Source: Pseudomonas mendocina (lineage in GTDB: Bacteria > Pseudomonadota > Gammaproteobacteria > Pseudomonadales > Pseudomonadaceae). From it: 64,000 nt of DNA. This document shows, one piece after another, positions 1 through 64,000 of this stretch (position 1 is its first letter; the number at the start of each line of letters is the position of its first letter). The stretch is from positions 4,402,001-4,466,000 of the forward strand of contig NZ_CP027657.1 in the NCBI RefSeq assembly GCF_003008615.1. The letters are read 5' to 3'. The notes beneath the pieces are model-generated. The model ran no database searches. It worked only from the letters and a program-made list of their open reading frames with translations, and was not told the DNA's origin. Position numbers and translations under genes: made by a program.

Positions 1-1
1 C

Positions 2-898
2 CTGGGGTTGATTCTCGGGCAACTGACCCTGGTGGTGCATCCGACGCTGGGGCTGGAGTTGCTGATGCTGGTCGCCCTGTGCTTTGCCCTGTGCCTGGTG
101 CCCGTGGCGCTGACGCGACGTCTGCACCCGGCGCCTTTGCATCCGGCGCCGCTGGAGCTGCGCTTCTTCCTCAGTCGCGTGCCGCTGTCGCTGACCACGA
201 TTTCGGTGGCCGGCCTGCTGATCGGCTCTTTCTATGGTCTGGCGCCGCTGTATGCGACACGCATGGGGCTATCGACCGAGCAGGTGGGCTTGTTCATGGG
301 TAGCTGCATTCTGGCCGGCTTGCTGGTGCAGTGGCCATTGGGCTGGTTGTCGGATCGCCATGACCGCGTGCGTCTGATCCGTGGGTGTGCGGTATTGCTG
401 CTGCTTGCAGCACTGCCGCTGGCTGCGTTGCCCGAGGTTTTCCTGGGATTGCTGATCGTCGTCGGTTTTCTGGTCAGCCTGATGCAGTTCAGCCTCTACC
501 CGCTGGCGGTGGCCCTTGCCAATGACCATGTCGAGCCGGAGCGACGCGTATCGCTGACCGCCATGCTGCTGGTCACCTTTGGGGTAGGCGCATGCATTGG
601 CCCGCTGCTGACGGGCGTGTTGATGCGCTTCTACGGGGCCAACATGCTGTACGTGTTCGTTTGCGTCTGTGCGCTGATCCTGATCTGGCGTATTCGGCCT
701 GAGGTGGTCACTCATCTGCATCAGGTCGAGGATGCGCCGCTGCAGCACATGGCCATGCCGGGTAATGTCACCAGCTCACCGCTGGTCGCTGCGCTCGATC
801 CCAGGGTCGACGAGCAAACGGTGCAGGAACAGATGCAGGAGCCGGCTGCCGCCGCGGCAGCCGAAGACGAACAGCAGAACGCACAGGCAGCCCCGTAG
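2..898 (+). CDS. MFS transporter, C-terminal part (5' end outside window)
   Basis: The reading frame is open from the left edge, so this is the C-terminal part of a longer protein. It shows about seven hydrophobic helices. A loop with the typical major facilitator superfamily signature G-W-L-S-D-R-x-D-R lies near residue 115, followed by a positively charged R-x-R-L-I-R stretch. After the last helix comes a polar tail of about 60 residues, rich in Gln, Glu and Ala, which is probably cytoplasmic. The family exports or imports small solutes using the proton gradient; the substrate cannot be told from the sequence. It is convergent with flgZ and shares no operon with the flagellar genes, so it marks the edge of the flagellar locus. 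Confidence 0.8.
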   Translation: MGLILGQLTLVVHPTLGLELLMLVALCFALCLVPVALTRRLHPAPLHPAPLELRFFLSRVPLSLTTISVAGLLIGSFYGLAPLYATRMGLSTEQVGLFMGSCILAGLLVQWPLGWLSDRHDRVRLIRGCAVLLLLAALPLAALPEVFLGLLIVVGFLVSLMQFSLYPLAVALANDHVEPERRVSLTAMLLVTFGVGACIGPLLTGVLMRFYGANMLYVFVCVCALILIWRIRPEVVTHLHQVEDAPLQHMAMPGNVTSSPLVAALDPRVDEQTVQEQMQEPAAAAAAEDEQQNAQAAP

Positions 899-905
899 GG
901 CTGCC
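886..905. terminator. Possible bidirectional terminator between MFS gene and flgZ
   Basis: A perfect 8-bp stem (GGCAGCCC / GGGCTGCC) with a 4-base loop sits between the convergent MFS and flgZ genes and includes the MFS stop codon. There is no clear T-run on either side, so termination is inferred from position and stem strength only. Confidence 0.4.
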
Positions 906-932
906 ACTGCATTGCGCGTATCGGAGAGGGGG

Positions 933-1682
933 TCAGAAGGGGCCGTCGCTCTCGGTGCGGCGTGCTTCGCGCTGCAACTGGTAGACGAAACGCTCGACCT
1001 GGCGTTGTTCCAGACCATTCATGCGGTGGAAGCGGGTGCCGACGAAGGTCATGTCGACCTTCTCTTCGTATTGCACATGGCGCAGCTCCACGGCGCAGGT
1101 CATCGCGCCGAAGGGCAGGTGGGCGGTGAGGCGCTCGTGTACCTGGCCGTTGCTCAATTGCTGGGTGAGGTTGCCGGCAAAACGCAGCTTGCAGCCGGTG
1201 GCGGAAATATCCAGCAGGTGACCAGGAATGGGTTCGCGCAGTTTGTCGCCATTGAGCACGACCTTGACCAGGTCGCTTTGCTTGAGTGGTGCACGAAACG
1301 CACTACGGCGCTGGTGGTAAATCACTTCTTGCGGCAACGGCGCCCAGTAGCAGGGGGCACCTTCGAACTCACCTGGCTGTACGTCGTGCTCGCAGCTCCA
1401 GGCTACGCGCACGCCATCGCGAAATGCTTCGACCTTGAAACCTTCGCCTTGCTTGAAGAAACGTTCGCCATCGTTCGGGATGATTTCATCGAGGGCGATA
1501 CGAGCCCGATCGCGGTCAATTTCTACCAGATAGCTCTGAAAACGCTGGCTGCGATCTTTGAACTGGATCACCAGAGGGTCATGGTTCTGTTGCAATTGGC
1601 GCAGGGTGGCAATGATCTCCACGGGTGCCTTGAGCACCTTTGGCGGCTGAGGGCCGCTCTCGTCGTTGAACGCGCTGGACAC
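933..1682 (-). CDS. ycgR: Flagellar brake protein, PilZ domain (FlgZ/YcgR)
   Basis: The 249-residue protein has an N-terminal YcgR-type domain (about 15-115) and a C-terminal PilZ domain (about 120-240). The c-di-GMP-binding motifs are intact: R125-R-x-x-x-R130 and the D158-x-S-x-x-G loop. This family binds c-di-GMP and then acts on the motor or stator to slow swimming. The gene follows flgM and flgN on the same strand with a 94-bp gap, the flgMNZ arrangement of pseudomonads, so it is likely co-transcribed from the FliA promoter before flgM. Pseudomonas literature calls it FlgZ. The assignment is firm; whether it has its own promoter is not clear. Confidence 0.93.
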   Translation of the reverse strand: MSSAFNDESGPQPPKVLKAPVEIIATLRQLQQNHDPLVIQFKDRSQRFQSYLVEIDRDRARIALDEIIPNDGERFFKQGEGFKVEAFRDGVRVAWSCEHDVQPGEFEGAPCYWAPLPQEVIYHQRRSAFRAPLKQSDLVKVVLNGDKLREPIPGHLLDISATGCKLRFAGNLTQQLSNGQVHERLTAHLPFGAMTCAVELRHVQYEEKVDMTFVGTRFHRMNGLEQRQVERFVYQLQREARRTESDGPF

Positions 1683-1776
1683 AGTTCGGAACTCTCCGAG
1701 TCAAAAGACTACAACGGCACTAGCATACTGGCTAAGTGCCTGCATGTCCCTGTGCGTTTCACTTATCGGTAGGGGC

Positions 1777-2244
1777 TCAGGCCTGACTGAGTGGCCTTTG
1801 CTGCGCGATTCTAGCGGCACTGCCACGACTGTCATAGAGCCCTGGCGTTTCGCCGCCGCGCAGGATGCCGAGGACGCTGCGCACTGATGCCTGGTTGGCA
1901 CGCACAAGGCGGCCATTGCGCAGATTGGCTTCCTGGCAGCGTTGCAGCAGGTTGGACAGTTCTTCGCTGCGAACCAGTAACTGCTCGCCCTGGGCGGAGT
2001 TCGCTGCCAGTGCTCTCAGTCCGTCACGATCTGCGGTCAGGCCAGCGTTCTGCAGCAGGCGGCTGCGTTCGTTGCCATGCTGCTGGAGCAGGGCAAGCAG
2101 GGGTTGCTTGTCGTTAAGCAAGCCGTCGAGACGCGGCAGGTCACGTTCGCTCAGGGCCTGGAATTCGGCGTCGATCAGCTCAAGCAATTGCTCGGCGGTG
2201 CCGATATCGGTGGTGAACAGGTCAAGCAGGGCTGTGTCGTGCAT
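1777..2244 (-). CDS. flgN: Flagellar export chaperone FlgN
   Basis: The 155-residue, mostly helical protein has the heptad-rich FlgN layout: an N-terminal amphipathic helix, the family's L-L-x-L-I-D-x-E-F-x-A-L core, and a C-terminal stretch ending L-G-I-L-R-G-G-E-x-x-G-L-Y-D-x-x-G. That C-terminal helix is expected to bind the hook-junction proteins. FlgN escorts FlgK and FlgL, both encoded at 13.8-17.6 kb, to the flagellar export gate and prevents premature folding. It lies 50 bp downstream of flgM on the same strand. Length is as usual for Pseudomonas FlgN. Confidence 0.92.
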   Translation of the reverse strand: MHDTALLDLFTTDIGTAEQLLELIDAEFQALSERDLPRLDGLLNDKQPLLALLQQHGNERSRLLQNAGLTADRDGLRALAANSAQGEQLLVRSEELSNLLQRCQEANLRNGRLVRANQASVRSVLGILRGGETPGLYDSRGSAARIAQQRPLSQA

Positions 2245-2294
2245 GGCGGGCTCTTGGGGGTCGGGCGTCCAACACCCCCAGCGCAGCCCTGGGA

Positions 2295-2630
2295 CTAGCG
2301 CTGGGATTCGAAGTCGAGCAGTTTCTGAGCGACGCGTTTGCTGTCGACCTGATAGCTGCCGTCAGCGATGGCCTGTTTCAACTGGGCCACGCGCTCCTTG
2401 TTGACGATTGGCTGATCGCTCAGCTTCTCGCTGATTTTCTGCAACTGTTGTGCCTCACGGCTCAGTTGCACGGATTCGCCGCTTTTAGCGGTGGTTTGTT
2501 CATCGCTGCCGGTGACAGGCGCTTTGTTCGGCTGCGCCGACTCGCTGCGATTGCCAGCCTGAGTCGAGCCGGTACGCCCCGCATTGGCGGGCGTATTGGC
2601 ATTGTTCAGCCGGTTGAAGTCGATGACCAT
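2295..2630 (-). CDS. flgM: Anti-sigma-28 factor FlgM
   Basis: The 111-residue protein has a low-complexity, Asn/Ala/Gly/Gln-rich N-terminal half, expected to be disordered for export. Its C-terminal half (about 50-111) carries the FliA-binding helices with V-x-L-S-x-E-A-Q and V-x-x-L-K-Q-A-I-x-x-G-x-Y-x-V-D. FlgM holds the flagellar sigma factor FliA inactive until the hook-basal body is complete, then leaves through the export channel. A FliA promoter lies just upstream (2671-2697), giving the usual feedback loop. The pseudomonad partner-switch protein HsbA, encoded at 51.9 kb, is known to bind FlgM, so both ends of the window meet at this protein. Confidence 0.95.
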
Positions 2631-2670
2631 GATGCAAAACCTCAGACGATATGGTGGACGCTTGCCAAGC

Positions 2671-2697
2671 TTTTCGGCCGCTGCCGAGAAAACTTTA
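2671..2697 (-). promoter_or_regulatory. FliA (sigma-28) promoter of flgM
   Basis: Read on the minus strand, TAAAGTTT is followed after 11 bases by GCCGAAAA. This fits the sigma-28 consensus TAAAGTTT-N11-GCCGATAA with one mismatch. It lies about 40 bases upstream of the flgM ATG and would drive flgM-flgN-flgZ. Confidence 0.8.
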
Positions 2698-2764
2698 GGG
2701 CTAATTTCATGCGTCAGAAAACAGTGTAGGGGATCGCCAAGCCATTACGTTACAAGAAACATGC

Positions 2765-3523
2765 CTACATGGACACTTCCACCTGTCCCGGGCCGACCAC
2801 TCGGGCACGAATCACCCGTTGCGAGCGCAGGTTGCGGACATTGATCTGATGGCCAGGAGCACCGTCCGTTAGGGCTTCACCTGGCATGCGCACGTTGACG
2901 GTCTTACCGCGAGCGCTGATGACCACCTGATCGCCGCGGCGCACCACCTCGGCAATTTGCAGATGGCTGGGAGCCAGAACCTGATCGCCGCCCAGTTGTC
3001 GCGTCAATTTCTTGCCAATTGCCTGCCCTGGGTCAGTCAGAAAGTTCTGACCGAGTTGTCCCACATCGCGTTCCACCAGGCTGAGATCCGCTGCTTTGAC
3101 TACGCTCATGCGCTTGAGCGGGCGGGTGAGTACGACGACCGGCCGGTACAGCCGTACTTCGCCGGGTACAAATACGGTCCAGGGAGAGGTGCCGTCGCAA
3201 CGTACACGAGTGGTGACGCGGCCTAGCGGCTGCGCAGGGCTCTCCAGTGTCGTCGTCAGCGGTTGATCGCAAAGCGGCAGACGCAACCGTGGGTCGAGAC
3301 GATTGACACGAATCTCATGGCGGCCCTGGATTTCGCTACGCTGTAGATATTCAGTGGTCGCCTGCTCAAGAAAGGCCTCGGTGGCGCCGATAAGCTGTTC
3401 AGTGCTGGTGAAGGTCGCCGCCGCGGTACCGCTGTAGCCGATTGTCGGCAAAGCGAGTAAAACGGGCAAAGGAGCAAGGCACTTTGCCAGTAGCTGACGG
3501 AATGATGACGTTCTTGGCTTCAT
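2765..3523 (-). CDS. flgA: Flagellar P-ring assembly chaperone FlgA
   Basis: The 252-residue protein has an N-terminal signal peptide (basic start, then a hydrophobic stretch to about residue 35). It ends in the SAF/FlgA fold, with the conserved L-x-R-x-L-K-x-x-x-V-V-K-x-x-D-L core and a C-terminal G-D-Q-V-V-I-S-A-R-G stretch. FlgA is a periplasmic chaperone for FlgI polymerisation into the P ring. I chose the ATG at 3523; a TTG two codons upstream is also in frame. It is transcribed divergently from cheV. The sigma-54 site at 3535-3550 would place the transcript start almost on the start codon. Confidence 0.92.
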   Translation of the reverse strand: MKPRTSSFRQLLAKCLAPLPVLLALPTIGYSGTAAATFTSTEQLIGATEAFLEQATTEYLQRSEIQGRHEIRVNRLDPRLRLPLCDQPLTTTLESPAQPLGRVTTRVRCDGTSPWTVFVPGEVRLYRPVVVLTRPLKRMSVVKAADLSLVERDVGQLGQNFLTDPGQAIGKKLTRQLGGDQVLAPSHLQIAEVVRRGDQVVISARGKTVNVRMPGEALTDGAPGHQINVRNLRSQRVIRARVVGPGQVEVSM

Positions 3524-3534
3524 GACCAATGCAA

Positions 3535-3550
3535 AGCAAGCCCCGTGCCG
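3535..3550 (-). promoter_or_regulatory. Putative sigma-54 promoter of flgA
   Basis: On the minus strand CGGCAC-N5-TTGCT has GG and GC exactly ten bases apart, against the consensus TGGCAC-N5-TTGCW. The expected transcript start would be within a few bases of the flgA ATG, so either the leader is extremely short or the site is coincidental. Confidence 0.45.
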
Positions 3551-3600
3551 CCTGCTAGGCTGCTAGGGGTAGGCGTTACTCGACAAGAAGGAGTCCGGGC

Positions 3601-4533
3601 ATGGCCGGGTTGATGGATTCGGTTAACCAGCGCACTCAGCTGGTAGGGCAGAACCGTTTGGAGTTGTTGTTGTTCCGCCTGGAAGGCCCACAGCTTTATG
3701 GCATCAACGTATTCAAGGTGAAGGAGGTGCTGCAGTGCCCCAACCTCACCATCATGCCCAAATCCAGCCGGGTTGTGCGGGGCGTGGCCAATATTCGTGG
3801 TGGCACGATCCCGATTCTCGACCTGTCCATCGCCACGGGGCGGGCACCGCTGGAAGATCTGAAAACCAGTTTCGTGATCATCACCGAGTACAACACCAAG
3901 GTTCAGGGCTTTTTGGTGCGCTCGGTGGAGCGCATCGTCAACATGAACTGGGAGGAGATCCATCCGCCACCCAAGGGCACCGGGCGCGATCATTACCTGA
4001 CCGCGGTCACGCGGCTCGACCAACAACTGGTCGAGATCATCGACGTGGAGAAGATTCTTGCAGAGGTGGCGCCCACCTCCGAAGTGATCTCCGCAGGCGT
4101 CATCGATGATCAGGTGCAGAGTCAGGCGGTGACCAAGCATGTGCTGATCGTCGATGACTCCTCGGTGGCGCGCAAACAGGTGTCGCGCTGCCTGCAGACT
4201 GTCGGTGTCGAGGTGACCGCCTTGAACGACGGGCGTGAGGCGCTCACTTTCCTCAAGAAAATGGCGGACGAGGGGCGCTATCCTGACAAGGAACTGCTGA
4301 TGCTGATTTCCGACATCGAGATGCCGGAAATGGACGGCTATACCCTGACTACGGAGATTCGTAGCGATCCACGCATGCAGAAGCTACATATCCTCCTGCA
4401 TACTTCGCTTTCCGGTGTGTTCAACCAGGCGATGGTGAAGAAGGTCGGCGCTGACGACTTTCTCGCCAAGTTCAAGCCAGATGACTTGGCAGCGCGTGTG
4501 GTCGATCGCATTCGTGTTTCGGATGGGGGCTGA
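3601..4533 (+). CDS. cheV: Chemotaxis coupling protein CheV (CheW-REC)
   Basis: The 310-residue protein is a CheW-like coupling domain (about 20-165; core L-L-F-R-L-E-G-x-x-L-Y-G-I-N-V-F-K-V-K-E-V) joined to a response-regulator receiver domain (about 178-305). The receiver has an acidic D-D near its start and the phosphoacceptor in S-D-I-E-M-P-E-M-D-G. CheV links chemoreceptors to CheA and is thought to tune adaptation when phosphorylated. A good ribosome site (AAGGAG) precedes the ATG. It sits 23 bp upstream of cheR and diverges from flgA. This is the usual pseudomonad flgA-cheV-cheR-flgB order. Confidence 0.95.
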   Translation: MAGLMDSVNQRTQLVGQNRLELLLFRLEGPQLYGINVFKVKEVLQCPNLTIMPKSSRVVRGVANIRGGTIPILDLSIATGRAPLEDLKTSFVIITEYNTKVQGFLVRSVERIVNMNWEEIHPPPKGTGRDHYLTAVTRLDQQLVEIIDVEKILAEVAPTSEVISAGVIDDQVQSQAVTKHVLIVDDSSVARKQVSRCLQTVGVEVTALNDGREALTFLKKMADEGRYPDKELLMLISDIEMPEMDGYTLTTEIRSDPRMQKLHILLHTSLSGVFNQAMVKKVGADDFLAKFKPDDLAARVVDRIRVSDGG

Positions 4534-4556
4534 AGGGGCGACCTTCGGCGAACGTT

Positions 4557-5405
4557 ATGGTTGGTGAGGCGGCACTAGTGTCTTCAGGTAATTTGGATTT
4601 CGAGCAGTTCCGGACTTTCCTGGAAAAGGCCTGCGGTATTCTGCTTGGTAGCAACAAGCAGTACCTGGTCTCCAGCCGTCTGAACAAGCTGATGGAACAG
4701 AACGGCATCAAGACCCTGGGCGAGCTGGTGCAGCGTATGCAAACCCAGCCGCGCGGAGGGCTGCGCGAGCAGGTGGTCGATGCCATGACTACCAACGAGA
4801 CGCTTTGGTTTCGCGACACCTACCCCTTCGAGGTGCTCAAGAGCCGTGTATTGCCGGAGCTGATCAAGGCCTATCCGGCCCAGCGCCTGCGCATCTGGTC
4901 GGCGGCCTGCTCGTCCGGCCAGGAGCCTTATTCCTTGTCGATGTCCATCGATGAGTTCGAGCGCACGAACCTTGGCCAGTTGAAGGCCGGTGTGCAGATC
5001 GTTGCCACCGACCTTTCGCCGTCGATGCTGAGCAACTGCAAATCCGGTGAATACGACAGCCTGGCCATGGGGCGGGGGCTCTCGCAGGAGCGCCTGCAGC
5101 GTTATTTCGATCCGAAAGGGCCAGGGCGCTGGCAGGTCAAGGCGCCGATCAAGAGTCGTGTGGAGTTTCGCCCGCTCAACCTGCTTGACAGTTACGCGGC
5201 ACTGGGCAAGTTCGACATCGTGTTCTGCCGCAACGTACTGATCTATTTCTCGGCAGAAGTGAAGAAGGACATCCTCACGCGCATTCATGCCACCCTCAAG
5301 CCGGGCGGCTATCTGTTCCTCGGGGCCTCCGAGGCGCTCAATGGCCTGCCGGAGAAGTACCAGATGGTGCAGTGCAGCCCGGGGATCATCTACAAGGCCA
5401 AATAG
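4557..5405 (+). CDS. cheR: Chemotaxis protein methyltransferase CheR
   Basis: The 282-residue protein has the small N-terminal helical CheR domain (about 10-75) and the SAM-dependent methyltransferase domain (about 80-275). Motif I reads R-I-W-S-A-A-C-S-S-G-Q-E-P-Y-S, and F-D-I-V-F-C-R-N-V-L-I-Y-F is the later strand/motif typical of CheR. It transfers methyl groups from SAM to glutamates of chemoreceptors. It is the second gene of the cheVR pair and is followed by a clear hairpin terminator. A start at the second in-frame methionine is not available nearby, so the first ATG is kept. Confidence 0.95.
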   Translation: MVGEAALVSSGNLDFEQFRTFLEKACGILLGSNKQYLVSSRLNKLMEQNGIKTLGELVQRMQTQPRGGLREQVVDAMTTNETLWFRDTYPFEVLKSRVLPELIKAYPAQRLRIWSAACSSGQEPYSLSMSIDEFERTNLGQLKAGVQIVATDLSPSMLSNCKSGEYDSLAMGRGLSQERLQRYFDPKGPGRWQVKAPIKSRVEFRPLNLLDSYAALGKFDIVFCRNVLIYFSAEVKKDILTRIHATLKPGGYLFLGASEALNGLPEKYQMVQCSPGIIYKAK

Positions 5406-5430
5406 ACGCAACGCATGTTTGGTATCAGCA

Positions 5431-5462
5431 ACGGGAGGCCTTTGGCCTCCCGTTTGCGTTTC
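5431..5462 (+). terminator. Rho-independent terminator after cheR
   Basis: A perfect 10-bp stem (ACGGGAGGCC / GGCCTCCCGT) with a TTT loop starts 26 bases after the cheR stop and is followed by a T-rich stretch. Confidence 0.8.
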
Positions 5463-5503
5463 CAGAGCTGGAGATGACGGTTCGGTTACACGTGACCGGT
5501 TGG

Positions 5504-5570
5504 GTAGGGCGCGCTGTGCACACCTGCGACCTGACGGGGCTGAAGAGCCGGTGCGCATGGCGCACCCTAC
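5504..5570. repeat. REP-like inverted repeat between cheR and flgB
   Basis: Two 21-base arms (5504-5524 starting GTAGGGCGCGC, and 5550-5570 ending GCGCACCCTAC) are inverted copies matching at 17 of 21 positions. The GTAGGGTGCGC...-type core is a recurring intergenic palindrome in pseudomonads. The rest of the 337-bp gap holds the cheR terminator and the flgB promoter; no gene is visible. Confidence 0.6.
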
Positions 5571-5703
5571 GGTTCGGCAGGGCGGCAATCTGCCCGGCAG
5601 GCTTTGCCGCTTGATTGCCAACAGGCGGAAAGCCATTGCCGCTTTGCCGCTTTTTCTCGTATTGAATGCTATTAAGGTATTGATTTTATTGAGATAAATA
5701 AAT

Positions 5704-5719
5704 TGGCACAGCCTTTGCT
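5704..5719 (+). promoter_or_regulatory. Sigma-54 promoter of flgBCDE
   Basis: TGGCAC-AGCCT-TTGCT is an exact match to the sigma-54 consensus, with GG and GC ten bases apart. It predicts a transcript start near 5730. In P. aeruginosa this operon depends on RpoN with FleQ/FleR. Confidence 0.88.
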
Positions 5720-5769
5720 GAATAGCTTGCAACAGTGACCACATGGCCTCAGCGGCAAAGGTTCGGAAC

Positions 5770-6177
5770 ATGAGCATCAACTTCGGCAGAGCACTCGGCA
5801 TCCATGAGCAGGCACTCGGCTTTCGCGCCCAGCGTGCCGAGGTGTTGGCCAACAACATCGCCAACGCCGATACCCCGAACTACAAGGCCCGCGACCTGGA
5901 TTTCGCCAGCGTACTGGCCGAGCAGAGCAACCGCATGCAGCGTGGTGGTGTTTCTCTCAACCGTACCGACAGCCGCCACATTCCGGCCGATGGCGTGAAG
6001 ACGGGTGACGCCGAGCTGCCTTACCGCACGCCATTCCATGCGTCGCTGGATCAGAACAGCGTGGATCTGCAGATCGAGCAATCGAACTACGCGGAGAATG
6101 CCGTGCAGTTCCAGGCCAGTTTCACTTTCCTCAATAGCAAATTCAAAGGGCTGACCAGCGCCCTGCGCGGCGAATAA
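5770..6177 (+). CDS. flgB: Flagellar proximal rod protein FlgB
   Basis: The 135-residue protein has the rod-protein motif E-V-L-A-N-N-I-A-N-A-D-T-P-N-Y-K-A-R-D near the N-terminus and a C-terminal helix that packs in the rod. I chose ATG 5770 (MSINFGRALG). It matches the usual FlgB start and length, has a ribosome site (AAAGG), and leaves a normal leader after the predicted transcript start. An ATG at 5743 would sit only about 13 bases from that start. FlgB is an early substrate of the flagellar export gate, built with FlgC, FlgF and FliE into the rod. First gene of flgBCDE. Confidence 0.95.
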   Translation: MSINFGRALGIHEQALGFRAQRAEVLANNIANADTPNYKARDLDFASVLAEQSNRMQRGGVSLNRTDSRHIPADGVKTGDAELPYRTPFHASLDQNSVDLQIEQSNYAENAVQFQASFTFLNSKFKGLTSALRGE

Positions 6178-6188
6178 GGAGCGCGACC

Positions 6189-6632
6189 ATGTCCCTTGCC
6201 AGTGTCTTCAACATCGCCGGAACCGGCATGAGCGCCCAGAGCACTCGCCTGAACACCATTTCCAGCAACATCGCCAACGCCGAGACCGTGTCTTCGAGCC
6301 TGGATCAGACCTACCGCGCCCGTCATCCGGTGTTCGCCACCGTATTCCAGCAGGCGCAAGGCGGCGACCGTGGTTCGCTGTTCGCCGAACAGGATGAAGC
6401 GGGGCGTGGTGTGCAGGTGCTCGGTGTGATCGAGGATCAGAGCAGCCTGATGCCGCGCTACGAGCCGGATCATCCGATGGCTAACGCCGATGGCTACGTC
6501 TACTACCCGAACGTCAACGTGGTCGAGGAGATGGCCGACATGATTTCCGCCAGTCGCGCCTTCCAGACCAACGTGGAAATGATGAATACCGCCAAACAGA
6601 TGCTGCAGCGCGTGCTGACCCTGGGTCAGTAA
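6189..6632 (+). CDS. flgC: Flagellar proximal rod protein FlgC
   Basis: The 147-residue protein has both family ends: an N-terminal S-x-F-N-I-A-G-T-G-M-S-A-Q-S-x-R-L-N segment followed by S-S-N-I-A-N-A, and a C-terminal N-V-N-V-V-E-E-M-A-D-M-I-S-A-S-R-A-F-Q-T-N-V-E helix. It assembles in the rod of the basal body. It lies 11 bp after flgB with its own ribosome site (AAGGAG), within the flgBCDE operon. Length is normal. Confidence 0.96.
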   Translation: MSLASVFNIAGTGMSAQSTRLNTISSNIANAETVSSSLDQTYRARHPVFATVFQQAQGGDRGSLFAEQDEAGRGVQVLGVIEDQSSLMPRYEPDHPMANADGYVYYPNVNVVEEMADMISASRAFQTNVEMMNTAKQMLQRVLTLGQ

Positions 6633-6654
6633 GACGAGACGAGGAAATCAGGGT

Positions 6655-7320
6655 ATGAGCACCGTAAACGGCACCAGCTCAGTACTGGATCAGTACCAGA
6701 TCAAACCGGACGCACCGAAGAGCAACGACCTCGGCAAGAACGAGTTCCTCAACTTGCTGGTGGCCCAACTCAACAACCAGAACCCGCTGGAGCCGCAGGG
6801 CAACGGTGAGTTCATCGCCCAGTTGGCGCAATTCAGCCAGGTGGAGGGGATCGAGAAGCTCAACACCAGCATGGGCTCGATGCTTTCCAGCTTTCAGTCT
6901 TCGCAGGCACTGCAGGCTTCTTCTCTGGTCGGCCGCAAGGTCATCGTGCCGAGCGAGAAGGCGGTGGTCGACACTAGCGAGAGCTTCAAGGCCAGCACTC
7001 TGCTGCCCGTCAGCAGCAGCAACGTGTACGTCAACGTCTATGACAATTCGGGCGCGTTGGTTACCCGCGTCAACCTGGGCGAGCAGGCTGCCGGCAATGT
7101 CAGCTTCATCTGGGATGGCAAGGATTCCGACGGCAATGTGGTGCCGCCGGGCACCTACAAGTTCGAGGCGCAGGCCACCTACGGCAGTGAAACCAAGGGG
7201 CTGTACACCTTGCTGCCGGCTAACGTCGACAGCGTCACCTTGGGCGGCAGCGAGCTGATGCTCAACCTTGCCGGTCTGGGCAGCGTTCCGCTTTCTCAAG
7301 TGCAGGTCATCGGCCAGTAA
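6655..7320 (+). CDS. flgD: Flagellar hook cap / hook assembly protein FlgD
   Basis: The 221-residue protein carries the conserved N-terminal signature F-L-N-L-L-V-A-Q-L-N-N-Q-N-P-L-E-P (about 25-45) and Q-x-x-Q-V-E-G-I-E-K-L-N. The C-terminal half (about 80-215) is FlgD Ig-like/tudor-like, with V-S-F-I-W-D-G-K-D-S-D-G-N-V-V-P-P-G-T-Y. FlgD caps the growing hook and guides FlgE subunits, then is discarded. Third gene of flgBCDE. Confidence 0.96.
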   Translation: MSTVNGTSSVLDQYQIKPDAPKSNDLGKNEFLNLLVAQLNNQNPLEPQGNGEFIAQLAQFSQVEGIEKLNTSMGSMLSSFQSSQALQASSLVGRKVIVPSEKAVVDTSESFKASTLLPVSSSNVYVNVYDNSGALVTRVNLGEQAAGNVSFIWDGKDSDGNVVPPGTYKFEAQATYGSETKGLYTLLPANVDSVTLGGSELMLNLAGLGSVPLSQVQVIGQ

Positions 7321-7356
7321 CTATTGCCGCCGGCAGTCCCGGCAAAGGAGTCTTCC

Positions 7357-8727
7357 ATGTCGTTCAATATTGGTCTCAGTGGCCTGCGTGCCGCGACCAG
7401 CGACCTCAATGTCACCGGCAACAACATCGCCAACGCCGGTACTGCGGGTTTCAAGCAGTCGCGTGCCGAGTTCGCCGATGTCTATGCCGCTTCCGTTCTG
7501 GGTACCGGCAAGAACGCGCAAGGCAGCGGTGTGCTGCTGGCTGATGTGTCGCAGTTGTTCAACCAGGGCAACGTCAACTACACGAACAACGCACTGGATC
7601 TTGCCATCAATGGCAATGGTTTCTTCATGACCAGCAACAATGGTGAGATTGGCTATACCCGCGCCGGTTACTTCGGTACGGATCGTGATGGCTATGTCGT
7701 CAACAACTTCGGCTATCGCCTGCAGGGCTATACGGCCGATGACAGCGGCAACATCCTGCCGGTGCAGTCCGACCTGCGCATCAGTGCCGGTCAGCAGGAG
7801 CCCAAGGCGACCACCAGCGTTACCCAGCGCCTCAACCTGAACTCCAATGCCGTGCGGCCTGCCAATGCCGGCACCATGGCAGCACCGACATTCGATCCGA
7901 GCGATTCGAAGTCCTTCAACTGGTCCACCTCGACCAACATCTATGACTCGCAGGGCAACGCCCACGTGATGAGCCAGTACTTCGTCAAGAACGAGGCGCC
8001 GGCCAACAATGGCTGGGTCATGCATGTGCTGATCGATGGGGTCAACCCGCGTGACCCGACCAGCACTCAGCCGTTCAGCTATGCAGTCAACTACGATGCG
8101 GCCGGCCAACTGGCCAATCCAGCGCTGACCCCATTGGCCAGCACTCCGCCGGATCCGGCCCTGGATGCACCGGCCATTCCTGCCGGCACACCTAATGGCA
8201 TCTTCAGCCTGGCGGCGGCCGACTGGGTGCCAGCCGAGAAGGATCCGGTCAACCCGGGAACCATGGTGCCCAACGGCGCCGACAGCGAGGCCTTCACCTT
8301 CGACATGCGCGGCTCTACCCAGTACGCGGCATCTTTCGGGGTCAACGCCGTTAGCCAGGATGGCTACACCACGGGCCAGTTGGCTGGTATCGAGATCGAT
8401 GATACCGGGGTGATCTTCGCCCGTTACACCAACGGCCAGTCCAAGGTTCAAGGGCAGGTGTTGCTGGCGAACTTCGCCAACGTCCAGGGGCTGACTCCGA
8501 CAGGCAAGACGGCCTGGGCGCAGTCGTTCGAATCCGGTGAACCGGTGATTGGCACGCCGCGCAGCAGCACCTTGGGTGCTTTGCAGGCGGGGGCGCTGGA
8601 GGATTCCAACGTCGAGTTGTCGGATCAACTGGTGAACCTGATCGTGGCTCAGCGCAACTACCAGGCCAACGCCAAGACCATCGAAACCGAAAGCGCCATT
8701 ACCCAGACCATCATCAACCTGCGTTGA
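7357..8727 (+). CDS. flgE: Flagellar hook protein FlgE
   Basis: The 456-residue protein opens with M-S-F-N-I-G-L-S-G-L-R-A-A-T-S-D-L and N-I-A-N-A-G-T-A-G-F-K-Q-S-R. It ends with the C-terminal coiled segment V-E-L-S-D-Q-L-V-N-L-I-V-A-Q-R-N-Y-Q-A-N-A-K-T. These paired N- and C-terminal helices form the inner tube of the hook; the middle forms the outer domains. I used ATG 7357, which is preceded by AAAGGAG at 7344-7350. FlgE forms the universal joint between rod and filament. It is the last gene of the operon; a hairpin follows. Confidence 0.96.
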   Translation: MSFNIGLSGLRAATSDLNVTGNNIANAGTAGFKQSRAEFADVYAASVLGTGKNAQGSGVLLADVSQLFNQGNVNYTNNALDLAINGNGFFMTSNNGEIGYTRAGYFGTDRDGYVVNNFGYRLQGYTADDSGNILPVQSDLRISAGQQEPKATTSVTQRLNLNSNAVRPANAGTMAAPTFDPSDSKSFNWSTSTNIYDSQGNAHVMSQYFVKNEAPANNGWVMHVLIDGVNPRDPTSTQPFSYAVNYDAAGQLANPALTPLASTPPDPALDAPAIPAGTPNGIFSLAAADWVPAEKDPVNPGTMVPNGADSEAFTFDMRGSTQYAASFGVNAVSQDGYTTGQLAGIEIDDTGVIFARYTNGQSKVQGQVLLANFANVQGLTPTGKTAWAQSFESGEPVIGTPRSSTLGALQAGALEDSNVELSDQLVNLIVAQRNYQANAKTIETESAITQTIINLR

Positions 8728-8741
8728 TGAATTCGGGCTGA

Positions 8742-8774
8742 GGCAAAGCGGCAAGCCTGGCTTGCCGCTTTGCC
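8742..8774 (+). terminator. Hairpin terminator after flgE
   Basis: A perfect 16-bp inverted repeat (GGCAAAGCGGCAAGCC and its complement) separated by a single base lies 15 bases after the flgE stop. In practice the tip bases form the loop. The T-run is weak, but the stem is very stable. Confidence 0.6.
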
Positions 8775-8874
8775 GTTCCAGGGCCGGCAAAACCTCGCCG
8801 CCGGCTTTTCTGAACACTTCTCTATCTTCAGTTAATCTCTTTAAAATCAATGTCTTGAGTTTATTTTTCGGGTC

Positions 8875-8890
8875 TGGCACGACGCTTGCT
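8875..8890 (+). promoter_or_regulatory. Sigma-54 promoter of flgFGHIJ(KL)
   Basis: TGGCAC-GACGC-TTGCT matches the sigma-54 consensus exactly with the ten-base GG/GC spacing, 50 bases before the flgF ATG. The preceding 8820-8875 stretch is clearly AT-rich. Confidence 0.88.
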
Positions 8891-8939
8891 GTAGTCAATG
8901 CAAAGAGCCAAGGGCACGTCGCCCACTCGGAGAATTACC

Positions 8940-9680
8940 ATGGACAAGATGCTGTATGTCTCCATGACCGGAGCGCAGAACAACACACTGGCTCTGCGCG
9001 CCCACGCCAACAACCTGGCGAACGTTTCCACCTCGGGTTTCCGCCGTGACTTCGAGCAGGCGCGCTCCATGCCGCTGTTCGGTGAAACCTATCCCGCTCG
9101 CGTATTCGCCATGAGCGAACGTCCTGCCACTGATTTTCGTCCCGGTTCGCTGCAGGAAACCGGACGCGACCTGGACGTTGCCGTGGGCGGCAAGGGCTGG
9201 GTCGCCGTGCAGGCGCCGGATGGCAGCGAGGCCTACGTGCGCACCGCCAGCCTGAACATCGATGCTCTGGGAATACTGCGCACCGGCAATGGTTTGCCGG
9301 TGATGGGCAACGCCGGGCCGATTGCTGTGCCGCCGGAGCAGAAAGTAGAGATCGGCCAGGACGGCACCATCAGTATTCGTGCCCTTGGCGAAAACCCCAA
9401 CGTGCTGGCCGAGGTGGACCGTATCAAGCTGGTCAATCCGGATCCGAAAAGCATGGAGAAGGGCACCGATGGCCTGATTCGTGTCAAGGGCCAGCCCCCG
9501 GTAGAGGCCGACGCCACGGTTCAGCTTACCTCTGGCTTTCTCGAGGCAAGCAACGTCAATGCCGTCGAGGAGATGACCGCGATTCTTTCCCTGTCCCGTC
9601 AGTTCGAGCTGTCGGTGAAGATGATGCGCACCGCCGAAGACAATTCGTCGGCCATGGCGCGGGTTTTGCAGATTAGCTAA
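8940..9680 (+). CDS. flgF: Flagellar rod protein FlgF
   Basis: The 246-residue protein begins M-D-K-M-L-Y-V-S-M-T-G-A with A-N-N-L-A-N-V-S-T-S-G-F-R-R-D, and ends with the coil A-S-N-V-N-A-V-E-E-M-T-A-I-L-S-L-S-R-Q-F-E. It belongs to the rod/hook family and forms part of the proximal rod. ATG 8940 is chosen over an upstream in-frame ATG at 8898, because that one would lie only a few bases from the predicted sigma-54 transcript start. First gene of the second flg operon. Confidence 0.95.
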   Translation: MDKMLYVSMTGAQNNTLALRAHANNLANVSTSGFRRDFEQARSMPLFGETYPARVFAMSERPATDFRPGSLQETGRDLDVAVGGKGWVAVQAPDGSEAYVRTASLNIDALGILRTGNGLPVMGNAGPIAVPPEQKVEIGQDGTISIRALGENPNVLAEVDRIKLVNPDPKSMEKGTDGLIRVKGQPPVEADATVQLTSGFLEASNVNAVEEMTAILSLSRQFELSVKMMRTAEDNSSAMARVLQIS

Positions 9681-9726
9681 TTACCAGCACGCGGCGCCGT
9701 AAAACCGGCGTCCGAGGAGAAACGAT

Positions 9727-10512
9727 ATGCTTCCGGCACTGTGGGTCAGCAAGACCGGTTTGTCCGCTCAGGACATGAACCTGACCACCATTTCCAACAA
9801 CCTGGCCAACGTCGCGACCACCGGTTTCAAACGCGACCGTGCTGAGTTCGAGGATCTGCTGTACCAGATCCGCCGTCAGCCTGGTGGCCAGTCGAGCCAG
9901 GACAGCCAGTTGCCGTCCGGCCTGCAGCTCGGTACCGGTGTGCGTGTGGTCGGGACGCAGAAGATCTTCACTGCTGGCAGCCTGCAAACCACCGAGCAGC
10001 CGCTGGATCTGGCCGTCAACGGCCGTGGTTTCTTCCAGATCCTGCAGCCTGATGGCACCGTTTCCTATACCCGTGATGGCAGCTTCCACCTCAATTCCGA
10101 CGGGCAGATCGTCACCTCCCAGGGCTTTGCCCTGGAACCGGCCATCGTCCTGCCGGCCGAGGTGCGCACCTTCACTGTTGGGGAAGACGGCACCGTCTCG
10201 GTGACCACCGCCGGCAATGCGCAGCCGCAGATCATCGGCAACATTCAATTGGCCGACTTCGTCAACGCGGCGGGTCTCGAAGCCATCGGTAACAACCTGT
10301 TCCTGGAAACCGGCGCCAGTGGTGCGCCGCAAGTCGGCAACCCGGGCCTCAACGGTCTGGGTACCACACTGCAGAACACCCTGGAGAACTCCAACGTCAG
10401 CGTGGTGGAGGAGTTGGTGAACATGATCACCACCCAGCGCGCTTATGAGATGAACTCCAAGGTGATTTCCACCGCTGATCAGATGCTGTCCTTCGTGACG
10501 CAGAATCTCTGA
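9727..10512 (+). CDS. flgG: Flagellar distal rod protein FlgG
   Basis: The 261-residue protein has the FlgG hallmarks: L-W-V-S-K-T-G-L-S-A-Q-D-M-N-L, N-N-L-A-N-V-A-T-T-G-F-K-R-D-R-A-E-F-E-D-L-L-Y-Q, a central F-F-Q-I-L-Q-P-D-G-T-V-S-Y-T-R-D-G-S-F, and a C-terminal V-V-E-E-L-V-N-M-I-T-T-Q-R-A-Y-E-M-N-S-K helix. It builds the distal rod that spans the periplasm, around which the P and L rings form. A strong ribosome site (GAGGAG) precedes it. Length is normal. Confidence 0.97.
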   Translation: MLPALWVSKTGLSAQDMNLTTISNNLANVATTGFKRDRAEFEDLLYQIRRQPGGQSSQDSQLPSGLQLGTGVRVVGTQKIFTAGSLQTTEQPLDLAVNGRGFFQILQPDGTVSYTRDGSFHLNSDGQIVTSQGFALEPAIVLPAEVRTFTVGEDGTVSVTTAGNAQPQIIGNIQLADFVNAAGLEAIGNNLFLETGASGAPQVGNPGLNGLGTTLQNTLENSNVSVVEELVNMITTQRAYEMNSKVISTADQMLSFVTQNL

Positions 10513-10550
10513 TTTTTTGACACTGTTGTGAACGCCGCGAGGTAGTGGTT

Positions 10551-11273
10551 ATGAACCGGCAAATGCTCTGTTTCCCCCTGTTGGCTGGCCTGCTGCTGGG
10601 CAGCGGCTGCGTGGCGCCAACAGCCAAGCCGGATGATCCCTATTACGCGCCGGTGTTGCCACGTACGCCGTTGCCGGCTGCGCAGAACAACGGCTCGATC
10701 TATCAGGCCGGTTTCGAAAATGGCCTGTATGACGACCGCAAGGCATTTCGCGTGGGTGACATCATCACCATCACCCTGAATGAGCGTACCCAGGCCAGCA
10801 AGAACGCCAACAGTGCGCTGAAGAAAGACAGTAGCGGAACCCTGGGGGTGCCCAACCTGTTCGGCATGACTGTCGCCCCGGATAACCCGTTGCGCAGCCT
10901 CAGCGCTCTGGGCATGACCAACAACAATCTGAGTCTGGATGCGAGCTGGGATTCCCAGCGTGCCAACACGGGATCCGGTCAGGCGGGGCAGAGTAACAGT
11001 TTGTCTGGCTCGGTCACCGTGACCGTCGCTGAAGTGCTGCCCAACGGCATTCTGGCGGTGCGTGGCGAGAAGTGGATGACCCTCAACACCGGCGATGAAC
11101 TGATGCGTATTTCCGGTCTGGTTCGTGCTGACGATATCTCTACCGACAACACCGTGTCTTCCACTCGGGTTGCCGATGCGCGCATCACCTATTCCGGGAC
11201 TGGTGCCTTCGCCGACGCCAGCCAACCCGGTTGGATGAGCCGTTTCTTCATGAGCCCGCTGTGGCCGTTCTGA
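10551..11273 (+). CDS. flgH: Flagellar L-ring lipoprotein FlgH
   Basis: The 240-residue protein has a lipoprotein signal peptide: a hydrophobic run ending L-L-L-G-S-G-C, where Cys would be acylated (about residue 17). Its core contains [19 protein letters not shown] and the strand [14 protein letters not shown]. FlgH forms the L ring in the outer membrane. ATG 10551 is preferred to a GTG two codons upstream because GAGGT at 10539-10543 sits at proper spacing. Confidence 0.95.
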
Positions 11274-11289
11274 TCGCGGGGAACTGTAG

Positions 11290-12609
11290 ATGAAAACCTG
11301 GCTGACCCATTCTCCGTCCTTGCTGCTCGAGCACTTGTCCACCTGGTACGCGCGTGTGACGAGCAGCGGTTCGGCGCGCAAGGCCTTCGCTGTGACCTCG
11401 GCTACCAAGCGAGGCACGCGTGTTCATGGCAGTGAGTCGGCACAGGCTGGTGCATGCCGTCGGCAGTTCGCGGTCGCTCACCGTGGCTATCGCCGCCGTG
11501 GCGCCAACGACTGGCTGCTGCTGGCGACCATGCTCGCATGCATGTTGCTGAGTCTGCCGACTCAGGCCGAACGCCTGAAGGATCTGGCCTCGATCCAGGG
11601 TGTACGCAGCAACCAGTTGATCGGTTATGGCCTGGTGGTCGGCCTCAACGGCAGTGGCGACCAGACCACCCAGACGCCGTTCACCGTACAGACCTTCAAC
11701 AACATGCTGGCGCAGTTCGGCATCAAGGTGCCGCCAGGCGGCAACGTGCAGCTCAAGAACGTCGCTGCGGTGTCGGTGCATGCCGACCTGCCGGCGTTCG
11801 CCAAGCCGGGGCAGACCATCGACATCACCATCTCTTCCATTGGTAACGCCAAGAGCCTGCGCGGTGGCAGCTTGTTAATGACGCCGCTCAAGGGCATCGA
11901 CGGCAATGTCTACGCCATCGCCCAGGGCAACCTTGTGGTCGGTGGCTTCGATGCCAGTGGTGCCGATGGTTCGCGGATCACCGTCAACGTGCCGTCTGCC
12001 GGTCGTATTCCCGGTGGTGCCACCGTGGAGCGTCCGGTGCCGAGCGGTTTCGATCAGGGCAACTACCTGACCCTGAATCTCAATCGCCCCGATTTCACTA
12101 CGGCGAAGAACATCGTCGACCAGATCAATGACCTGCTCGGCCCAGGCGTGGCCCAGGCCATCGATGGCGGTTCGATTCGGGTCAGCGCGCCGCTCGATCC
12201 CAATCAGCGCGTCGACTACCTGTCGATTCTGGAGAATCTGCAGGTCGAGGCCGGCAAGGCGGTGGCCAAGGTCATCATCAACTCGCGTACCGGCACCATC
12301 GTCATCGGCCAGGACGTCAAGGTACAGCCAGCGGCCGTGACCCATGGCAGCCTGACCGTGACCATCACCGAAGACCCCATCGTCAGTCAGCCTGAAGCGC
12401 TCTCCGGTGGTCAGACCGCAGTGGTGCCGCGTTCTCGCGTGGGCGCCGAGGAAGAGGCCAAGCCGATGTTCAAGTTCGGCCCTGGCACCAGCCTCGACGA
12501 GATCGTGCGCGCGGTTAACCAGGTAGGCGCGGCGCCTTCCGACCTGATGGCCATCCTGGAGGCGCTCAAGCAAGCCGGCGCCCTTCAGGCCGACCTGATC
12601 GTGATCTGA
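11290..12609 (+). CDS. flgI: Flagellar P-ring protein FlgI with long N-terminal extension
   Basis: From about residue 95 on, the protein is a standard Flg[26 protein letters not shown] through the C-terminal [13 protein letters not shown]. FlgI forms the periplasmic P ring. The start is odd. The signal peptide (basic R-R-R-G, a hydrophobic stretch, T-Q-A cleavage) begins only at about residue 72, and no ATG, GTG or TTG lies just ahead of it. The ATG at 11290 has a good ribosome site (GGGGA) and normal spacing from flgH. The protein is therefore 439 residues, about 70 longer than usual. Either the extension is real or a frameshift joined an upstream start to the gene. Confidence 0.9.
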
Positions 12610-12623
12610 GGAGGATCGCCGAT

Positions 12624-13808
12624 ATGGATTCTCGACTCTCAGCCGGTCTGCTCGGCAACGGCAAGAGCCCGGTCGACAGCGGTGCGTTTACCGACCTGAA
12701 CCGTCTCAACCAGTTCAAGGTGGGCGGCGACACCGAGCAGAACATCCGCAAGGTCGCTCAGGAGTTCGAGTCGCTGTTCATGAACGAAATGCTCAAGGCC
12801 ATGCGTTCGGCCAACGCCGCGTTCGGTGAGGGCAACTTCATGAACAGCAACGAGAGCAAGACCTACCAGGACATGCATGACCAGCAGTTGGCTGTGACGT
12901 TGTCCAAGGAAGGTCGTGGCATTGGCCTGGCTGACGTGCTGGTGCGGCAGATGTCGAAGATCAAGCAGGCATCCAGCCGGCCCAACCCGTTCGCGCAGAT
13001 CGAGCAGCCAGCTGCGGCGCAGAGTGAAGCGAATGCTGACAAAGCCGCCAGCAGCGAAGGTTTCCGTGACGATGTCGCGTTGCTCAACCGTCGCCGCCTG
13101 GCTGTGCCGGGCAAGCTGGCGGATCGTCTGTTGGCTGGCATAGTGCCTTCGGCCGCAGAGGGCGATGGCAAGACCCTGACCGGCAGCGACTGGATTCCAG
13201 CGCAGGCGACTCCTGCTCCGCAGGGCAAGAGCCTGAGCCTGGGCAACAGTGATGCCCTGACTGGGCGGCGTATCGCTCAGCCTCCGCTGGCACCGGGCAA
13301 GGCGGCGTTCAGCTCGCCGCAGGAGTTCGTTGCCACCATGCTGCCGATGGCCGAAGCAGCGGCTGAGAAAATCGGTGTCGACCCGCGCTATCTGGTGGCG
13401 CAGGCCGCTCTGGAAACGGGGTGGGGCAAGTCGATCATCCGTACCGGTGATGGCGACAGCAGCCACAACCTGTTCGGCATCAAGGCTCATGGTGGTTGGG
13501 AAGGCGACTCGGCACGAGTTCTCACCACCGAATACAAGGGTGGCAAGGCCGTCAAGGAAGCCGCCAGTTTCCGTACCTACGAATCCTATGCCCACAGCTT
13601 CGATGATTACGTGAGCTTCCTGCAGGGCAACGGTCGTTACGAAAAGGCGCTGAACGCCACCGAGAACCCGGAGCGTTTCGTCAAGGAGCTGCAGCAGGCC
13701 GGTTACGCGACCGACCCGAACTACGCGCGCAAGATTTCGCAGATCGCTCGCAAGATGCAGACCTATCAGGCCGTGGCTGCTGCCGACAGCAGCACTACAA
13801 GGATTTGA
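12624..13808 (+). CDS. flgJ: Rod-cap and peptidoglycan hydrolase FlgJ
   Basis: The 394-residue, two-domain protein has an N-terminal rod-binding/scaffold domain (about 40-110, with V-A-Q-E-F-E-S-L-F-M-N-E-M-L-K-A-M-R) and a C-terminal glucosaminidase-family domain (about 230-385). The catalytic-type glutamate is E264 in A-A-L-E-T-G-W-G-K-S, followed by N-L-F-G-I-K-A. FlgJ caps the growing rod and opens the peptidoglycan for it. The Gln/Ala/Ser-rich linker (about 115-225) is long. It lies 14 bp after flgI in the same operon. Confidence 0.96.
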   Translation: MDSRLSAGLLGNGKSPVDSGAFTDLNRLNQFKVGGDTEQNIRKVAQEFESLFMNEMLKAMRSANAAFGEGNFMNSNESKTYQDMHDQQLAVTLSKEGRGIGLADVLVRQMSKIKQASSRPNPFAQIEQPAAAQSEANADKAASSEGFRDDVALLNRRRLAVPGKLADRLLAGIVPSAAEGDGKTLTGSDWIPAQATPAPQGKSLSLGNSDALTGRRIAQPPLAPGKAAFSSPQEFVATMLPMAEAAAEKIGVDPRYLVAQAALETGWGKSIIRTGDGDSSHNLFGIKAHGGWEGDSARVLTTEYKGGKAVKEAASFRTYESYAHSFDDYVSFLQGNGRYEKALNATENPERFVKELQQAGYATDPNYARKISQIARKMQTYQAVAAADSSTTRI

Positions 13809-13817
13809 GGCTGAACC

Positions 13818-15863
13818 ATGGCTGATCTATTGAACATAGGCCTCTCGGGCCTGTCGGCGAACAAGACCTCCCTGGCGGTAACGGGTCACAACATCGTCAA
13901 CGTCAACACGCCCGGGTTCTCTCGCCAGGAGACGATCCAGGCCACGCGCACACCGCAGTTCAGCGGAGCAGGTTATATCGGTTCGGGTACGACCCTGACC
14001 GACGTTCGGCGTATCTACAACGAGTTCCTCAATACCCAGGTACGTAGCAGCACGGCGCTGAACAGCGACACCAAGGCGTACCTGAGCCAGATCAACCAGC
14101 TCGACTCCCTGCTTGCTGGTAGTAACACCGGCATCACCCCGGGGTTGCAGAAGCTGTTCTCGGCCCTGCAGACCGCGGCCGAAGACCCGGCCAACGTACC
14201 GGCGCGGCAGTTGGCGCTGTCGGAAGCGGAGGGGCTGGCCAAGCGTTTCAATACCGTCTATGACCGCCTGAACGAGCAGAACGCATTCATCAACAAGCAG
14301 CTGTCGGCGGTTACCGATCAGGTCAATCAGCTGGCCACCGCTATCGCCGGTTACAACGATGCGATCGCTGTGGCCGCTTCCAATGGGCAGGCGCCGAACG
14401 ATCTGCTCGATGCGCGCGAAGAGGCAGTGCGCAAGCTTTCCGAGTTCGTCGGTGTGACCGTGGTGCCGCAGGATGACAGCAGCTACAACCTGTTCATCGG
14501 TTCCGGCCAGCCACTGGTCGTCGGCAAGCAGGCTGCGCGGCTCGAAGTGGTGCCGGGGCAGGCCGATCCGCTGCGTCACGAGGTACAGTTCGTCAGCGGC
14601 AATTCGCGGCAGAACGTCACCTCGCTGATCACCGGCGGAGAGATGGGCGGCCTGCTGCGCTACCGCGAGGACGTGCTGGATACTTCGCTCAATGCCGTGG
14701 GACGCCTGGCACTGTCGGTCGCCGACCAAATCAACCGGCAACTGGGGCAGGGGCTGGATCTCAATGGCCAGTTCGGCAACGAGCTGTTCCGTTCGATCAA
14801 TGATCCTGCGCTGCTCAGTCAGCGCAGCCTGGCGCGAGTCGGCAACAGCGACCCGAACGCCAACCTCAACGTCACGCTCACCGATACCTCACGCTTGACC
14901 ACCAGCGACTATGAGGTGCAGTTCACCAGTGCCACTGAGTACGTGATTCGGCGGACGTCCGATGGCACGCTGTTTCCGCCGACCCCGGCGACTTTCGACA
15001 TCACTACGGTGCCTGCGCCTGAAGTGGACGGCTTTTCCCTCGGCGTGGCCGGTGGCACCTTCGCGGCAGGTGATCGCTTCCTGGTGATGCCGACCCGTAA
15101 CGCCGGTCGTGATGTCCGTGCGGACATGAAGAACCCCGAGGAGCTGGCCTTCGCTGCGCCGCTCAAGGCCGAAACCAGCCCGGCCAACATAGGCACCGGC
15201 AAGATCACCCAGCCGAAGCTGCTGACCGAAATCAACATCTATGATCCGGCCGCACAGGCTGATCTGGAGACCAGCCTGCGTAACGCTCCGCCGCTGCGCA
15301 TCGTGATGGGCGCCGGCGGCGGTGCGACGCAGAGCTATGACGTGGTCGACATCAACGGCAATGTGATCGACACCGGCAGTATCGTTCCGGGGCAGGACAA
15401 CGCGCTGACCATCAGCGTGCCTGCCAACCCGCCCGCGGTTCCCGCTGCGTTCGACTACCAGGTGACCATCAGCGGTCGACCGTCGGCCGGCGACAACTTC
15501 TCGGTGTCGTTCAATACCAATGGCGTGTCGGATAACCGTAATGCGCTGAATCTGGTCAACCTGCAGAACAAAGCCGTGATCGGGATCAACCCGGCGGCGC
15601 CCGATACCACGGGTTCGAGCTTTTCCGACTCATACGGCGATCTGGTGGAACGGGTCGGTACGCTCACCAGCCAGGCGCGTGTAGATGGCGAGGCGACCGG
15701 CGCGATTCTCAAGCAGGCCACCGATAACCGTGACTCGGTTTCGGGGGTCAACCTCGATGAAGAAGCGGCCAAACTGATCCAGTTCGAGCAGTACTACCAG
15801 GCATCCGCGCAGATCATTCAAGTTGCGCGTAACCTGTTCGATACTCTGATCAATACATTCTGA
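13818..15863 (+). CDS. flgK: Hook-filament junction protein FlgK (HAP1)
   Basis: The 681-residue protein opens with L-L-N-I-G-L-S-G-L-S-A-N-K and N-I-V-N-V-N-T-P-G-F-S-R-Q-E. It closes with the C-terminal coil S-G-V-N-L-D-E-E-A-A-K-L-I-Q-F-E-Q-Y-Y-Q-A-S-A-Q-I-I-Q-V-A. FlgK is the first junction protein between hook and filament and is escorted by FlgN. It starts 9 bp after flgJ; no separate promoter is visible in the gap. Length is at the upper end of the family because of an enlarged variable middle (about 290-560). Confidence 0.96.
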   Translation: MADLLNIGLSGLSANKTSLAVTGHNIVNVNTPGFSRQETIQATRTPQFSGAGYIGSGTTLTDVRRIYNEFLNTQVRSSTALNSDTKAYLSQINQLDSLLAGSNTGITPGLQKLFSALQTAAEDPANVPARQLALSEAEGLAKRFNTVYDRLNEQNAFINKQLSAVTDQVNQLATAIAGYNDAIAVAASNGQAPNDLLDAREEAVRKLSEFVGVTVVPQDDSSYNLFIGSGQPLVVGKQAARLEVVPGQADPLRHEVQFVSGNSRQNVTSLITGGEMGGLLRYREDVLDTSLNAVGRLALSVADQINRQLGQGLDLNGQFGNELFRSINDPALLSQRSLARVGNSDPNANLNVTLTDTSRLTTSDYEVQFTSATEYVIRRTSDGTLFPPTPATFDITTVPAPEVDGFSLGVAGGTFAAGDRFLVMPTRNAGRDVRADMKNPEELAFAAPLKAETSPANIGTGKITQPKLLTEINIYDPAAQADLETSLRNAPPLRIVMGAGGGATQSYDVVDINGNVIDTGSIVPGQDNALTISVPANPPAVPAAFDYQVTISGRPSAGDNFSVSFNTNGVSDNRNALNLVNLQNKAVIGINPAAPDTTGSSFSDSYGDLVERVGTLTSQARVDGEATGAILKQATDNRDSVSGVNLDEEAAKLIQFEQYYQASAQIIQVARNLFDTLINTF

Positions 15864-15931
15864 TAGTCGCTTTCCCGAGTTCGGGAAGGCGCGGCCTGTA
15901 CAGATGACAGGCGTTGCAAGAGGCAAGCCCC

Positions 15932-17620
15932 ATGGTCATGCGCATCTCATCCATTCAGGCGTTCAATAACGGCGTTTCCGGCTTGGGGCGCAATTATTCG
16001 AATCTGATTCGCACCCAGGAGCAAATCAGCAGCGGCAACCGTATCCTCACCCCGGCGGATGATCCGGTGGCTTCGGTGCGCCTGCTGCAGCTCGAGCAAC
16101 AACAGGCGGTGCTCAAGCAGTACAGCGACAACCTGACTGCTGCGAAGAACAGTCTGACTCAGGAAGAGACCACGCTTAACTCGGTCAATACCGTGCTGCA
16201 GCGTGTGCGCGAGCTGGCAGTACGCGCCGGCGGTGGTGCTCTGTCTGCCGAAGACCGCAACTCGATCGCCAAGGAACTTTCTGAGCGCGAGGCCGAGCTG
16301 CTCAACCTGATGAACAGCCGCAACGCCCGTGGAGAGTATCTGTTCTCTGGTTTCCTGGGCAAGAATGAGCCGTTCGTGCGGAACCCGGACGGTACCTACT
16401 CGTACTTCGGTGACGAAGGGCAGCGGACGCTGCAGGTGGCCAGCTCGACCAATGTGGCGATCAACGACAACGGCAAGCGCCTGTTCGAGGATGTCACCAA
16501 CGCCAATCGTGTGGCTAACGGCAATGGAGTCAATAACCCGGCACTACCATCGCCGCCCTTGCCAGCGACCACTATTCCCGCAGTGCCCACCGCTGATCAG
16601 CGGGTCTTCATCTCGCCCGGCCTGGTCGAGGATAACCGCGCGTTCAACGCTGATTTCCGTAATGGCGAGCCCTATTCGCTGGCCTTCGTCAGTGGTACCG
16701 AGTTCCGTATCTACGACGCCAGCGGTGCTGATGTCACCTCCGAAATCCCGGGGGGCGGCAAGATCGATCCGCTGGTCAATGGCGGCAATGTCATCAACTT
16801 CCGAGGCATGCGTTTTCAGCTCGACGTGGTGTTGAAAGAGGGCGACAACGCGCTGGATCTGGACAACCTGCTGGCCGATATCCAGCCTCCGGCCACTGCA
16901 GGCTCACCCGGCATCGGTACGCATAGCTTCACCCTGCAGTCCGCGCCGACCGAGTTCGCGGTGACCCGTGCCTCCACCAACGGCTCGGCCGCCGTGGTGG
17001 CTGGGGGCAACATCGTCAATCAGGCCGTCTTCGATAGCCAGTTTCCTACCTCTGGCGTGGTGCTGCGTTTCACAGATGACACCAACTACGAGGTCTATGC
17101 CCAGCCGGTTGGCCCCAATAGCCCCGTGCTGACCACCGGAACCGTTACCGCGCCTTATCCTGCCACCTTCACCGTGTATGGCGCGGAGTTCACGATGTCC
17201 GGGCCGGCTGCCGCGGCAGGGGGCGACGAATTCGGTGTGCAGCCGCAGTTCCAGGAACAACGCAGCATCCTCAACACCATCTCCCGTCTGCGCCAGGCAC
17301 TGGAGTCCTCGCCTACTTCGCCGGCCGGCAACCTGGCCATTCGCGATGAAGTCGCCATCGCCCTGAAGAACCTCGACAACGGCATGGGCAACGTGCTGGA
17401 AGTGCAGACCGAGATCGGCGCGCGCCTCAACATGATCGACACCACCAGCGTCGACAATGAAGACGTGACCCTGGTGAACAAGTCCGTGCAGGCCGAACTG
17501 CGCGAACTCGACTATGCCGAGGCATTGTCGCGCCTGTCGTTCCAGACCATCATTCTCGAGGCGGCGCAGCAGAGCTACGTGAAGATCGCCGGGCTGAACC
17601 TGTTCAACCAGTTGCGTTAG
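15932..17620 (+). CDS. flgL: Hook-filament junction protein FlgL (HAP3)
   Basis: The 562-residue protein has a flagellin-like N-terminus ([31 protein letters not shown]). Its C-terminal helix ends [22 protein letters not shown]. It joins FlgK to the filament. Family members are often 300-440 residues; the extra length is a variable middle (about 160-460). ATG 15932 has AAGAGG at good spacing; ATG 15938 and an upstream TTG at 15914 are alternatives. Last conserved gene before the accessory glycan island. Confidence 0.95.
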
Positions 17621-17646
17621 CTAGCCGCTTTCTCCTCAAGGCTGTT

Positions 17647-17674
17647 ACGCTCGCGCCCCTTGGGGCGCGAGCGT
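17647..17674 (+). terminator. Terminator-like hairpin after flgL
   Basis: A 13-bp perfect stem (12 bp CGCTCGCGCCCC / GGGGCGCGAGCG plus an A-T pair) with a TT tip lies 27 bases after the flgL stop. A T-run comes only about 18 bases later, so efficiency is uncertain. Confidence 0.55.
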
Positions 17675-17736
17675 GCGGAAGTTCGTCGCTCGTTTTTCCG
17701 TCTCCTCATGCGTGTGTCAGTCTTGGTCTGGCAGTG

Positions 17737-17752
17737 CGGCATGCATTTTGCT
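17737..17752 (+). promoter_or_regulatory. Possible sigma-54 promoter of the glycan island
   Basis: CGGCAT-GCATT-TTGCT keeps the GG-N10-GC spacing and differs from the consensus at two positions. It lies 70 bases before rfbF. It would tie island expression to the flagellar cascade. Confidence 0.45.
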
Positions 17753-17820
17753 CGATCAGTTTGTACGAGTGGGATAAGGTCAATGAATTGTCGGTCAGTA
17801 CGGACGACCTGGGCGAATTT

Positions 17821-18591
17821 ATGAAAACAGTCATTCTGGCCGGCGGATTGGGCACGCGTATCAGCGAAGAGTCCCACCTGCGGCCCAAGCCGATGATCGA
17901 GATAGGCGGCAAGCCGATCATCTGGCACATCATGAAGATCTACTCCCATCACGGCATCAACGACTTCGTGATCTGCCTGGGCTACAAGGGCTATGTGATC
18001 AAGGAGTATTTCGCCAACTACTTTCTGCACATGTCGGACGTGACCTTCGACATGGCGGAAAACCAGATGCACATTCACAACCGCCATGCCGAACCGTGGC
18101 GCGTGACCCTGGTCGACACGGGGGAGAGCACTGCCACGGGCGGCCGCCTCAAGCGCGTACGTGATTACCTGGGCGACGAGACTTTCTGCCTGACCTACGG
18201 CGACGGCGTCGCTGACATCGACATCCCGCAATTGATCGATTTCCATCGCAGCCACGGCAAGCTGGCAACGGTGACGGCCGTGCAGCCGCCCGGCCGCTAC
18301 GGTGCGCTGGACGTACAGGGGCAGCAGGTGCAGGGATTCCAGGAAAAACCCCAAGGCGACGGTGGCTGGATCAACGGCGGCTTCTTCGTGCTTGAACCGG
18401 GGGTACTCGATTACATCGAGGGTGACGGCACCACCTGGGAATACGAGCCGATGCGCCAACTGTCCGAACAGGGACAACTGATGAGTCACCTGCACCGTGG
18501 CTTCTGGCAACCGATGGACACCTTGCGCGACCGGGTGCTGCTCGAAGAACGCTGGAAGAGCGGCCAGGCGGAGTGGCGTGTATGGCCGTGA
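17821..18591 (+). CDS. rfbF: Glucose-1-phosphate cytidylyltransferase RfbF
   Basis: The 256-residue protein has the nucleotidyltransferase signature [12 protein letters not shown] at the N-terminus, then [13 protein letters not shown]. Later family motifs are [10 protein letters not shown] and W-I-N-G-G-F-F-V. It makes CDP-glucose from CTP and glucose 1-phosphate, the entry step to CDP-3,6-dideoxyhexoses. ATG 17821 is the family start; in-frame codons back to 17734 are not needed. First gene of the accessory island, it overlaps rfbG by 10 bp. This enzyme normally belongs to O-antigen loci, so its place inside a flagellar locus is notable. Confidence 0.95.
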
Positions 18592-19649
18592 GTGCGGCGT
18601 TCTGGGCCGGTCGCCGAGTCCTGTTGACCGGGCATACCGGTTTCAAGGGCGGCTGGCTGGCGCTGTGGCTGCAGGAGCTGGGCGCCGAGGTCTGCGGTTA
18701 TGCCTTGCCGGCGCCTGCTGAGCCGTCGCTCTGGCAGGTCGCCCACCTGGCAGAGCGTGTACCTGGCACCCTGGCCGATATCCGAGACGCTCAGCGCGTT
18801 GCCGAGGCCGTTGCAGCTTTTCGCCCGGAAGTCGTCCTACACCTGGCGGCTCAGCCACTGGTGCGTGAGTCCTACCGTGCACCGGCTGATACCTATGCCA
18901 CCAACGTCATGGGCACGGCCAATTTGCTGGAAGCGCTACGCCGCTGCGACAGCGTACGTGCGGTGTTGGTGGTGACCAGCGACAAGTGCTACGAAAACCG
19001 TGAATGGCTCTGGCCGTACCGCGAAAGTGATGGCCTTGGCGGGCATGATCCTTACAGCAGCAGCAAGGCCTGTGTGGAGTTGCTGTGCGCGTCCTGGCGC
19101 GAGTCTTTCCTGCGTGAATCCGGCATTGCCCTGGCCACGGCCCGGGCCGGTAATGTGATCGGCGGCGGCGACTGGTCTAGCGACCGACTGCTGCCCGACA
19201 TTCTGCGTGCCTGGCAGGCAGGTCAGTCACTGACGCTGCGTTACCCAAAGGCCGTGCGCCCCTGGCAGCACGTACTCGAACCTCTGCACGGCTATCTGCG
19301 TCTTGCGCAGGCACTGGTTGAGCAGGGTGAAGCCGTGGCGTCGGCGTGGAACTTCGGCCCCGATAACGAGGGGCTGGTCAGCGTCGGCGAACTGGTTGAA
19401 CGACTGGCACAGCGCTGGCCAGGCCAGGCGCCCTGGACGGTCGAGGCGAACGGACAACCTCACGAGGCCGGTTTGCTCGCGCTGGATTCCAGCCAGGCAC
19501 GGGCTCGCCTGGGCTGGCGACCACGCTGGACGTTGCAGTTGGCCATCGAACGAACCCTCGACTGGCACCAGGCCTGGCAGGCCGGCGAGGACATGCAGAC
19601 ATTCAGCCGCGCGCAGATAGCGGCCTATCAAGGCGAAACCCATGAGTGA
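18582..19649 (+). CDS. rfbG: CDP-glucose 4,6-dehydratase RfbG
   Basis: The 355-residue extended SDR protein has the NAD-binding [11 protein letters not shown] near the N-terminus, S-D-K-C-Y-E-N, and the catalytic Y-S-S-S-K. The family's [11 protein letters not shown] follows. It converts CDP-glucose to CDP-4-keto-6-deoxyglucose, the product that RfbH uses. ATG 18582 has GGCGGAG about 8 bases upstream; a GTG at 18573 is an alternative. Translational coupling with rfbF and rfbH is indicated by overlaps on both sides. Confidence 0.95.
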
Positions 19650-20964
19650 ACAGACGGCGCAAGCGCTGCGTCGGCAGATTGCCGAGCTGGTGGAGCGTTA
19701 TGCCGCGCTGCAACTGGCACCTGCCGCCTTCGAGGCTGGCCGTGATGCCGTGCCGCCCTCAGGCAAGGTGATCGGAGCCGGTGAGCTACAGAACATGACC
19801 GAGGCGGTGCTTGACGGCTGGTTGACCACCGGCCGCTTCAACCAGGCCTTCGAGAAGCGCCTGGCGCGCTATCTGGGGCGCCGCTGCGTGCTGACCACCA
19901 ACTCCGGCTCCTCGGCCAATTTGCTGGCCTTTTCTGCCTTGACCTCCCCGCGTCTGGGCGACCGGGCGATTCGCAAGGGCGATGAAGTGATCGGCGTTGC
20001 CGCCGGTTTTCCGACCACCGTCAACCCCATCCTGCAGTTCGGTGCGGTGCCGGTGTTCGTCGATATCGAACTGGGCACCTACAACATCGATCCGGCTTTG
20101 ATCGAAGCTGCCATCGGGCCACGTACCAAGGCCATCATGCTCGCCCACACGCTGGGCAACCCATTCAACCTCAAGGTCATTCGTGAGCTCTGTGATCGCT
20201 ACGGCCTGTGGTTGATCGAGGATTGCTGCGACGCCCTCGGCTCGACCTACGAAGGCCGCCAGGTGGGCAGTTTCGGCGATCTCGGTACGCTGAGCTTCTA
20301 CCCCGCGCACCACATCACCATGGGCGAGGGCGGGGCGGTGTTCACTGACTCGCCGCTGCTCAAACGTATCGTCGAGTCGTTCCGCGACTGGGGCCGTGAT
20401 TGCTATTGCGCACCCGGCGAGGACAATACCTGTGGCAAGCGCTTCTGCTGGCAACTGGGTGACCTGCCGGAAGGGTACGACCACAAGTACACCTACTCGC
20501 ACCTGGGCTACAACCTCAAGATCACCGACATGCAGGCCGCCTGCGCCCTGGCGCAGATGGATCGTCTCGATGACTTCATCGCCGCGCGTAAGCGCAATTT
20601 TGCCTGGCTCAGCGAGCGCCTGGCCGGCTGTGCCGAGCAGTTGATTCTACCGCAGGCGACGCCTGGCAGTGATCCGTCTTGGTTCGGCTTCCCACTGACC
20701 CTGCGTGATGGTTGCGGCATCGAACGGGTTGGACTGCTGCGTTATCTGGACGAGCAACGCGTGGGTACGCGCCTGCTGTTCGCTGGCAACCTGACGCGCC
20801 AGCCGTACATGCAGGGTCAGGAGTACCGCGTTTGCGGTGAGCTGACAATGACCGACAAAGCGATGCGTGACACCTTCTGGATTGGCTTGTGGCCGGGGCT
20901 GTCCGAGGATCATCTGGAACATGCGGCGCGCAGCCTGGAAGCTTATGTGCGGAGGCTGCGCTGA
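19642..20964 (+). CDS. rfbH: CDP-4-keto-6-deoxyglucose 3-dehydratase (E1/RfbH type)
   Basis: The 440-residue DegT/DnrJ-fold protein is of the special iron-sulphur E1 kind. The usual PLP-binding lysine is replaced by histidine (H223 in S-F-Y-P-A-H-H-I-T-M-G-E-G-G). The four cluster cysteines keep the known C-X57-C-X1-C-X7-C spacing: C196, C254, C256 and C264. With PMP it removes the C3 hydroxyl of CDP-4-keto-6-deoxyglucose. A partner reductase (E3: RfbI, AscD or DdhD type) normally supplies electrons; none is in this window. The product would be CDP-4-keto-3,6-dideoxyglucose, a possible acceptor for the ThDP enzyme at 24.9 kb. Confidence 0.93.
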   Translation: MSEQTAQALRRQIAELVERYAALQLAPAAFEAGRDAVPPSGKVIGAGELQNMTEAVLDGWLTTGRFNQAFEKRLARYLGRRCVLTTNSGSSANLLAFSALTSPRLGDRAIRKGDEVIGVAAGFPTTVNPILQFGAVPVFVDIELGTYNIDPALIEAAIGPRTKAIMLAHTLGNPFNLKVIRELCDRYGLWLIEDCCDALGSTYEGRQVGSFGDLGTLSFYPAHHITMGEGGAVFTDSPLLKRIVESFRDWGRDCYCAPGEDNTCGKRFCWQLGDLPEGYDHKYTYSHLGYNLKITDMQAACALAQMDRLDDFIAARKRNFAWLSERLAGCAEQLILPQATPGSDPSWFGFPLTLRDGCGIERVGLLRYLDEQRVGTRLLFAGNLTRQPYMQGQEYRVCGELTMTDKAMRDTFWIGLWPGLSEDHLEHAARSLEAYVRRLR

Positions 20965-21656
20965 TGCGCGCCTACGTGCTCTGCGGTGGCTTCGGCACGC
21001 GCCTGCGTAGCGTGACGGATACGCAGAAGGCGCTGGTGCCGGTGCATGGCGAGCCTTTTCTGGCCCGCGTGCTGCGTCAATTGGCGAGGGCAGGCATCAG
21101 TGAGGCCGTACTTTGCGCGTACTACCGCGCCGAGCAGGTCGCTGAACAACTGGCGGCTCTGGCGCAGGATGCCGGACTGCAACTTATGCTGGTGGTCGAA
21201 CACAGCCCGATGGGCACGGGCGGTGCCCTGCTCAATGCGCTGCGTGAGCAACCGCCACAGGGGCGGTATCTGGTGCTCAACGCCGACACCTTCCTCGATG
21301 CCGATGGATACGGACTGATGGGGCAGGGGCAGGGCAATGCACTGCTGGGTGTACGGGTGGATGACCGTAGCCGCTACGGTAGTCTCGAAGTCGACGTCAG
21401 TGGTCGGTTGCAGGCTCTGCTGGAGAAAGGGTGTGAGGGGGCGGGTTTGATCAACGCGGGCGTCTACGCTTTTACCTGCGAAACCTTCGCGAGCGCCGAT
21501 GTGCGTGCGTGCTCGATGGAGCAGGAGCTACTGCCCGAGTTGCTGGCGCGCGAAGCCGTGAACGTCATCGAGTATAGCGGTCGATTCATCGATATCGGCA
21601 CGCCGGAGTCGCTTGACCGATATGCCAATGATTTTCGGATGGAACCTCGATCATGA
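20964..21656 (+). CDS. Sugar-1-phosphate nucleotidyltransferase, HddC-like
   Basis: The 230-residue protein has an N-terminal L-C-G-G-F-G-T-R-L-R-S-V-T-D-T-Q-K-A-L-V-P-V-H-G-E-P-F. The metal-binding region is L-V-L-N-A-D-T-F-L-D, with a late G-L-I-N-A-G-V-Y. This is the family of D-glycero-D-manno-heptose 1-phosphate guanylyltransferase and related enzymes that join a nucleotide to a sugar 1-phosphate. The start ATG overlaps the rfbH stop by one base; the end overlaps the next gene, a CBS-sugar kinase, by 4 bp. Kinase and nucleotidyltransferase together suggest two-step activation of one sugar. The nucleotide and sugar are not certain: GDP-heptose is the family precedent, but gmhA and gmhB are absent here. 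Confidence 0.8.
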   Translation: MRAYVLCGGFGTRLRSVTDTQKALVPVHGEPFLARVLRQLARAGISEAVLCAYYRAEQVAEQLAALAQDAGLQLMLVVEHSPMGTGGALLNALREQPPQGRYLVLNADTFLDADGYGLMGQGQGNALLGVRVDDRSRYGSLEVDVSGRLQALLEKGCEGAGLINAGVYAFTCETFASADVRACSMEQELLPELLAREAVNVIEYSGRFIDIGTPESLDRYANDFRMEPRS

Positions 21657-23017
21657 GTCTGCTCGTGCAAACCCTCAGTATCCGTGAACAGCAGAGCATC
21701 CTCGACGCTGTCGAATGCATCGAGGCCGGCGCCCTGCAGATCGTTTTCGTGGTGGACGAGCACATGCGTTTGCTGGGGGTGGTGACCAACGGTGACGTGC
21801 GTCGCCACTTGCTGCAGGGTGGCAAGACGGACGAGCCAGTGACCGCTTGCATGAATGAGGAGTTTCGTTCGGTGCGCATAGGCGCGCCGCGTGAGGATCT
21901 GCTCAAGGCGTTTGATCTGGGCTGCATCGCTCTACCAGGCCTGGATGAACAGGGCCGTCTGGTGGAGGTGTACACCCGGCAGATGGCTGCCAGCGTCGAG
22001 GTGCCCGTACTGGCCCGTGCCCGTGCGCCCGTGCGCATGAGTTTCTGCGGCGGCGGTGCGGATCTCACCTATTTCTTCATCGATCACTCGGCAGCCGTGC
22101 TCAGTTGCACTGTGGGCCTGTATGCCCATGCCACTCTGATCCCGCGTGACGATAGCCGCATCAGCATCTTCGCAGAAGACCTCGGGCGCGAGGAGCATTA
22201 CAGCTCCCTGGCCGAGTTGCTGGCCGCGCCGGAGAAGAGCCTGCTGGCCACCATCGTTGCGGTGATCAAGCCCAAGTACGGCTTCGACCTTTACCTGCGG
22301 TCGGACTTTCCCGTGGGCTCTGGCCTGGGCGGCTCGTCGGCGGCCACCACCGCAACCATCGCGGTGTTCAACGAGCTGCGCCAGGATCGTTGGAACACCT
22401 ACGAGATCGCCGAACTGGCGTTCCAGGCCGAGCGCCTGTGCTTCGGTATCGCTGGTGGTTGGCAGGATCAGTACGCCTCGGCTTTCGGCGGTTTCAACCT
22501 GATCGAGTTCGAGAACCAGCGCAATCTTGTCCATCCCATTCGCCTGGAAGACTCGATCCGAAATGAGCTGGAGTCCTGCCTGGTCTTGTGCGACACCGGC
22601 ATCTCGCATGACTCCGGGCGCCTGCACGAACTGCAGCGCGAGGAGATCGAGGCCGAGCTGTCGCAAACCGAGCTGCTCAGTGCCAGTGTCACCCTGTGTC
22701 GGCGCATGCACCACTTTCTTATCCGGGGTGAGCTCAAGGCGTTCGGCACTTGCCTGGACGAAGCCTGGCAGTTGAAGAAGCGTTTTTCCTCGGCCATCAG
22801 CGATGGTCGGCTCGATGACATCTATGCAGCCGCAATGGCTGCCGGGGCCTGCGGCGGCAAGCTGCTGGGCGCCGGCGGCGGCGGTTTTTTCCTGTTTTAC
22901 GTCCAGCCCCAGCATCGTCAGCGCGTGGTTAACGCCGTCGGCGCGCTGGGCTGTCAGACCCAGAACTTCCGCTTCGAATCGAGCGGCGTGACCTCATGGC
23001 GAACGAAAATTCAATGA
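21653..23017 (+). CDS. CBS-domain / GHMP sugar kinase fusion (HddA-like)
   Basis: The 454-residue protein is in two parts. Residues about 5-118 are a CBS-domain pair (V-F-V-V-D-E-x-x-R-L-L-G-V-V-T-N-G-D-V-R-R). Residues about 125-454 are a GHMP kinase close to D-glycero-D-manno-heptose 7-phosphate kinase. It has R-A-P-V-R-M-S-F-C-G-G-G-A-D-L, the ATP loop P-V-G-S-G-L-G-G-S-S-A, and the C-terminal K-L-L-G-A-G-G-G-G-F-F-L-F. The kinase would phosphorylate the anomeric position of a sugar. CBS pairs bind adenosine nucleotides and regulate. CBS pairs are known in front of PtmE-type guanylyltransferases in legionaminate clusters; here the pair precedes the kinase and the nucleotidyltransferase is the preceding gene. 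The substrate is unknown. Confidence 0.8.
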   Translation: MSLLVQTLSIREQQSILDAVECIEAGALQIVFVVDEHMRLLGVVTNGDVRRHLLQGGKTDEPVTACMNEEFRSVRIGAPREDLLKAFDLGCIALPGLDEQGRLVEVYTRQMAASVEVPVLARARAPVRMSFCGGGADLTYFFIDHSAAVLSCTVGLYAHATLIPRDDSRISIFAEDLGREEHYSSLAELLAAPEKSLLATIVAVIKPKYGFDLYLRSDFPVGSGLGGSSAATTATIAVFNELRQDRWNTYEIAELAFQAERLCFGIAGGWQDQYASAFGGFNLIEFENQRNLVHPIRLEDSIRNELESCLVLCDTGISHDSGRLHELQREEIEAELSQTELLSASVTLCRRMHHFLIRGELKAFGTCLDEAWQLKKRFSSAISDGRLDDIYAAAMAAGACGGKLLGAGGGGFFLFYVQPQHRQRVVNAVGALGCQTQNFRFESSGVTSWRTKIQ

Positions 23018-24912
23018 CCTCATTTCACATCGACGGCTTCCCGGTTGGCGGCGAGCGCGTCTACGTCATTGCCGAAGTCGGCAACAATCACAACGGCTCG
23101 CTGGAACTGGCGCGACAACTCGTCGATGCAGCCATCGAAGCCGGCGCCGATTGCGTCAAGTTTCAACTGCGTAACCGAGAGGCACTCTACCGGAGCAAGG
23201 CTGATGGCTCTCGTGCCGAAGACCTGGGCGTGGAATACATTCAGGACTTGCTGGACAAGGTGGAACTCAGCCTCGACGAACACCGCGAGGTGCGCGCCTA
23301 TTGCGCGCAGAAGGGCATCACCTACCTGTGTACGCCCTGGGACGAACCCAGTGTCGATGCGCTGGTCAGCTTCGACGTGGCGGCGCTTAAGATCGCCTCG
23401 GCGGATCTGTGCAACCCCTACCTGATCGCCAAGGCCGCGAGCTTGGGCAAGCCGCTGATCCTGTCCAGCGGCATGTCCTTCGAGCATGAGATCGTGCGTG
23501 CCATCGAACAGCTCAAGGCACTCGGCACGCCGTTCGCCCTGCTGCATTGCAACAGCGCCTACCCGGCCCCCGAGGCCGATATCCAGCTCGGTTATCTGCG
23601 TCGCCTGCAGGAGCTGCACGGCCTGATCGGCTATTCCGGCCATGAGCGTGGCGTCGCCATTACCCTGGGCGCAGTGGCGCTGGGTGCCAAGCTGGTGGAA
23701 CGGCACATCACCCTGGATCGGGGTATGGAGGGGCCGGATCATCTGGCCAGTCTGGAGCCGGGCGAGTTCCGTCAACTGGTCGACGGCATTCGTCAGTTGG
23801 AACTGGCATTGCCTTGGCAAGGCCCGGGTCGCCATGCCAGCCAGGGCGAGTTGCTAAACCGCGAGAACCTCGGCAAGAGCGTGATTGCCGCATGTGACAT
23901 CGCCCGTGGCACTGTAATGGACGCGTCGATGCTGCGTATCGCCAGCCCTGGCCAGGGCCTGCCGCCTTACCGTTTGCCGGAGCTGCTGGGCAAGCTGGCC
24001 GGTCGCGATATCGCCCAGGGCGATTTTCTCTTCGATAGTGACCTGAGCGAGCAGATCCAGGAGCAGCGTCATACGTTCGACCTGCCGATCCGCTGGGGTG
24101 TGCCGGTGCGCTATCACGACTTCCTCGACTACCGCCGGCGAATCAACCCGGATCTGTTCGAGTTCCACCTGTCCTACCGCGACCTTAGCCTCCAGCCGCG
24201 GCCGTTTCTCGCTGAGGTCGACTGTTCGCGCCTGGTGGTGCACGCGCCGGAGCTGTTCGAGAACAGCGAGCTGCTGGATCTGGCGTCGAATGATCCTGCC
24301 TATCGCCAACGCTCCATCGACAACCTGCAGCGCGTAGTGGATGCCACCTTGCAAATCGGCGAATTCTTCCCCAATGCTGATGCGCGGCTGATCGTCGCCA
24401 ATATCGGTGGCTTCTCCGCCGACGAGCCGCGCCCGCTGGCCATGCGCCCGGAACTTTATGAGCGCTTCCACGAAGCCTGCCGCCAGGTGGATTTCGCCGG
24501 CACCGAACTGATTCCGCAGAACATGGCGCCGTTCCCCTGGCACTTCGGCGGCCAGCGCCACCAGAACATCTTCATGATGCCCGAGGAGCTGGCCGCCCAG
24601 GCGCGTGATCATGGCTTGCGCCTGTGCCTGGATCTGTCGCACCTACAGATGACCTGCTTCCACTTCGGCCTCGATTTCCAACAGGCACTGGCGCTGCTGC
24701 TGCCGCATTCGGCGCACCTGCACGTGGCCGATGCCAAGGGCACCAATGGCGAAGGCGTGTTGATGGGCACCGGCGATATCGACTGGCGAGCCACCTGGGC
24801 GCAGATTCGTCAGCATCCGCAGGTCAGCTTTATCCCCGAGGTTTGGCAGGGGCACAAGGATCATGGTGCTGGCTTTTGGTCGGCGCTGCAATTTTTGACG
24901 CGGCTCGCTTAA
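23014..24912 (+). CDS. NeuB-type nonulosonate synthase fused to xylose-isomerase-like TIM barrel
   Basis: Residues about 1-275 are a NeuB-type TIM barrel (V-Y-V-I-A-E-V-G-N-N-H-N-G-S; C-V-K-F-Q; S-S-G-M-S; R-H-I-T-L-D-R-G-M-E-G-P-D-H). An SAF domain follows (about 280-345). Enzymes of this kind condense PEP with an N-acyl sugar to give a nonulosonic acid. Residues about 355-632 are a second barrel of the AP-endonuclease-2/xylose-isomerase superfamily, with V-V-H-A-P-E, C-L-D-L-S-H, H-L-H-V-A-D-A and G-T-G-D-I-D-W motifs. The strand where a metal-binding Glu is often found reads V-A-N. I use ATG 23014 (four-base overlap with the kinase); ATG 22996 is also possible. No CMP-sugar synthetase is nearby. 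The substrate is unknown. Confidence 0.8.
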   Translation: MTSFHIDGFPVGGERVYVIAEVGNNHNGSLELARQLVDAAIEAGADCVKFQLRNREALYRSKADGSRAEDLGVEYIQDLLDKVELSLDEHREVRAYCAQKGITYLCTPWDEPSVDALVSFDVAALKIASADLCNPYLIAKAASLGKPLILSSGMSFEHEIVRAIEQLKALGTPFALLHCNSAYPAPEADIQLGYLRRLQELHGLIGYSGHERGVAITLGAVALGAKLVERHITLDRGMEGPDHLASLEPGEFRQLVDGIRQLELALPWQGPGRHASQGELLNRENLGKSVIAACDIARGTVMDASMLRIASPGQGLPPYRLPELLGKLAGRDIAQGDFLFDSDLSEQIQEQRHTFDLPIRWGVPVRYHDFLDYRRRINPDLFEFHLSYRDLSLQPRPFLAEVDCSRLVVHAPELFENSELLDLASNDPAYRQRSIDNLQRVVDATLQIGEFFPNADARLIVANIGGFSADEPRPLAMRPELYERFHEACRQVDFAGTELIPQNMAPFPWHFGGQRHQNIFMMPEELAAQARDHGLRLCLDLSHLQMTCFHFGLDFQQALALLLPHSAHLHVADAKGTNGEGVLMGTGDIDWRATWAQIRQHPQVSFIPEVWQGHKDHGAGFWSALQFLTRLA

Positions 24913-24937
24913 GCGCCGGTTTCGAGAGGTCTTCAAC

Positions 24938-26743
24938 ATGACTCAGACTATCCGTGTAGCGGATTACATCATGGAGCGCCTGGCGCGCTTGCAGGTGAAA
25001 CAGGTCTATTTCCTGCCGGGCGGTGGCGCCATGCACCTCAATGACGCGTTGGGACGCCACCCCGAACTGGAGCCAGTGTTGTGCCTGCATGAGCAGGCGG
25101 CCGCCATCGCTGCCGAAGCCGCCGGCAAGCTCACCGGTGGGCCCGCTGCCTGTATGACCACCTGTGGTCCGGGAGCGACCAATACCGTGACTGCGGTGCT
25201 CGGTGCCTGGCTGGATTCCACCCCCGTGTTCTTCGTCTCCGGCCAGGTCAAAAGTGCCGATCTCAAAGCCGGTACCGGCCTGCGCATGTTGGGTGTGCAA
25301 GAAGCCGATATCGTCTCTATCGTCCAGCCGATCACCAAGTGGGCTATCACCTTGACCGATCCGCAAGCGGTTGCGGAGGTCTTCGACCGGCTCGAACACG
25401 CTGCGCTCAGCGGGCGTCGTGGGCCGGTGTGGCTGGATGTGCCGTTGGACGTGCAGGCTGCGCAGGTCGATCCCGCCACTCTGCGTCGGGCAAAACCGCC
25501 AGTAACGATCGAACAACCGGATGTCAGCGCGGCTGTGGAGCAAACCGTGAGACTGCTGCGTGAGGCCAAGCGACCGGGGATCATTGCCGGTAGCGGCATC
25601 CGCATGGCCGGCGCTGTTGACGCATTCCACCAGATGATCGCGGCCGTGGGCGTGCCGATCATGCCAACCTGGCTGGCCATGGACATCATCGACGATGAGC
25701 ATCCGCTCTATGCTGGACGCCCTGGTTCGATTGCGCCGCGTTGGGCCAACTTCGCCCTGCAGAACTGCGATTTGCTGATCGTTCTCGGCTCGCGTCTGGA
25801 CATGGCACTGACGGCATACAATCACGCGCATTTTGCACCGTATGCGAAGAAGGTGGTGGTGGACATCGATCCGGCGGAAATCGCCAAGTTGCAGATGCCC
25901 ATCGAGGTATCGGTAGTCTCCGACGTCAAACCCTTTATCGAAGCGCTGGCGTTGCAGTCATCCCGTGGGCGCCTGCCGTCTTACGCCGACTGGTTGACGC
26001 GTATCGGCGAGTGGCGCAGACAGTACCCGCTTCTGCAGGAGGAGCACGCCGACGACAGCCAAGGTGTCAGCATGTACTACTTCACTGACCAGCTTTCCTC
26101 GCTGCTCAACGAGGGGGATGTGATCGCGCCGGGTAGTTCGGGATTCGCTTCCGAGTTGTTCTTGCTCAACCTACGGCTGAAGAAGGGCCAACGTTGCTTC
26201 CATAATCGCGGTACCGGTTCAATGGGGTTCGGGATTCCGTCGGCGATTGGTGCGTGCCTGGCATCCGGGCGTCGGCCGACCGTATGTGTCGAGGGTGACG
26301 GTGGTCTGCAGTTGAACGTTCAGGAGTTGGCGACGCTCGCTGCGCAGCGGCTGCCGGTCAAATGCTTCGTCATCAACAACCAGGGTTATGCTTCGATTCG
26401 TACTTCGCAAAACACCCACTTCAAGCTGCTGGTCGGGGCCGACTCCACGAGCGGTCTGCAGTTGCCGGATCTGGCGCAACTAGCCGGTGCCTATGGAGTG
26501 GGGTATGCGCGCGTCGATTCGCACGCCGATCTGCAGGCTCGTCTACAGGCGGTGCTGGACATTGAAGGGCCTGTGATCTGCGAGGTACTGGTGCAGGTCG
26601 AAGAACCGCGGGTGCCACGTGTCATGACCCGTATTGATGAAAACGGCAAGCCTGTAACCGGCGCTCTGGAGGACTTGTATCCCTTCCTTCCGCGTGAGGA
26701 GCTGGCAGAACAAATGGCGGTTTCCTTCGGGTGTGCTGAATGA
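24938..26743 (+). CDS. ThDP-dependent acetolactate synthase-like enzyme (YerE-like candidate)
   Basis: The 601-residue protein has the three-domain layout of the acetolactate synthase family. The N-terminal Pyr domain has the catalytic-type Glu in L-H-E-Q-A-A-A-I-A and the C-G-P-G-A-T-N motif. The central domain spans about 190-330. The C-terminal PP domain has the ThDP motif E-G-D-G-G-L-Q-L-N through F-V-I-N-N. In Yersinia, the family member YerE transfers an acetyl unit from pyruvate to CDP-4-keto-3,6-dideoxyglucose to form a two-carbon branch. As rfbFGH are in the same operon, a branching role is a good inference; plain acetolactate synthesis is unlikely here. GAGAGG precedes the ATG. Confidence 0.78.
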   Translation: MTQTIRVADYIMERLARLQVKQVYFLPGGGAMHLNDALGRHPELEPVLCLHEQAAAIAAEAAGKLTGGPAACMTTCGPGATNTVTAVLGAWLDSTPVFFVSGQVKSADLKAGTGLRMLGVQEADIVSIVQPITKWAITLTDPQAVAEVFDRLEHAALSGRRGPVWLDVPLDVQAAQVDPATLRRAKPPVTIEQPDVSAAVEQTVRLLREAKRPGIIAGSGIRMAGAVDAFHQMIAAVGVPIMPTWLAMDIIDDEHPLYAGRPGSIAPRWANFALQNCDLLIVLGSRLDMALTAYNHAHFAPYAKKVVVDIDPAEIAKLQMPIEVSVVSDVKPFIEALALQSSRGRLPSYADWLTRIGEWRRQYPLLQEEHADDSQGVSMYYFTDQLSSLLNEGDVIAPGSSGFASELFLLNLRLKKGQRCFHNRGTGSMGFGIPSAIGACLASGRRPTVCVEGDGGLQLNVQELATLAAQRLPVKCFVINNQGYASIRTSQNTHFKLLVGADSTSGLQLPDLAQLAGAYGVGYARVDSHADLQARLQAVLDIEGPVICEVLVQVEEPRVPRVMTRIDENGKPVTGALEDLYPFLPREELAEQMAVSFGCAE

Positions 26744-27495
26744 CTGGCTGGATCAAGCGGCGCTTGACCGGCTTTTGCTATGGCTATCTGCGTAGCCAGG
26801 GCGACTGGGCGCATTCGCAGGCACAGGAGCTTCGTCACTCGCGGGTGCTACCTTATGCCAGTTACGCTCCCTGGGTGGGCAATGCCGACTTCCTAGATGT
26901 ATATGAGCGGGTTCGTGAGCATACCCTCGTGGACATCTATCGCCTCTACGAACTTTGGCAATTGGCTCGCCAGATGGATCATCTGGAGGGTGCATTCCTT
27001 GAGGTAGGGGTATGGCGGGGCGGGTCGGGTTGCTTGCTCGGACTTGCGAGTCGGCGCCCGGGGCGCCGCCTATTTCTGGCCGATACTTTTGCCGGCGTCG
27101 TGAAGGTCGGTGAGCGTGATACCCGATATAAGGGGGGCGAGCATGCCGATACGACTGTCGATGAAGTCAGGGCATTGCTGTCACGTAATGGTTTGCATGA
27201 GGCGCAGGTGCTTGTGGGGATGTTCCCGGAGCAGAATGCCGAACAGGTGGATGAGCGCATCGCGCTCTTGCATATCGATGTGGATGTCTACGAGTCGGCT
27301 CTCGGTGTCCTGACTTGGGCGCTGCCGCGACTGGTCATGGGGGCTGTGGTCATTTTCGACGACTATGGCTTTCATGGATGTGAAGGCGTAACGCGCTTGG
27401 TCAATGAGTTCGTCTTGGACAATCCGCAGTTCCGCTTCTTTCACAACCTCAACGGTCATGGCGTGCTGGTTCATATCCCAAGAGGTAGTGCCTGA
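26740..27495 (+). CDS. TylF/MycF-like O-methyltransferase
   Basis: The 251-residue protein resembles macrocin O-methyltransferase-type enzymes: F-L-E-V-G-V-W-R-G-G-S for SAM binding, L-A-D-T-F-A-G-V, and L-L-H-I-D-V-D-V-Y-E-S-A, whose acidic residues bind Mg in the family. V-V-I-F-D-D-Y follows. Such enzymes methylate hydroxyls of deoxy sugars. It overlaps the upstream stop by ATGA and the next start by one base, so it is translationally coupled in the island operon. Target sugar unknown. Confidence 0.8.
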   Translation: MTGWIKRRLTGFCYGYLRSQGDWAHSQAQELRHSRVLPYASYAPWVGNADFLDVYERVREHTLVDIYRLYELWQLARQMDHLEGAFLEVGVWRGGSGCLLGLASRRPGRRLFLADTFAGVVKVGERDTRYKGGEHADTTVDEVRALLSRNGLHEAQVLVGMFPEQNAEQVDERIALLHIDVDVYESALGVLTWALPRLVMGAVVIFDDYGFHGCEGVTRLVNEFVLDNPQFRFFHNLNGHGVLVHIPRGSA

Positions 27496-28577
27496 TGGTC
27501 AATCTTGGCTCCGAGTACGTTCTTGTCTATGGCGCCCGGTTGGCGGGTCAACAGGTGCAGGCGTATCTGGCACGCATGGGGGTCAAGCTGAGTGCTTTCC
27601 TGGATCGCGACAGGACACTGCGGAGTGTAGGCGACGTTCCTGTTCACTCGTGCGAGGACTGGGCCCTGCACCATGATCCGGCCAAGGCCTGCGTGATCAT
27701 CGGGCTGTTCAACAATCATGTGAACGTCGGGGCCATAGTCGATCAGCTTGAGGCGCTCGGCTACGGGGAGATCGTAAGCCTCGTCGAGTTCGTGCGAGAT
27801 CACCCTGAGGATCAGCCATTTCGCTATTGGCTTGTCGAACCTTCTTTCTATGAGCGGCACGCGGATCGTATAGCGAACCTGAGGCGTCACTTAGCTGATG
27901 AGCAGAGCCGAGCCTTGCTTGATCGGATTGTCGAGTTTCGCACCGGTGGTGACTATCGTTGCCTGCCAGAGCCGGATACGCGCCAGTATCATCCCGATGA
28001 TCTGCCGGCGTGGCCTCAGCCGCTGCGGTTCATTGACTGCGGTGCCTACGTCGGAGATACGATTCAGGAAATGAGCGAGTCTGGGTTGCGATTCGATGCA
28101 ATAGCGACCTTCGAGCCCAATCTCGACCATTACCGCGTGCTTGTGCAGACACTCTCTGGCAGGCAGGCGAGCCATTTTCCCTGTGGCGTATCCGATAGCA
28201 ACCGTTTGGCAGGCTTCGACAGCTCTCTTGGGGCCGGTGGTCACCTATCGGAGCAGGGGGGCGAACCCGTTTTTTGCGTGCGCCTGGATGATGCCTTACC
28301 CGGCTTTGCCCCTAATCTGATCAAGATGGATATCGAGGGCGAGGAGCCGGCAGCGCTGCGAGGAGCCGAGGGGTTGCTGCGTGCCTTTCGCCCAGGCCTC
28401 GCGGTCAGCGTCTACCATCGTGCGGAGCACCTTTGGAGTGTATTCGAACAATTGCACGCGCTGGATCTGGGCTATCGCTTCTACCTGCGTTGCCATGCCT
28501 ACAGTTCGTTCGATACCGTGCTTTATGCCGTGCCGGATATTGCTGTCGTTCCCCAGCCCCCTATAGGTGACGTATGA
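27495..28577 (+). CDS. FkbM-family methyltransferase with N-terminal Rossmann-like module (1)
   Basis: The 360-residue protein has two parts. The N-terminal part (about 6-95) has Y-G-A-R-L-A-G-Q-Q-V-Q-A-Y-L and A-F-L-D-R-D, a small nucleotide-binding-like fold. The C-terminal part (about 165-345) is an FkbM-type SAM methyltransferase: F-I-D-C-G-A-Y-V-G-D-T, A-T-F-E-P-N, and I-K-M-D-I-E-G-E-E-P-A-A-L-R-G-A. FkbM enzymes methylate sugar or polyketide hydroxyls. The next gene has the same two-part plan. Overlaps at both ends point to coupled translation. Specific substrate unknown. Confidence 0.78.
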   Translation: MVNLGSEYVLVYGARLAGQQVQAYLARMGVKLSAFLDRDRTLRSVGDVPVHSCEDWALHHDPAKACVIIGLFNNHVNVGAIVDQLEALGYGEIVSLVEFVRDHPEDQPFRYWLVEPSFYERHADRIANLRRHLADEQSRALLDRIVEFRTGGDYRCLPEPDTRQYHPDDLPAWPQPLRFIDCGAYVGDTIQEMSESGLRFDAIATFEPNLDHYRVLVQTLSGRQASHFPCGVSDSNRLAGFDSSLGAGGHLSEQGGEPVFCVRLDDALPGFAPNLIKMDIEGEEPAALRGAEGLLRAFRPGLAVSVYHRAEHLWSVFEQLHALDLGYRFYLRCHAYSSFDTVLYAVPDIAVVPQPPIGDV

Positions 28578-29884
28578 GCGGTTATCGATCAGCGGAGCAC
28601 CTAGCTGGACATGAACTGGTGGCTGGCTCCAGTTATAAGTTGCCAATCATGCTGCCTGACGCCGAAACCTGCGAGGTCTGCTTCCGTTTCGATCCTCATG
28701 GAACTATCGACCCAGAGCAGGGGCTTCTCCTACGTGACGGCGCGCGTCTCACGGTGCTGCGTCAGATCGCACGCTACCCGGCGATGTTGCGCTTATTGCA
28801 GGGCGCTGCGATACCCTGTGACTATTCCGTGCTGGAGCGACAGGTTGGCGACGAGGTCTACATTTTTGGCGCTCATCAGGTGGGTGTACTGTTGGCTCGC
28901 CTGTTCCAGGCACGCGGTGGTCGCGTTCGCGCTTTCCTGGATAACGACAAGCGCAAGCACGGCGCGATCATTGAAGGTATTCCCGTGCAGGGCTTCGACC
29001 GTTCAACCATGGCGCCAGGTGCACTCGTGGTCTTGGGGAGTGGGCGTTACAGCGAGACGATTCGCGTTGATCTTGCGACCAAGGGCTGGATCAACGTGAT
29101 GACCATGCAGGCATTTCTGGCTGCGATCGATGCGCCTTATATCACCGAGGACAGTTTTCGGAACTATCACTCGGTGCTATTCAATCAGGCCTCTGCATTT
29201 GTGAGTGCTTTCCTCTGCCTGGAAGACGAGCGCTCGCGCGAAGTGTATGACGGACTTATTCGTATGCGTCTTGAGCTGGACAACGCGGCTGCCTCAATCC
29301 GATCCGATTTCCGACTCGAGTACATCGAGCCCGACTTTATCGAAGCACAGGACATCCGTTTCTATGTCGATGCCGGTGCCTACGATGGCGACACGCTCGC
29401 GCGGTTGGAGTCACGCTTGGGGGCAGCGCAGAATGCTTATTTGTTTGAGCCAGAGCAGCGCGCTTTCGAGGCTTGCCAGCGCAGGTTTGCTGATCGCAAG
29501 GCGGTCAAAGTGTTGCAGGCGGCGATGAGTGAAACGCCGTGCTGGATTCCGGCACCACGCGCCAACAGTTGTGACGTGCTCGGGCAACTGGCTGCCGGCG
29601 ATGTGCAGCCCATGGCGGATGTCGCGGGCTTGCCGTTGGACGAGGTGGCGGTGGGTGCCGTCAGCCTCATCAAGCTCGATATCGAGGGTGCCGAGGGCTC
29701 TGCACTGCGCGGCGCACGTCAGGTGCTCCTGCGTGAGCGACCCAAACTCTGCGTGTGTGCCTATCATCGCAGCGACGATCTGTGGCGGCTGATCGATACG
29801 GTATTGGCTCTACGGGGCGATTATCGGGTGGGTGTTCGACACTACTCGGACATCATCGACGACACCACGCTGTATTTTTATTGA
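28574..29884 (+). CDS. FkbM-family methyltransferase with N-terminal Rossmann-like module (2)
   Basis: The 436-residue protein has a unique ~90-residue head, then a Rossmann-like module (about 93-185: V-Y-I-F-G-A-H-Q-V-G-V-L-L, A-F-L-D-N-D-K-R-K-H-G, G-I-P-V-Q-G). An FkbM methyltransferase domain follows (about 250-430: F-Y-V-D-A-G-A-Y-D-G-D-T, Y-L-F-E-P-E, I-K-L-D-I-E-G-A-E-G-S-A-L-R-G-A). It is a paralogue in plan of the preceding gene, but the two are well diverged. The start overlaps the previous stop (ATGA). It probably methylates another position of the same glycan. Confidence 0.78.
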   Translation: MSGYRSAEHLAGHELVAGSSYKLPIMLPDAETCEVCFRFDPHGTIDPEQGLLLRDGARLTVLRQIARYPAMLRLLQGAAIPCDYSVLERQVGDEVYIFGAHQVGVLLARLFQARGGRVRAFLDNDKRKHGAIIEGIPVQGFDRSTMAPGALVVLGSGRYSETIRVDLATKGWINVMTMQAFLAAIDAPYITEDSFRNYHSVLFNQASAFVSAFLCLEDERSREVYDGLIRMRLELDNAAASIRSDFRLEYIEPDFIEAQDIRFYVDAGAYDGDTLARLESRLGAAQNAYLFEPEQRAFEACQRRFADRKAVKVLQAAMSETPCWIPAPRANSCDVLGQLAAGDVQPMADVAGLPLDEVAVGAVSLIKLDIEGAEGSALRGARQVLLRERPKLCVCAYHRSDDLWRLIDTVLALRGDYRVGVRHYSDIIDDTTLYFY

Positions 29885-29929
29885 GATGCTGTCGCCATGA
29901 GTACACGACAGCCTAGCCAAGGACTAACC

Positions 29930-30607
29930 ATGGATTCCTCCGTGTCGTATCGAGAGCACCCGAGCTACTGGAACGACTTTTACCAGCGAGGTCATGCTGC
30001 TGCACCGCGCCTGCCGTCGCAGTTTGCTGCGTTTGCGCTGGGCGAGATGTTGACCCCCGACTCGCCTATGGGGCAGATCGATGGTGTCATCGAGTTTGGT
30101 TGCGGAAACGGACGCGACAGCCAGTTGTTCGCAGCCCATGGCCTATCTGTCTTGGGTCTTGATGAGTCGATCGAGGCGATTGGGCTCTGCAGGGGGGCAG
30201 GTCTTCCCGGCCATGCCCGTTTTGAGTGTTGTGCAGCGCGTCAGGCTCGGGAGGCTGTAGAGGTATTTGCTGAGCAGCACAGCCGTGTAGCCGTGTATGC
30301 GAGGTTTTTCCTGCACGCGATCAGCGAAGAAGACGAGCACAGCCTTCTGGCGTTATTGCAAGCTACCTTGCCGGAGGGTACGCCACTTTTTCTCGAGTAC
30401 CGCACGACCGCTGATGCGGATCAACACAAGATATTCGGAGAAAGTCACTACAGGCGTTACCTCGATCATCGGGCAACTCTGGCCCGGATTACCGCCGCTG
30501 GCTTCGCCACTGTCTATGAGATTGAAGGGCGGGGGTTCGCCAAGTACCGTGAAGAAGATGCCCTGGTAGGTCGCTGTATCGCGATTCGTAACGCCTCGTT
30601 AGCCTAG
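29930..30607 (+). CDS. Class I SAM-dependent methyltransferase
   Basis: The 225-residue protein has motif I in V-I-E-F-G-C-G-N-G-R-D-S, then V-L-G-L-D-E-S, and a strand F-L-E-Y-R-T. It looks like a small-molecule or sugar-intermediate methyltransferase of the methyltransf_11/25 kind; no closer family is evident. I chose ATG 29930, which has AAGGA six bases upstream; an ATG at 29897 lacks a ribosome site. It lies in the island operon between the second FkbM gene and the LicD-like gene. Confidence 0.72.
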   Translation: MDSSVSYREHPSYWNDFYQRGHAAAPRLPSQFAAFALGEMLTPDSPMGQIDGVIEFGCGNGRDSQLFAAHGLSVLGLDESIEAIGLCRGAGLPGHARFECCAARQAREAVEVFAEQHSRVAVYARFFLHAISEEDEHSLLALLQATLPEGTPLFLEYRTTADADQHKIFGESHYRRYLDHRATLARITAAGFATVYEIEGRGFAKYREEDALVGRCIAIRNASLA

Positions 30608-30619
30608 TGGAGAGCGCCC

Positions 30620-31543
30620 ATGCAGGAACTGAAAGGTAAGAAACTGGTGCTCTTCGGGGCGGGACGCAGCGGTGAAATCTTCGCTGAAAATGCCAAGGGG
30701 CTTGAGGTTCTGGCCTTCGCGGACAATGACGTCAAGAAGCAAGGGCAGCAGCTAATGGGCTTTCCGATCATTGCCCCGGAGCGAATCGCCGAGTCTGGTT
30801 GTGAGGCCATCGTCGTTACGACCGTCTGCCCAACCCAGCGTATCGTCGAGCAACTGACCTCTCTGGGCTTGGGCGACATTCCTCTGATTACCCCCGACAA
30901 GGCAGTGCTCAAGGGGACCCAGAACCATCCCTTCAGCCATCCGTTGACCAAACAGATCGCGCGTGAACTGATCGTTGCCCTTAATGAACTGGCAAGTCGT
31001 GCCGATGTGGATCTTTACCTGGATTACGGAACCTTGCTCGGAGCATTTCGCGAGCAGGACTTTATTGCCTGGGATGACGATATCGACATGTCCGTCAAAG
31101 ACGAGCAGTTGGATGCGCTGCTTGTGCTTGTCCAGAAGGACAAGAGTTGGCTGCCGCAGTATCACGGTGTCGAATGGTCCGTCCAGGTAGTGACAGCAGG
31201 AACTCACCGGCTTGGCGTCTTGATCTCGTTCGATAATGCGCCGGGGGAGCGCTGTGTACTGCCGCTGGAGTTGGCGGTGACGAACCGGGTGGTGCGCGAT
31301 GGCCAATCGGTGATGTCGGGTAAGATGCTTGAGTTCTTTTGTCCTGCGTCATTCTTCGAAGGCCATGACACGGTTGAGTTCTTTGGTCGTCGCTTCAAAA
31401 CCCCAGTCAATCCCACCGGCTATCTGGATTTCATTTACGGCGATTGGCGAAAGCCCAAGCAAAACATGTCGTTCAGTGAGTATCAAGGCATTCGGGAAGT
31501 GCCTCAGGATCAGGTCGAGGAAATCAATTATCAAAAGCTGTAG
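30620..31543 (+). CDS. LicD-family transferase with N-terminal Rossmann-like module
   Basis: The 307-residue protein has an N-terminal module (about 6-95: L-V-L-F-G-A-G-R-S-G-E-I-F, A-F-A-D-N-D-V-K-K-Q-G, G-F-P-I-I-A) of the same kind as the two FkbM proteins. Next is a LicD domain (about 110-300) with L-D-Y-G-T-L-L-G-A-F-R and the acidic W-D-D-D-I-D-M. LicD proteins transfer phosphocholine or similar phospho-groups to glycans. In P. aeruginosa b-type flagellin the glycan carries a phosphate-containing group and the island has a transferase gene, so a phospho-modification of the flagellin glycan is plausible but not shown. GGAGA precedes the ATG. Confidence 0.75.
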   Translation: MQELKGKKLVLFGAGRSGEIFAENAKGLEVLAFADNDVKKQGQQLMGFPIIAPERIAESGCEAIVVTTVCPTQRIVEQLTSLGLGDIPLITPDKAVLKGTQNHPFSHPLTKQIARELIVALNELASRADVDLYLDYGTLLGAFREQDFIAWDDDIDMSVKDEQLDALLVLVQKDKSWLPQYHGVEWSVQVVTAGTHRLGVLISFDNAPGERCVLPLELAVTNRVVRDGQSVMSGKMLEFFCPASFFEGHDTVEFFGRRFKTPVNPTGYLDFIYGDWRKPKQNMSFSEYQGIREVPQDQVEEINYQKL

Positions 31544-31591
31544 GTGTTCCCCGTGACGCATGATCAGCTCTATGAGATGGGGAAATCCGGT

Positions 31592-32629
31592 ATGGACTAT
31601 CAGGGCACTTGTTCGGATTCATCGGCCATTTTCTCTGTGGATAATCTGCCCATACTTCAATCGCTGACTGACGCACTTGAAGGACGTCATCTTCTGGTGA
31701 CCGGAGGAACTGGTTTCTTTGGGCGTTGGTTGTTGGCGCTTTTCCAGACCCTGCAATCGAGAGGGGCTAGGTTTGAGGTCACTGTCGTTTCACGTGACCC
31801 TGAACGCTTTCTCATGCACTGGCCAACGTTTCGCGGCTGTCGCTGGTTGCACTGGGTTGCCAGCGATGTGCGCCTTATTCCCTCCAGTCTGTCCATCGAT
31901 CTGGTAGTGCATGCAGCCGCAGATACCTCGGCAGTTGGCCAGCGTGACTCCCTCGAGTTGTTCGATATCATTACCGAGGGTGCACGGCGCGTTTGTAAAC
32001 TGGCGGTAGAGTGCGGTGCTCGGCGTGTCCTGCTGATCGGCTCCGGTGCTCAGTACGGTTTGATACCTGCCGGCCTCCCGGTGACTGAGGACTTTCTGGG
32101 GGGGTGTGATAGCACTTATGCCGGTAACGCTTATGCGGAAGCTAAACGTGCCCAAGAGGTTCTAGGCTCGATTTATGCAAAAGACTATGGCATCGACGTA
32201 ATTATGGCGCGCTGTTTTGCATTCTCTGGGCCTGGCTTGCCGCTGGATGGGCATTTTGCGATCGGCAACTTTGTGCGAGATGCCCTTTATGCTGATGCCA
32301 TCGTGCTGAACTCCAGTGGTCAGGCAATGCGTAGTTACCTGCACGGTGCTGATCTGGCTGGTTGGTTGCTTACCTTGCTGTTGCATGGAGAAAGTGGTCA
32401 GGCTTACAACGTTGGTTCAGATCATGCGATCAGCATTGCCGATCTAGCCCATCTTGTCGCTGCCAGAATCGCTCCATACAAGCCTGTTTGCATTCTTGGG
32501 CAGGCTAATACGTCTGATCGGTCGTTCTATGTGCCCGATATCAGCCGCGCCCGAGGGCTGGGGCTTGATGTGTGGACAACACTCGATGTCTCTATAGACA
32601 GCATGGCTCATTGGGGGCGGGGCTTCTAG
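31592..32629 (+). CDS. NAD-dependent epimerase/dehydratase (SDR) of nucleotide sugars
   Basis: An extended SDR of about 345 residues. The NAD motif is L-L-V-T-G-G-T-G-F-F-G-R-W-L. The catalytic pair is in Y-A-E-A-K. The late S-Y-L-H-G-A-D-L-A and Y-N-V-G-S motifs are typical of sugar epimerase/reductases such as abequose or tyvelose enzymes. It may be the reductase/epimerase that finishes the CDP-dideoxy or branched sugar, the role of YerF in Yersinia; this is inferred from operon context. ATG 31592 is preferred because GGGGAA lies 8 bases ahead; GTG 31544, ATG 31577 and others are in frame upstream. Last gene before the AT-rich gap. Confidence 0.75.
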   Translation: MDYQGTCSDSSAIFSVDNLPILQSLTDALEGRHLLVTGGTGFFGRWLLALFQTLQSRGARFEVTVVSRDPERFLMHWPTFRGCRWLHWVASDVRLIPSSLSIDLVVHAAADTSAVGQRDSLELFDIITEGARRVCKLAVECGARRVLLIGSGAQYGLIPAGLPVTEDFLGGCDSTYAGNAYAEAKRAQEVLGSIYAKDYGIDVIMARCFAFSGPGLPLDGHFAIGNFVRDALYADAIVLNSSGQAMRSYLHGADLAGWLLTLLLHGESGQAYNVGSDHAISIADLAHLVAARIAPYKPVCILGQANTSDRSFYVPDISRARGLGLDVWTTLDVSIDSMAHWGRGF

Positions 32630-32647
32630 AGCCTTAAGGCTGGTTTT

Positions 32648-32653
32648 TATAAT
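32648..32653 (+). promoter_or_regulatory. Possible sigma-70 -10 element before the large glycosyltransferase gene
   Basis: A perfect TATAAT lies in an AT-rich 125-bp gap. The matching -35 position (32625-32630) has only about half the consensus bases. A short palindrome AGCCTTAAGGCT followed by GGTTTTT just upstream (32630-32648) could be a weak terminator of the preceding gene. Confidence 0.3.
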
Positions 32654-32755
32654 GCTCATATGCTGATAGTGAAATCACAGCGAGCTTTATAGGGTGGTCC
32701 GGGCGCAATTGGTGCTTGATTTTTATCGTCATAGCGGTACTTGGGAGTGAAGGCG

Positions 32756-35700
32756 ATGCGCAAACTATTTTCCAGACGGCCCCATCCTTATTATATTTAC
32801 TCATACGATTATCGACGCAACTCGGCAGGGGTTCGGGTTTTACATATGCTGTGTGATGCTTTGAACCGATCAGGGCAAGAAGCATATGTAGTTGCCAGGA
32901 ATATCTCGTCGAAGCTGATTACCCCAATGCTGAGTGATGAGGTGATTGAATATCACAAGGCTCAGGGGATAAAACCCGTTATGGTTTATCCGGAGGTTAT
33001 CGACGGTAATCCCCTGAATGGTGAGACGGTAGTTCGCTATCTTCTGAATAAGCCGGGATTTCTTAAGGGGACTGGTGAGTATGAAGAAAGCGATTTGTTG
33101 TTTGCATTTAAAGAAGCCCTACTACAACCAGGTATGCCTCTTGATCATGTGCTGTATTTGCCAGCAATAGACTTGGAGGTTTTTAAGCTCTCTGACGACC
33201 CTAGTAAGCGTGAGCCGGGGCTAGTATGTTTCTATCAAGGGCGAGAAGGGGCTGCTCATATTGATCAGGCTTTGCTGCCTGAGGGCGCCATCGAGATCAC
33301 ACCTAACTTTCCCGCTACTTGGGAGGAGCTCGCAGATATTTTTCAGCGCTGTGAGTATTTCTATTGTGGGGAAGCTTCGGCCTTGGCGGGTGAGGCTGTT
33401 TTATGTGGCTGTTTGACCGTCATCATGGCTAGCAAGCATGCACCTGGTACAGTGGGGCATCTCCAGAATAGCGGTTTTGGTGTTGCTAAAGATCTCAGCA
33501 TAGAGGAGCTGGCACAGGCCCGTGCCAGCATGCCTAAGTTGAGAGAGTATCAGCTTCGCAAGCAAGAGGAATTCTGGCTTGCGCTGGATCGTTTTATCGA
33601 GATAACCCAGAGGGCCGCTGCCGAGAATCAGGTTCGTCCTGGCCGATATGAATTGAATCGTTGGCTCGCGAAACGATTACCAACATCAGTACAGAACCGT
33701 TTGATAGGTGATTACCTGCAACAGCATGCTGGCGGGCCTTTGATCGGAATTCTGATTCTCGATCTGTCTGGCAGTAGTAAGAAACTTGCAGCGACTATTG
33801 CAAGCCTACGGCTGGAAAAGAACCTTTATGCCACCGTGAATATTGTCGTGTTGTCGGTAAATGACGTGCCGGCTACTTCAGCTCAGGGTAAGTTGCATTT
33901 CATAAAGATCAATGCGCATGAGTACGTGGCAAGACTCAATCAGGTGGTAGAGCAGAGCAGCTTTGATTGGATCATGCTGGTCAACGCAGGAGATGAGTTC
34001 ACGCCGGCTGGCCTGATGATGCTGGCTTTGGAGCTGGTTGCTGCACCGGACTGCCGGGCGGTTTATGGTGATGAATTGCAGCGTTTGCCGAATGGCGATT
34101 TGGGGGGGGCGTTCCGACCGGCTTTCAATTTGGACATGCTGCTCGCATTCCCCACGGGCATGGCCAGCCATTGGTTGATCCGACGTGATGCGTTTCTAGA
34201 GCTTGGTGGTTTCGACCCGGAGTTTGACGATGCACTGGCGTTCGAGCTGCTGGTACGGCTGATCGAAAAGGAAGGGGGGCAGGGTATCGGTCATATCGAT
34301 GAGCCGTTATTGATAACTGACGCTCCTATATTGCGGGATAATTCTCAGGAACGTCTGGTCATTGAACGACACCTGGCGTGGCGTGGGTACCAGGGGACTG
34401 TATCAGCCAAGTTGCCTGGGCGTTACCGAATTAATTATGGTCATCAAGCGCAGCCATTGGTTTCCATCATCATTCCTACCAAGGATCAACTGCCGATACT
34501 CACGCGCTGCGTTGAAAGTTTATTGGAGAAAACCCGCTATCAGCACTACGAAGTGTTGATCGTTGATAACAATAGTGAAACTCCTGAGGCCTGTGACTGG
34601 CTGGCGCAAATAGAGGGTCTTGGGGCGGATAAGGTGAGAGTGCTGCGTTATCCGCATCCATTCAATTTTTCGGCGATCAACAATGCGGCGGCTGCTCAGG
34701 CCAGGGGCGAATATCTGGTGTTGTTGAACAACGATACTGCGATCATTCAGGAGGACTGGTTGGACGCGCTGCTCAATCATGCGCAGCGTCCAGAGGTTGG
34801 CATAGTCGGCTCCAAGTTGCTTTATCCCGATGGCAGTATTCAGCACGCGGGAGTGATACTGGGGCTGCGTGGTCCGGCAGACCACCCTTTCATTGGCGAA
34901 CCTATAGATGCTCCGGGGTATATGCAGCGTTTGCAGGTCGACCAGGGCTACAGTGCGGTTACAGCAGCCTGCCTGATGATTCGCAAATCGATCTACGATC
35001 AGTTGGGGGGGATGGATGAGGAGGCCTTTAAGGTTTCTTACAACGATGTAGACCTGTGCCTGAAAGTTCGCGAGGCCGGTTATCTGATTGTATGGACTCC
35101 TTATTCGATCGTCATGCATGAAGGGAGTGTGAGCCAGACCCATGTCGATACGGCCGCTCACGCCATGAAGCGCAAGCGCTTCATGGCAGAGCAAGATGCG
35201 ATGTATGAGAAGTGGTTATCCGTGCTGGCGAATGACCCTGCCTATAACCGTAACCTTGCTTTGAACGGTAAGGGGTTCGAACTGGAGACGGACAGCAATC
35301 TGACCTGGCGACCATTGACCTGGCGTCCTTTGCCAACGGTCTTGGCCCATCCGGCCGACCCATGGGGTTGTGGAAACTACCGCGTGATTCGTCCTTTCGA
35401 AGCTCTAAGGCGCGAAGGGCTGGTCGATGGAATGATGTCTGATGGACTACTTCAGGTTGTTGATCTGGCTCGCTATGACCCTGACGTAGTGATCCTGCAA
35501 CGGCAAATCGGCGATGAGCGTCAGGAGGCCATGCGACGTATCAAGGCCTTCTCGCGGGCGTTCAAGGTATACGAGTTGGATGACTATCTACCCAACCTGC
35601 CATTGAAAAGCCTCCACCGTGAACATATGCCGAAAGACATTCTCAAGTCGTTGAGGCAGGGGCTGCGTTTTGTAGACCGCTTCGTCGTTTCCACGCAGCC

Positions 35701-36313
35701 GCTGGCGGAAGCCTTTGCAGGGCTGCATGAAGATATCCGTGTGGTCGAGAACCGCTTGCCGGTGGAGTGGTGGAAAGGGCTGTCCAGCCGACGTAGGAGA
35801 GGCCGAAAACCTCGGGTCGGCTGGGCCGGTGGAGTTAGTCATACCGGCGATCTGGATCTGATCGTCGATGTCGTCCGCGAGTTGGCGGGAGAGGTCGAGT
35901 GGGTATTCATGGGCATGTGCCCGGATGCGATCCGGCCCTTCATTACTGAATTTCACGGCGGTGTTGATATCGAGAGCTACCCGGCTGCTCTGGCGAGCCT
36001 GGATCTCGATCTGGCGCTTGCACCGGTAGAGCAGAACCTGTTCAACGAATGTAAAAGCAACCTGCGTCTGCTGGAGTATGGTGCCTGCGGCTTTCCAGTG
36101 ATCTGCAGTGATCTGGTGTGCTATCGCGGTGACCTTCCTGTGACGCGGGTGAAAAACCGCTTCCGCGATTGGGTCGACGCCATCCGCATGCACATCAGTG
36201 ATCTGGATGCGGCCGCCCAGGCCGGTGATCGTCTACGTGAAGCCGTTTATCGTGACTGGATGCTCGAAGGCGAGAACCTGGAGCGCTGGCGCAGGGCGTG
36301 GATGCCGGACTGA
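32756..36313 (+). CDS. fgtA: Large multi-domain glycosyltransferase, FgtA-like (flagellin glycosylation)
   Basis: The ~1185-residue protein has several glycosyltransferase-like parts. About 1-285: an N-terminal part with Y-Y-I-Y-S-Y-D-Y-R-R-N-S-A-G-V-R-V. About 325-560: a GT-A-like part (I-M-L-V-N-A-G-D-E-F; V-Y-G-D-E-L). About 563-820: a clear GT2 domain (V-S-I-I-I-P-T-K-D-Q, V-D-N-N-S-E, L-L-N-N-D-T-A-I-I). About 855-1185: a GT4-like part (P-W-G-C-G-N-Y-R-V, E-L-D-D-Y-L, W-A-G-G-V-S-H-T-G-D). Size, position just upstream of fliC and plan match P. aeruginosa FgtA (PA1091) and P. syringae Fgt1, which glycosylate flagellin. ATG 32756 has GGGAG 8 bases ahead. The 5' part is strongly AT-rich for this genome. 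Confidence 0.85.
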   Translation: MRKLFSRRPHPYYIYSYDYRRNSAGVRVLHMLCDALNRSGQEAYVVARNISSKLITPMLSDEVIEYHKAQGIKPVMVYPEVIDGNPLNGETVVRYLLNKPGFLKGTGEYEESDLLFAFKEALLQPGMPLDHVLYLPAIDLEVFKLSDDPSKREPGLVCFYQGREGAAHIDQALLPEGAIEITPNFPATWEELADIFQRCEYFYCGEASALAGEAVLCGCLTVIMASKHAPGTVGHLQNSGFGVAKDLSIEELAQARASMPKLREYQLRKQEEFWLALDRFIEITQRAAAENQVRPGRYELNRWLAKRLPTSVQNRLIGDYLQQHAGGPLIGILILDLSGSSKKLAATIASLRLEKNLYATVNIVVLSVNDVPATSAQGKLHFIKINAHEYVARLNQVVEQSSFDWIMLVNAGDEFTPAGLMMLALELVAAPDCRAVYGDELQRLPNGDLGGAFRPAFNLDMLLAFPTGMASHWLIRRDAFLELGGFDPEFDDALAFELLVRLIEKEGGQGIGHIDEPLLITDAPILRDNSQERLVIERHLAWRGYQGTVSAKLPGRYRINYGHQAQPLVSIIIPTKDQLPILTRCVESLLEKTRYQHYEVLIVDNNSETPEACDWLAQIEGLGADKVRVLRYPHPFNFSAINNAAAAQARGEYLVLLNNDTAIIQEDWLDALLNHAQRPEVGIVGSKLLYPDGSIQHAGVILGLRGPADHPFIGEPIDAPGYMQRLQVDQGYSAVTAACLMIRKSIYDQLGGMDEEAFKVSYNDVDLCLKVREAGYLIVWTPYSIVMHEGSVSQTHVDTAAHAMKRKRFMAEQDAMYEKWLSVLANDPAYNRNLALNGKGFELETDSNLTWRPLTWRPLPTVLAHPADPWGCGNYRVIRPFEALRREGLVDGMMSDGLLQVVDLARYDPDVVILQRQIGDERQEAMRRIKAFSRAFKVYELDDYLPNLPLKSLHREHMPKDILKSLRQGLRFVDRFVVSTQPLAEAFAGLHEDIRVVENRLPVEWWKGLSSRRRRGRKPRVGWAGGVSHTGDLDLIVDVVRELAGEVEWVFMGMCPDAIRPFITEFHGGVDIESYPAALASLDLDLALAPVEQNLFNECKSNLRLLEYGACGFPVICSDLVCYRGDLPVTRVKNRFRDWVDAIRMHISDLDAAAQAGDRLREAVYRDWMLEGENLERWRRAWMPD

Positions 36314-36327
36314 ATGTGCCGCAAAAA

Positions 36328-36360
36328 CCGTCGAGTGCTGCAATAGTGCTCGACGGATTT
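36328..36360 (+). terminator. Terminator after the fgtA-like gene
   Basis: An 8-bp perfect stem (CCGTCGAG / CTCGACGG), preceded by AAAAA and followed by ATTT, starts 15 bases past the stop. The loop is 13 bases. Confidence 0.55.
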
Positions 36361-36440
36361 CAGTCAAAGACGTCCATAGAACGTGAGTGACTGGTTAAGT
36401 GACTGACTGTAAAGAATAAAAAAAACCTGAAAATTCCCTC

Positions 36441-36467
36441 TAAAGCTCCTTAGGCAAGCGCCGATAA
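36441..36467 (+). promoter_or_regulatory. FliA (sigma-28) promoter of fliC
   Basis: TAAA, a 15-base spacer and GCCGATAA match the sigma-28 consensus exactly. It lies about 95 bases before the fliC ATG, with an A-rich tract just upstream (36417-36433). This leaves an 88-base leader. Confidence 0.92.
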
Positions 36468-36561
36468 AGAGATCGAATGCGAACTCTCTGGGCGTCTGAG
36501 CATGCAGGCCCGAGCTCGCAAGCTCAGACAAACGGTTCTAAGGTCATCTGGAGGCAATACC

Positions 36562-38046
36562 ATGGCCCTTACAGTCAACACTAACGTTGCGTCCCTCAAC
36601 ACTCAGCGTAACCTGAACACCTCGTCCAAAGGCCTGGATACTTCCCTCCAGCGCCTGTCTACTGGCTACCGCATCAATAGTGCCAAAGACGACGCTGCTG
36701 GCCTGCAGATCGCCAACCGCCTGACCAGCCAGATCACTGGCCTGGGCGTAGCGACCCGTAACGCCAACGACGGTATCTCCCTCGCGCAAACCGCTGAAGG
36801 TGCCCTGCAGCAGTCCACTGGCATCCTGCAGCGTATGCGTGACCTGGCTCTGCAATCGGCCAACGGTTCCAACGGTGCCATCGAGCGTTCCGCCCTTCAG
36901 GGTGAAGTCGCTCAGTTGCAACAAGAGCTGAACCGTATCTCTGATACCACCAGCTTCGGCGGCCGCAAGATCCTCGACGGCAGCTTCGGTTCGCAGAGTT
37001 TCCAGGTGGGTGCCAACGCCTACGAAACCATTAGCGTTTCCATCGGCTCCGCTGCTACTGATCGTATCGGTATCAACCGCGTCACCACTTCCGGTGGGGC
37101 CGCTCAGGCCATCGCTTCCGGTGCCGCTTTCAGTGCCACCTCGGGCAGCGCCTACAGCAGTGCTTCGTTCAACATCAACTCCAAGCTGTCCGACGGCGAT
37201 GTCGCGATCGCTGGTGCAGCCAGCGGTTCTGCCAGCGACGTGGCTCGTGCCATCAATGCTAAGAGTGATGAAACTGGCGTGACCGCCAACGCCCGTACCG
37301 TGGCAACGCTCGGCGGCATTACTGCTTCGGGTACCGTCTCCTTCAACCTGTCTGGTCTTACCAGCAAGTCTTTGGAGGCCGACGCTGCCACCGTGTCCGC
37401 TGTGGTAACCGATCTCTCCAACCTGTCCTCGCTGGCTGACGCCATCAACCGTGAAACTGGCAAAACCGGTATCTCGGCTGTTTCCAAAGGCGACACCATC
37501 GAATTGGTCAGCTCGCGTGGTGATGCTATCCAGATCACCAACTACGCTGGTTCGGGTGGTGCGACTCTGCAGGCCAAGAGCTTCGATGGCGAAGACGATG
37601 TGGGTGCTGTGGCCACCATCGCCGCCGGTGGCGGTGCTCGCGCCGACGGTCAGGTACAACTCGAGGCAGCCGATGCCTTCCAGGTTACTGGCATGACTGG
37701 CGGTCTGGGTGACGATGGCTTCAGTGAACTGGATGCGGTGAACACCATCGACATCAGTACGGCGACGGGGGCGCAGAGTGCTCTGGGTATCATCAACGGT
37801 GCGATCTCTAACATCGACAGCCAGCGTGCTCAGCTCGGTGCCGTGCAGAACCGCTTCGAGAACACCATCTCGAACCTGCAGAACATCGCTGAGAACTCTT
37901 CCGCTGCTCGTAGCCGGATCCGTGACACCGACTTTGCTGCCGAAACTTCGGAACTGACCAAGAATCAGATCCTGCAGCAAGCCGGTACCGCTATCCTGGC
38001 CCAGGCCAACCAGCTGCCGCAGGCCGTACTCAGCCTGCTGGGCTAA
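36562..38046 (+). CDS. fliC: Flagellin FliC
   Basis: The 494-residue protein has the conserved flagellin ends. The N-terminal D0/D1 includes [35 protein letters not shown] and [10 protein letters not shown]. The C-terminal D1/D0 ends A-L-G-I-I-N-G-A-I through Q-A-V-L-S-L-L-G. The middle (about 175-400) is a variable, Ser/Thr/Ala/Gly-rich D2/D3 region, the expected place for O-linked glycans from the island upstream. ATG 36562 follows GGAGG. An upstream in-frame ATG at 36502 is only about 28 bases from the predicted transcript start and lacks a ribosome site. Length resembles b-type P. aeruginosa flagellin. Confidence 0.97.
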
Positions 38047-38064
38047 GGTCAAAGGCGCTAGACT

Positions 38065-38095
38065 ACGGGGGGAAGGGCCTGGCTCTTCTCCCCGT
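38065..38095 (+). terminator. Hairpin between fliC and flaG
   Basis: An 11-bp stem with one G-T pair (ACGGGGGGAAG / CTTCTCCCCGT) sits between the fliC stop and the flaG ribosome site, without a strong T-run. It may stop most fliC transcripts or protect the fliC message 3' end. Confidence 0.55.
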
Positions 38096-38118
38096 TACCT
38101 CATTCTGAGGAGAAATTT

Positions 38119-38511
38119 ATGGACGTCAGCTCAATTAAGCCCCAGGTCAATTCCACGGTTGTCCGCGATGGTGGCGTCTCCAATGCTGCCGAGACTCGGC
38201 AGAAGCAAGGTCTCTCGACTATCGCGACAGTTTCGAATACTGACGAACAGGCCGCGGCCCGAGCAGTTACACCTGCTCAGGATGTCAGCCGTGAACAGGT
38301 CGAGGATGCGGTAGCGACCATTCAGGAATTCGTGCAGTCGGTTCGTCGCAGCATCAACTTTGCAGTCGATGACGGCTCTGGGCGTGTGGTTGTCAAGGTG
38401 ACGGATGCTGGATCGGGCGATGTGATCCGCCAGATTCCGTCGGAGGAAGCGTTGAAGTTGGCAGAGAATCTGTCAGAAGTGCGCAGCCTTTTGTTCAAGG
38501 CCGAGGCATAA
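38119..38511 (+). CDS. flaG: Flagellar protein FlaG
   Basis: The 130-residue protein has a disordered N-terminal half and the conserved FlaG C-terminal domain (about 65-128): V-R-R-S-I-N-F-A-V-D-D-G-S-G-R-V-V-V-K-V and V-I-R-Q-I-P-S-E-E-A-L-K-L-A-E. FlaG affects filament length in several bacteria; its exact role is unclear. GAGGAG precedes the ATG. It sits between fliC and fliD as in P. aeruginosa. Confidence 0.93.
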   Translation: MDVSSIKPQVNSTVVRDGGVSNAAETRQKQGLSTIATVSNTDEQAAARAVTPAQDVSREQVEDAVATIQEFVQSVRRSINFAVDDGSGRVVVKVTDAGSGDVIRQIPSEEALKLAENLSEVRSLLFKAEA

Positions 38512-38590
38512 CGACACGTCTTGGCATGAGTTTTGACTGATACCCTTCAATCGACAGGGTGCAGTCGGATTTTTGACGAGGTGCAAGATC

Positions 38591-40063
38591 ATGGCAGGTA
38601 TTACGGGAATCGGTTCGGGTCTCAACATTGACGATATCGTCAAGGCGTTGGTCAATGCCGAGAAAGCGCCAAAGACCAACCAACTCGACAGTCTCGAGCA
38701 GAAGACCACCACCCGTATTTCGGCGATCGGTACGCTCACGGGGGCGATGAACTCCTTCAAGACGGCCCTCGATGCTCTCAACAAGCCTGCCTTGTTCGAG
38801 TCGCGCACTGCCAGCACCTCCAACAGCAGTGTGCTCAAAGCCACTGCCACTCCTACAGCGCCCGCAGGCACCTACAGCGTTCAGGTTCAGCAACTGGCTG
38901 CCAGCAGCAAGGTTGCCCTGCAGTCCGTCTCGCGTGTGGGTGATGCCCCGGCTACTTTCAACAGCGGTACGCTGGAAATTTCCGCCGGCAACACCAGCAT
39001 CAGTGTTGATGTCACAGCGGCCAACAACACGCTTACCGGTATGCGTGACGCGATAAACGAAGCCGGGAAAAGCAGTGGTATAAGCGCCACCATCATTACC
39101 GATGATTCTGGTTCCCGCCTAGTACTGAGTTCGACCAAGACTGGCGAAGGCAATGACATCAAGGTAGCGGTTACCGAAGATGGTGAAACGACCGGCGGCA
39201 ATGCCCTGACTACTCAAGCGTTCACGCCAGAAGCTGATCCTGATAATGCTGGCGCTTTCCTCAAGCCAAGCTCGGACAGTGGTGCGGGTGGGGTAATCAG
39301 CCAAGCCAAGTCTGCGAAACTGACCATCGATGGCCTGCAACTGGTGCGTAACAGTAACAAGATCGAGGATGCGCTCGAGGGTGTTACGCTCGACTTGGTC
39401 GCCGTACAGAGCGCCGCTGATCTGACGGATGGCAAGACCATCAACCTGACCGTCGGCGTCGACAAGTCCAGTGTGAAGAGCAACCTGCAAAAGTTCGTCG
39501 ACGCCTACAACGCCTTGATCACGTCTTCGGCCCAGCTCACTGCGGTCGTCGAAGTGGAGGGTTCCAAGCCAGTGGCAGGCCCGCTGGTTGGCGATTCCAC
39601 GGTGCGCAGCGTTCTAGCGGGTCTGCGCAATGAGATCGTCAAGATGACCAGTGGTGGTGATACGGGCGTACGCGCCTTGGCCGACTTGGGTATCACCACA
39701 GGCAAGGACGGCAAGCTGGCGATCGATGACACCACGCTGACCAAGGCCCTCGACAGCAATTTCGATCAGGTGGGCAGCTACCTCACCGGTACGGACGGCC
39801 TGATGGGGCGTCTTTCCGGTTTCGTTTCGGATTATGTAGGCACCGACGGCGTCCTGAAGCAGCGCGACAGCGCCTTGCGTGGCACGCTGAAGGACATCGA
39901 CAAGCAACGTGAGTCGCTCGACAAGCGCGTCACCAGCCTGCAAGACCGTCTTTATGCTCAGTACAACGCAATGGATTCCCTGGTAGGCCAGCTTTCACGT
40001 ACCAGTGATAGCTTGAGCGGCATGCTCGCCAACCTGCCGGGCTTCGTCAGAAAGGATAAGTAA
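38591..40063 (+). CDS. fliD: Filament cap protein FliD (HAP2)
   Basis: The 490-residue protein has an N-terminal G-I-G-S-G-L-N-I-D-D-I-V-K-A-L-V segment, which is the FliD family opening. Its C-terminal coiled domain ends S-L-D-K-R-V-T-S-L-Q-D-R-L-Y-A-Q-Y-N-A-M-D. FliD caps the filament tip and folds flagellin into place; in P. aeruginosa it also binds mucin. ATG 38591 matches the family start and has GAGG upstream; a TTG six codons earlier is rejected. It is followed by fliS after 3 bp. Confidence 0.96.
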   Translation: MAGITGIGSGLNIDDIVKALVNAEKAPKTNQLDSLEQKTTTRISAIGTLTGAMNSFKTALDALNKPALFESRTASTSNSSVLKATATPTAPAGTYSVQVQQLAASSKVALQSVSRVGDAPATFNSGTLEISAGNTSISVDVTAANNTLTGMRDAINEAGKSSGISATIITDDSGSRLVLSSTKTGEGNDIKVAVTEDGETTGGNALTTQAFTPEADPDNAGAFLKPSSDSGAGGVISQAKSAKLTIDGLQLVRNSNKIEDALEGVTLDLVAVQSAADLTDGKTINLTVGVDKSSVKSNLQKFVDAYNALITSSAQLTAVVEVEGSKPVAGPLVGDSTVRSVLAGLRNEIVKMTSGGDTGVRALADLGITTGKDGKLAIDDTTLTKALDSNFDQVGSYLTGTDGLMGRLSGFVSDYVGTDGVLKQRDSALRGTLKDIDKQRESLDKRVTSLQDRLYAQYNAMDSLVGQLSRTSDSLSGMLANLPGFVRKDK

Positions 40064-40066
40064 TTC

Positions 40067-40459
40067 ATGAGCAAGAATCCCATCGATGCCTACAAGCAGG
40101 TCAAGACCAGCCAGGAGGTATCCCCGTACCGTACGGTGCAACTGTTGCTCGAAGGTGCACTGCAGCGCGTGATGTTGGCCAAGCATGCGCAGGCTGAAGG
40201 CGATACCGAGATTCGCGGCATGGCGGTAGGCAGCACCATCACCATCCTTGGTGTGCTGCAGGCCGCTCTGGACAAAGAGCTGGGCGGTGAGATCGCCGAG
40301 AATCTGGACGCGCTCTACGATTACATGACCCGGCGTCTGGCGGGTGTGGCCCTGGATGATACGCCGCGTACCCTGGAAGAGGTTCAGGCGCTGTTGGCTG
40401 ATATCAAAAGTGCCTGGGATGCCATCGGCCCTGAGGTCGAGCCGGCACCTGCTGCCTGA
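40067..40459 (+). CDS. fliS: Flagellin export chaperone FliS, first copy
   Basis: The 130-residue helical protein has the FliS pattern: an N-terminal A-Y-K-Q-V-K-T, then [16 protein letters not shown], and [12 protein letters not shown]. FliS binds the C-terminal end of flagellin and keeps it unfolded for export. It begins 3 bp after fliD and is surely co-transcribed with it. It is a paralogue of the next gene; the two share the core motifs but differ in many positions. Which one is the main flagellin chaperone cannot be decided from sequence. Confidence 0.9.
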
Positions 40460-40508
40460 TTGATCGTACAAAGCCGGCTTTCTAGGCCGTTTTGAGCGAC
40501 AAAAGCGC

Positions 40509-40535
40509 TAAAGCTTTAAGCGCCGGAGCCGATAC
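40509..40535 (+). promoter_or_regulatory. FliA (sigma-28) promoter of the second fliS
   Basis: TAAA, a 15-base spacer and GCCGATAC match the sigma-28 consensus with one mismatch, about 37 bases before the second fliS start. It gives fliS2 and fliT late expression independent of fliD. Confidence 0.7.
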
Positions 40536-40571
40536 CCAGAGTATCAGCCCACCGGTAGAGCGAGAGCGACT

Positions 40572-40952
40572 ATGAACGCAATGGCGGCCCTCAAGCAGTA
40601 TCAGACCGTCAACAACCAAGCGCAGGCTGCAGAGGCCAGCCCTCATCGTCTGATTCAGATGCTGATGGAGGGCGGGCTGTCTCGCATCGCCCAGGCACGT
40701 GGTGCGATGGAGCGTGGACAGACTGCGTTGAAAGGCGAGTTGATCGGCAAGAGTATTGCCATCGTTGCGGGACTGCGCGAGAGTCTCGATCATCAGCAAG
40801 GTGGCGAACTGGCCGGTAACCTCGATAGCCTTTACGAATACATGATCGCCCGTTTGACTGAAGCCAATGTCAGCAACGAGCCGGAGCTTCTGGAAGAAGT
40901 GTCGGTTTTGCTGCGCAACGTCAAGCAGGGTTGGGATGCCATCGCTCAGTAA
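40572..40952 (+). CDS. fliS: Flagellin export chaperone FliS, second copy
   Basis: The 126-residue protein begins M-N-A-M-A-A-L-K-Q-Y-Q-T-V-N and has S-P-H-R-L-I-Q-M-L-M-E-G-G-L-S-R-I and L-D-S-L-Y-E-Y-M-I-A-R-L. These match P. aeruginosa FliS (PA1095) in length and start more closely than the first copy does. It is 112 bp from the first fliS and has its own FliA promoter. The next gene is the fliT-like chaperone. Confidence 0.92.
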   Translation: MNAMAALKQYQTVNNQAQAAEASPHRLIQMLMEGGLSRIAQARGAMERGQTALKGELIGKSIAIVAGLRESLDHQQGGELAGNLDSLYEYMIARLTEANVSNEPELLEEVSVLLRNVKQGWDAIAQ

Positions 40953-40977
40953 TGAGCGAGCATCGGAGGAGAAGCGA

Positions 40978-41271
40978 ATGAGTTCATCTGTCCAGCGTTT
41001 GGATGCGACCGGCTCAGCAATGCGTGATGCTCTGGCCAAGCAGGACTGGGCGGCCATTGGCGAGCTGGATCTGCAGTGCCGCCTTGCGGTCGATGCTGCT
41101 ATGGTCGACAGCCGTGACGAAGAAGAGCTACGCAGCAGTATGGAAAATCTGCTGGCGCTTTACCGTGAACTGGTGACCGTTTGTCAGGCAGAGCAACAGC
41201 GTCTGGCCGGTGAGCTGATTCAACTCAATCAGTCACATCAAGGTGCCAAGGTCTATCAGCTGTTCGGCTGA
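40978..41271 (+). CDS. fliT: FliT-like flagellar chaperone
   Basis: The 97-residue, wholly helical protein has an acidic core (D-S-R-D-E-E-E-L-R-S-S-M-E-N-L-L-A-L-Y-R-E-L) and a polar tail. It resembles the small protein encoded between fliS and fleQ in P. aeruginosa (PA1096), often annotated FliT. By position it would be the FliD chaperone. Sequence conservation in this family is low, so the name rests partly on place. GGAGGAG precedes the ATG at 40978. Confidence 0.75.
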   Translation: MSSSVQRLDATGSAMRDALAKQDWAAIGELDLQCRLAVDAAMVDSRDEEELRSSMENLLALYRELVTVCQAEQQRLAGELIQLNQSHQGAKVYQLFG

Positions 41272-41285
41272 TTTCATCGCAGTTT

Positions 41286-41317
41286 CCGAGCTTAGCCGAC
41301 AGGTTCGGCTCGGTTTC
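41286..41317 (+). terminator. Possible terminator after fliT
   Basis: CCGAGC and GCTCGG form a stem, with an alternative AGCCGA/TCGGCT pairing inside, followed by GTTTCT. The rest of the 260-bp gap before fleQ is AT-rich and holds the fleQ promoter candidate. Confidence 0.4.
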
Positions 41318-41428
41318 TCCCTTCTCCCGCCTCTAGTAACGTTCTCTTTTTATCGGATTTCGCTACCCGATAATGCAAACAGCTGCTTAGCTAATGTCAT
41401 TAACGGGCAAAAAAGTTACGCCATAAAA

Positions 41429-41457
41429 TTGACTGAATCCAATTTTTTGACTTTACT
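41429..41457 (+). promoter_or_regulatory. Candidate sigma-70 promoter of fleQ
   Basis: TTGACT, a 17-base spacer and TTTACT give five and four consensus matches. It lies 75 bases before the fleQ start in an AT-rich region. No sigma-54 or sigma-28 site is seen, as expected for the master regulator. Confidence 0.4.
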
Positions 41458-41531
41458 AGTGGCCAATTGCCGGTGTGCGCCGAAGATCTGGCGCGCAATT
41501 TCTTTCACTCCTCGGGTCAGACAAACACAAG

Positions 41532-43007
<1,476 letters not shown>

Positions 43008-43037
43008 TCCCACGGCCTCGTGGTAAATGGCAGAAGG

Positions 43038-43076
43038 AAAGCCGGAGCTTTGACGCAAGCTCCGGCTTTGTTTTTT
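43038..43076 (+). terminator. Strong rho-independent terminator after fleQ
   Basis: A perfect 13-bp stem (AAAGCCGGAGCTT / AAGCTCCGGCTTT) with a 6-base loop is followed by G and six Ts. It separates fleQ from the sigma-54-driven fleSR. Confidence 0.92.
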
Positions 43077-43106
43077 CAAGCCATTGAAAAATAAGCATAA
43101 AAAATT

Positions 43107-43122
43107 AGGCACGGGTATTGCT
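43107..43122 (+). promoter_or_regulatory. Sigma-54 promoter of fleSR
   Basis: AGGCAC-GGGTA-TTGCT keeps the GG-N10-GC spacing with one mismatch to consensus. fleSR is a known FleQ/RpoN target in P. aeruginosa. Confidence 0.8.
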
Positions 43123-43174
43123 AAGGCTCTTGTATCCGACCGTCTTCTGACGGTGCGTCATGCGAGAGAAGCAG

Positions 43175-44389
43175 ATGGCAGCCAACCTTCGTCCCTCCGA
43201 GTCAGCCGAACCAAGTGTCTCGGCACCCCTCGAACAAGCCAGTCGTGCCGGGCTGGAGCAGGCTTTTGCTCTGTTCAATCAGATGTCCAGCCAGCTCAGC
43301 GAGTCCTACAGTTTGCTCGAGGCGCGAGTCAATGAACTGAAGGGGCAATTGGCGCTGGTCAGTGCCCAGCGCATGCAGGAACTGGCGGAGAAGGAGCGAC
43401 TGGCTCATCGCCTGCAAAGCCTGCTGGATCTGCTGCCTGGTGGGGTGATCGTCATCGATGGTCAGGGCGTGGTGCGTGAAGCCAACCCCGTGGCCCGGGC
43501 GCTGCTCGGGCAGCCGTTGGTTGGCATGCTCTGGCGTCAGGTGATTGCTCGCAACTTCGCGCCGCGTGAAGACGATGGTCACGAAATTTCCATGCGTGAC
43601 GGCCGTCGTCTATCCATTGCCACCCGTTCCCTGCACGGAGAGCCGGGGCAGCTCGTGCTTTTGACTGACCTGACAGAAACCCGTCGCCTGCAGGATCAAC
43701 TGTCTCGCCATGAACGCCTCTCCGCCCTGGGGCGCATGGTCGCCTCCCTTGCGCATCAGATTCGTACGCCTCTCTCTGCTGCGCTGCTCTATGCCAGTCA
43801 TCTGAACGAGCAGGTGCTGCCTGCCGAACAGCAGCAGCGCTTTGCTGGCCGTTTGAAGGAGCGCCTGCACGAGCTGGAAAATCAGGTGCGCGACATGCTG
43901 ATCTTTGCCCGTGGCGAACTGCCGCTGCCGGATCGTTTGTCGCCAGTGGTGTTGTTTGGCGCCTTGCGTGCTGCAGCCGAGGCTCACGTGGGCGATATGG
44001 CCGTGCGTTGGCAGTGCGATGTGCGCGACGGCGAGTTGCTGTGCAACCGCGACACCTTGGTCGGCACTGTGCTCAACCTGATCGACAACGCCATTCAGGC
44101 CGCTGGGCGCGATGCGCGCCTGAAGATCCACCTGTATCGCCGCGCTAACCAGTTGCGCCTGTGCGTCAGTGACAACGGGCCAGGGATGGACAAGGAAACC
44201 CTGGCGCGACTGGGCGAGCCTTTCTTTACCACCAAGACCACCGGGACTGGTCTCGGCCTGGCCGTGGTCAAGGCAGTGGCGCGCGCCCATCAGGGCCAAC
44301 TGCTGCTGCAATCGCGCGCGGGTCGTGGAACCTGCGCCATCGTTTCTCTGCCGCTGCAAGGTGCAGCGCCTCATTCGAATCAGGAGTAA
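43175..44389 (+). CDS. fleS: Flagellar sensor kinase FleS
   Basis: The 404-residue soluble kinase has a coiled N-terminus, a PAS domain (about 75-165, with V-I-V-I-D-G-Q-G-V-V-R-E-A-N-P) and a dimerisation domain with phospho-acceptor H194 in L-A-H-Q-I-R-T-P-L. An ATPase domain follows (N box L-I-D-N-A-I-Q-A-A; D-N-G-P-G-M; G-T-G-L-G-L-A-V-V). There are no membrane segments. It phosphorylates FleR, raising mid-class flagellar genes. ATG 43175 is chosen for spacing to GAGAGAAG and match to the usual length; ATG 43160 is the alternative. Confidence 0.95.
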   Translation: MAANLRPSESAEPSVSAPLEQASRAGLEQAFALFNQMSSQLSESYSLLEARVNELKGQLALVSAQRMQELAEKERLAHRLQSLLDLLPGGVIVIDGQGVVREANPVARALLGQPLVGMLWRQVIARNFAPREDDGHEISMRDGRRLSIATRSLHGEPGQLVLLTDLTETRRLQDQLSRHERLSALGRMVASLAHQIRTPLSAALLYASHLNEQVLPAEQQQRFAGRLKERLHELENQVRDMLIFARGELPLPDRLSPVVLFGALRAAAEAHVGDMAVRWQCDVRDGELLCNRDTLVGTVLNLIDNAIQAAGRDARLKIHLYRRANQLRLCVSDNGPGMDKETLARLGEPFFTTKTTGTGLGLAVVKAVARAHQGQLLLQSRAGRGTCAIVSLPLQGAAPHSNQE

Positions 44390-44392
44390 CCC

Positions 44393-45808
44393 ATGGCTGC
44401 CAAAGTCCTGCTGGTCGAAGACGATCGCGCCTTGCGCGAAGCCCTGGCCGACACCCTGTGCCTGGGTGGGCATGATTATCGGGCTGTCGATTGTGCCGAG
44501 GCGGCACTGGTCGCGCTGACCGAGGAGCCTTTTGGGCTGGTGGTCAGCGACGTCAACATGCCTGGCATGGACGGACATCAGTTGCTGGCGCAGATTCGCA
44601 GCCGCTACCCGCAACTGCCTGTGTTGTTGATGACGGCTTTCGGCGCGGTCGAGCGTGCGGTGGATGCCATTCGCCAGGGGGCTGCCGATTACCTGGTCAA
44701 GCCATTCGAGCCGCGTACGCTGCTCGAACTGGTGGCCAAGCACGCGCTTGGAAAGTTGACAGCAGGGGATCGTGACGGCCCGGTGGCGCTCGAACCGGCC
44801 AGCGTGCAATTGCTGGAATTGGCAGCCCGTGTGGCGCAGAGCGATTCGACGGTGATGATTACCGGCGAGTCCGGTACCGGCAAGGAAGTGCTGGCGCGCT
44901 ATATCCATCAGCAGTCGCCGCGCGCATCCGGCCCATTCATTGCCATCAACTGCGCGGCGATTCCCGACAACATGCTCGAGGCCACGCTGTTCGGTCATGA
45001 GAAAGGGGCCTTCACCGGGGCTGTCACCGCTCAGCCGGGCAAGTTCGAACTGGCCGGTGGCGGCACCATTCTGCTCGACGAGATTTCTGAAATGCCGCTG
45101 GGGCTGCAGGCCAAGTTGCTGCGCGTGCTGCAGGAGCGTGAAGTGGAGCGGGTGGGGGCGCGCAAGCCGATCAATCTGGACATTCGCGTGCTGGCGACCA
45201 GCAACCGTGATCTGGCCAGTGAGGTGGCGGCCGGGCGTTTCCGCGAGGATCTGTATTATCGCCTGTCGGTATTCCCGTTGGCCTGGAGACCGCTGCGGGA
45301 GCGTCCTGCCGACATTCTGCCGCTGGCCGAACGGCTGCTGGCCAAGCACGTCAAAAAAATGAATCAGGCTCAAGTGAGGCTGTCCACGTCCGCCGCGCAG
45401 AGCTTGGTGCAGCATCAATGGCCGGGCAATGTGCGCGAGCTGGATAACGCCATTCAGCGCGCATTGATCTTGCAGCAGGGCGGGGTGATTCAGGCGCAGG
45501 ATCTCTGCTTGCATGCGCCCATCGGTCAGACGGTGCAGAGTGCGGCGCCGCGTCTGGCCGTGGTGCCCAGTGTCACTTCGCCTCTGCCGCAGGTCGTCGA
45601 GTCGCCTAATGCCGCTGATTCCGGGGCGCTGGGCGAGGATCTTCGGCGTCGTGAATTCCAGGTGATCATCGATACCTTGCGGGCCGAACGTGGGCGTCGC
45701 AAGGAGGCTGCCGAGCGTCTGGGCATCAGTCCGCGCACCCTGCGTTACAAGCTGGCGCAGATGCGTGATGCCGGTATGGATGTCGAGGCTTATCTCTACG
45801 CCAGCTAG
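44393..45808 (+). CDS. fleR: Flagellar response regulator FleR
   Basis: The 471-residue protein has a receiver domain with D53 in V-V-S-D-V-N-M-P-G-M-D-G. The sigma-54 AAA+ domain (about 135-370) has [14 protein letters not shown] and L-L-D-E. A Fis-type DNA-binding end follows (about 420-465, R-R-K-E-A-A-E-R-L-G-I-S-P-R-T-L-R-Y-K-L). It activates the sigma-54 promoters of mid-class genes such as flgB and flgF operons. It follows fleS by 3 bp. All key residues appear present. Confidence 0.96.
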   Translation: MAAKVLLVEDDRALREALADTLCLGGHDYRAVDCAEAALVALTEEPFGLVVSDVNMPGMDGHQLLAQIRSRYPQLPVLLMTAFGAVERAVDAIRQGAADYLVKPFEPRTLLELVAKHALGKLTAGDRDGPVALEPASVQLLELAARVAQSDSTVMITGESGTGKEVLARYIHQQSPRASGPFIAINCAAIPDNMLEATLFGHEKGAFTGAVTAQPGKFELAGGGTILLDEISEMPLGLQAKLLRVLQEREVERVGARKPINLDIRVLATSNRDLASEVAAGRFREDLYYRLSVFPLAWRPLRERPADILPLAERLLAKHVKKMNQAQVRLSTSAAQSLVQHQWPGNVRELDNAIQRALILQQGGVIQAQDLCLHAPIGQTVQSAAPRLAVVPSVTSPLPQVVESPNAADSGALGEDLRRREFQVIIDTLRAERGRRKEAAERLGISPRTLRYKLAQMRDAGMDVEAYLYAS

Positions 45809-45856
45809 CTTTGCTGGGTTTAAGGCGCTGTAGGGGTGCCTAACATGGCTGCCTGG

Positions 45857-45876
45857 ATCCCCGCTTGCGCGGGGAT
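45857..45876. repeat. Palindromic hairpin after fleR
   Basis: ATCCCCGC / GCGGGGAT with a TTGC loop, in the context C-T-G-G-...-G-A-T-G-A-C. This kind of short palindrome recurs between genes in many proteobacteria and may serve as the fleR terminator. The rest of the 212-bp gap holds only the fliE promoter. Confidence 0.5.
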
Positions 45877-45952
45877 GACAGTAGCTATTCTTGTTATCGT
45901 ATGTCCTCGCTTCCTTGATATCTGCGTTTCGAATTTCTATCGCTGAATTTTC

Positions 45953-45968
45953 TGGCACCCTTGTTGCA
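45953..45968 (+). promoter_or_regulatory. Sigma-54 promoter of fliEFGHIJ
   Basis: TGGCAC-CCTTG-TTGCA is a full consensus match with the ten-base GG/GC spacing, 68 bases before fliE. Confidence 0.88.
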
Positions 45969-46020
45969 GATACCCCTGCATAGCGCCGCTAGCGTCAAAA
46001 AGCGGGCAGTGGAGGAAGTC

Positions 46021-46350
46021 ATGAGCCAAGGTGTCGAATTCAATCGCTTGATGCTGGAAATGCGTTCCATGCAGGCTGAGGCCATGGCGCGTCAGAAACC
46101 TGCTGTGAGCGAGCCAGTGCAAGGGGCGCCGAGTTTCTCGGAAATGCTCGGCCAGGCGGTGAACAACGTCAATGAGACCCAGCAGGCTTCCAATAAACTG
46201 GCTACCGCTTTCGAGATGGGGCAGAGCGGGGTCGATCTGACCGACGTGATGATCGCCTCGCAGAAAGCCAGCGTATCCTTTCAGGCCATGACCCAGGTGC
46301 GTAACAAGCTGGTTCAGGCGTATCAAGACATCATGCAGATGCCGGTCTGA
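46021..46350 (+). CDS. fliE: Rod-MS-ring junction protein FliE
   Basis: The 109-residue protein has the FliE C-terminal domain ([46 protein letters not shown]). It joins the MS ring to the rod. ATG 46021 follows GGAGGA and fits the usual length; an upstream TTG in frame overlaps the promoter and is rejected. Confidence 0.95.
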
Positions 46351-46360
46351 GGATTGATTC

Positions 46361-48145
46361 ATGGCTGAAGCAGCAGTAGCAAACGTACCGGCCAAAGCCG
46401 CCCCAGGCGAGCCCAAGGGGCCGCTGTTCGGGTTGAGCTTTCTGGAGAACCTCGCCGAGATGTCGGTGCTGCGTCAGCTCGGTCTGCTGGTCGGCCTGGC
46501 AGCCAGCGTGGCAATCGGTTTTGCCGTGGTGCTCTGGTCGCAGCAGCCGGATTACCGCCCGCTGTATGGCAGCCTCAATGGCATGGATGCGACTCAGGTG
46601 GTGGACACCCTGACCACCTCCGGCATCGACTACACCATCGAACCCAACTCCGGTGCATTGCTGGTCAAGGCCGACGACCTGGCTCGGGCGCGCATGCGTC
46701 TGGCTGCTGCTGGCGTGGCACCGACCGACACTAGCGTCGGCTTCGAGATTCTCGATCGTGAGCAGGGCCTGGGTACCAGCCAGTTCATGGAGGCGACCCG
46801 TTATCGCCGTGGCCTCGAAGGCGAGCTTGCACGTACGGTGGCCAGCCTCAACAACGTCAAGGCTGCGCGCGTGCACCTGGCCATGCCCAAGGCATCGGTC
46901 TTCGTGCGTGACGAGCGCAAGCCCAGCGCCTCGGTACTGGTGGAACTCTATCCGGGCCGCAACCTGGAGCCGAGTCAGGTGATGGCCATCGTCAATTTGG
47001 TGGCGACCAGTGTTCCGGAGCTGGACAAGGGCCAGGTCACCGTCGTCGACCAGAAGGGCAACCTGCTGTCCGATCAGCAGGAGCTGTCCGAGCTGACCAT
47101 GGCTGGCAAGCAGTTCGACTACACCCGCCGCATGGAAACCCTGTTCACCCAGCGCGTGCACAACATTCTGCAGCCGGTGCTGGGCACTGGTCGCTACAAG
47201 GCAGAAGTCTCCGCCGACGTCGATTTCAGCGCGGTGGAGTCCACCTCCGAGATGTTCAACCCGGATCAACCAGCGCTGCGCAGCGAACAACAGGTCAACG
47301 AGCAGCGCCAGAGCAGCCTGCCGCCGCAAGGCGTCCCCGGCGCGCTTTCCAACCAGCCTCCAGGCCCGGCTGCCGCTCCGCAGCAGGCTGCTGGCGCCGC
47401 ACCACCTGCTGGGCCTATTGCCGCCGGCCAACCGCTGGTCGATGCCAATGGCCAGCAGATCATGGATCCGGCGACGGGGCAGCCGATGCTGGCACCGTAT
47501 CCGGCGGACAAGCGCGAGCAGTCCACCCGCAACTTTGAGCTGGATCGCTCCATCAGCTACACCCGTCAGCAGCAGGGGCGTCTGCGTCGCCTGTCGGTGG
47601 CGGTGGTCGTGGATGATCAGGTGCGTGTCGATCCAGCCACTGGCGAGTCCAGCCGAGTGCCATGGACTGCCGATGATCTGGCGCGTTTCACCCGCCTGGT
47701 GCAGGATTCGGTGGGCTTCGACGCCAGCCGTGGCGACAGCGTCAGCGTGATCAACACCGCGTTCACCGCTTCGCTGGGCGAGGAAATTCCGGACATTCCG
47801 TTCTACACCCAGCCCTGGTTCTGGGACATCGTCAAGCAAGTGCTCGGCGTGCTGTTCATCCTGGTGCTGGTATTCGGCGTGCTGCGCCCGGTGCTCAACA
47901 ACATCACGGGTGGTGGCAGAGGCAAGGATCTGGCGGGCTCTGGCGATGTCGAGCTAGGTGAGATGGGGGGGCTGGGCGGCGAGCTGTCCGATGATCGGGT
48001 CAGCCTCGGCGGACCGCAGAGCATCATGTTGCCTAGCCCCAGCGAGGGGTATGATGCACAACTGAACGCTATCAAGAGTCTGGTAGCGGAAGATCCTGGC
48101 CGCGTAGCGCAGGTCGTGAAAGAGTGGATCAACGCCGATGAGTGA
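46361..48145 (+). CDS. fliF: MS-ring protein FliF
   Basis: The 594-residue protein has a membrane helix near the N-terminus (about 33-58), the periplasmic ring-building domains (Y-R-P-L-Y; Y-R-R-G-L-E-G-E-L-A-R-T-V; A-R-V-H-L-A-M-P), and a proline- and glutamine-rich loop (about 310-375). A second membrane helix lies near 485-505. The acidic C-terminal tail that binds FliG ends V-A-E-D-P-G-R-V-A-Q-V-V-K-E-W-I. FliF is the base on which the motor and export gate form. It overlaps fliG by 8 bp. Confidence 0.97.
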   Translation: MAEAAVANVPAKAAPGEPKGPLFGLSFLENLAEMSVLRQLGLLVGLAASVAIGFAVVLWSQQPDYRPLYGSLNGMDATQVVDTLTTSGIDYTIEPNSGALLVKADDLARARMRLAAAGVAPTDTSVGFEILDREQGLGTSQFMEATRYRRGLEGELARTVASLNNVKAARVHLAMPKASVFVRDERKPSASVLVELYPGRNLEPSQVMAIVNLVATSVPELDKGQVTVVDQKGNLLSDQQELSELTMAGKQFDYTRRMETLFTQRVHNILQPVLGTGRYKAEVSADVDFSAVESTSEMFNPDQPALRSEQQVNEQRQSSLPPQGVPGALSNQPPGPAAAPQQAAGAAPPAGPIAAGQPLVDANGQQIMDPATGQPMLAPYPADKREQSTRNFELDRSISYTRQQQGRLRRLSVAVVVDDQVRVDPATGESSRVPWTADDLARFTRLVQDSVGFDASRGDSVSVINTAFTASLGEEIPDIPFYTQPWFWDIVKQVLGVLFILVLVFGVLRPVLNNITGGGRGKDLAGSGDVELGEMGGLGGELSDDRVSLGGPQSIMLPSPSEGYDAQLNAIKSLVAEDPGRVAQVVKEWINADE

Positions 48146-49154
48146 TAATCGCACCGCTACCAAGCTGAACAAGGTCGACAAGGCCGCCATTCTCTTGCTA
48201 TCGCTCGGCGAGACGGACGCCGCTCAGGTGTTGCGGCACCTGGGGCCGAAGGAAGTGCAGCGCGTCGGCGTGGCAATGGCGGGCATGCGCAACATCCACC
48301 GCGAACAGGTGGAGCAGGTGATGGCCGAGTTCGTCGATATCGTCGGCGACCAGACCAGCCTTGGCGTCGGCGCCGATGGCTATATCCGCAAGATGCTCAC
48401 CCAGGCATTGGGCGAGGACAAGGCCGGCAACCTGATCGACCGTATTCTGCTTGGCGGCAGCACCAGTGGCCTGGACAGCCTCAAGTGGATGGAGCCGCGT
48501 GCCGTGGCCGACGTGATCCGTTACGAGCACCCGCAGATCCAGGCCATCGTTGTGGCCTACCTCGATCCGGATCAGGCCGGTGAAGTGCTCAGCCACTTCG
48601 ATCACAAGGTGCGCCTGGACATCATCCTGCGCGTATCCTCGCTCAACACCGTGCAACCGTCCGCCCTCAAGGAATTGAATCAGATCCTCGAGAAGCAGTT
48701 CTCCGGCAGCGCCAATACCACGCGCGCCTCGATGGGCGGCGTGAAGCGGGCGGCGGACATCATGAACTTCCTCGACAGCTCGGTTGAGGGCCAGTTGATG
48801 GACTCGATCCGCGAAGTGGACGAAGACCTGTCGACGCAGATCGAAGACCTGATGTTCGTCTTCGACAACCTGGCCGACGTCGACGACCGTGGCATCCAGG
48901 CGCTGCTGCGCGAGGTTTCCTCCGAAGTGCTGGTACTGGCGCTCAAGGGCGCCGACGAGGCGATCAAGGACAAGGTGTTCAAGAACATGTCCAAGCGCGC
49001 GGCCGAACTGTTGCGCGACGACCTGGAGGCCAAAGGGCCTGTACGTGTCAGCGATGTCGAGACTGCGCAGAAGGAAATCCTCACCATCGCCCGTCGCATG
49101 GCCGAAGCCGGAGAGATCGTGCTCGGCGGCAAGGGCGGCGAAGAGATGGTCTAG
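48138..49154 (+). CDS. fliG: Motor switch protein FliG
   Basis: The 338-residue protein has the three FliG parts. The N-terminal part binds FliF (K-A-A-I-L-L-L-S-L-G-E). The middle part has the E-H-P-Q motif (Y-E-H-P-Q-I-Q-A-I-V). The C-terminal torque domain has charged residues D-D-R-G-I-Q-A-L-L-R-E-V and A-L-K-G-A-D-E. It sits on the cytoplasmic face of the MS ring and meets the stator. Length is normal. Confidence 0.97.
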   Translation: MSDNRTATKLNKVDKAAILLLSLGETDAAQVLRHLGPKEVQRVGVAMAGMRNIHREQVEQVMAEFVDIVGDQTSLGVGADGYIRKMLTQALGEDKAGNLIDRILLGGSTSGLDSLKWMEPRAVADVIRYEHPQIQAIVVAYLDPDQAGEVLSHFDHKVRLDIILRVSSLNTVQPSALKELNQILEKQFSGSANTTRASMGGVKRAADIMNFLDSSVEGQLMDSIREVDEDLSTQIEDLMFVFDNLADVDDRGIQALLREVSSEVLVLALKGADEAIKDKVFKNMSKRAAELLRDDLEAKGPVRVSDVETAQKEILTIARRMAEAGEIVLGGKGGEEMV

Positions 49155-49164
49155 GAGCTGACGC

Positions 49165-49959
49165 ATGGCTGCCAAGGAGCCGGAAAGCGAGCTGATTCGC
49201 GCCAAGGATCTCGGCATGTTCGACCGCTGGGCGCTGCCCAGCTTCGACGAGCCAGGTGCCGAGCCGGTCGAGGTCGAAGAAGTACTGGCCGAGCCTGCCA
49301 CCACTCCTGTCGAGCCCGAGCAAGCCGGGCAAATCGAGGAAGTCGCGCTCGAGGACGTCAAGCCGCTGACGCTCGATGAGCTCGAGGCTATCCGCCAGGA
49401 CGCCTACAACGAAGGTTTCGCCACCGGCGAGAAAGATGGCTTCCACGCTGGCCAGATCAAGGCCAAGCAAGAGGCCGACGCCGCCTTGGCAGTCAAGGTC
49501 AATGGCCTGGAAAAACTCATGGCGCAGTTGCTCGATCCCATCGCCGAGCAGGATCAGCAACTGGAGGTCGCTCTGGTGCGCCTGGTCAGCCACATGGCGC
49601 GCGAGGTCATTCAGCGCGAGCTGAGCACCGACTCCAGCCAGATCCGCCAGGTATTGCGCGAGGCGCTCAAGCTGCTGCCGATGGGCGCGGGCAACGTGCG
49701 CATTCAGATCAATCCGCAAGACTTCGAAACCGTCAAGGCACTGCGCGAGCGCCATGAGGAAAGCTGGCGCATTCTCGAAGATGAGAGCCTGCTGCCGGGC
49801 GGTTGCCGCATCGAGGCAGAACACAGCCAGATCGATGCCAGTGTCGAAACCCGCATGGCCCAGGCGCTCAAGCAGTTGTTCGAGCAGCAGCGGGCGCAGA
49901 TCACCGAGCCGCCGGAGGCGGACATAAGCCTGGATCTGGACAACCCCGATGCGCCTTGA
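49165..49959 (+). CDS. fliH: Flagellar export ATPase regulator FliH
   Basis: The 264-residue protein has an acidic N-terminal part (about 30-75), a G-x-x-x-G-type coiled segment ([17 protein letters not shown]), and a C-terminal FliI-binding domain ([17 protein letters not shown]). FliH holds the ATPase FliI and links it to the C ring. It overlaps fliI by 11 bp. Confidence 0.95.
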
Positions 49960-51295
49960 TCGCGTGAGTTTCGCCCGGCGCCTGGAGGGCTATAGCGACG
50001 CGATCAGCCTACCCAGTCAGCCTATACTCGAAGGCCGTCTGTTGCGCATGGTCGGCCTGACCCTGGAGGCCGAAGGACTGCGCGCTGCCATTGGCAGTCG
50101 TTGTCTGGTGATCAATAGCGACAGCTATCACCCGGTGCAGGTGGAAGCCGAGGTCATGGGCTTTTCCGGTGGCAAGATCTACCTGATGCCGGTCGGCAGC
50201 CTGGCCGGTATCGCGCCGGGTGCACGCGTGGTGCCATTGCCAGACGCCGGACGTTTGCCCATGGGCATGACCATGTTGGGGCGGGTTCTCGATGGCGCGG
50301 GCCGCGCGCTGGATGGCAAGGGCGGCATGAAGGCCGAGGATTGGGTGCCGATGGATGGGCCGGCCATCAACCCGCTCAATCGTGATCCCATCAGCCAGCC
50401 ACTGGATGTTGGCATTCGTTCGATCAATGGCCTGCTGACCGTGGGGCGTGGCCAGCGTTTGGGCCTGTTCGCCGGTACCGGGGTGGGCAAGTCGGTGCTG
50501 CTGGGCATGATGACCCGTTTTACCGAGGCCGAGATCATTGTGGTCGGCCTGATCGGCGAGCGGGGTCGCGAGGTCAAGGAGTTCATCGACGAGATTCTCG
50601 GTGAGGAAGGCCTCAAGCGCTCGGTGGTCGTGGCGTCACCGGCCGACGATGCGCCGCTCATGCGCCTGCGCGCGGCACAATACTGCACGCGCATCGCCGA
50701 ATACTTTCGTGACAAGGGCAAGAACGTCTTGCTGTTGATGGATTCGTTGACCCGCTATGCCCAGGCTCAGCGGGAGATCGCCCTGGCCATTGGCGAGCCG
50801 CCTGCGACCAAGGGCTATCCGCCTTCGGTGTTCGCCAAGCTACCCAAGCTGGTGGAACGTGCCGGTAACGCCGAGGCTGGCGGCGGGTCGATCACTGCGT
50901 TCTACACCGTGCTCAGCGAGGGGGACGATCAGCAGGATCCCATTGCTGATGCCGCACGTGGCGTACTCGACGGGCACTTCGTATTGTCGCGTCGGTTGGC
51001 TGAGGAGGGACATTACCCGGCCATCGACATCGAATCCTCCATCAGCCGGGTGATGCCGCAGGTGGTGCCGCCCGAGCAGTTGAAGCAGGCGCAGCGCTTC
51101 AAGCAGTTGTGGGCACGTTATCAGCAGAGTCGCGACCTGATCAGCGTCGGTGCCTATGTGCCTGGCGGTGATGCTGATACCGATCTGGCCATTGCCCGTC
51201 AGCCGGTGATGGCTCAATACCTGCGTCAGGGGCTCAGTGAAAGCGTAGGGATGGTGCAAAGCCGCGATCAATTGGCCGGGGTGCTGGGACAGTGA
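49949..51295 (+). CDS. fliI: Flagellar export ATPase FliI
   Basis: The 448-residue F1-beta-like ATPase has the P-loop G-T-G-V-G-K-S with K181, the Walker-B strand [10 protein letters not shown], and [22 protein letters not shown]. It powers or assists loading of substrates into the export gate. The start ATG lies within the 3' end of fliH, as in other pseudomonads. Confidence 0.97.
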
Positions 51296-51308
51296 CCTGG
51301 GGCCATGG

Positions 51309-51325
51309 GGCGGGTGACGCCCGCC
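51309..51325. repeat. REP-like palindrome between fliI and fliJ
   Basis: GGCGGG / CCCGCC with a TGACG loop resembles the core of pseudomonad REP elements. It fills most of the 70-bp gap in the otherwise tight fliE-J operon. Confidence 0.45.
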
Positions 51326-51365
51326 AGGGTGAACTGCCGGGTTGCTCCCGCCCTCCGAGGTGCGG

Positions 51366-51815
51366 ATGAGCCTGAGTCGCGCCAAGCGCCTGCAACCTGT
51401 CGTCGATATGGCGGAAAAGGCCGAGCGAGAGGCCGCGCGCCAGATGGGGCATTGTCAGGGGCTGGTGGGCCAGGCCGAGGCCAAACTGGGCGAGCTGGAG
51501 CGTTTTCGTGGCGATTACCAGCAGCAGTGGATCAGCGAAGGCAGCAAGGGCGTATCCGGGCAGTGGCTGATGAACTATCAGCGTTTCCTTTCACAGCTGG
51601 AAACGGCCGTCGCCCAGCAGCAGCAGAGCATCGAATGGCATCGTGCCAATCTGGAGAAGGTTCGCGCCATCTGGCAGCAACGATATGCACGTCTGGAGGG
51701 CCTGCGTAAGTTGGTACAGCGCTACATAGCCGAGGCGCGGCTGGCCGAGGATAAACGGGAGCAGAAGCTGCTCGACGAGCTTGCGCAACGCCTGACGGAT
51801 CGCGGCGAACCCTGA
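51366..51815 (+). CDS. fliJ: Flagellar export chaperone-escort FliJ
   Basis: The 149-residue protein is a long antiparallel coiled coil typical of FliJ (R-A-K-R-L-Q-P-V-V-D-M-A-E-K-A-E-R-E-A-A-R at the start, E-D-K-R-E-Q-K-L-L-D-E-L near the end). It inserts into the FliI ring and recycles chaperones. ATG 51366 follows GAGG at good spacing and gives the family length; an upstream TTG in frame is rejected. Last gene of fliEFGHIJ. Confidence 0.93.
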   Translation: MSLSRAKRLQPVVDMAEKAEREAARQMGHCQGLVGQAEAKLGELERFRGDYQQQWISEGSKGVSGQWLMNYQRFLSQLETAVAQQQQSIEWHRANLEKVRAIWQQRYARLEGLRKLVQRYIAEARLAEDKREQKLLDELAQRLTDRGEP

Positions 51816-51898
51816 TAGCAGTTGTCTCGCTTTCTGCCAAATGCTACACCTTGAGCGTACGCCGACTAATCCGGCAAGGTCTCGACTAAGGAGCAGAC

Positions 51899-52204
51899 AT
51901 GGCCATCACCTCGCAACCGTCCGCGGACGGGCAAGAGCTGACCATCGTGATTCGAGGGCGATTCGATTTCGCCTCTCACCAGGAGTTTCGCGACGCCTAC
52001 GAACGCATCAGCATCACACCGAAGCGCTACCAGGTCGACCTGCAGGACACCAGCTATCTGGACAGCTCGGCATTAGGCATGCTCCTGTTGCTGCGTGATC
52101 ATGCCGGTGGTGATGCGGCACAGATTCGCCTGCTCAATTGCAGCAGCGACGTACGCAAGATTCTGGCGATTTCCAACTTCGAGCAACTGTTTCAGATCAA
52201 CTGA
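51899..52204 (+). CDS. hsbA: Anti-sigma factor antagonist HsbA (STAS domain)
   Basis: The 101-residue, single STAS domain protein has the phospho-site D55-S56-S57 in Y-L-D-S-S-A-L-G-M; S56 is the phosphorylated serine of P. aeruginosa HsbA. Unphosphorylated HsbA binds the anti-sigma factor FlgM and frees FliA, favouring swimming; the phosphorylated form works with a diguanylate cyclase and favours biofilm. It begins 83 bp after fliJ with AAGGAG ahead. In P. aeruginosa the gene lies beside cheR/flgM, whereas here it sits between fliJ and fliK. Confidence 0.9.
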   Translation: MAITSQPSADGQELTIVIRGRFDFASHQEFRDAYERISITPKRYQVDLQDTSYLDSSALGMLLLLRDHAGGDAAQIRLLNCSSDVRKILAISNFEQLFQIN

Positions 52205-52206
52205 GC

Positions 52207-53895
52207 ATGCCTGAGCGTCTGTCGATCCTGATCGCCGAGGACAACGCGGCCGACCGTATGCTGCTGTCCACCATCGTCAGCCGCCAGGGGCACCGTGTGC
52301 TCACCGCCAGCAATGGCCTGGAGGCCGTTGCATTGTTCGAGCAGGAGCGTCCGCAACTGGTCTTGATGGATGCTCTGATGCCGGTAATGGACGGCTTCGA
52401 GGCGGCGCGCAGGATCAAGCAGCAGGCCGGCGAGGCGCTGGTACCGATCATCTTTCTCACCTCGTTGACCGAAGGTGAAGCGCTGGTTCGCTGCCTGGAA
52501 GCTGGTGGCGACGATTTTCTCGCCAAGCCCTATAACCGCGTGATACTCGAAGCCAAGATCGGCGCCATGGATCGCCTGCGTCGTCTGCAGGACACCGTGC
52601 TGCAGCAGCGTGATCTGATCGCCCGGCACAACGAGCACCTGCTGCGTGAGCAGCGTGTGGCCAAGGCGGTATTCGACAAGGTGGCGCATTCCGGCTGTCT
52701 GGATGCACCGAACATTCGTTACCTGCAATCGCCCTATGCGCTGTTCAACGGCGATTTGCTGCTGGCTGCCTACAAGCCTTCGGGCGGCATGCACGTGATG
52801 CTCGGCGACTTCACCGGTCATGGCCTGCCAGCGGCAATTGGTGCCATGCCGCTGGCCGAGGTGTTCTACGGCATGACTGCCAAGGGCCATGCCCTGGCCG
52901 AAATTCTTCGCGAGATCAACGCCAAGCTCAAACGCATCCTGCCGGTAGGTGTGTTCTGCTGCGCCACCTTGCTCAATATCAGCAGCAAGCGCGGGTTGCT
53001 GGAGGTGTGGAACGGCGGGCTGCCCGACGGGCACCTGTTGCACGGCGACGGGCGACCTCGCCAGGCGCTGGTATCGCGTCACTTGCCGCTGGGCATTCTT
53101 GAGCCCGCAGCGTTCAGCGACCGTTGCGAAATCTATCCGTTGACACCGGGTGATCGCATCTTTCTGCTCAGTGATGGCGTGCTGGAGGCCAGCAATCAAC
53201 AGGGTGAGTTGTTTGGTGAAGCTCGGTTACTGGCCTTGCTCGATGCCAATCGCCAGCCTCAGGCCCTGTTCGAGGAAATCCAGCAGGCGTTGGTGGCGTT
53301 TCGTGGTGAGCAACAGGACGACGTCAGCATGCTTCAGGTCGGCCTCGCCGAGGACGACGAGCATCCCCGGCCGCTGGCCTTCGCCGATAGCGGCCACAGC
53401 AGTCCGCTGGACTGGTCGGCGAGTTTCGAATTTCGTGCGCAGAGTCTGCGTCACTTCAATCCCTTGCCGTTCCTGCTGCAATTACTGCTGGATGTACAGG
53501 CGCTCAGACCGCGTGGTGGAGAACTCTACACGGTGCTGGCCGAGCTTTACTCCAATGCGCTGGAGCATGGCGTGATGGGCCTGGACTCGTCGCTCAAACA
53601 GGATTCCAGCGGTTTTGCCGAGTACTATCGAGAACGGCGCCTGCGTCTGGCGGCGTTGAGCGATGGTTATGTACGTTTCCATTTGCAGTTGCTGCCGGAG
53701 GCGGGTGGTGGTCGTCTGATCGTACGGGTCGAGGACAGTGGCCCGGGGTTCGATCCGGCAACCATCCTCACGTCTCAGGATGAAGCGCTGTGTGGTCGTG
53801 GCCTGACGCTGGTGCGTGAACTCAGCGATGGATTCCAGGGCTGGCCTGACGGGCAGGGCGTCAGCGTGGAGTTTTGTTGGGCCGCTGAGGCATAA
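52207..53895 (+). CDS. hsbR: HsbR: receiver-PP2C phosphatase-anti-sigma kinase
   Basis: The 562-residue, three-domain protein has a receiver (about 5-120; phospho-Asp in L-V-L-M-D-A-L-M-P-V-M-D-G), a SpoIIE/PP2C phosphatase (about 190-390; G-D-F-T-G-H-G-L-P-A-A, L-L-S-D-G-V-L-E-A, D-D-V-S-M), and a C-terminal RsbW-like kinase domain (about 425-555; Y-S-N-A-L-E-H-G, D-S-G-P-G-F-D). Receiver phosphorylation by the HptB path decides whether it acts as phosphatase or kinase on HsbA. It starts 2 bp after hsbA with only a weak ribosome site, so translation is likely coupled. Confidence 0.92.
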   Translation: MPERLSILIAEDNAADRMLLSTIVSRQGHRVLTASNGLEAVALFEQERPQLVLMDALMPVMDGFEAARRIKQQAGEALVPIIFLTSLTEGEALVRCLEAGGDDFLAKPYNRVILEAKIGAMDRLRRLQDTVLQQRDLIARHNEHLLREQRVAKAVFDKVAHSGCLDAPNIRYLQSPYALFNGDLLLAAYKPSGGMHVMLGDFTGHGLPAAIGAMPLAEVFYGMTAKGHALAEILREINAKLKRILPVGVFCCATLLNISSKRGLLEVWNGGLPDGHLLHGDGRPRQALVSRHLPLGILEPAAFSDRCEIYPLTPGDRIFLLSDGVLEASNQQGELFGEARLLALLDANRQPQALFEEIQQALVAFRGEQQDDVSMLQVGLAEDDEHPRPLAFADSGHSSPLDWSASFEFRAQSLRHFNPLPFLLQLLLDVQALRPRGGELYTVLAELYSNALEHGVMGLDSSLKQDSSGFAEYYRERRLRLAALSDGYVRFHLQLLPEAGGGRLIVRVEDSGPGFDPATILTSQDEALCGRGLTLVRELSDGFQGWPDGQGVSVEFCWAAEA

Positions 53896-53977
53896 TATGC
53901 AGGTTCTGTATCAGGCTCAGCGGCGTTACTCGTGCTGAAGCCAGAGCAGACATCGTTGTCGTTCAGGGAGTTTCTCG

Positions 53978-54331
53978 GTGTCCGATATCCATCTCGACGA
54001 TGCCGTCCTGGCTGCCCTGCAGGACGTCATGGAAGACGAATACCCCATTCTGCTCGATACCTTCGTAGCCGATTCTGAAGAGCGCCTGCGTCTTCTGCAT
54101 CAGGCCGAAGCTGAAGGTGACGCGCAGGGACTGCGCCTGGCCGCGCACAGCTTCAAGGGCAGTTGCAGTAACATGGGAGCGGTGATGCTCGCCGGCCTGT
54201 GCAAGCAGCTTGAGGATGCCGGACGACGTGAGACCCTGGAGCTGGCGCCAGCGTTGATCGAGCAGATCGAGCGCGAGTTCGCCATCGTCCGCATCCTGTT
54301 CAAATCCGAGCGCCAGCGTTACCGCGTCTGA
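53978..54331 (+). CDS. hptB: Histidine phosphotransfer protein HptB
   Basis: The 117-residue, single Hpt domain protein has the phospho-histidine H57 in A-A-H-S-F-K-G-S-C-S-N-M-G-A, the same number as in P. aeruginosa HptB. It receives phosphate from several hybrid kinases and passes it to HsbR. The start is GTG 53978 with AGGGAG upstream. It completes the hsbA-hsbR-hptB module, 82 bp after hsbR. Confidence 0.92.
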   Translation: MSDIHLDDAVLAALQDVMEDEYPILLDTFVADSEERLRLLHQAEAEGDAQGLRLAAHSFKGSCSNMGAVMLAGLCKQLEDAGRRETLELAPALIEQIEREFAIVRILFKSERQRYRV

Positions 54332-54352
54332 CCTTCGTTATAGGTATTCTGG

Positions 54353-54492
54353 GGGCGCCTCTAAAAACGTAGGCGAGGCAGCCAGCGCAAGGCAAAAACA
54401 GGCGAAAAAGCGGAGTTTACGTGCTGTAAATGAGCATTTTGAGCATGTTTTTAACGCCGCGATGGCAACGCAGGTAGTTTTTAGAGGTGCCC
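54353..54492. mobile_element. Miniature inverted-repeat element (MITE) between hptB and fliK
   Basis: The ends GGGCGCCTCTAAAAAC (54353-54368) and, inverted, GGGCACCTCTAAAAAC (54477-54492) match at 15 of 16 bases. The ~140 bp between them have no coding capacity. TCT flanks both sides if the left end is taken at 54351, a possible 3-bp target duplication. This has the form of a non-autonomous transposable element moved by an IS transposase elsewhere. I recall similar short elements in other pseudomonads, but cannot check here. It ends 12 bases before the fliK sigma-54 site. Confidence 0.75.
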
Positions 54493-54503
54493 TCTGCTCG
54501 ACT

Positions 54504-54519
54504 TGGCCCATCCTTTGCT
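54504..54519 (+). promoter_or_regulatory. Sigma-54 promoter of fliK
   Basis: TGGCCC-ATCCT-TTGCT keeps the GG-N10-GC spacing with one mismatch, 37 bases before the fliK start and directly beside the MITE's right end. Confidence 0.75.
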
Positions 54520-54555
54520 CTGATACCGTCACGACCCAATAGACGGAGAGCGTCC

Positions 54556-55773
54556 ATGTCCGCGTTGCCCGACCTACGCCTGCAGGCCACGCCTGAGGTG
54601 AAGAGCAAAGCGCAGCCACCCGCCAAAGCGCCAGAGCCCAGCAAGAACGGGGCTTCGAGCTTTGCCGAGGTGTATGCCAAAGAGCGCCAGAGCAAACCTG
54701 GCGAGCGCGCCAATGGCTCTGCACAAAGCAATCAGGAGCCGGCAAAGCCCGCTACCGACTCCCCCGGCGCTGCCGCCGAAGAGGCGGATGTTGCCGCCTC
54801 CGGCAATTCCTTGCCGAGCGATGAGCAGGCCCCTGAAGCCATCGATCCGCTGCTGGCCATGGCGCTGGGGGGGATTCAGACGCAGCCTGAGGAGGCGCCG
54901 CCTACCGAGGATGCTCTGGAGGCGCCAGCACTGATCATCAGTGGCCTTGCCAACAACGTGACGGATGAGCCGGAGCCAGTGCTGGAGGACGACTCACTCG
55001 ACCCTATGGCCATGCTCAAGCAGCTGCCGGAAGAGGACAGCAAGGCGCAGGTGGCCCAGGAGAGCGTGAGCAAGAATTCGCGCGCGAACAGCACCGACTT
55101 CGCGGCTGCGATGGCGGCCATGGGCAAGGGTGAGGAGAAGACCAAGGCCAGCGACGAGGTGAGCCTGGAGTTGCCACTCGATGACTTGGCCAAGGACGCG
55201 CTGGAAAGTCTCAAGGACAGCGTGCAACCCACTCGCCCCGACCAGTTCGTCAGCAAGCTCAACGCGTTGACCCAGGCGCTCAATCAGCAGACCACGGCGG
55301 CACCTCGCTTGCCGTTGGTGCCGGGCCAGCCGGTGCCCATGCATCAGGGGGGCTGGAGCGAGGCGGTGGTTGATCGCGTCATGTGGTTGTCCAGCCAGAA
55401 CCTCAAGTCGGCCGAGATCCAGCTTGATCCGGCAGAACTGGGACGCCTTGAGGTACGGGTGAACCTGTCCCAGGATCAGGCTCAGGTGACCTTCGCCAGT
55501 CCCAACGCCGGTGTGCGTGAAGCGCTGGAGGGGCAGATGCATCGGCTGCGCGAGCTGTTCGCTCAGCAGGGGATGAACCTGGCCGACGCCAATGTTTCTG
55601 ATCAGTCGCTCAATCGTGGCTGGCAGGGACAGGGGCAAGGTGAGGGCGGTCGTGGTGGGGCGGGTTCTGCTGACGGGCGCCTGGTTGCCGACGAGGCGTT
55701 GCCAGGTGTACATCAGGAGGTTCGCAGCGAGCACCTGAGCTCGGGACGTGGTCTTGTCGACTACTACGCCTGA
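54556..55773 (+). CDS. fliK: Hook-length control protein FliK
   Basis: The 405-residue protein has a long, low-complexity N-terminal ruler part, rich in Ala, Pro, Glu and Ser (about 1-250). The conserved C-terminal substrate-switch domain (about 270-370) has L-K-S-A-E-I-Q-L-D-P-A-E-L-G-R-L-E-V-R-V and L-R-E-L-F-A-Q-Q-G-M-N-L. FliK measures the hook and flips FlhB from rod/hook to filament substrates. ATG 54556 has CGGAGAG ahead. The N-terminal part is expected to vary between strains. Confidence 0.93.
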   Translation: MSALPDLRLQATPEVKSKAQPPAKAPEPSKNGASSFAEVYAKERQSKPGERANGSAQSNQEPAKPATDSPGAAAEEADVAASGNSLPSDEQAPEAIDPLLAMALGGIQTQPEEAPPTEDALEAPALIISGLANNVTDEPEPVLEDDSLDPMAMLKQLPEEDSKAQVAQESVSKNSRANSTDFAAAMAAMGKGEEKTKASDEVSLELPLDDLAKDALESLKDSVQPTRPDQFVSKLNALTQALNQQTTAAPRLPLVPGQPVPMHQGGWSEAVVDRVMWLSSQNLKSAEIQLDPAELGRLEVRVNLSQDQAQVTFASPNAGVREALEGQMHRLRELFAQQGMNLADANVSDQSLNRGWQGQGQGEGGRGGAGSADGRLVADEALPGVHQEVRSEHLSSGRGLVDYYA

Positions 55774-55883
55774 GGCACTGTGGTGTGGGTGATTGACGTG
55801 CCACCCACTTCGGCTGCCTGGTGAGGACTGAGGCGCACAGAAAGCGCTCGATCTCCGCTGGTCGGCGTTACTCCGCTAGACTT

Positions 55884-55928
55884 GCATTCGCCCGGGTGGT
55901 CGATAGGCCGCCTGGGCGAATGCATTTT
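55884..55928 (+). terminator. Terminator after fliK
   Basis: A 13-bp stem with one G-T pair (GCATTCGCCCGGG / CCTGGGCGAATGC) is followed by ATTTT. It lies within the 286-bp fliK-fliL gap, which otherwise holds only the fliL promoter. Confidence 0.8.
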
Positions 55929-55994
55929 GGGTGACAGCAAGGGCGCGGCCCTGTTAAATCCGCAGCCCAGAGTTAGACAAGCCTGCTCATATGC

Positions 55995-56010
55995 TGGCAT
56001 AACACTTGCT
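55995..56010 (+). promoter_or_regulatory. Sigma-54 promoter of fliLMNOPQR-flhB
   Basis: TGGCAT-AACAC-TTGCT fits the consensus with one mismatch and correct GG/GC spacing, 50 bases before fliL. Confidence 0.83.
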
Positions 56011-56059
56011 CTTAACCCTTTGAAAGCGGAAAGAACGTAGGCAGTGACGGATTATTGGC

Positions 56060-56578
56060 ATGGCTAAGAAAGAAGCAGCACCGGCCGCCGACGGGCAGCC
56101 GGCCGGCAAGAGCAAACTCAAGCTCATCATCCTCATCGTCGTGGGCTTGCTCCTGGCTATAGGTCTGTCCATTGGCGGTACCTGGTTCATTCTCAGCAAG
56201 GGTGACAAGAGCGAGGAGGCCAAGCCGGCAGAAGCGGCCAGCACGACACCAGTGCGGCAGCCCGCGATCTACCAGGATCTGCAGCCGGCCTTCGTGGTCA
56301 ATTTCAATTACCAGAACCGTACCCGCTACCTGCAGGTGAGCATGGCGCTGATGAGTCGCGATGCCGCCGGCATGGAGAAACTCAAGGTTCACATGCCGGT
56401 GCTGCGTAACCGTCTGGTGATGTTGCTGTCCGGCCAGGATTTCGCAGCCCTGCAGACACCTTTGGGCAAGGAGATGCTCCTGCAGCAGGCATTGGCCAGC
56501 GTGCAGGAACTGGCTCAGACGGAAACCGGCAGCACCGTGGTCGAGCAGGTGCTCTTCACCAACTTCGTTTTGCAGTAG
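56060..56578 (+). CDS. fliL: Flagellar basal-body-associated protein FliL
   Basis: The 172-residue protein has a short cytoplasmic start, one membrane helix (about 20-42: L-I-I-L-I-V-V-G-L-L-L-A-I-G-L) and a periplasmic FliL domain (about 65-172: Y-Q-D-L-Q-P-A-F-V-V-N-F; R-Y-L-Q-V-S-M-A-L-M). FliL rings the stator units and aids torque. First gene of the fliL-flhB operon. Confidence 0.95.
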   Translation: MAKKEAAPAADGQPAGKSKLKLIILIVVGLLLAIGLSIGGTWFILSKGDKSEEAKPAEAASTTPVRQPAIYQDLQPAFVVNFNYQNRTRYLQVSMALMSRDAAGMEKLKVHMPVLRNRLVMLLSGQDFAALQTPLGKEMLLQQALASVQELAQTETGSTVVEQVLFTNFVLQ

Positions 56579-56591
56579 CCGGGAGCTGAAC

Positions 56592-57563
56592 ATGGCCGTG
56601 CAGGATCTGCTTTCCCAGGACGAGATCGATGCGCTGTTGCATGGCGTCGATGACGGCCTGGTTGAGACCGAAGACGCCGCGGAACCCGGTAGCGTCAAGC
56701 AATATGACCTGACCAGCCAGGATCGTATCGTCCGTGGGCGCATGCCGACCCTGGAGATGATCAACGAGCGTTTTGCCCGTTACACCCGCATCAGCATGTT
56801 CAACCTGCTGCGCCGGTCGGCTGACGTGGCGGTCGGCGGCGTGCAGGTCATGAAGTTCGGCGAGTACGTTCACTCGCTCTACGTACCGACCAGTCTCAAC
56901 CTGGTGAAGATGAAGCCGCTGCGTGGCACCGGCCTGTTCATCCTCGACGCCAAGCTGGTGTTCAAGCTGGTGGACAACTTCTTCGGCGGCGATGGGCGCC
57001 ATGCCAAGATCGAAGGCCGCGAATTCACTCCGACCGAACTGCGCGTGGTGCGCATGGTGCTCGACCAGGCCTTCGTCGACCTGCGCGAAGCCTGGCATGC
57101 GGTGATGGACATCAACTTCGAGTACGTCAACTCCGAGGTCAACCCGGCGCTGGCCAATATCGTCAGCCCCAGCGAAGTGGTGGTGGTGTCCACCTTCCAC
57201 ATCGAATTGGATGGTGGCGGTGGTGACCTGCACATCACCATGCCCTACTCGATGATCGAGCCGATCCGCGAGATGCTCGATGCCGGTTTCCAGTCCGACG
57301 TCGACGATCAGGACGAGCGTTGGATCAAGGCGCTGCGTGAGGACATCCTCGACGTCAGCGTACCGCTGGGCGCCACCGTGGCGCGTCGGCAGTTGAAGCT
57401 ACGTGACATCCTGCACATGCAGCCGGGCGACGTGATTCCGGTCGAGTTGCCGGAGAACGTGGTCATGCGCGCCAATGGCGTACCGACTTTCAAGGTCAAG
57501 CTGGGCGCCCATAAGGGCAATCTGGCCCTGCAAGTGCTCGAACCGATCGAACGCCAGCGCTGA
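56592..57563 (+). CDS. fliM: Motor switch protein FliM
   Basis: The 323-residue protein has an N-terminal CheY-binding segment (L-L-S-Q-D-E-I-D-A-L-L), a CheC-like middle domain and a C-terminal SpoA domain (V-P-L-G-A-T-V-A-R-R-Q-L-K-L-R-D-I-L). It forms the C ring with FliG and FliN and sets rotation direction. It follows fliL by 13 bp with GGAG. Confidence 0.97.
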   Translation: MAVQDLLSQDEIDALLHGVDDGLVETEDAAEPGSVKQYDLTSQDRIVRGRMPTLEMINERFARYTRISMFNLLRRSADVAVGGVQVMKFGEYVHSLYVPTSLNLVKMKPLRGTGLFILDAKLVFKLVDNFFGGDGRHAKIEGREFTPTELRVVRMVLDQAFVDLREAWHAVMDINFEYVNSEVNPALANIVSPSEVVVVSTFHIELDGGGGDLHITMPYSMIEPIREMLDAGFQSDVDDQDERWIKALREDILDVSVPLGATVARRQLKLRDILHMQPGDVIPVELPENVVMRANGVPTFKVKLGAHKGNLALQVLEPIERQR

Positions 57564-57634
57564 GGCGCTGGTAACTCCAAGAGGGCCATTGGGCCCGATG
57601 CGAACGAATAGCTGAAGCCAGGCGAGGAAAGACG

Positions 57635-58111
57635 ATGGCAGATGAAGAAAACACCTCCCCCGAGGAGCAGGCACTGGCCGATGAGTGGGCAGCTGCGCTG
57701 GCCGAGGCGGGCGATGCCGACCAGGACGATATCGATGCCATGCTGGCCGGGCAGAGCGCTGCTCAGCCTGCAGCACCTGCGGCGCCGCGAGCGCCGATGG
57801 AAGAGTTCGGCAGCGCACCGCCTGCCATGAGCCTACCCGTGAATCTGGAAGGGCCCAATCTGGATGTGATTCTGGACATTCCGGTATCCATTTCCATGGA
57901 AGTGGGCAACACCGATATCACCATCCGCAACCTGTTGCAGCTCAATCAGGGCTCGGTGATCGAACTGGATCGCCTGGCTGGTGAGCCACTCGATGTGCTG
58001 GTCAATGGCACGCTGATCGCCCATGGTGAAGTGGTGGTGGTCAACGAGAAGTTCGGCATCCGTCTCACCGACGTGATCAGCCCCAGCGAACGTATCAAGA
58101 AGCTGCGCTGA
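57635..58111 (+). CDS. fliN: Motor switch protein FliN
   Basis: The 158-residue protein has an acidic, Ala-rich N-terminal part (about 1-70) and a C-terminal SpoA domain (about 80-156: D-V-I-L-D-I-P-V-S-I-S-M-E-V-G, L-N-Q-G-S-V-I-E-L-D-R, G-E-V-V-V-V-N-E-K-F-G-I-R-L-T-D). It forms the lower C ring and docks export cargo through FliH. GAGGAAAG precedes the ATG. The N-terminal part is as in pseudomonads, longer than in E. coli. Confidence 0.96.
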   Translation: MADEENTSPEEQALADEWAAALAEAGDADQDDIDAMLAGQSAAQPAAPAAPRAPMEEFGSAPPAMSLPVNLEGPNLDVILDIPVSISMEVGNTDITIRNLLQLNQGSVIELDRLAGEPLDVLVNGTLIAHGEVVVVNEKFGIRLTDVISPSERIKKLR

Positions 58112-58113
58112 TC

Positions 58114-58545
58114 ATGGCTCGACTTCTCGCATTGCTGCTGGCGCTGCCTGGTGCCGTACTGGCCGCCGAACCTGTCGGCAAGGCAGCCACGCCGATGGCG
58201 GGCAGCGACATCGCCGGCCAGCTCGGTCAACTGCTGCTTGGCCTGTTGCTGGTAATCGGCCTGATCTTCCTGTTGGCCTGGCTGCTGCGTCGTGTTCAGC
58301 AACTGAACCCGCGGGGCGGGCAGGTGATCAAGCTGCTCTCGACCCAGGCGCTCGGCCCGCGTGATCGCCTGGTGCTGGTGCAGGTGGGCAACGAGCAAAT
58401 TCTGCTGGGCCTGTCCGCCGGACGCATCACGCCGCTGCACGTGCTCAAGGAGCCGGTGCACCTGGCTGATGCCGAACCGGCCACGCCGGAGTTCGCCCAG
58501 CGCCTGATGGAGCTGCTGGGCAAGGATCAGAAGGACAAATCCTGA
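58114..58545 (+). CDS. fliO: Flagellar export assembly protein FliO
   Basis: The 143-residue protein has a signal-like hydrophobic start, a membrane helix (about 40-65: [21 protein letters not shown]) and a cytoplasmic tail with [13 protein letters not shown]. FliO helps FliP fold into the export gate. It lies 2 bp after fliN and overlaps fliP by one base. Confidence 0.92.
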
Positions 58546-59330
58546 TGCTGCGTTTGTTGCTGGTGGTGCTGCTCAGCCTGGCCGCTTCACTGGCTTTTGC
58601 CGAAGATCCACCGACAGGCAGTTCGCTGATCCAGCAGGGCAATAGCCCGTTGTCGATACCAGCCATCACTTTGTCGACGGACGCAGAAGGCCAGCAGGAA
58701 TATTCGGTCAGCCTGCAGATTCTGCTGATCATGACCGCGCTGAGCTTCATTCCGGCGTTCGTCATGCTGATGACCAGCTTTACCCGGATCATCATCGTCT
58801 TTTCCATCCTGCGTCAGGCTCTGGGCCTGCAGCAGACGCCGTCGAACCAGATTCTGGTCGGCCTTGCCCTGTTCCTGACCATGTTCATCATGGCGCCGAT
58901 CTTCGATCGGATTAATACCAGTGCGCTGCAGCCGTACCTCAACGAGGAGATCGTCGCGCAGGAGGCCTTGAAGCGGGCCGAGGTGCCCATTCGCGACTTC
59001 ATGCTGGCGCAGACCCGTGAGAGCGATCTGGCGCTGTTCGTGCGCCTGTCCAAGCGCACTGACCTGGCGGGTGTCGAAGACGTACCCTTGACCATCCTGG
59101 TGCCGGCCTTCGTCACCTCGGAGCTGAAGACGGCGTTCCAGATCGGCTTCATGATCTTCATCCCGTTTCTGATCATCGACATGGTGGTCGCCAGTATCCT
59201 CATGGCGATGGGCATGATGATGCTCTCGCCCCTGATCATTTCCTTGCCGTTCAAGATCATGCTGTTTGTATTGGTCGACGGCTGGGCGCTGATCATGGGC
59301 ACCCTGGCCGCCAGTTTCGGCACGATATAG
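58545..59330 (+). CDS. fliP: Flagellar export gate protein FliP
   Basis: The 261-residue protein has a cleavable signal peptide (to about residue 20) and four membrane segments. Motifs include [22 protein letters not shown] and [14 protein letters not shown], with G-M-M-M-L-S-P near the end. Five FliP with FliQ and FliR form the channel. Length is normal. Confidence 0.97.
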
Positions 59331-59341
59331 CGAGGCTCACG

Positions 59342-59611
59342 ATGACTCCCGAGGTGGCAGTTGACCTGTTTCGCGAAGCGCTCTGGCTGATCGTACTGAT
59401 CGTCGGCCTGGCGGTGGTGCCGAGCCTGCTAGTGGGCCTGGTGGTCGCCATGTTCCAGGCCGCCACGCAGATCAACGAACAGACCCTGAGCTTCCTGCCG
59501 CGCCTGATGGTGATGCTGATCACCCTGATCTGGGCCGGCCCCTGGCTGGTGAGTCAGCTGATGGAGTACACCCAGACGCTGATTCAGAACATTCCGTACC
59601 TCATAGGTTGA
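59342..59611 (+). CDS. fliQ: Flagellar export gate protein FliQ
   Basis: The 89-residue protein has two membrane helices and the family pattern A-V-D-L-F-R-E-A-L-W, V-V-A-M-F-Q-A-A-T-Q-I-N-E-Q-T-L-S-F-L-P. It packs around FliP/FliR in the gate. It lies 11 bp after fliP. Confidence 0.96.
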   Translation: MTPEVAVDLFREALWLIVLIVGLAVVPSLLVGLVVAMFQAATQINEQTLSFLPRLMVMLITLIWAGPWLVSQLMEYTQTLIQNIPYLIG

Positions 59612-59624
59612 GGGGCAGGGCGCG

Positions 59625-60401
59625 ATGCTGGAATTGAGCAACGAGCAGATCAGTGGCTGGGTCGGCCAGTTTCTGCTGCCGTTGTTCCGTATCGCCGCGA
59701 TGTTGATGGTGATGCCGATCATCGGCACCCAACTGGTGCCGACCCGTGTGCGGCTGTACCTGGCTCTGGCCATCAGCGTCGTGCTGGTGCCCACCCTGCC
59801 GCCCATGTCGCAAGTGGATGCGCTGAGCCTGCGTAGCCTGTTGCTGATCCTCGAGCAGGTGCTGATTGGCGCCATGTTCGGTTTCATTCTGCAGCTGTTT
59901 TTCCACCTGTTCGCCGTGGCTGGACAAATCATTGCGATGCAGATGGGCCTGGGTTTCGCTTCCATGGTCGACCCAACCAACGGTGTCTCCGTTCCAGTGC
60001 TTGGCCAGTTCATGCTGATGCTGGTGACCTTGCTGTTTCTGGCCATCAATGGCCACTTGGTGGCGCTGGAGATTCTCGCTGAGAGCTTCGTCGCTTTGCC
60101 CTCCGGGCAGGGCCTGATGGTCAACCACTACTGGGAGCTGGCAGGCAAGCTGAGTTGGGTGATCGGCGCAGGGCTGTTGTTGACCCTGCCAATGGTCACT
60201 GCGCTGTTGGTGATCAACCTGGCCTTCGGTGTGATGACCCGCGCTGCGCCGCAGCTGAACATCTTTTCCATCGGCTTCCCCCTGACCCTGGCCCTGGGCC
60301 TGGTGATCTTCTGGGTGGGGCTTTCCGACTTCGGCAACCTGTTCCAGGGGTTGGCCAGTGAAGCCTTGCAGCAACTGGGCGAATTCGCCCGGACGAGGTA
60401 G
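59625..60401 (+). CDS. fliR: Flagellar export gate protein FliR
   Basis: The 258-residue protein has six or so hydrophobic segments. Family motifs are Q-M-G-L-G-F-A-S-M-V-D-P and N-L-A-F-G-V-M-T-R-A-A-P-Q-L-N-I-F-S-I-G-F-P. It closes the FliP5-FliR complex with FliQ. It lies 13 bp after fliQ and 2 bp before flhB. Confidence 0.96.
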   Translation: MLELSNEQISGWVGQFLLPLFRIAAMLMVMPIIGTQLVPTRVRLYLALAISVVLVPTLPPMSQVDALSLRSLLLILEQVLIGAMFGFILQLFFHLFAVAGQIIAMQMGLGFASMVDPTNGVSVPVLGQFMLMLVTLLFLAINGHLVALEILAESFVALPSGQGLMVNHYWELAGKLSWVIGAGLLLTLPMVTALLVINLAFGVMTRAAPQLNIFSIGFPLTLALGLVIFWVGLSDFGNLFQGLASEALQQLGEFARTR

Positions 60402-60403
60402 CT

Positions 60404-61540
60404 ATGGCCGAGAGCGAAAGCGGCGCCGACAAGAGCGAGGAACCCACTGGTAAGCGGCTCGAAGAGTCGCGGAAAAAAGGCCAGATCGCTCGCTCCAAGG
60501 AGCTCAATACCCTGGCGGTGACCCTGACCGGCACCATCGCGCTGATGATCTTCGGCGCGCAGATGGGGGACGCCATGCTCGATCTGATGCGCGGCAACTT
60601 CAGCCTGTCACGTGACGTGCTGATGAACGAAGGCAGCATGGCGCTGTACCTGCTTGCGTCCGGCAAGCATGCCTTGCAGGCCATGTTGCCGTTCCTCATC
60701 GCCCTGTTGATCGCCTCCATCGCCGGCCCCATCGTCTTGGGCGGCTGGTTGTTCTCGGTCGAGGCGTTGCAGCCCAAGGGCAGTCGCATGAATCCGCTGG
60801 CCGGACTCAAGCGGATGTTCTCGGTGCAGGCGCTGGTGGAACTGCTCAAGGCCCTGGCCAAGTTTCTGGTGATCCTCGCCGTGGCCTTGCTGGTGCTATC
60901 GATGGATCAGGACGATCTGCTCTCCATCGCCAATGAGCCGGTGGAGCCCGCCATCCTGCATAGCTTGCAGGTGGTGGGCTGGAGCGCGCTGTGGCTGTCG
61001 TGCGGGCTGATCCTGATCGCGGCGGTGGACGTGCCGTTCCAGCTGTGGAGCCACAAGAACAAGCTCAAGATGACCAAGCAGGAAGTGCGTGACGAGTACA
61101 AGGACACCGAGGGCAAACCGGAGGTCAAAGGGCGTATTCGTCAGCTGCAACGTGAGATGGCCGAGCGCCGCATGATGCAGGCCGTGCCCCAGGCTGATGT
61201 GGTCATCACCAACCCGACCCACTTTGCCGTGGCGCTCAAGTATGACCCGGACAATGGCGGCGCGCCGGTGCTGTTGGCCAAGGGTGGCGATTTCCTGGCG
61301 CTGAAGATTCGCGAGATCGCTCAGGAGCACCAGGTCATGGTGCTGGAGTCGCCGGCTCTGGCTCGGGCGGTGTACTACTCCACGGAACTCGAACAGGAGA
61401 TTCCTGCCGGTCTGTATCTCGCCGTGGCGCAAGTGCTGGCCTACGTCTACCAGTTGCGCCAGTACCGCGCCGGCAAGGGCAAGCGGCCAGCGCCACTGCC
61501 CGATCTGCCGATTCCGCCGGATTTGCGTCGCGATTCGTAG
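60404..61540 (+). CDS. flhB: Export substrate-specificity switch protein FlhB
   Basis: The 378-residue protein has four membrane segments (about 30-210). The cytoplasmic domain carries the autocleavage site N270-P-T-H. The start is A-E-S-E-S-G-A-D-K-S-E-E-P-T-G-K-R-L-E-E-S-R. Cleavage between N and P allows FliK to switch the gate to filament substrates. It ends the fliL operon; a 250-bp gap precedes flhA. Confidence 0.97.
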   Translation: MAESESGADKSEEPTGKRLEESRKKGQIARSKELNTLAVTLTGTIALMIFGAQMGDAMLDLMRGNFSLSRDVLMNEGSMALYLLASGKHALQAMLPFLIALLIASIAGPIVLGGWLFSVEALQPKGSRMNPLAGLKRMFSVQALVELLKALAKFLVILAVALLVLSMDQDDLLSIANEPVEPAILHSLQVVGWSALWLSCGLILIAAVDVPFQLWSHKNKLKMTKQEVRDEYKDTEGKPEVKGRIRQLQREMAERRMMQAVPQADVVITNPTHFAVALKYDPDNGGAPVLLAKGGDFLALKIREIAQEHQVMVLESPALARAVYYSTELEQEIPAGLYLAVAQVLAYVYQLRQYRAGKGKRPAPLPDLPIPPDLRRDS

Positions 61541-61680
61541 GGCGGATCGGGCCGCTGGCCGCTCGTAGGGCTGACTCAGGAGCGCCAGCGAACAGTCCGC
61601 CGTGTTTGGGCGCGGCACAAATCCAGCGGCGTACTGCTTCGCGGACGGATCGCCGCCCGGTACGCCCTGCGGAGCTCATA
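61536..61680. repeat. Degenerate REP-like palindromes between flhB and flhA
   Basis: The gap holds GTAGGGCGGA and GTAGGGCTGA starts. It also has an inverted pair GGCGTAC / GTACGCC around a C-T-T-C-G-C-G-rich centre, typical of decayed pseudomonad REP units. It may help end fliL-operon transcription. The remainder of the gap holds the flhA promoter. Confidence 0.45.
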
Positions 61681-61717
61681 ATCAGCGTGGCGCTGTTTTC
61701 GTTTGCGCCGGCGTTTC

Positions 61718-61733
61718 TGGAACGCTTCTTGCC
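61718..61733 (+). promoter_or_regulatory. Sigma-54 promoter of flhA(F)
   Basis: TGGAAC-GCTTC-TTGCC keeps the GG-N10-GC spacing with two mismatches, 58 bases before flhA. Confidence 0.7.
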
Positions 61734-61790
61734 ATTACCCCTGTAAGGCGCAGCTCTGCGTCAAAAGATTGAATTGGCTGGGGTAGTCAC

Positions 61791-63926
61791 GTGGCATTCA
61801 ACATCAACCGCTCGCAAATCATCGGGGACGCTCGTGGCAACCTGGCCGGCCTGCGCCAGGGCAGTCTGGGTATCCCGCTGCTGTTGCTGGCGCTGCTGGG
61901 CATGGTCACGCTGCCGGTGCCGCCGCTGCTGCTCGACACCCTGTTCACGTTCAACATCGCCTTGTCCATCGTCGTACTGTTGGTCGCGGTCTATGCGCTG
62001 CGCCCGTTGGACTTTGCCGTATTCCCCACCATCCTGCTGGTCGCCACCTTGCTGCGCCTGGCGCTCAACGTCGCCTCCACGCGTGTCGTACTGCTGCACG
62101 GTCAGGAAGGCCCGCACGCCGCGGGCAAGGTGATCCAGGCCTTCGGCGAGGTGGTGATTGGCGGTAACTACGTGGTCGGCGTGGTGGTCTTCGCCATCCT
62201 GGTGATCATCAACTTCGTGGTGGTCACCAAGGGTGCCGGGCGGATTTCCGAAGTCAGCGCGCGTTTCACCCTCGATGCCATGCCCGGTAAGCAGATGGCC
62301 ATCGACGCGGATCTGAACGCCGGTCTGATCGACCAGGCCGAAGCCAAGAAGCGTCGCTCCGAAGTCGCTCAGGAAGCGGACTTCTACGGTTCGATGGACG
62401 GTGCCAGCAAATTCGTTCGCGGCGATGCCATCGCCGGCCTGCTGATCATGTTCGTCACCCTGATCGGCGGTATGGCCATCGGCATGCTGCAGCATGGCCT
62501 GAGCTTTGCCGACGCGAGCAAGATCTACGCACTGCTGGTGATCGGTGACGGCCTGGTGGCGCAGATTCCCTCGCTGCTGCTGTCCACCGCCGCAGCCATC
62601 ATGGTCACCCGCGTATCCAGTTCCGAAGACATGGGTCAGCAGGTCAACCGGCAGATGTTCGCTTCGCCGCGTGCGCTGGCTGTGGCGGCGATCATCCTGA
62701 TCGTCATGGGCCTGGTGCCGGGTATGCCGCATGTCTCCTTCATTGGCCTGGGCCTGATCGCTGCCGGTGGCGCTTACTGGATCGCCAACAAGAAGCGCAG
62801 GGCTCAGGAGGCCGAGCAGCAGGAGGTGCAGCGTCAACAGGAGCTGATTCCGGCGCAGAAGGCGCAGGAGGTCAAAGAGCTGGGTTGGGACGACGTCATG
62901 CCTGTGGACATGGTCGGCCTGGAAGTTGGCTATCGCCTGATCCCGCTGGTCGATCGCAATCAGGGCGGGCAATTGCTGGCGCGGATCAAGGGCGTACGCA
63001 AGAAGCTGTCGCAGGAGATGGGCTTTCTCATGCCTTCGGTGCACATCCGCGATAACCTCGACCTGGCGCCCAACGCCTACCGTTTGACGCTGATGGGTGT
63101 CAGCGTGGCCGAAGCCGAGGTCTACCCGGATCGTGAATTGGCGATCAACCCCGGGCAGGTGTTTGGTCCCCTCAATGGCATCGCCGCCAAGGATCCGGCG
63201 TTCGGCCTGGAAGCCGTATGGATCGACCCCACTCAGCGTGATCAGGCGCAGTCGCTCGGTTATACCGTGGTCGATGCCAGTACCGTGGTTGCCACTCATC
63301 TCAACCAGATCCTGCACAAGCACGCTCACGAGCTGCTCGGGCATGAGGAAGTGCAGCAGCTCATGCAATTGCTGGCCAAGAGTTCGCCGAAGCTGGCCGA
63401 GGAGCTGGTGCCGGGGCTGGTGTCGCTGTCGACCCTGCTCAAGGTGTTGCAAGCGCTGTTGCAGGAGCAGGTGCCGGTGCGCGATATCCGCACCATCGCC
63501 GAAGCCATCGCCAACGTGGCGCCGAAGAGTCAAGATCCCGCCGCTATGGTCGCTGCCGTACGTGTGTCGTTGGCCCGCGCAATCGTGCAAAGCATTGTGG
63601 GACTAGAGCCGGAGCTGCCTGTGATCACCCTCGAACCGAGGTTGGAACAGATATTGCTCAATAGTCTGCAGAAGGCCGGTCAGGGCAGTGAGGATGGCAT
63701 CCTCCTGGAACCGGGCATGGCCGAGAAGCTGCAGCGTTCCCTGGTGGAAGCGGCGCAGCGCCAGGAAATGCTCGGCAAGCCGGTGATTCTGCTGGTGGCC
63801 GGCCCGATCCGGGCGATGCTGTCGCGCTTCGCGCGGTTGGCGGTATCCAGCATGCACGTGTTGGCCTACCAGGAAATTCCGGACAACAAGCAGGTCACCA
63901 TAGTCGCCACTGTGGGCCAGAACTGA
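61791..63926 (+). CDS. flhA: Flagellar export gate protein FlhA
   Basis: The 711-residue protein has eight membrane segments in about 1-320. The conserved FHIPEP-type loop spans T-K-G-A-G-R-I-S-E-V-S-A-R-F-T-L-D-A-M-P-G-K-Q-M. The cytoplasmic half (about 345-711) forms the nonameric docking ring. The start is GTG 61791 with GGGGTAG upstream; the N-terminal A-F-N-I-N-R-S differs a little from other pseudomonads, so the exact start is somewhat open. It is followed by flhF after 11 bp. Confidence 0.95.
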   Translation: MAFNINRSQIIGDARGNLAGLRQGSLGIPLLLLALLGMVTLPVPPLLLDTLFTFNIALSIVVLLVAVYALRPLDFAVFPTILLVATLLRLALNVASTRVVLLHGQEGPHAAGKVIQAFGEVVIGGNYVVGVVVFAILVIINFVVVTKGAGRISEVSARFTLDAMPGKQMAIDADLNAGLIDQAEAKKRRSEVAQEADFYGSMDGASKFVRGDAIAGLLIMFVTLIGGMAIGMLQHGLSFADASKIYALLVIGDGLVAQIPSLLLSTAAAIMVTRVSSSEDMGQQVNRQMFASPRALAVAAIILIVMGLVPGMPHVSFIGLGLIAAGGAYWIANKKRRAQEAEQQEVQRQQELIPAQKAQEVKELGWDDVMPVDMVGLEVGYRLIPLVDRNQGGQLLARIKGVRKKLSQEMGFLMPSVHIRDNLDLAPNAYRLTLMGVSVAEAEVYPDRELAINPGQVFGPLNGIAAKDPAFGLEAVWIDPTQRDQAQSLGYTVVDASTVVATHLNQILHKHAHELLGHEEVQQLMQLLAKSSPKLAEELVPGLVSLSTLLKVLQALLQEQVPVRDIRTIAEAIANVAPKSQDPAAMVAAVRVSLARAIVQSIVGLEPELPVITLEPRLEQILLNSLQKAGQGSEDGILLEPGMAEKLQRSLVEAAQRQEMLGKPVILLVAGPIRAMLSRFARLAVSSMHVLAYQEIPDNKQVTIVATVGQN

Positions 63927-63937
63927 GGTAAAGGGTC

Positions 63938-64000
63938 ATGCAGGTCAAACGCTTCTTCGCCGCCGATATGCGAACCGCCATGAAACTGGTGCGTGACGAG
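63938..64000 (+). CDS. flhF: Flagellar placement GTPase FlhF, 5' end only
   Basis: The last 63 bases encode M-Q-V-K-R-F-F-A-A-D-M-R-T-A-M-K-L-V, the usual start of FlhF, the SRP-like GTPase that sets the polar site of the flagellum. AAAGGG precedes the ATG. The gene continues beyond the window. Confidence 0.9.
   Translation, partial: MQVKRFFAADMRTAMKLVRDE

Follow-up and report, generated by a model that had tools for sequence, protein, structure and literature searches.

The 14 genes that lie between flgL and fliC of Pseudomonas mendocina probably encode, judging from their sequences, the synthesis of a nucleotide-activated, long-branched sugar for flagellin, in which the product of a NeuB-family enzyme would serve as the donor for a ThDP-dependent carboligase; we put the probability of this reading at roughly 0.6. 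The island was analysed in a window, i.e. one stretch of DNA of 64,000 nucleotides. RfbF, RfbG and RfbH, whose protein families are established and point to the reaction, would provide CDP-4-keto-3,6-dideoxyglucose. The NeuB fusion would condense phosphoenolpyruvate with a non-N-acetylated aldose, which may be supplied by the fusion's own xylose-isomerase-like barrel and perhaps by the kinase/nucleotidyltransferase pair, and would release a free 3-deoxy-2-ulosonic acid, that is, a 4-hydroxy-2-oxo acid which could act as the donor for the ThDP enzyme. The latter would decarboxylate the acid and attach the acyl anion to the CDP-keto sugar at C4. The result would be a caryophyllose-like sugar, a tertiary alcohol whose long branch is polyhydroxylated. 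The branch ketone would then be reduced by the SDR, the methyltransferases and LicD would decorate the sugar and the 1190-residue glycosyltransferase would move it onto flagellin. Much of the ThDP clade may follow the same logic with an exchanged donor maker (other NeuB types, HMGL- or HpcH-type aldolases).

The genes are all encoded on the forward strand and mostly overlap or stand at most 30 bases apart according to the open reading frame calls on the window (Table 1). The left flank consists of flgK and flgL, the right one of fliC, flaG and fliD, and Flagellin_N scores above its cut-off on both sides. The earlier note had described a 14-gene set in this gap and a route through RfbFGH to CDP-4-keto-3,6-dideoxyglucose: the co-directional reading frames with their flagellar flanks were found at these places, and all three Rfb proteins are equivalogs above their NCBIfam cut-offs, which argues for the predicted route. 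The acceptor pathway for the keto sugar is thereby present beside the ThDP gene. The noted gene families were also recovered; what had gone unremarked is that the NeuB protein is a fusion, that the kinase carries a CBS domain and that the Pfam tables contain no NeuA-type (PF02348) gene among the 14. The PDB sequences closest to the SDR are UDP-glucuronate decarboxylases. The G+C content declines from about 0.62 to 0.50 toward the SDR and glycosyltransferase end, and this dip is the sole composition signal.

Table 1. Genes of the island and the two adjoining flagellar genes (positions in the window).
Feature	Position	Strand	Basis and remarks
flgL, left flank	15914..17620	+	Flagellin_N above cut-off; true start probably an ATG a few codons in
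rfbF, glucose-1-phosphate cytidylyltransferase	17821..18591	+	TIGR02623, 477.6 bits (cut-off 300.25)
rfbG, CDP-glucose 4,6-dehydratase	18573..19649	+	TIGR02622, 497.6 bits (cut-off 278.45)
rfbH, CDP-6-deoxy-4-keto-glucose 3-dehydrase	19642..20964	+	NF011936, 734.1 bits (cut-off 423)
HddC-like sugar-1-phosphate nucleotidyltransferase	20964..21656	+	PF00483; HddC model 116.8 bits, below cut-off 300
CBS domain and GHMP sugar kinase, HddA-like	21653..23017	+	PF00571, PF00288, PF08544; HddA model 226.9 bits, below cut-off 600
NeuB-SAF-AP_endonuc_2 fusion	22996..24912	+	PF03102, PF08666, PF01261
ThDP-dependent carboligase, JanthE-containing clade	24938..26743	+	PF02776, PF00205, PF02775; best PDB match 8RPH; trees
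TylF-type O-methyltransferase	26740..27495	+	PF05711; tailoring, varies among islands
FkbM-type methyltransferase, first	27495..28577	+	PF05050
FkbM-type methyltransferase, second	28574..29884	+	PF05050
Class I methyltransferase	29897..30607	+	PF13489, 27.6 bits (cut-off 27)
LicD-like protein	30620..31543	+	PF04991 across residues 127-173
Extended SDR, proposed to reduce the grafted ketone	31544..32629	+	PF01370
1190-residue GT2-containing glycosyltransferase, proposed for flagellin	32741..36313	+	PF00535; relatives in sister islands
fliC, right flank, presumed target	36502..38046	+	Flagellin_N 161.2 bits; true start probably 36562

The main argument for a common pathway is the linkage of the NeuB and ThDP genes. 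Among 398 genomes of the genus, 29 (the window counted) harbor the ThDP gene, and a NeuB domain detected by Pfam lies at most 2,322 bp from it in 28 of them. Three NeuB types are involved: the NeuB fusion, found in 20 of the 398 genomes (E ≤ 1e-120), all of them within the 29; a NeuB-cupin type, Pfam-checked in one of four genomes (L104) and assigned in the others by length and similarity; and a plain type, Pfam-checked in two of four (L053 and L107) and otherwise assigned likewise. The core rfbF-G-H-hddC-hddA-neuB-thdp-sdr is repeated in 18 of 20 Pseudomonas loci, although the SDR is weak (32-34%) in three, and therefore it is not a chance assembly. The block search across Pseudomonas that the earlier note had proposed thus returned a recurrent core set (the fusion type in the 20 genomes given above) and not a set special to this strain. 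The note had also assembled rfbFGH, the ThDP gene and the SDR into a branch pathway, and all of these are present; however, it had kept NeuB outside, and since NeuB is tied to the ThDP gene in nearly every genome, it looks like a part of the same pathway. The sole ThDP genome without NeuB (G247, locus L109) has a DmpG-type 4-hydroxy-2-oxovalerate aldolase (360.7 bits, above the cut-off of 286) and an acetaldehyde dehydrogenase beside the ThDP gene, the product of which is a 78.7% relative of JanthE from Janthinobacterium sp. HH01. JanthE itself accepts 4-hydroxy-2-oxovalerate (PMC12188165).

Alternatively, one glycan could contain two sugars, which would also explain the linkage: NeuB would make a nonulosonic acid that is incorporated unchanged, and a different sugar would come from the ThDP branch pathway. 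The usual role of the NeuB family is in nonulosonic acid synthesis, and such acids decorate the flagellins of various bacteria (PMC13317340); the kinase and the nucleotidyltransferase might activate the acid in an unusual way. In addition, a relative of the fusion that comes from another class (L100) stands with a NeuA-type gene and has no ThDP gene in 20 kb; this comparison, like that of the NeuB-cupin islands below, comes from a locus screen with only window genes as queries. We nevertheless regard the two-sugar explanation as unlikely. PF02348 is absent within 100 kb on the contig from all 28 ThDP-linked NeuBs, whereas 5 of 5 other NeuBs from these genomes have such a gene at most 5 kb away (Fisher p 4e-6, kinship ignored). 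The island NeuB is the only NeuB of its genome, in which PF02348 gives one strong match of 213 bits and two weak ones; each of the 29 genomes has one such copy at 208-223 bits, which is presumably KdsB. Furthermore, the window NeuB stays under the NCBIfam equivalog cut-offs of both N-acetylneuraminate synthase (301.4 vs 399.65 bits) and pseudaminic acid synthase (214.1 vs 340.25 bits), while each of the three control NeuBs scanned (of five) exceeds one of them. The occurrence of three NeuB types beside the ThDP gene also speaks against two separate sugars. Several close relatives of the window NeuB carry sialic acid synthase names in their source annotation.

The active site points in the same direction. 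Arg314 of the SAF domain (mutants 4IPI and 4IPJ), which we take to be the N-acetyl anchor, is present in 5 of 5 NeuA-linked controls and replaced in 43 of 43 aligned NeuBs of ThDP loci (by Ser in the window), a count that leaves out four ordinary-type NeuBs of the 80 loci described below (three gaps, one Ala; mostly incomplete or misframed) and the NeuB of locus L114. Replacement of Arg314 is not confined to ThDP-coupled NeuBs, because the L100 fusion, which lacks a ThDP gene nearby, has Ser there as well. Glu25, Lys53, Gln55, Tyr186, His215 and His236 are conserved in the ThDP-locus NeuBs wherever not gapped or X. The equivalent of Asp247, found in 5 of 5 controls, is retained in the window and, among ThDP-locus NeuBs, in the NeuB-AP_endonuc type only; the place of Glu134, likewise invariant in the five controls, is taken by Asp in this type (the window included) and in the plain type and mostly by Ser in the NeuB-cupin type. 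As these other positions differ too, the catalytic activity of the ThDP-locus NeuBs is itself presumed. In the predicted model of the fusion (pLDDT 79, pTM 0.55) the NeuB half matches NeuB folds and fills the whole-model fold search, so that the fold of the C-terminal barrel was barely probed; the isolated barrel had no match in the PDB at E ≤ 0.01 and only weak NCBIfam matches, to L-ribulose-5-phosphate 3-epimerase and hydroxypyruvate isomerase. The window enzyme thus resembles the nonulosonate synthases NeuB, LegI and PseI in the NeuB-SAF fold and several catalytic residues and differs from them in the extra isomerase-like barrel and the Asp for Glu134, in addition to the low equivalog scores, the absent Arg314 and the lack of a NeuA-type partner, on which grounds an ordinary nonulosonate pathway was rejected. 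We also considered that the HddC/HddA-like pair activates the NeuB product in the fusion type; against this, the pair is missing from the four NeuB-cupin Pseudomonas islands.

The ThDP enzyme comprises the three TPP-enzyme domains, and its catalytic Glu (E52) is invariant in alignment A1. The ThDP protein of Pseudomonas (Ectopseudomonas) composti CCUG 59231 shares 99% identity with it. JanthE (8RPH) was first in the PDB search with 374 bits, the runner-up reaching 252 bits, and is the nearest solved structure; the window enzyme has a GDG motif in place of CDG in JanthE. Both fall into one clade of the tree (100/99), apart from three acetolactate synthase-like enzymes of the own genome (98/94), and TIGR00118 scores 333.5 bits, below the acetolactate synthase cut-off of 538.35; a true acetolactate synthase was therefore rejected, in line with the earlier note, which had set YerE-like enzymes against this class. 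By its domains, its place in the tree and its acceptor pathway, the enzyme is predicted to be a YerE-like carboligase in the wide sense of PMC12247030, and YerE proper is disfavoured.

A pathway of the yersiniose type, as the earlier note had envisaged, would have the ThDP enzyme take an acetyl group from pyruvate and join it to CDP-4-keto-3,6-dideoxyglucose, after which the SDR would reduce the product, with NeuB acting elsewhere. The combination of RfbFGH, ThDP enzyme and SDR is indeed shared with YerE of Yersinia and with the ddhA-D, yerE and yerF homologs of Pseudomonas WCS417, which PMC4509608 assigns to the O-antigen and not to the flagellum, and pyruvate is also accepted by JanthE (PMC12188165). 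Hydroxylated 2-oxo acids are the favoured donors of ErwE and MMAR_2332, and pyruvate is that of YerE (PMC12247030). The tree argues against pyruvate: ten RfbH loci of another kind have NeuB near in none and a ThDP gene in eight, and seven of these, from clusters of yerE/yerF appearance, form a separate clade (100/100), sister to that of the window enzyme. This clade is defined by the look of the clusters, as the characterised YerE and ErwE were not among the tree rows. Because the window enzyme stands outside the yerE/yerF-looking clade, in the sister clade with JanthE, pyruvate as the donor and yersiniose as the product become less probable, and we consider this pathway quite unlikely. Members of the clade with JanthE are mostly found beside presumed 2-oxo acid makers (NeuB-family or HMGL/HpcH-type), and the labels are clustered on the ThDP tree (20 changes vs a shuffled mean of 54.7, in a tree with two misread own-genome outgroup rows).

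Known Pseudomonas flagellin glycosylation islands lie between flgL and fliC. The window island matches them in its place beside fliC and in its dedicated glycosyltransferase, a large one as in the a-type, b-type and viosamine islands; it may be FgtA-like and has relatives in sister islands that reach fliC. The flagellar setting noted earlier extends beyond this strain, with flagellar genes in the flanks of 24 of the 29 ThDP-gene genomes (the window counted), although in 4 genomes the island stands behind fleQ, outside the flgL-fliC gap, and 5 of the 29 show no flagellar gene in the stretches read. The position of the genes suggests that the product acts on flagellin. That it is an O-antigen or exopolysaccharide sugar with a flagellar neighbourhood due to chance or regulation is very unlikely: known YerE-like products occur in LPS (PMC12247030) and the islands in other places would fit, but the prevailing flagellar flanks, the recurrence of the large GT2 protein in islands reaching fliC and the absence of any Wzx/Wzy-type match from the Pfam results for the island speak against it.

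Beyond Pseudomonas, we inspected the best 80 of 580 ThDP relatives, which are not a fair sample for this very reason. A ThDP-type NeuB was found in 42 of these 80 loci, an HMGL-type protein in 12, an HpcH-type protein in 4 and a contig-cut NeuB-cupin in 1; the remaining 21, 7 of them shorter than 10 kb, contain neither such NeuB nor aldolase. NeuB stands next to the ThDP gene in at least 26 of 47 cases and within 4 kb in at least 38 of 47. Since two of the 12 HMGL-type proteins are near DmpG (52%) and the others remote, and the HpcH-type matches are weak (25.9-43.3 bits vs a cut-off of 25), the reactions of these proteins are guesses. A wider proposal, to which we give even odds, would span pseudomonads, clostridia, one mycobacterium and one archaeal bin: NeuBs that lack the N-acetyl anchor would be devoted to making donors for ThDP carboligases, swappable with DmpG- or HpcH-type aldolases, and "sialic acid synthases" would help to build 4-C-branched sugars of about 12 to 14 carbons, on flagellin in the case of Pseudomonas.

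The closest known counterpart of the proposed sugar is caryophyllose of Mycobacterium marinum (MMAR_2331-2333), a 3,6-dideoxy-4-C-(1,3,4,5-tetrahydroxyhexyl)-hexose with no hydroxyl at C2' of the branch (PMC5706390). It fits the proposal because decarboxylation of a 3-deoxy-2-ulosonic acid would leave a CH2 at C2'. When MMAR_2331, 2332 or 2333 is mutated, a precursor without caryophyllose piles up (PMC5706390), and the gene order GT-ThDP-NeuB at L239, from a relative of M. szulgai, may indicate that MMAR_2331 is the corresponding NeuB. Caryophyllose and erwiniose, the latter linked to ErwE, belong to lipooligosaccharide or LPS, in contrast to the flagellin proposed here. No earlier proposal of a NeuB-ThDP link was found in the literature searched, a scope that excluded the ErwE, JanthE, YerE-survey, caryophyllose and M. 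marinum mutant papers, and the enzyme is unnamed in passages of PMC12395582, PMC13354803, PMC12507525, PMC4403928, PMC4703794, PMC9912281 and PMC8036289. The literature searched likewise yielded no 4-C-branched sugar on Pseudomonas flagellin: the glycans described for P. syringae pv. tabaci (viosamine-rhamnose-rhamnose; PMC3927599) and PAO1 (deoxyhexose-phosphate-N,N-dimethylthreonine; PMC11833859) are unlike the predicted sugar.

If the proposal is true, it would give a function to genes named sialic acid synthases and explain the origin of the long polyhydroxylated branches in sugars of the caryophyllose type. The donor enzyme encoded nearby would then hint at the side chain of uncharacterised bacterial sugars, and the carboligases would be biocatalysts for tertiary alcohols that use polyhydroxylated donors. 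For Pseudomonas, it would mean an undescribed class of flagellin glycan in as many as 7% of the species sampled (29/398, of which 24/29 beside flagellar genes).

The 14 reading frames that the earlier note placed between flgL and fliC are present, on a single strand and with short overlaps (ORF reading and profile search), in a 5.77 Mb genome that forms one contig. Its naming of rfbF, rfbG and rfbH was borne out by an NCBIfam equivalog for each; the other island enzymes gave broad-family Pfam/NCBIfam matches only, or scores below equivalog cut-offs. Among named records the closest is Pseudomonas composti CCUG 59231 (now Ectopseudomonas composti), whose ThDP protein is 99% identical to that of the window.

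The same note read the ThDP enzyme as a YerE-like branching enzyme, a reading that grouping with true acetolactate synthases (ALS) would contradict. In our tree the enzyme clusters with JanthE, the YerE-like enzyme of Janthinobacterium (PDB 8RPH; PMC12188165), and not with the three ALS-like enzymes of its own genome, so the ALS alternative falls away; 8RPH is also its best solved relative (374 bits versus 252 for the best acetolactate synthase). We then enlarged the tree with the ThDP genes of ten further Pseudomonas rfbH loci, eight of which have one; seven of these eight form a separate clade (100/100), and its sister (100/99) comprises the window enzyme, JanthE and 19 others. One locus of the separate clade, L259, read by eye, carries consecutively a ferredoxin-like reductase, rfbF, rfbG, rfbH, ThDP and an SDR-like gene, the same set as the yersiniose gene set described for WCS417 (PMC4509608). 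Since the tree held no characterised YerE or ErwE sequence, we infer the YerE-type name for these seven members. The eighth gene (L256) lies on a long branch in the JanthE-containing clade, which the HpcH-type aldolase gene in its locus fits.

Coordinates of the island, of its key genes and of loci compared with it
Locus	Position	Content
Window, island	17821..36313 (+)	14 genes, flgL-fliC gap
Window, NeuB fusion	22996..24912	NeuB-SAF-AP_endonuc_2
Window, ThDP enzyme	24938..26743	ThDP-dependent carboligase
Window versus L037, L038, L049	17821-24912	rfbF to neuB 90-97% identical; ThDP gene 80-81%, in L049 only 49%
L109 (genome G247)	6243-13792	78.7% JanthE relative with 4-hydroxy-2-oxovalerate aldolase, acetaldehyde dehydrogenase and a second, distant ThDP enzyme
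L100 (relative from another class of the phylum)	7426-11555	CBS-GHMP kinase, NeuB-AP_endonuc fusion and NeuA-type gene, consecutive
L187	11790-14352	HpcH-type ThDP locus with 3-dehydroquinate-synthase-like gene (Pfam)
L166	11172-12950	The same (by eye)
L256	16034-18638	The same (by eye)
L239 (relative of M. szulgai, 6.35 Mb contig)	9070-13882	rfbF-GT-ThDP-NeuB
G000 (own genome)	~1.98-2.00 Mb	Second pair of Flagellin_N proteins

The ThDP gene was found in 29 of 398 genus genomes (E<=1e-100), at identities to the window's gene of at least 79% in 14 (own included), 47-50% in 10 and 34-40% in 5. The NeuB fusion occurs in 20 of the 398 (E<=1e-120), all of them among these 29. The NeuB Pfam family has 33 matches in the 29 genomes, 28 at no more than 2,322 bp from the ThDP gene and 5 elsewhere. 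The adjoining proteins are of three kinds: NeuB-SAF-AP_endonuc_2 in 20 genomes, NeuB-SAF-cupin with lyxose-isomerase-like similarity in 4 (one confirmed by Pfam) and NeuB alone in 4 (two confirmed). The last two kinds are just 28-29% identical to the window NeuB, yet they also adjoin the ThDP gene. In the 29th genome (G247) an aldolase and a dehydrogenase stand in place of NeuB beside the JanthE relative, and 4-hydroxy-2-oxovalerate may be the natural donor of JanthE. RfbH served as a negative control: it is present in 29 of 199 genus genomes, 19 of window type, and none of the 10 others has a NeuB near RfbH (two have one elsewhere).

Of the 20 loci fetched, 18 retain the core rfbF-G-H-hddC-hddA-neuB-thdp-sdr (with the SDR at 32-34% in three of them), as do a further locus (L103) and the window. 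The methyltransferases, LicD and the GT differ between loci; four of the 20 have matches to all 14 window genes, some FkbM matches being just 28-29%. The sharp drop in identity after neuB in L037, L038 and L049 looks, from the sequences, like recombination exchanging the ThDP part under an unchanged donor maker. The CBS-GHMP kinase and HddC-like transferase may supply the precursor of the aldose, or else another sugar in activated form. In L100 the kinase and NeuB occur together with no ThDP gene in 20 kb, so this pairing is not tied to ThDP chemistry.

Judged by sequence and surroundings, the ThDP-linked NeuBs look different from nonulosonate synthases. All five NeuBs away from the ThDP gene have a PF02348 cytidylyltransferase-type gene at no more than 5 kb; of the 28 adjoining ones, none has it on its contig less than 100 kb away, the nearest being at 113,598 bp and many contigs being drafts (Fisher p 4e-6, ignoring kinship). 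Three of the five controls were scored, and all three exceed the equivalog cut-off for NeuB or for PseI; the window NeuB reaches neither. In 43 alignable NeuBs from ThDP loci, set against N. meningitidis NeuB, Glu25, Lys53, Gln55, Tyr186, His215 and His236 are conserved, save gaps or X in single rows. Arg314, which we take to hold the N-acetyl group of ManNAc, is kept in all five NeuA-linked controls and in none of the 43, where Ser (NeuB-AP_endonuc), Phe/Ile/Met (NeuB-cupin) or Val/Ile (plain NeuB) is found. The entry titles of 4IPI and 4IPJ describe them as R314A and R314K mutant structures. A simple reading of the Arg314 loss is countered by changes of Glu134 in nearly all 43 and, among cupin and plain NeuBs, of Asp247, both residues being kept in the controls; the L100 fusion also calls for caution, as it has Ser at 314 though it lies with a NeuA-type gene and has no ThDP gene within 20 kb.

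The window is best explained as an assembly from two substrates, in which RfbFGH would make a keto acceptor, the NeuB fusion would make an acyl donor and the ThDP enzyme would couple the two. In the barrel fused to NeuB, many acidic and His residues are invariant in 32 aligned relatives (28 of them at least 79% identical to the window's), so the barrel is probably active, as an isomerase or epimerase preparing the aldose. The products of NeuB-, DmpG- and many HpcH-type enzymes are 2-oxo acids with a C4 hydroxyl. Pyruvate is the YerE donor, while functionalised 2-oxo acids, 4-hydroxy-2-oxopentanoate for example, are preferred by ErwE, and the enzyme of the ThDP gene MMAR_2332 is similar (PMC12247030).

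A named genome collection gave 580 ThDP relatives, of which the best 80 come from many phyla. In the loci of these 80, NeuB of the three kinds is present in 42 (4, 29 and 9 by kind), an HMGL-type protein in 12, an HpcH-type protein in 4 with scores barely above cut-off, and a NeuB-cupin truncated at the contig end in 1; 21 have no such NeuB, HMGL- or HpcH-type gene, 7 of them being shorter than 10 kb. Five further loci with ordinary or truncated NeuB were excluded from the NeuB count, one of which (L183) belongs to the 12. Only two HMGL-type proteins (L183, L189) share more than 50% identity with DmpG from L109, the rest being remote, and one of the 80 loci (L141) has a NeuA-type gene. Donor labels cluster on the ThDP tree (20 changes versus 54.7 in shuffles), a tree in which two outgroup rows are faulty and many rows are near-copies. 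The loci L187, L166 and L256 possibly make carbocyclic branched sugars. Five loci (L131, L139, L142, L147, L169) with no special NeuB or aldolase near the ThDP relative stand together in the larger tree, and in L131, L147 and L169 the ThDP reading frame stays open for ~250 codons further upstream.

Flagellar genes lie in the fetched flanks of 23 of the 28 other ThDP genomes and in the window, as flgK/flgL, fliC/flaG/fliD or, in four genomes, fleQ immediately before rfbF; the stretches read around the loci of G115, G155, G050, G193 and G247 have none. Because most ThDP genomes show this position, the island glycan likely sits on flagellin. Pseudomonas flagellin glycans described include viosamine-rhamnose-rhamnose (PMC3927599) and, in PAO1, deoxyhexose-phosphate-dimethylthreonine (PMC11833859). 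The Flagellin_N pair elsewhere in the genome suggests that a further flagellar system lies beyond the window. Both YerE-like branching and flagellin islands are of known kinds; a ThDP enzyme supplied by a NeuB-family synthase, and such a supply within a flagellin island, were found nowhere in the literature searched, which lacks several highly relevant papers.

Caryophyllose is 3,6-dideoxy-4-C-[D-altro-1,3,4,5-tetrahydroxyhexyl]-D-xylo-hexopyranose, and deletions of MMAR_2331, 2332 and 2333 each accumulate a precursor without it (PMC5706390). In our reading, the sugar split at the branch gives a 4-keto-3,6-dideoxyhexose and an acyl unit that a 3-deoxy-2-ulosonic acid would provide, the C2' without hydroxyl being the C3 methylene of that acid. 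In M. szulgai itself (L136) a NeuB-cupin adjoins ThDP, and the GT-ThDP-NeuB order of L239 matches the numbering MMAR_2333-2332-2331, if MMAR_2331 is the NeuB. If it is, the scheme would already be backed by published genetics.
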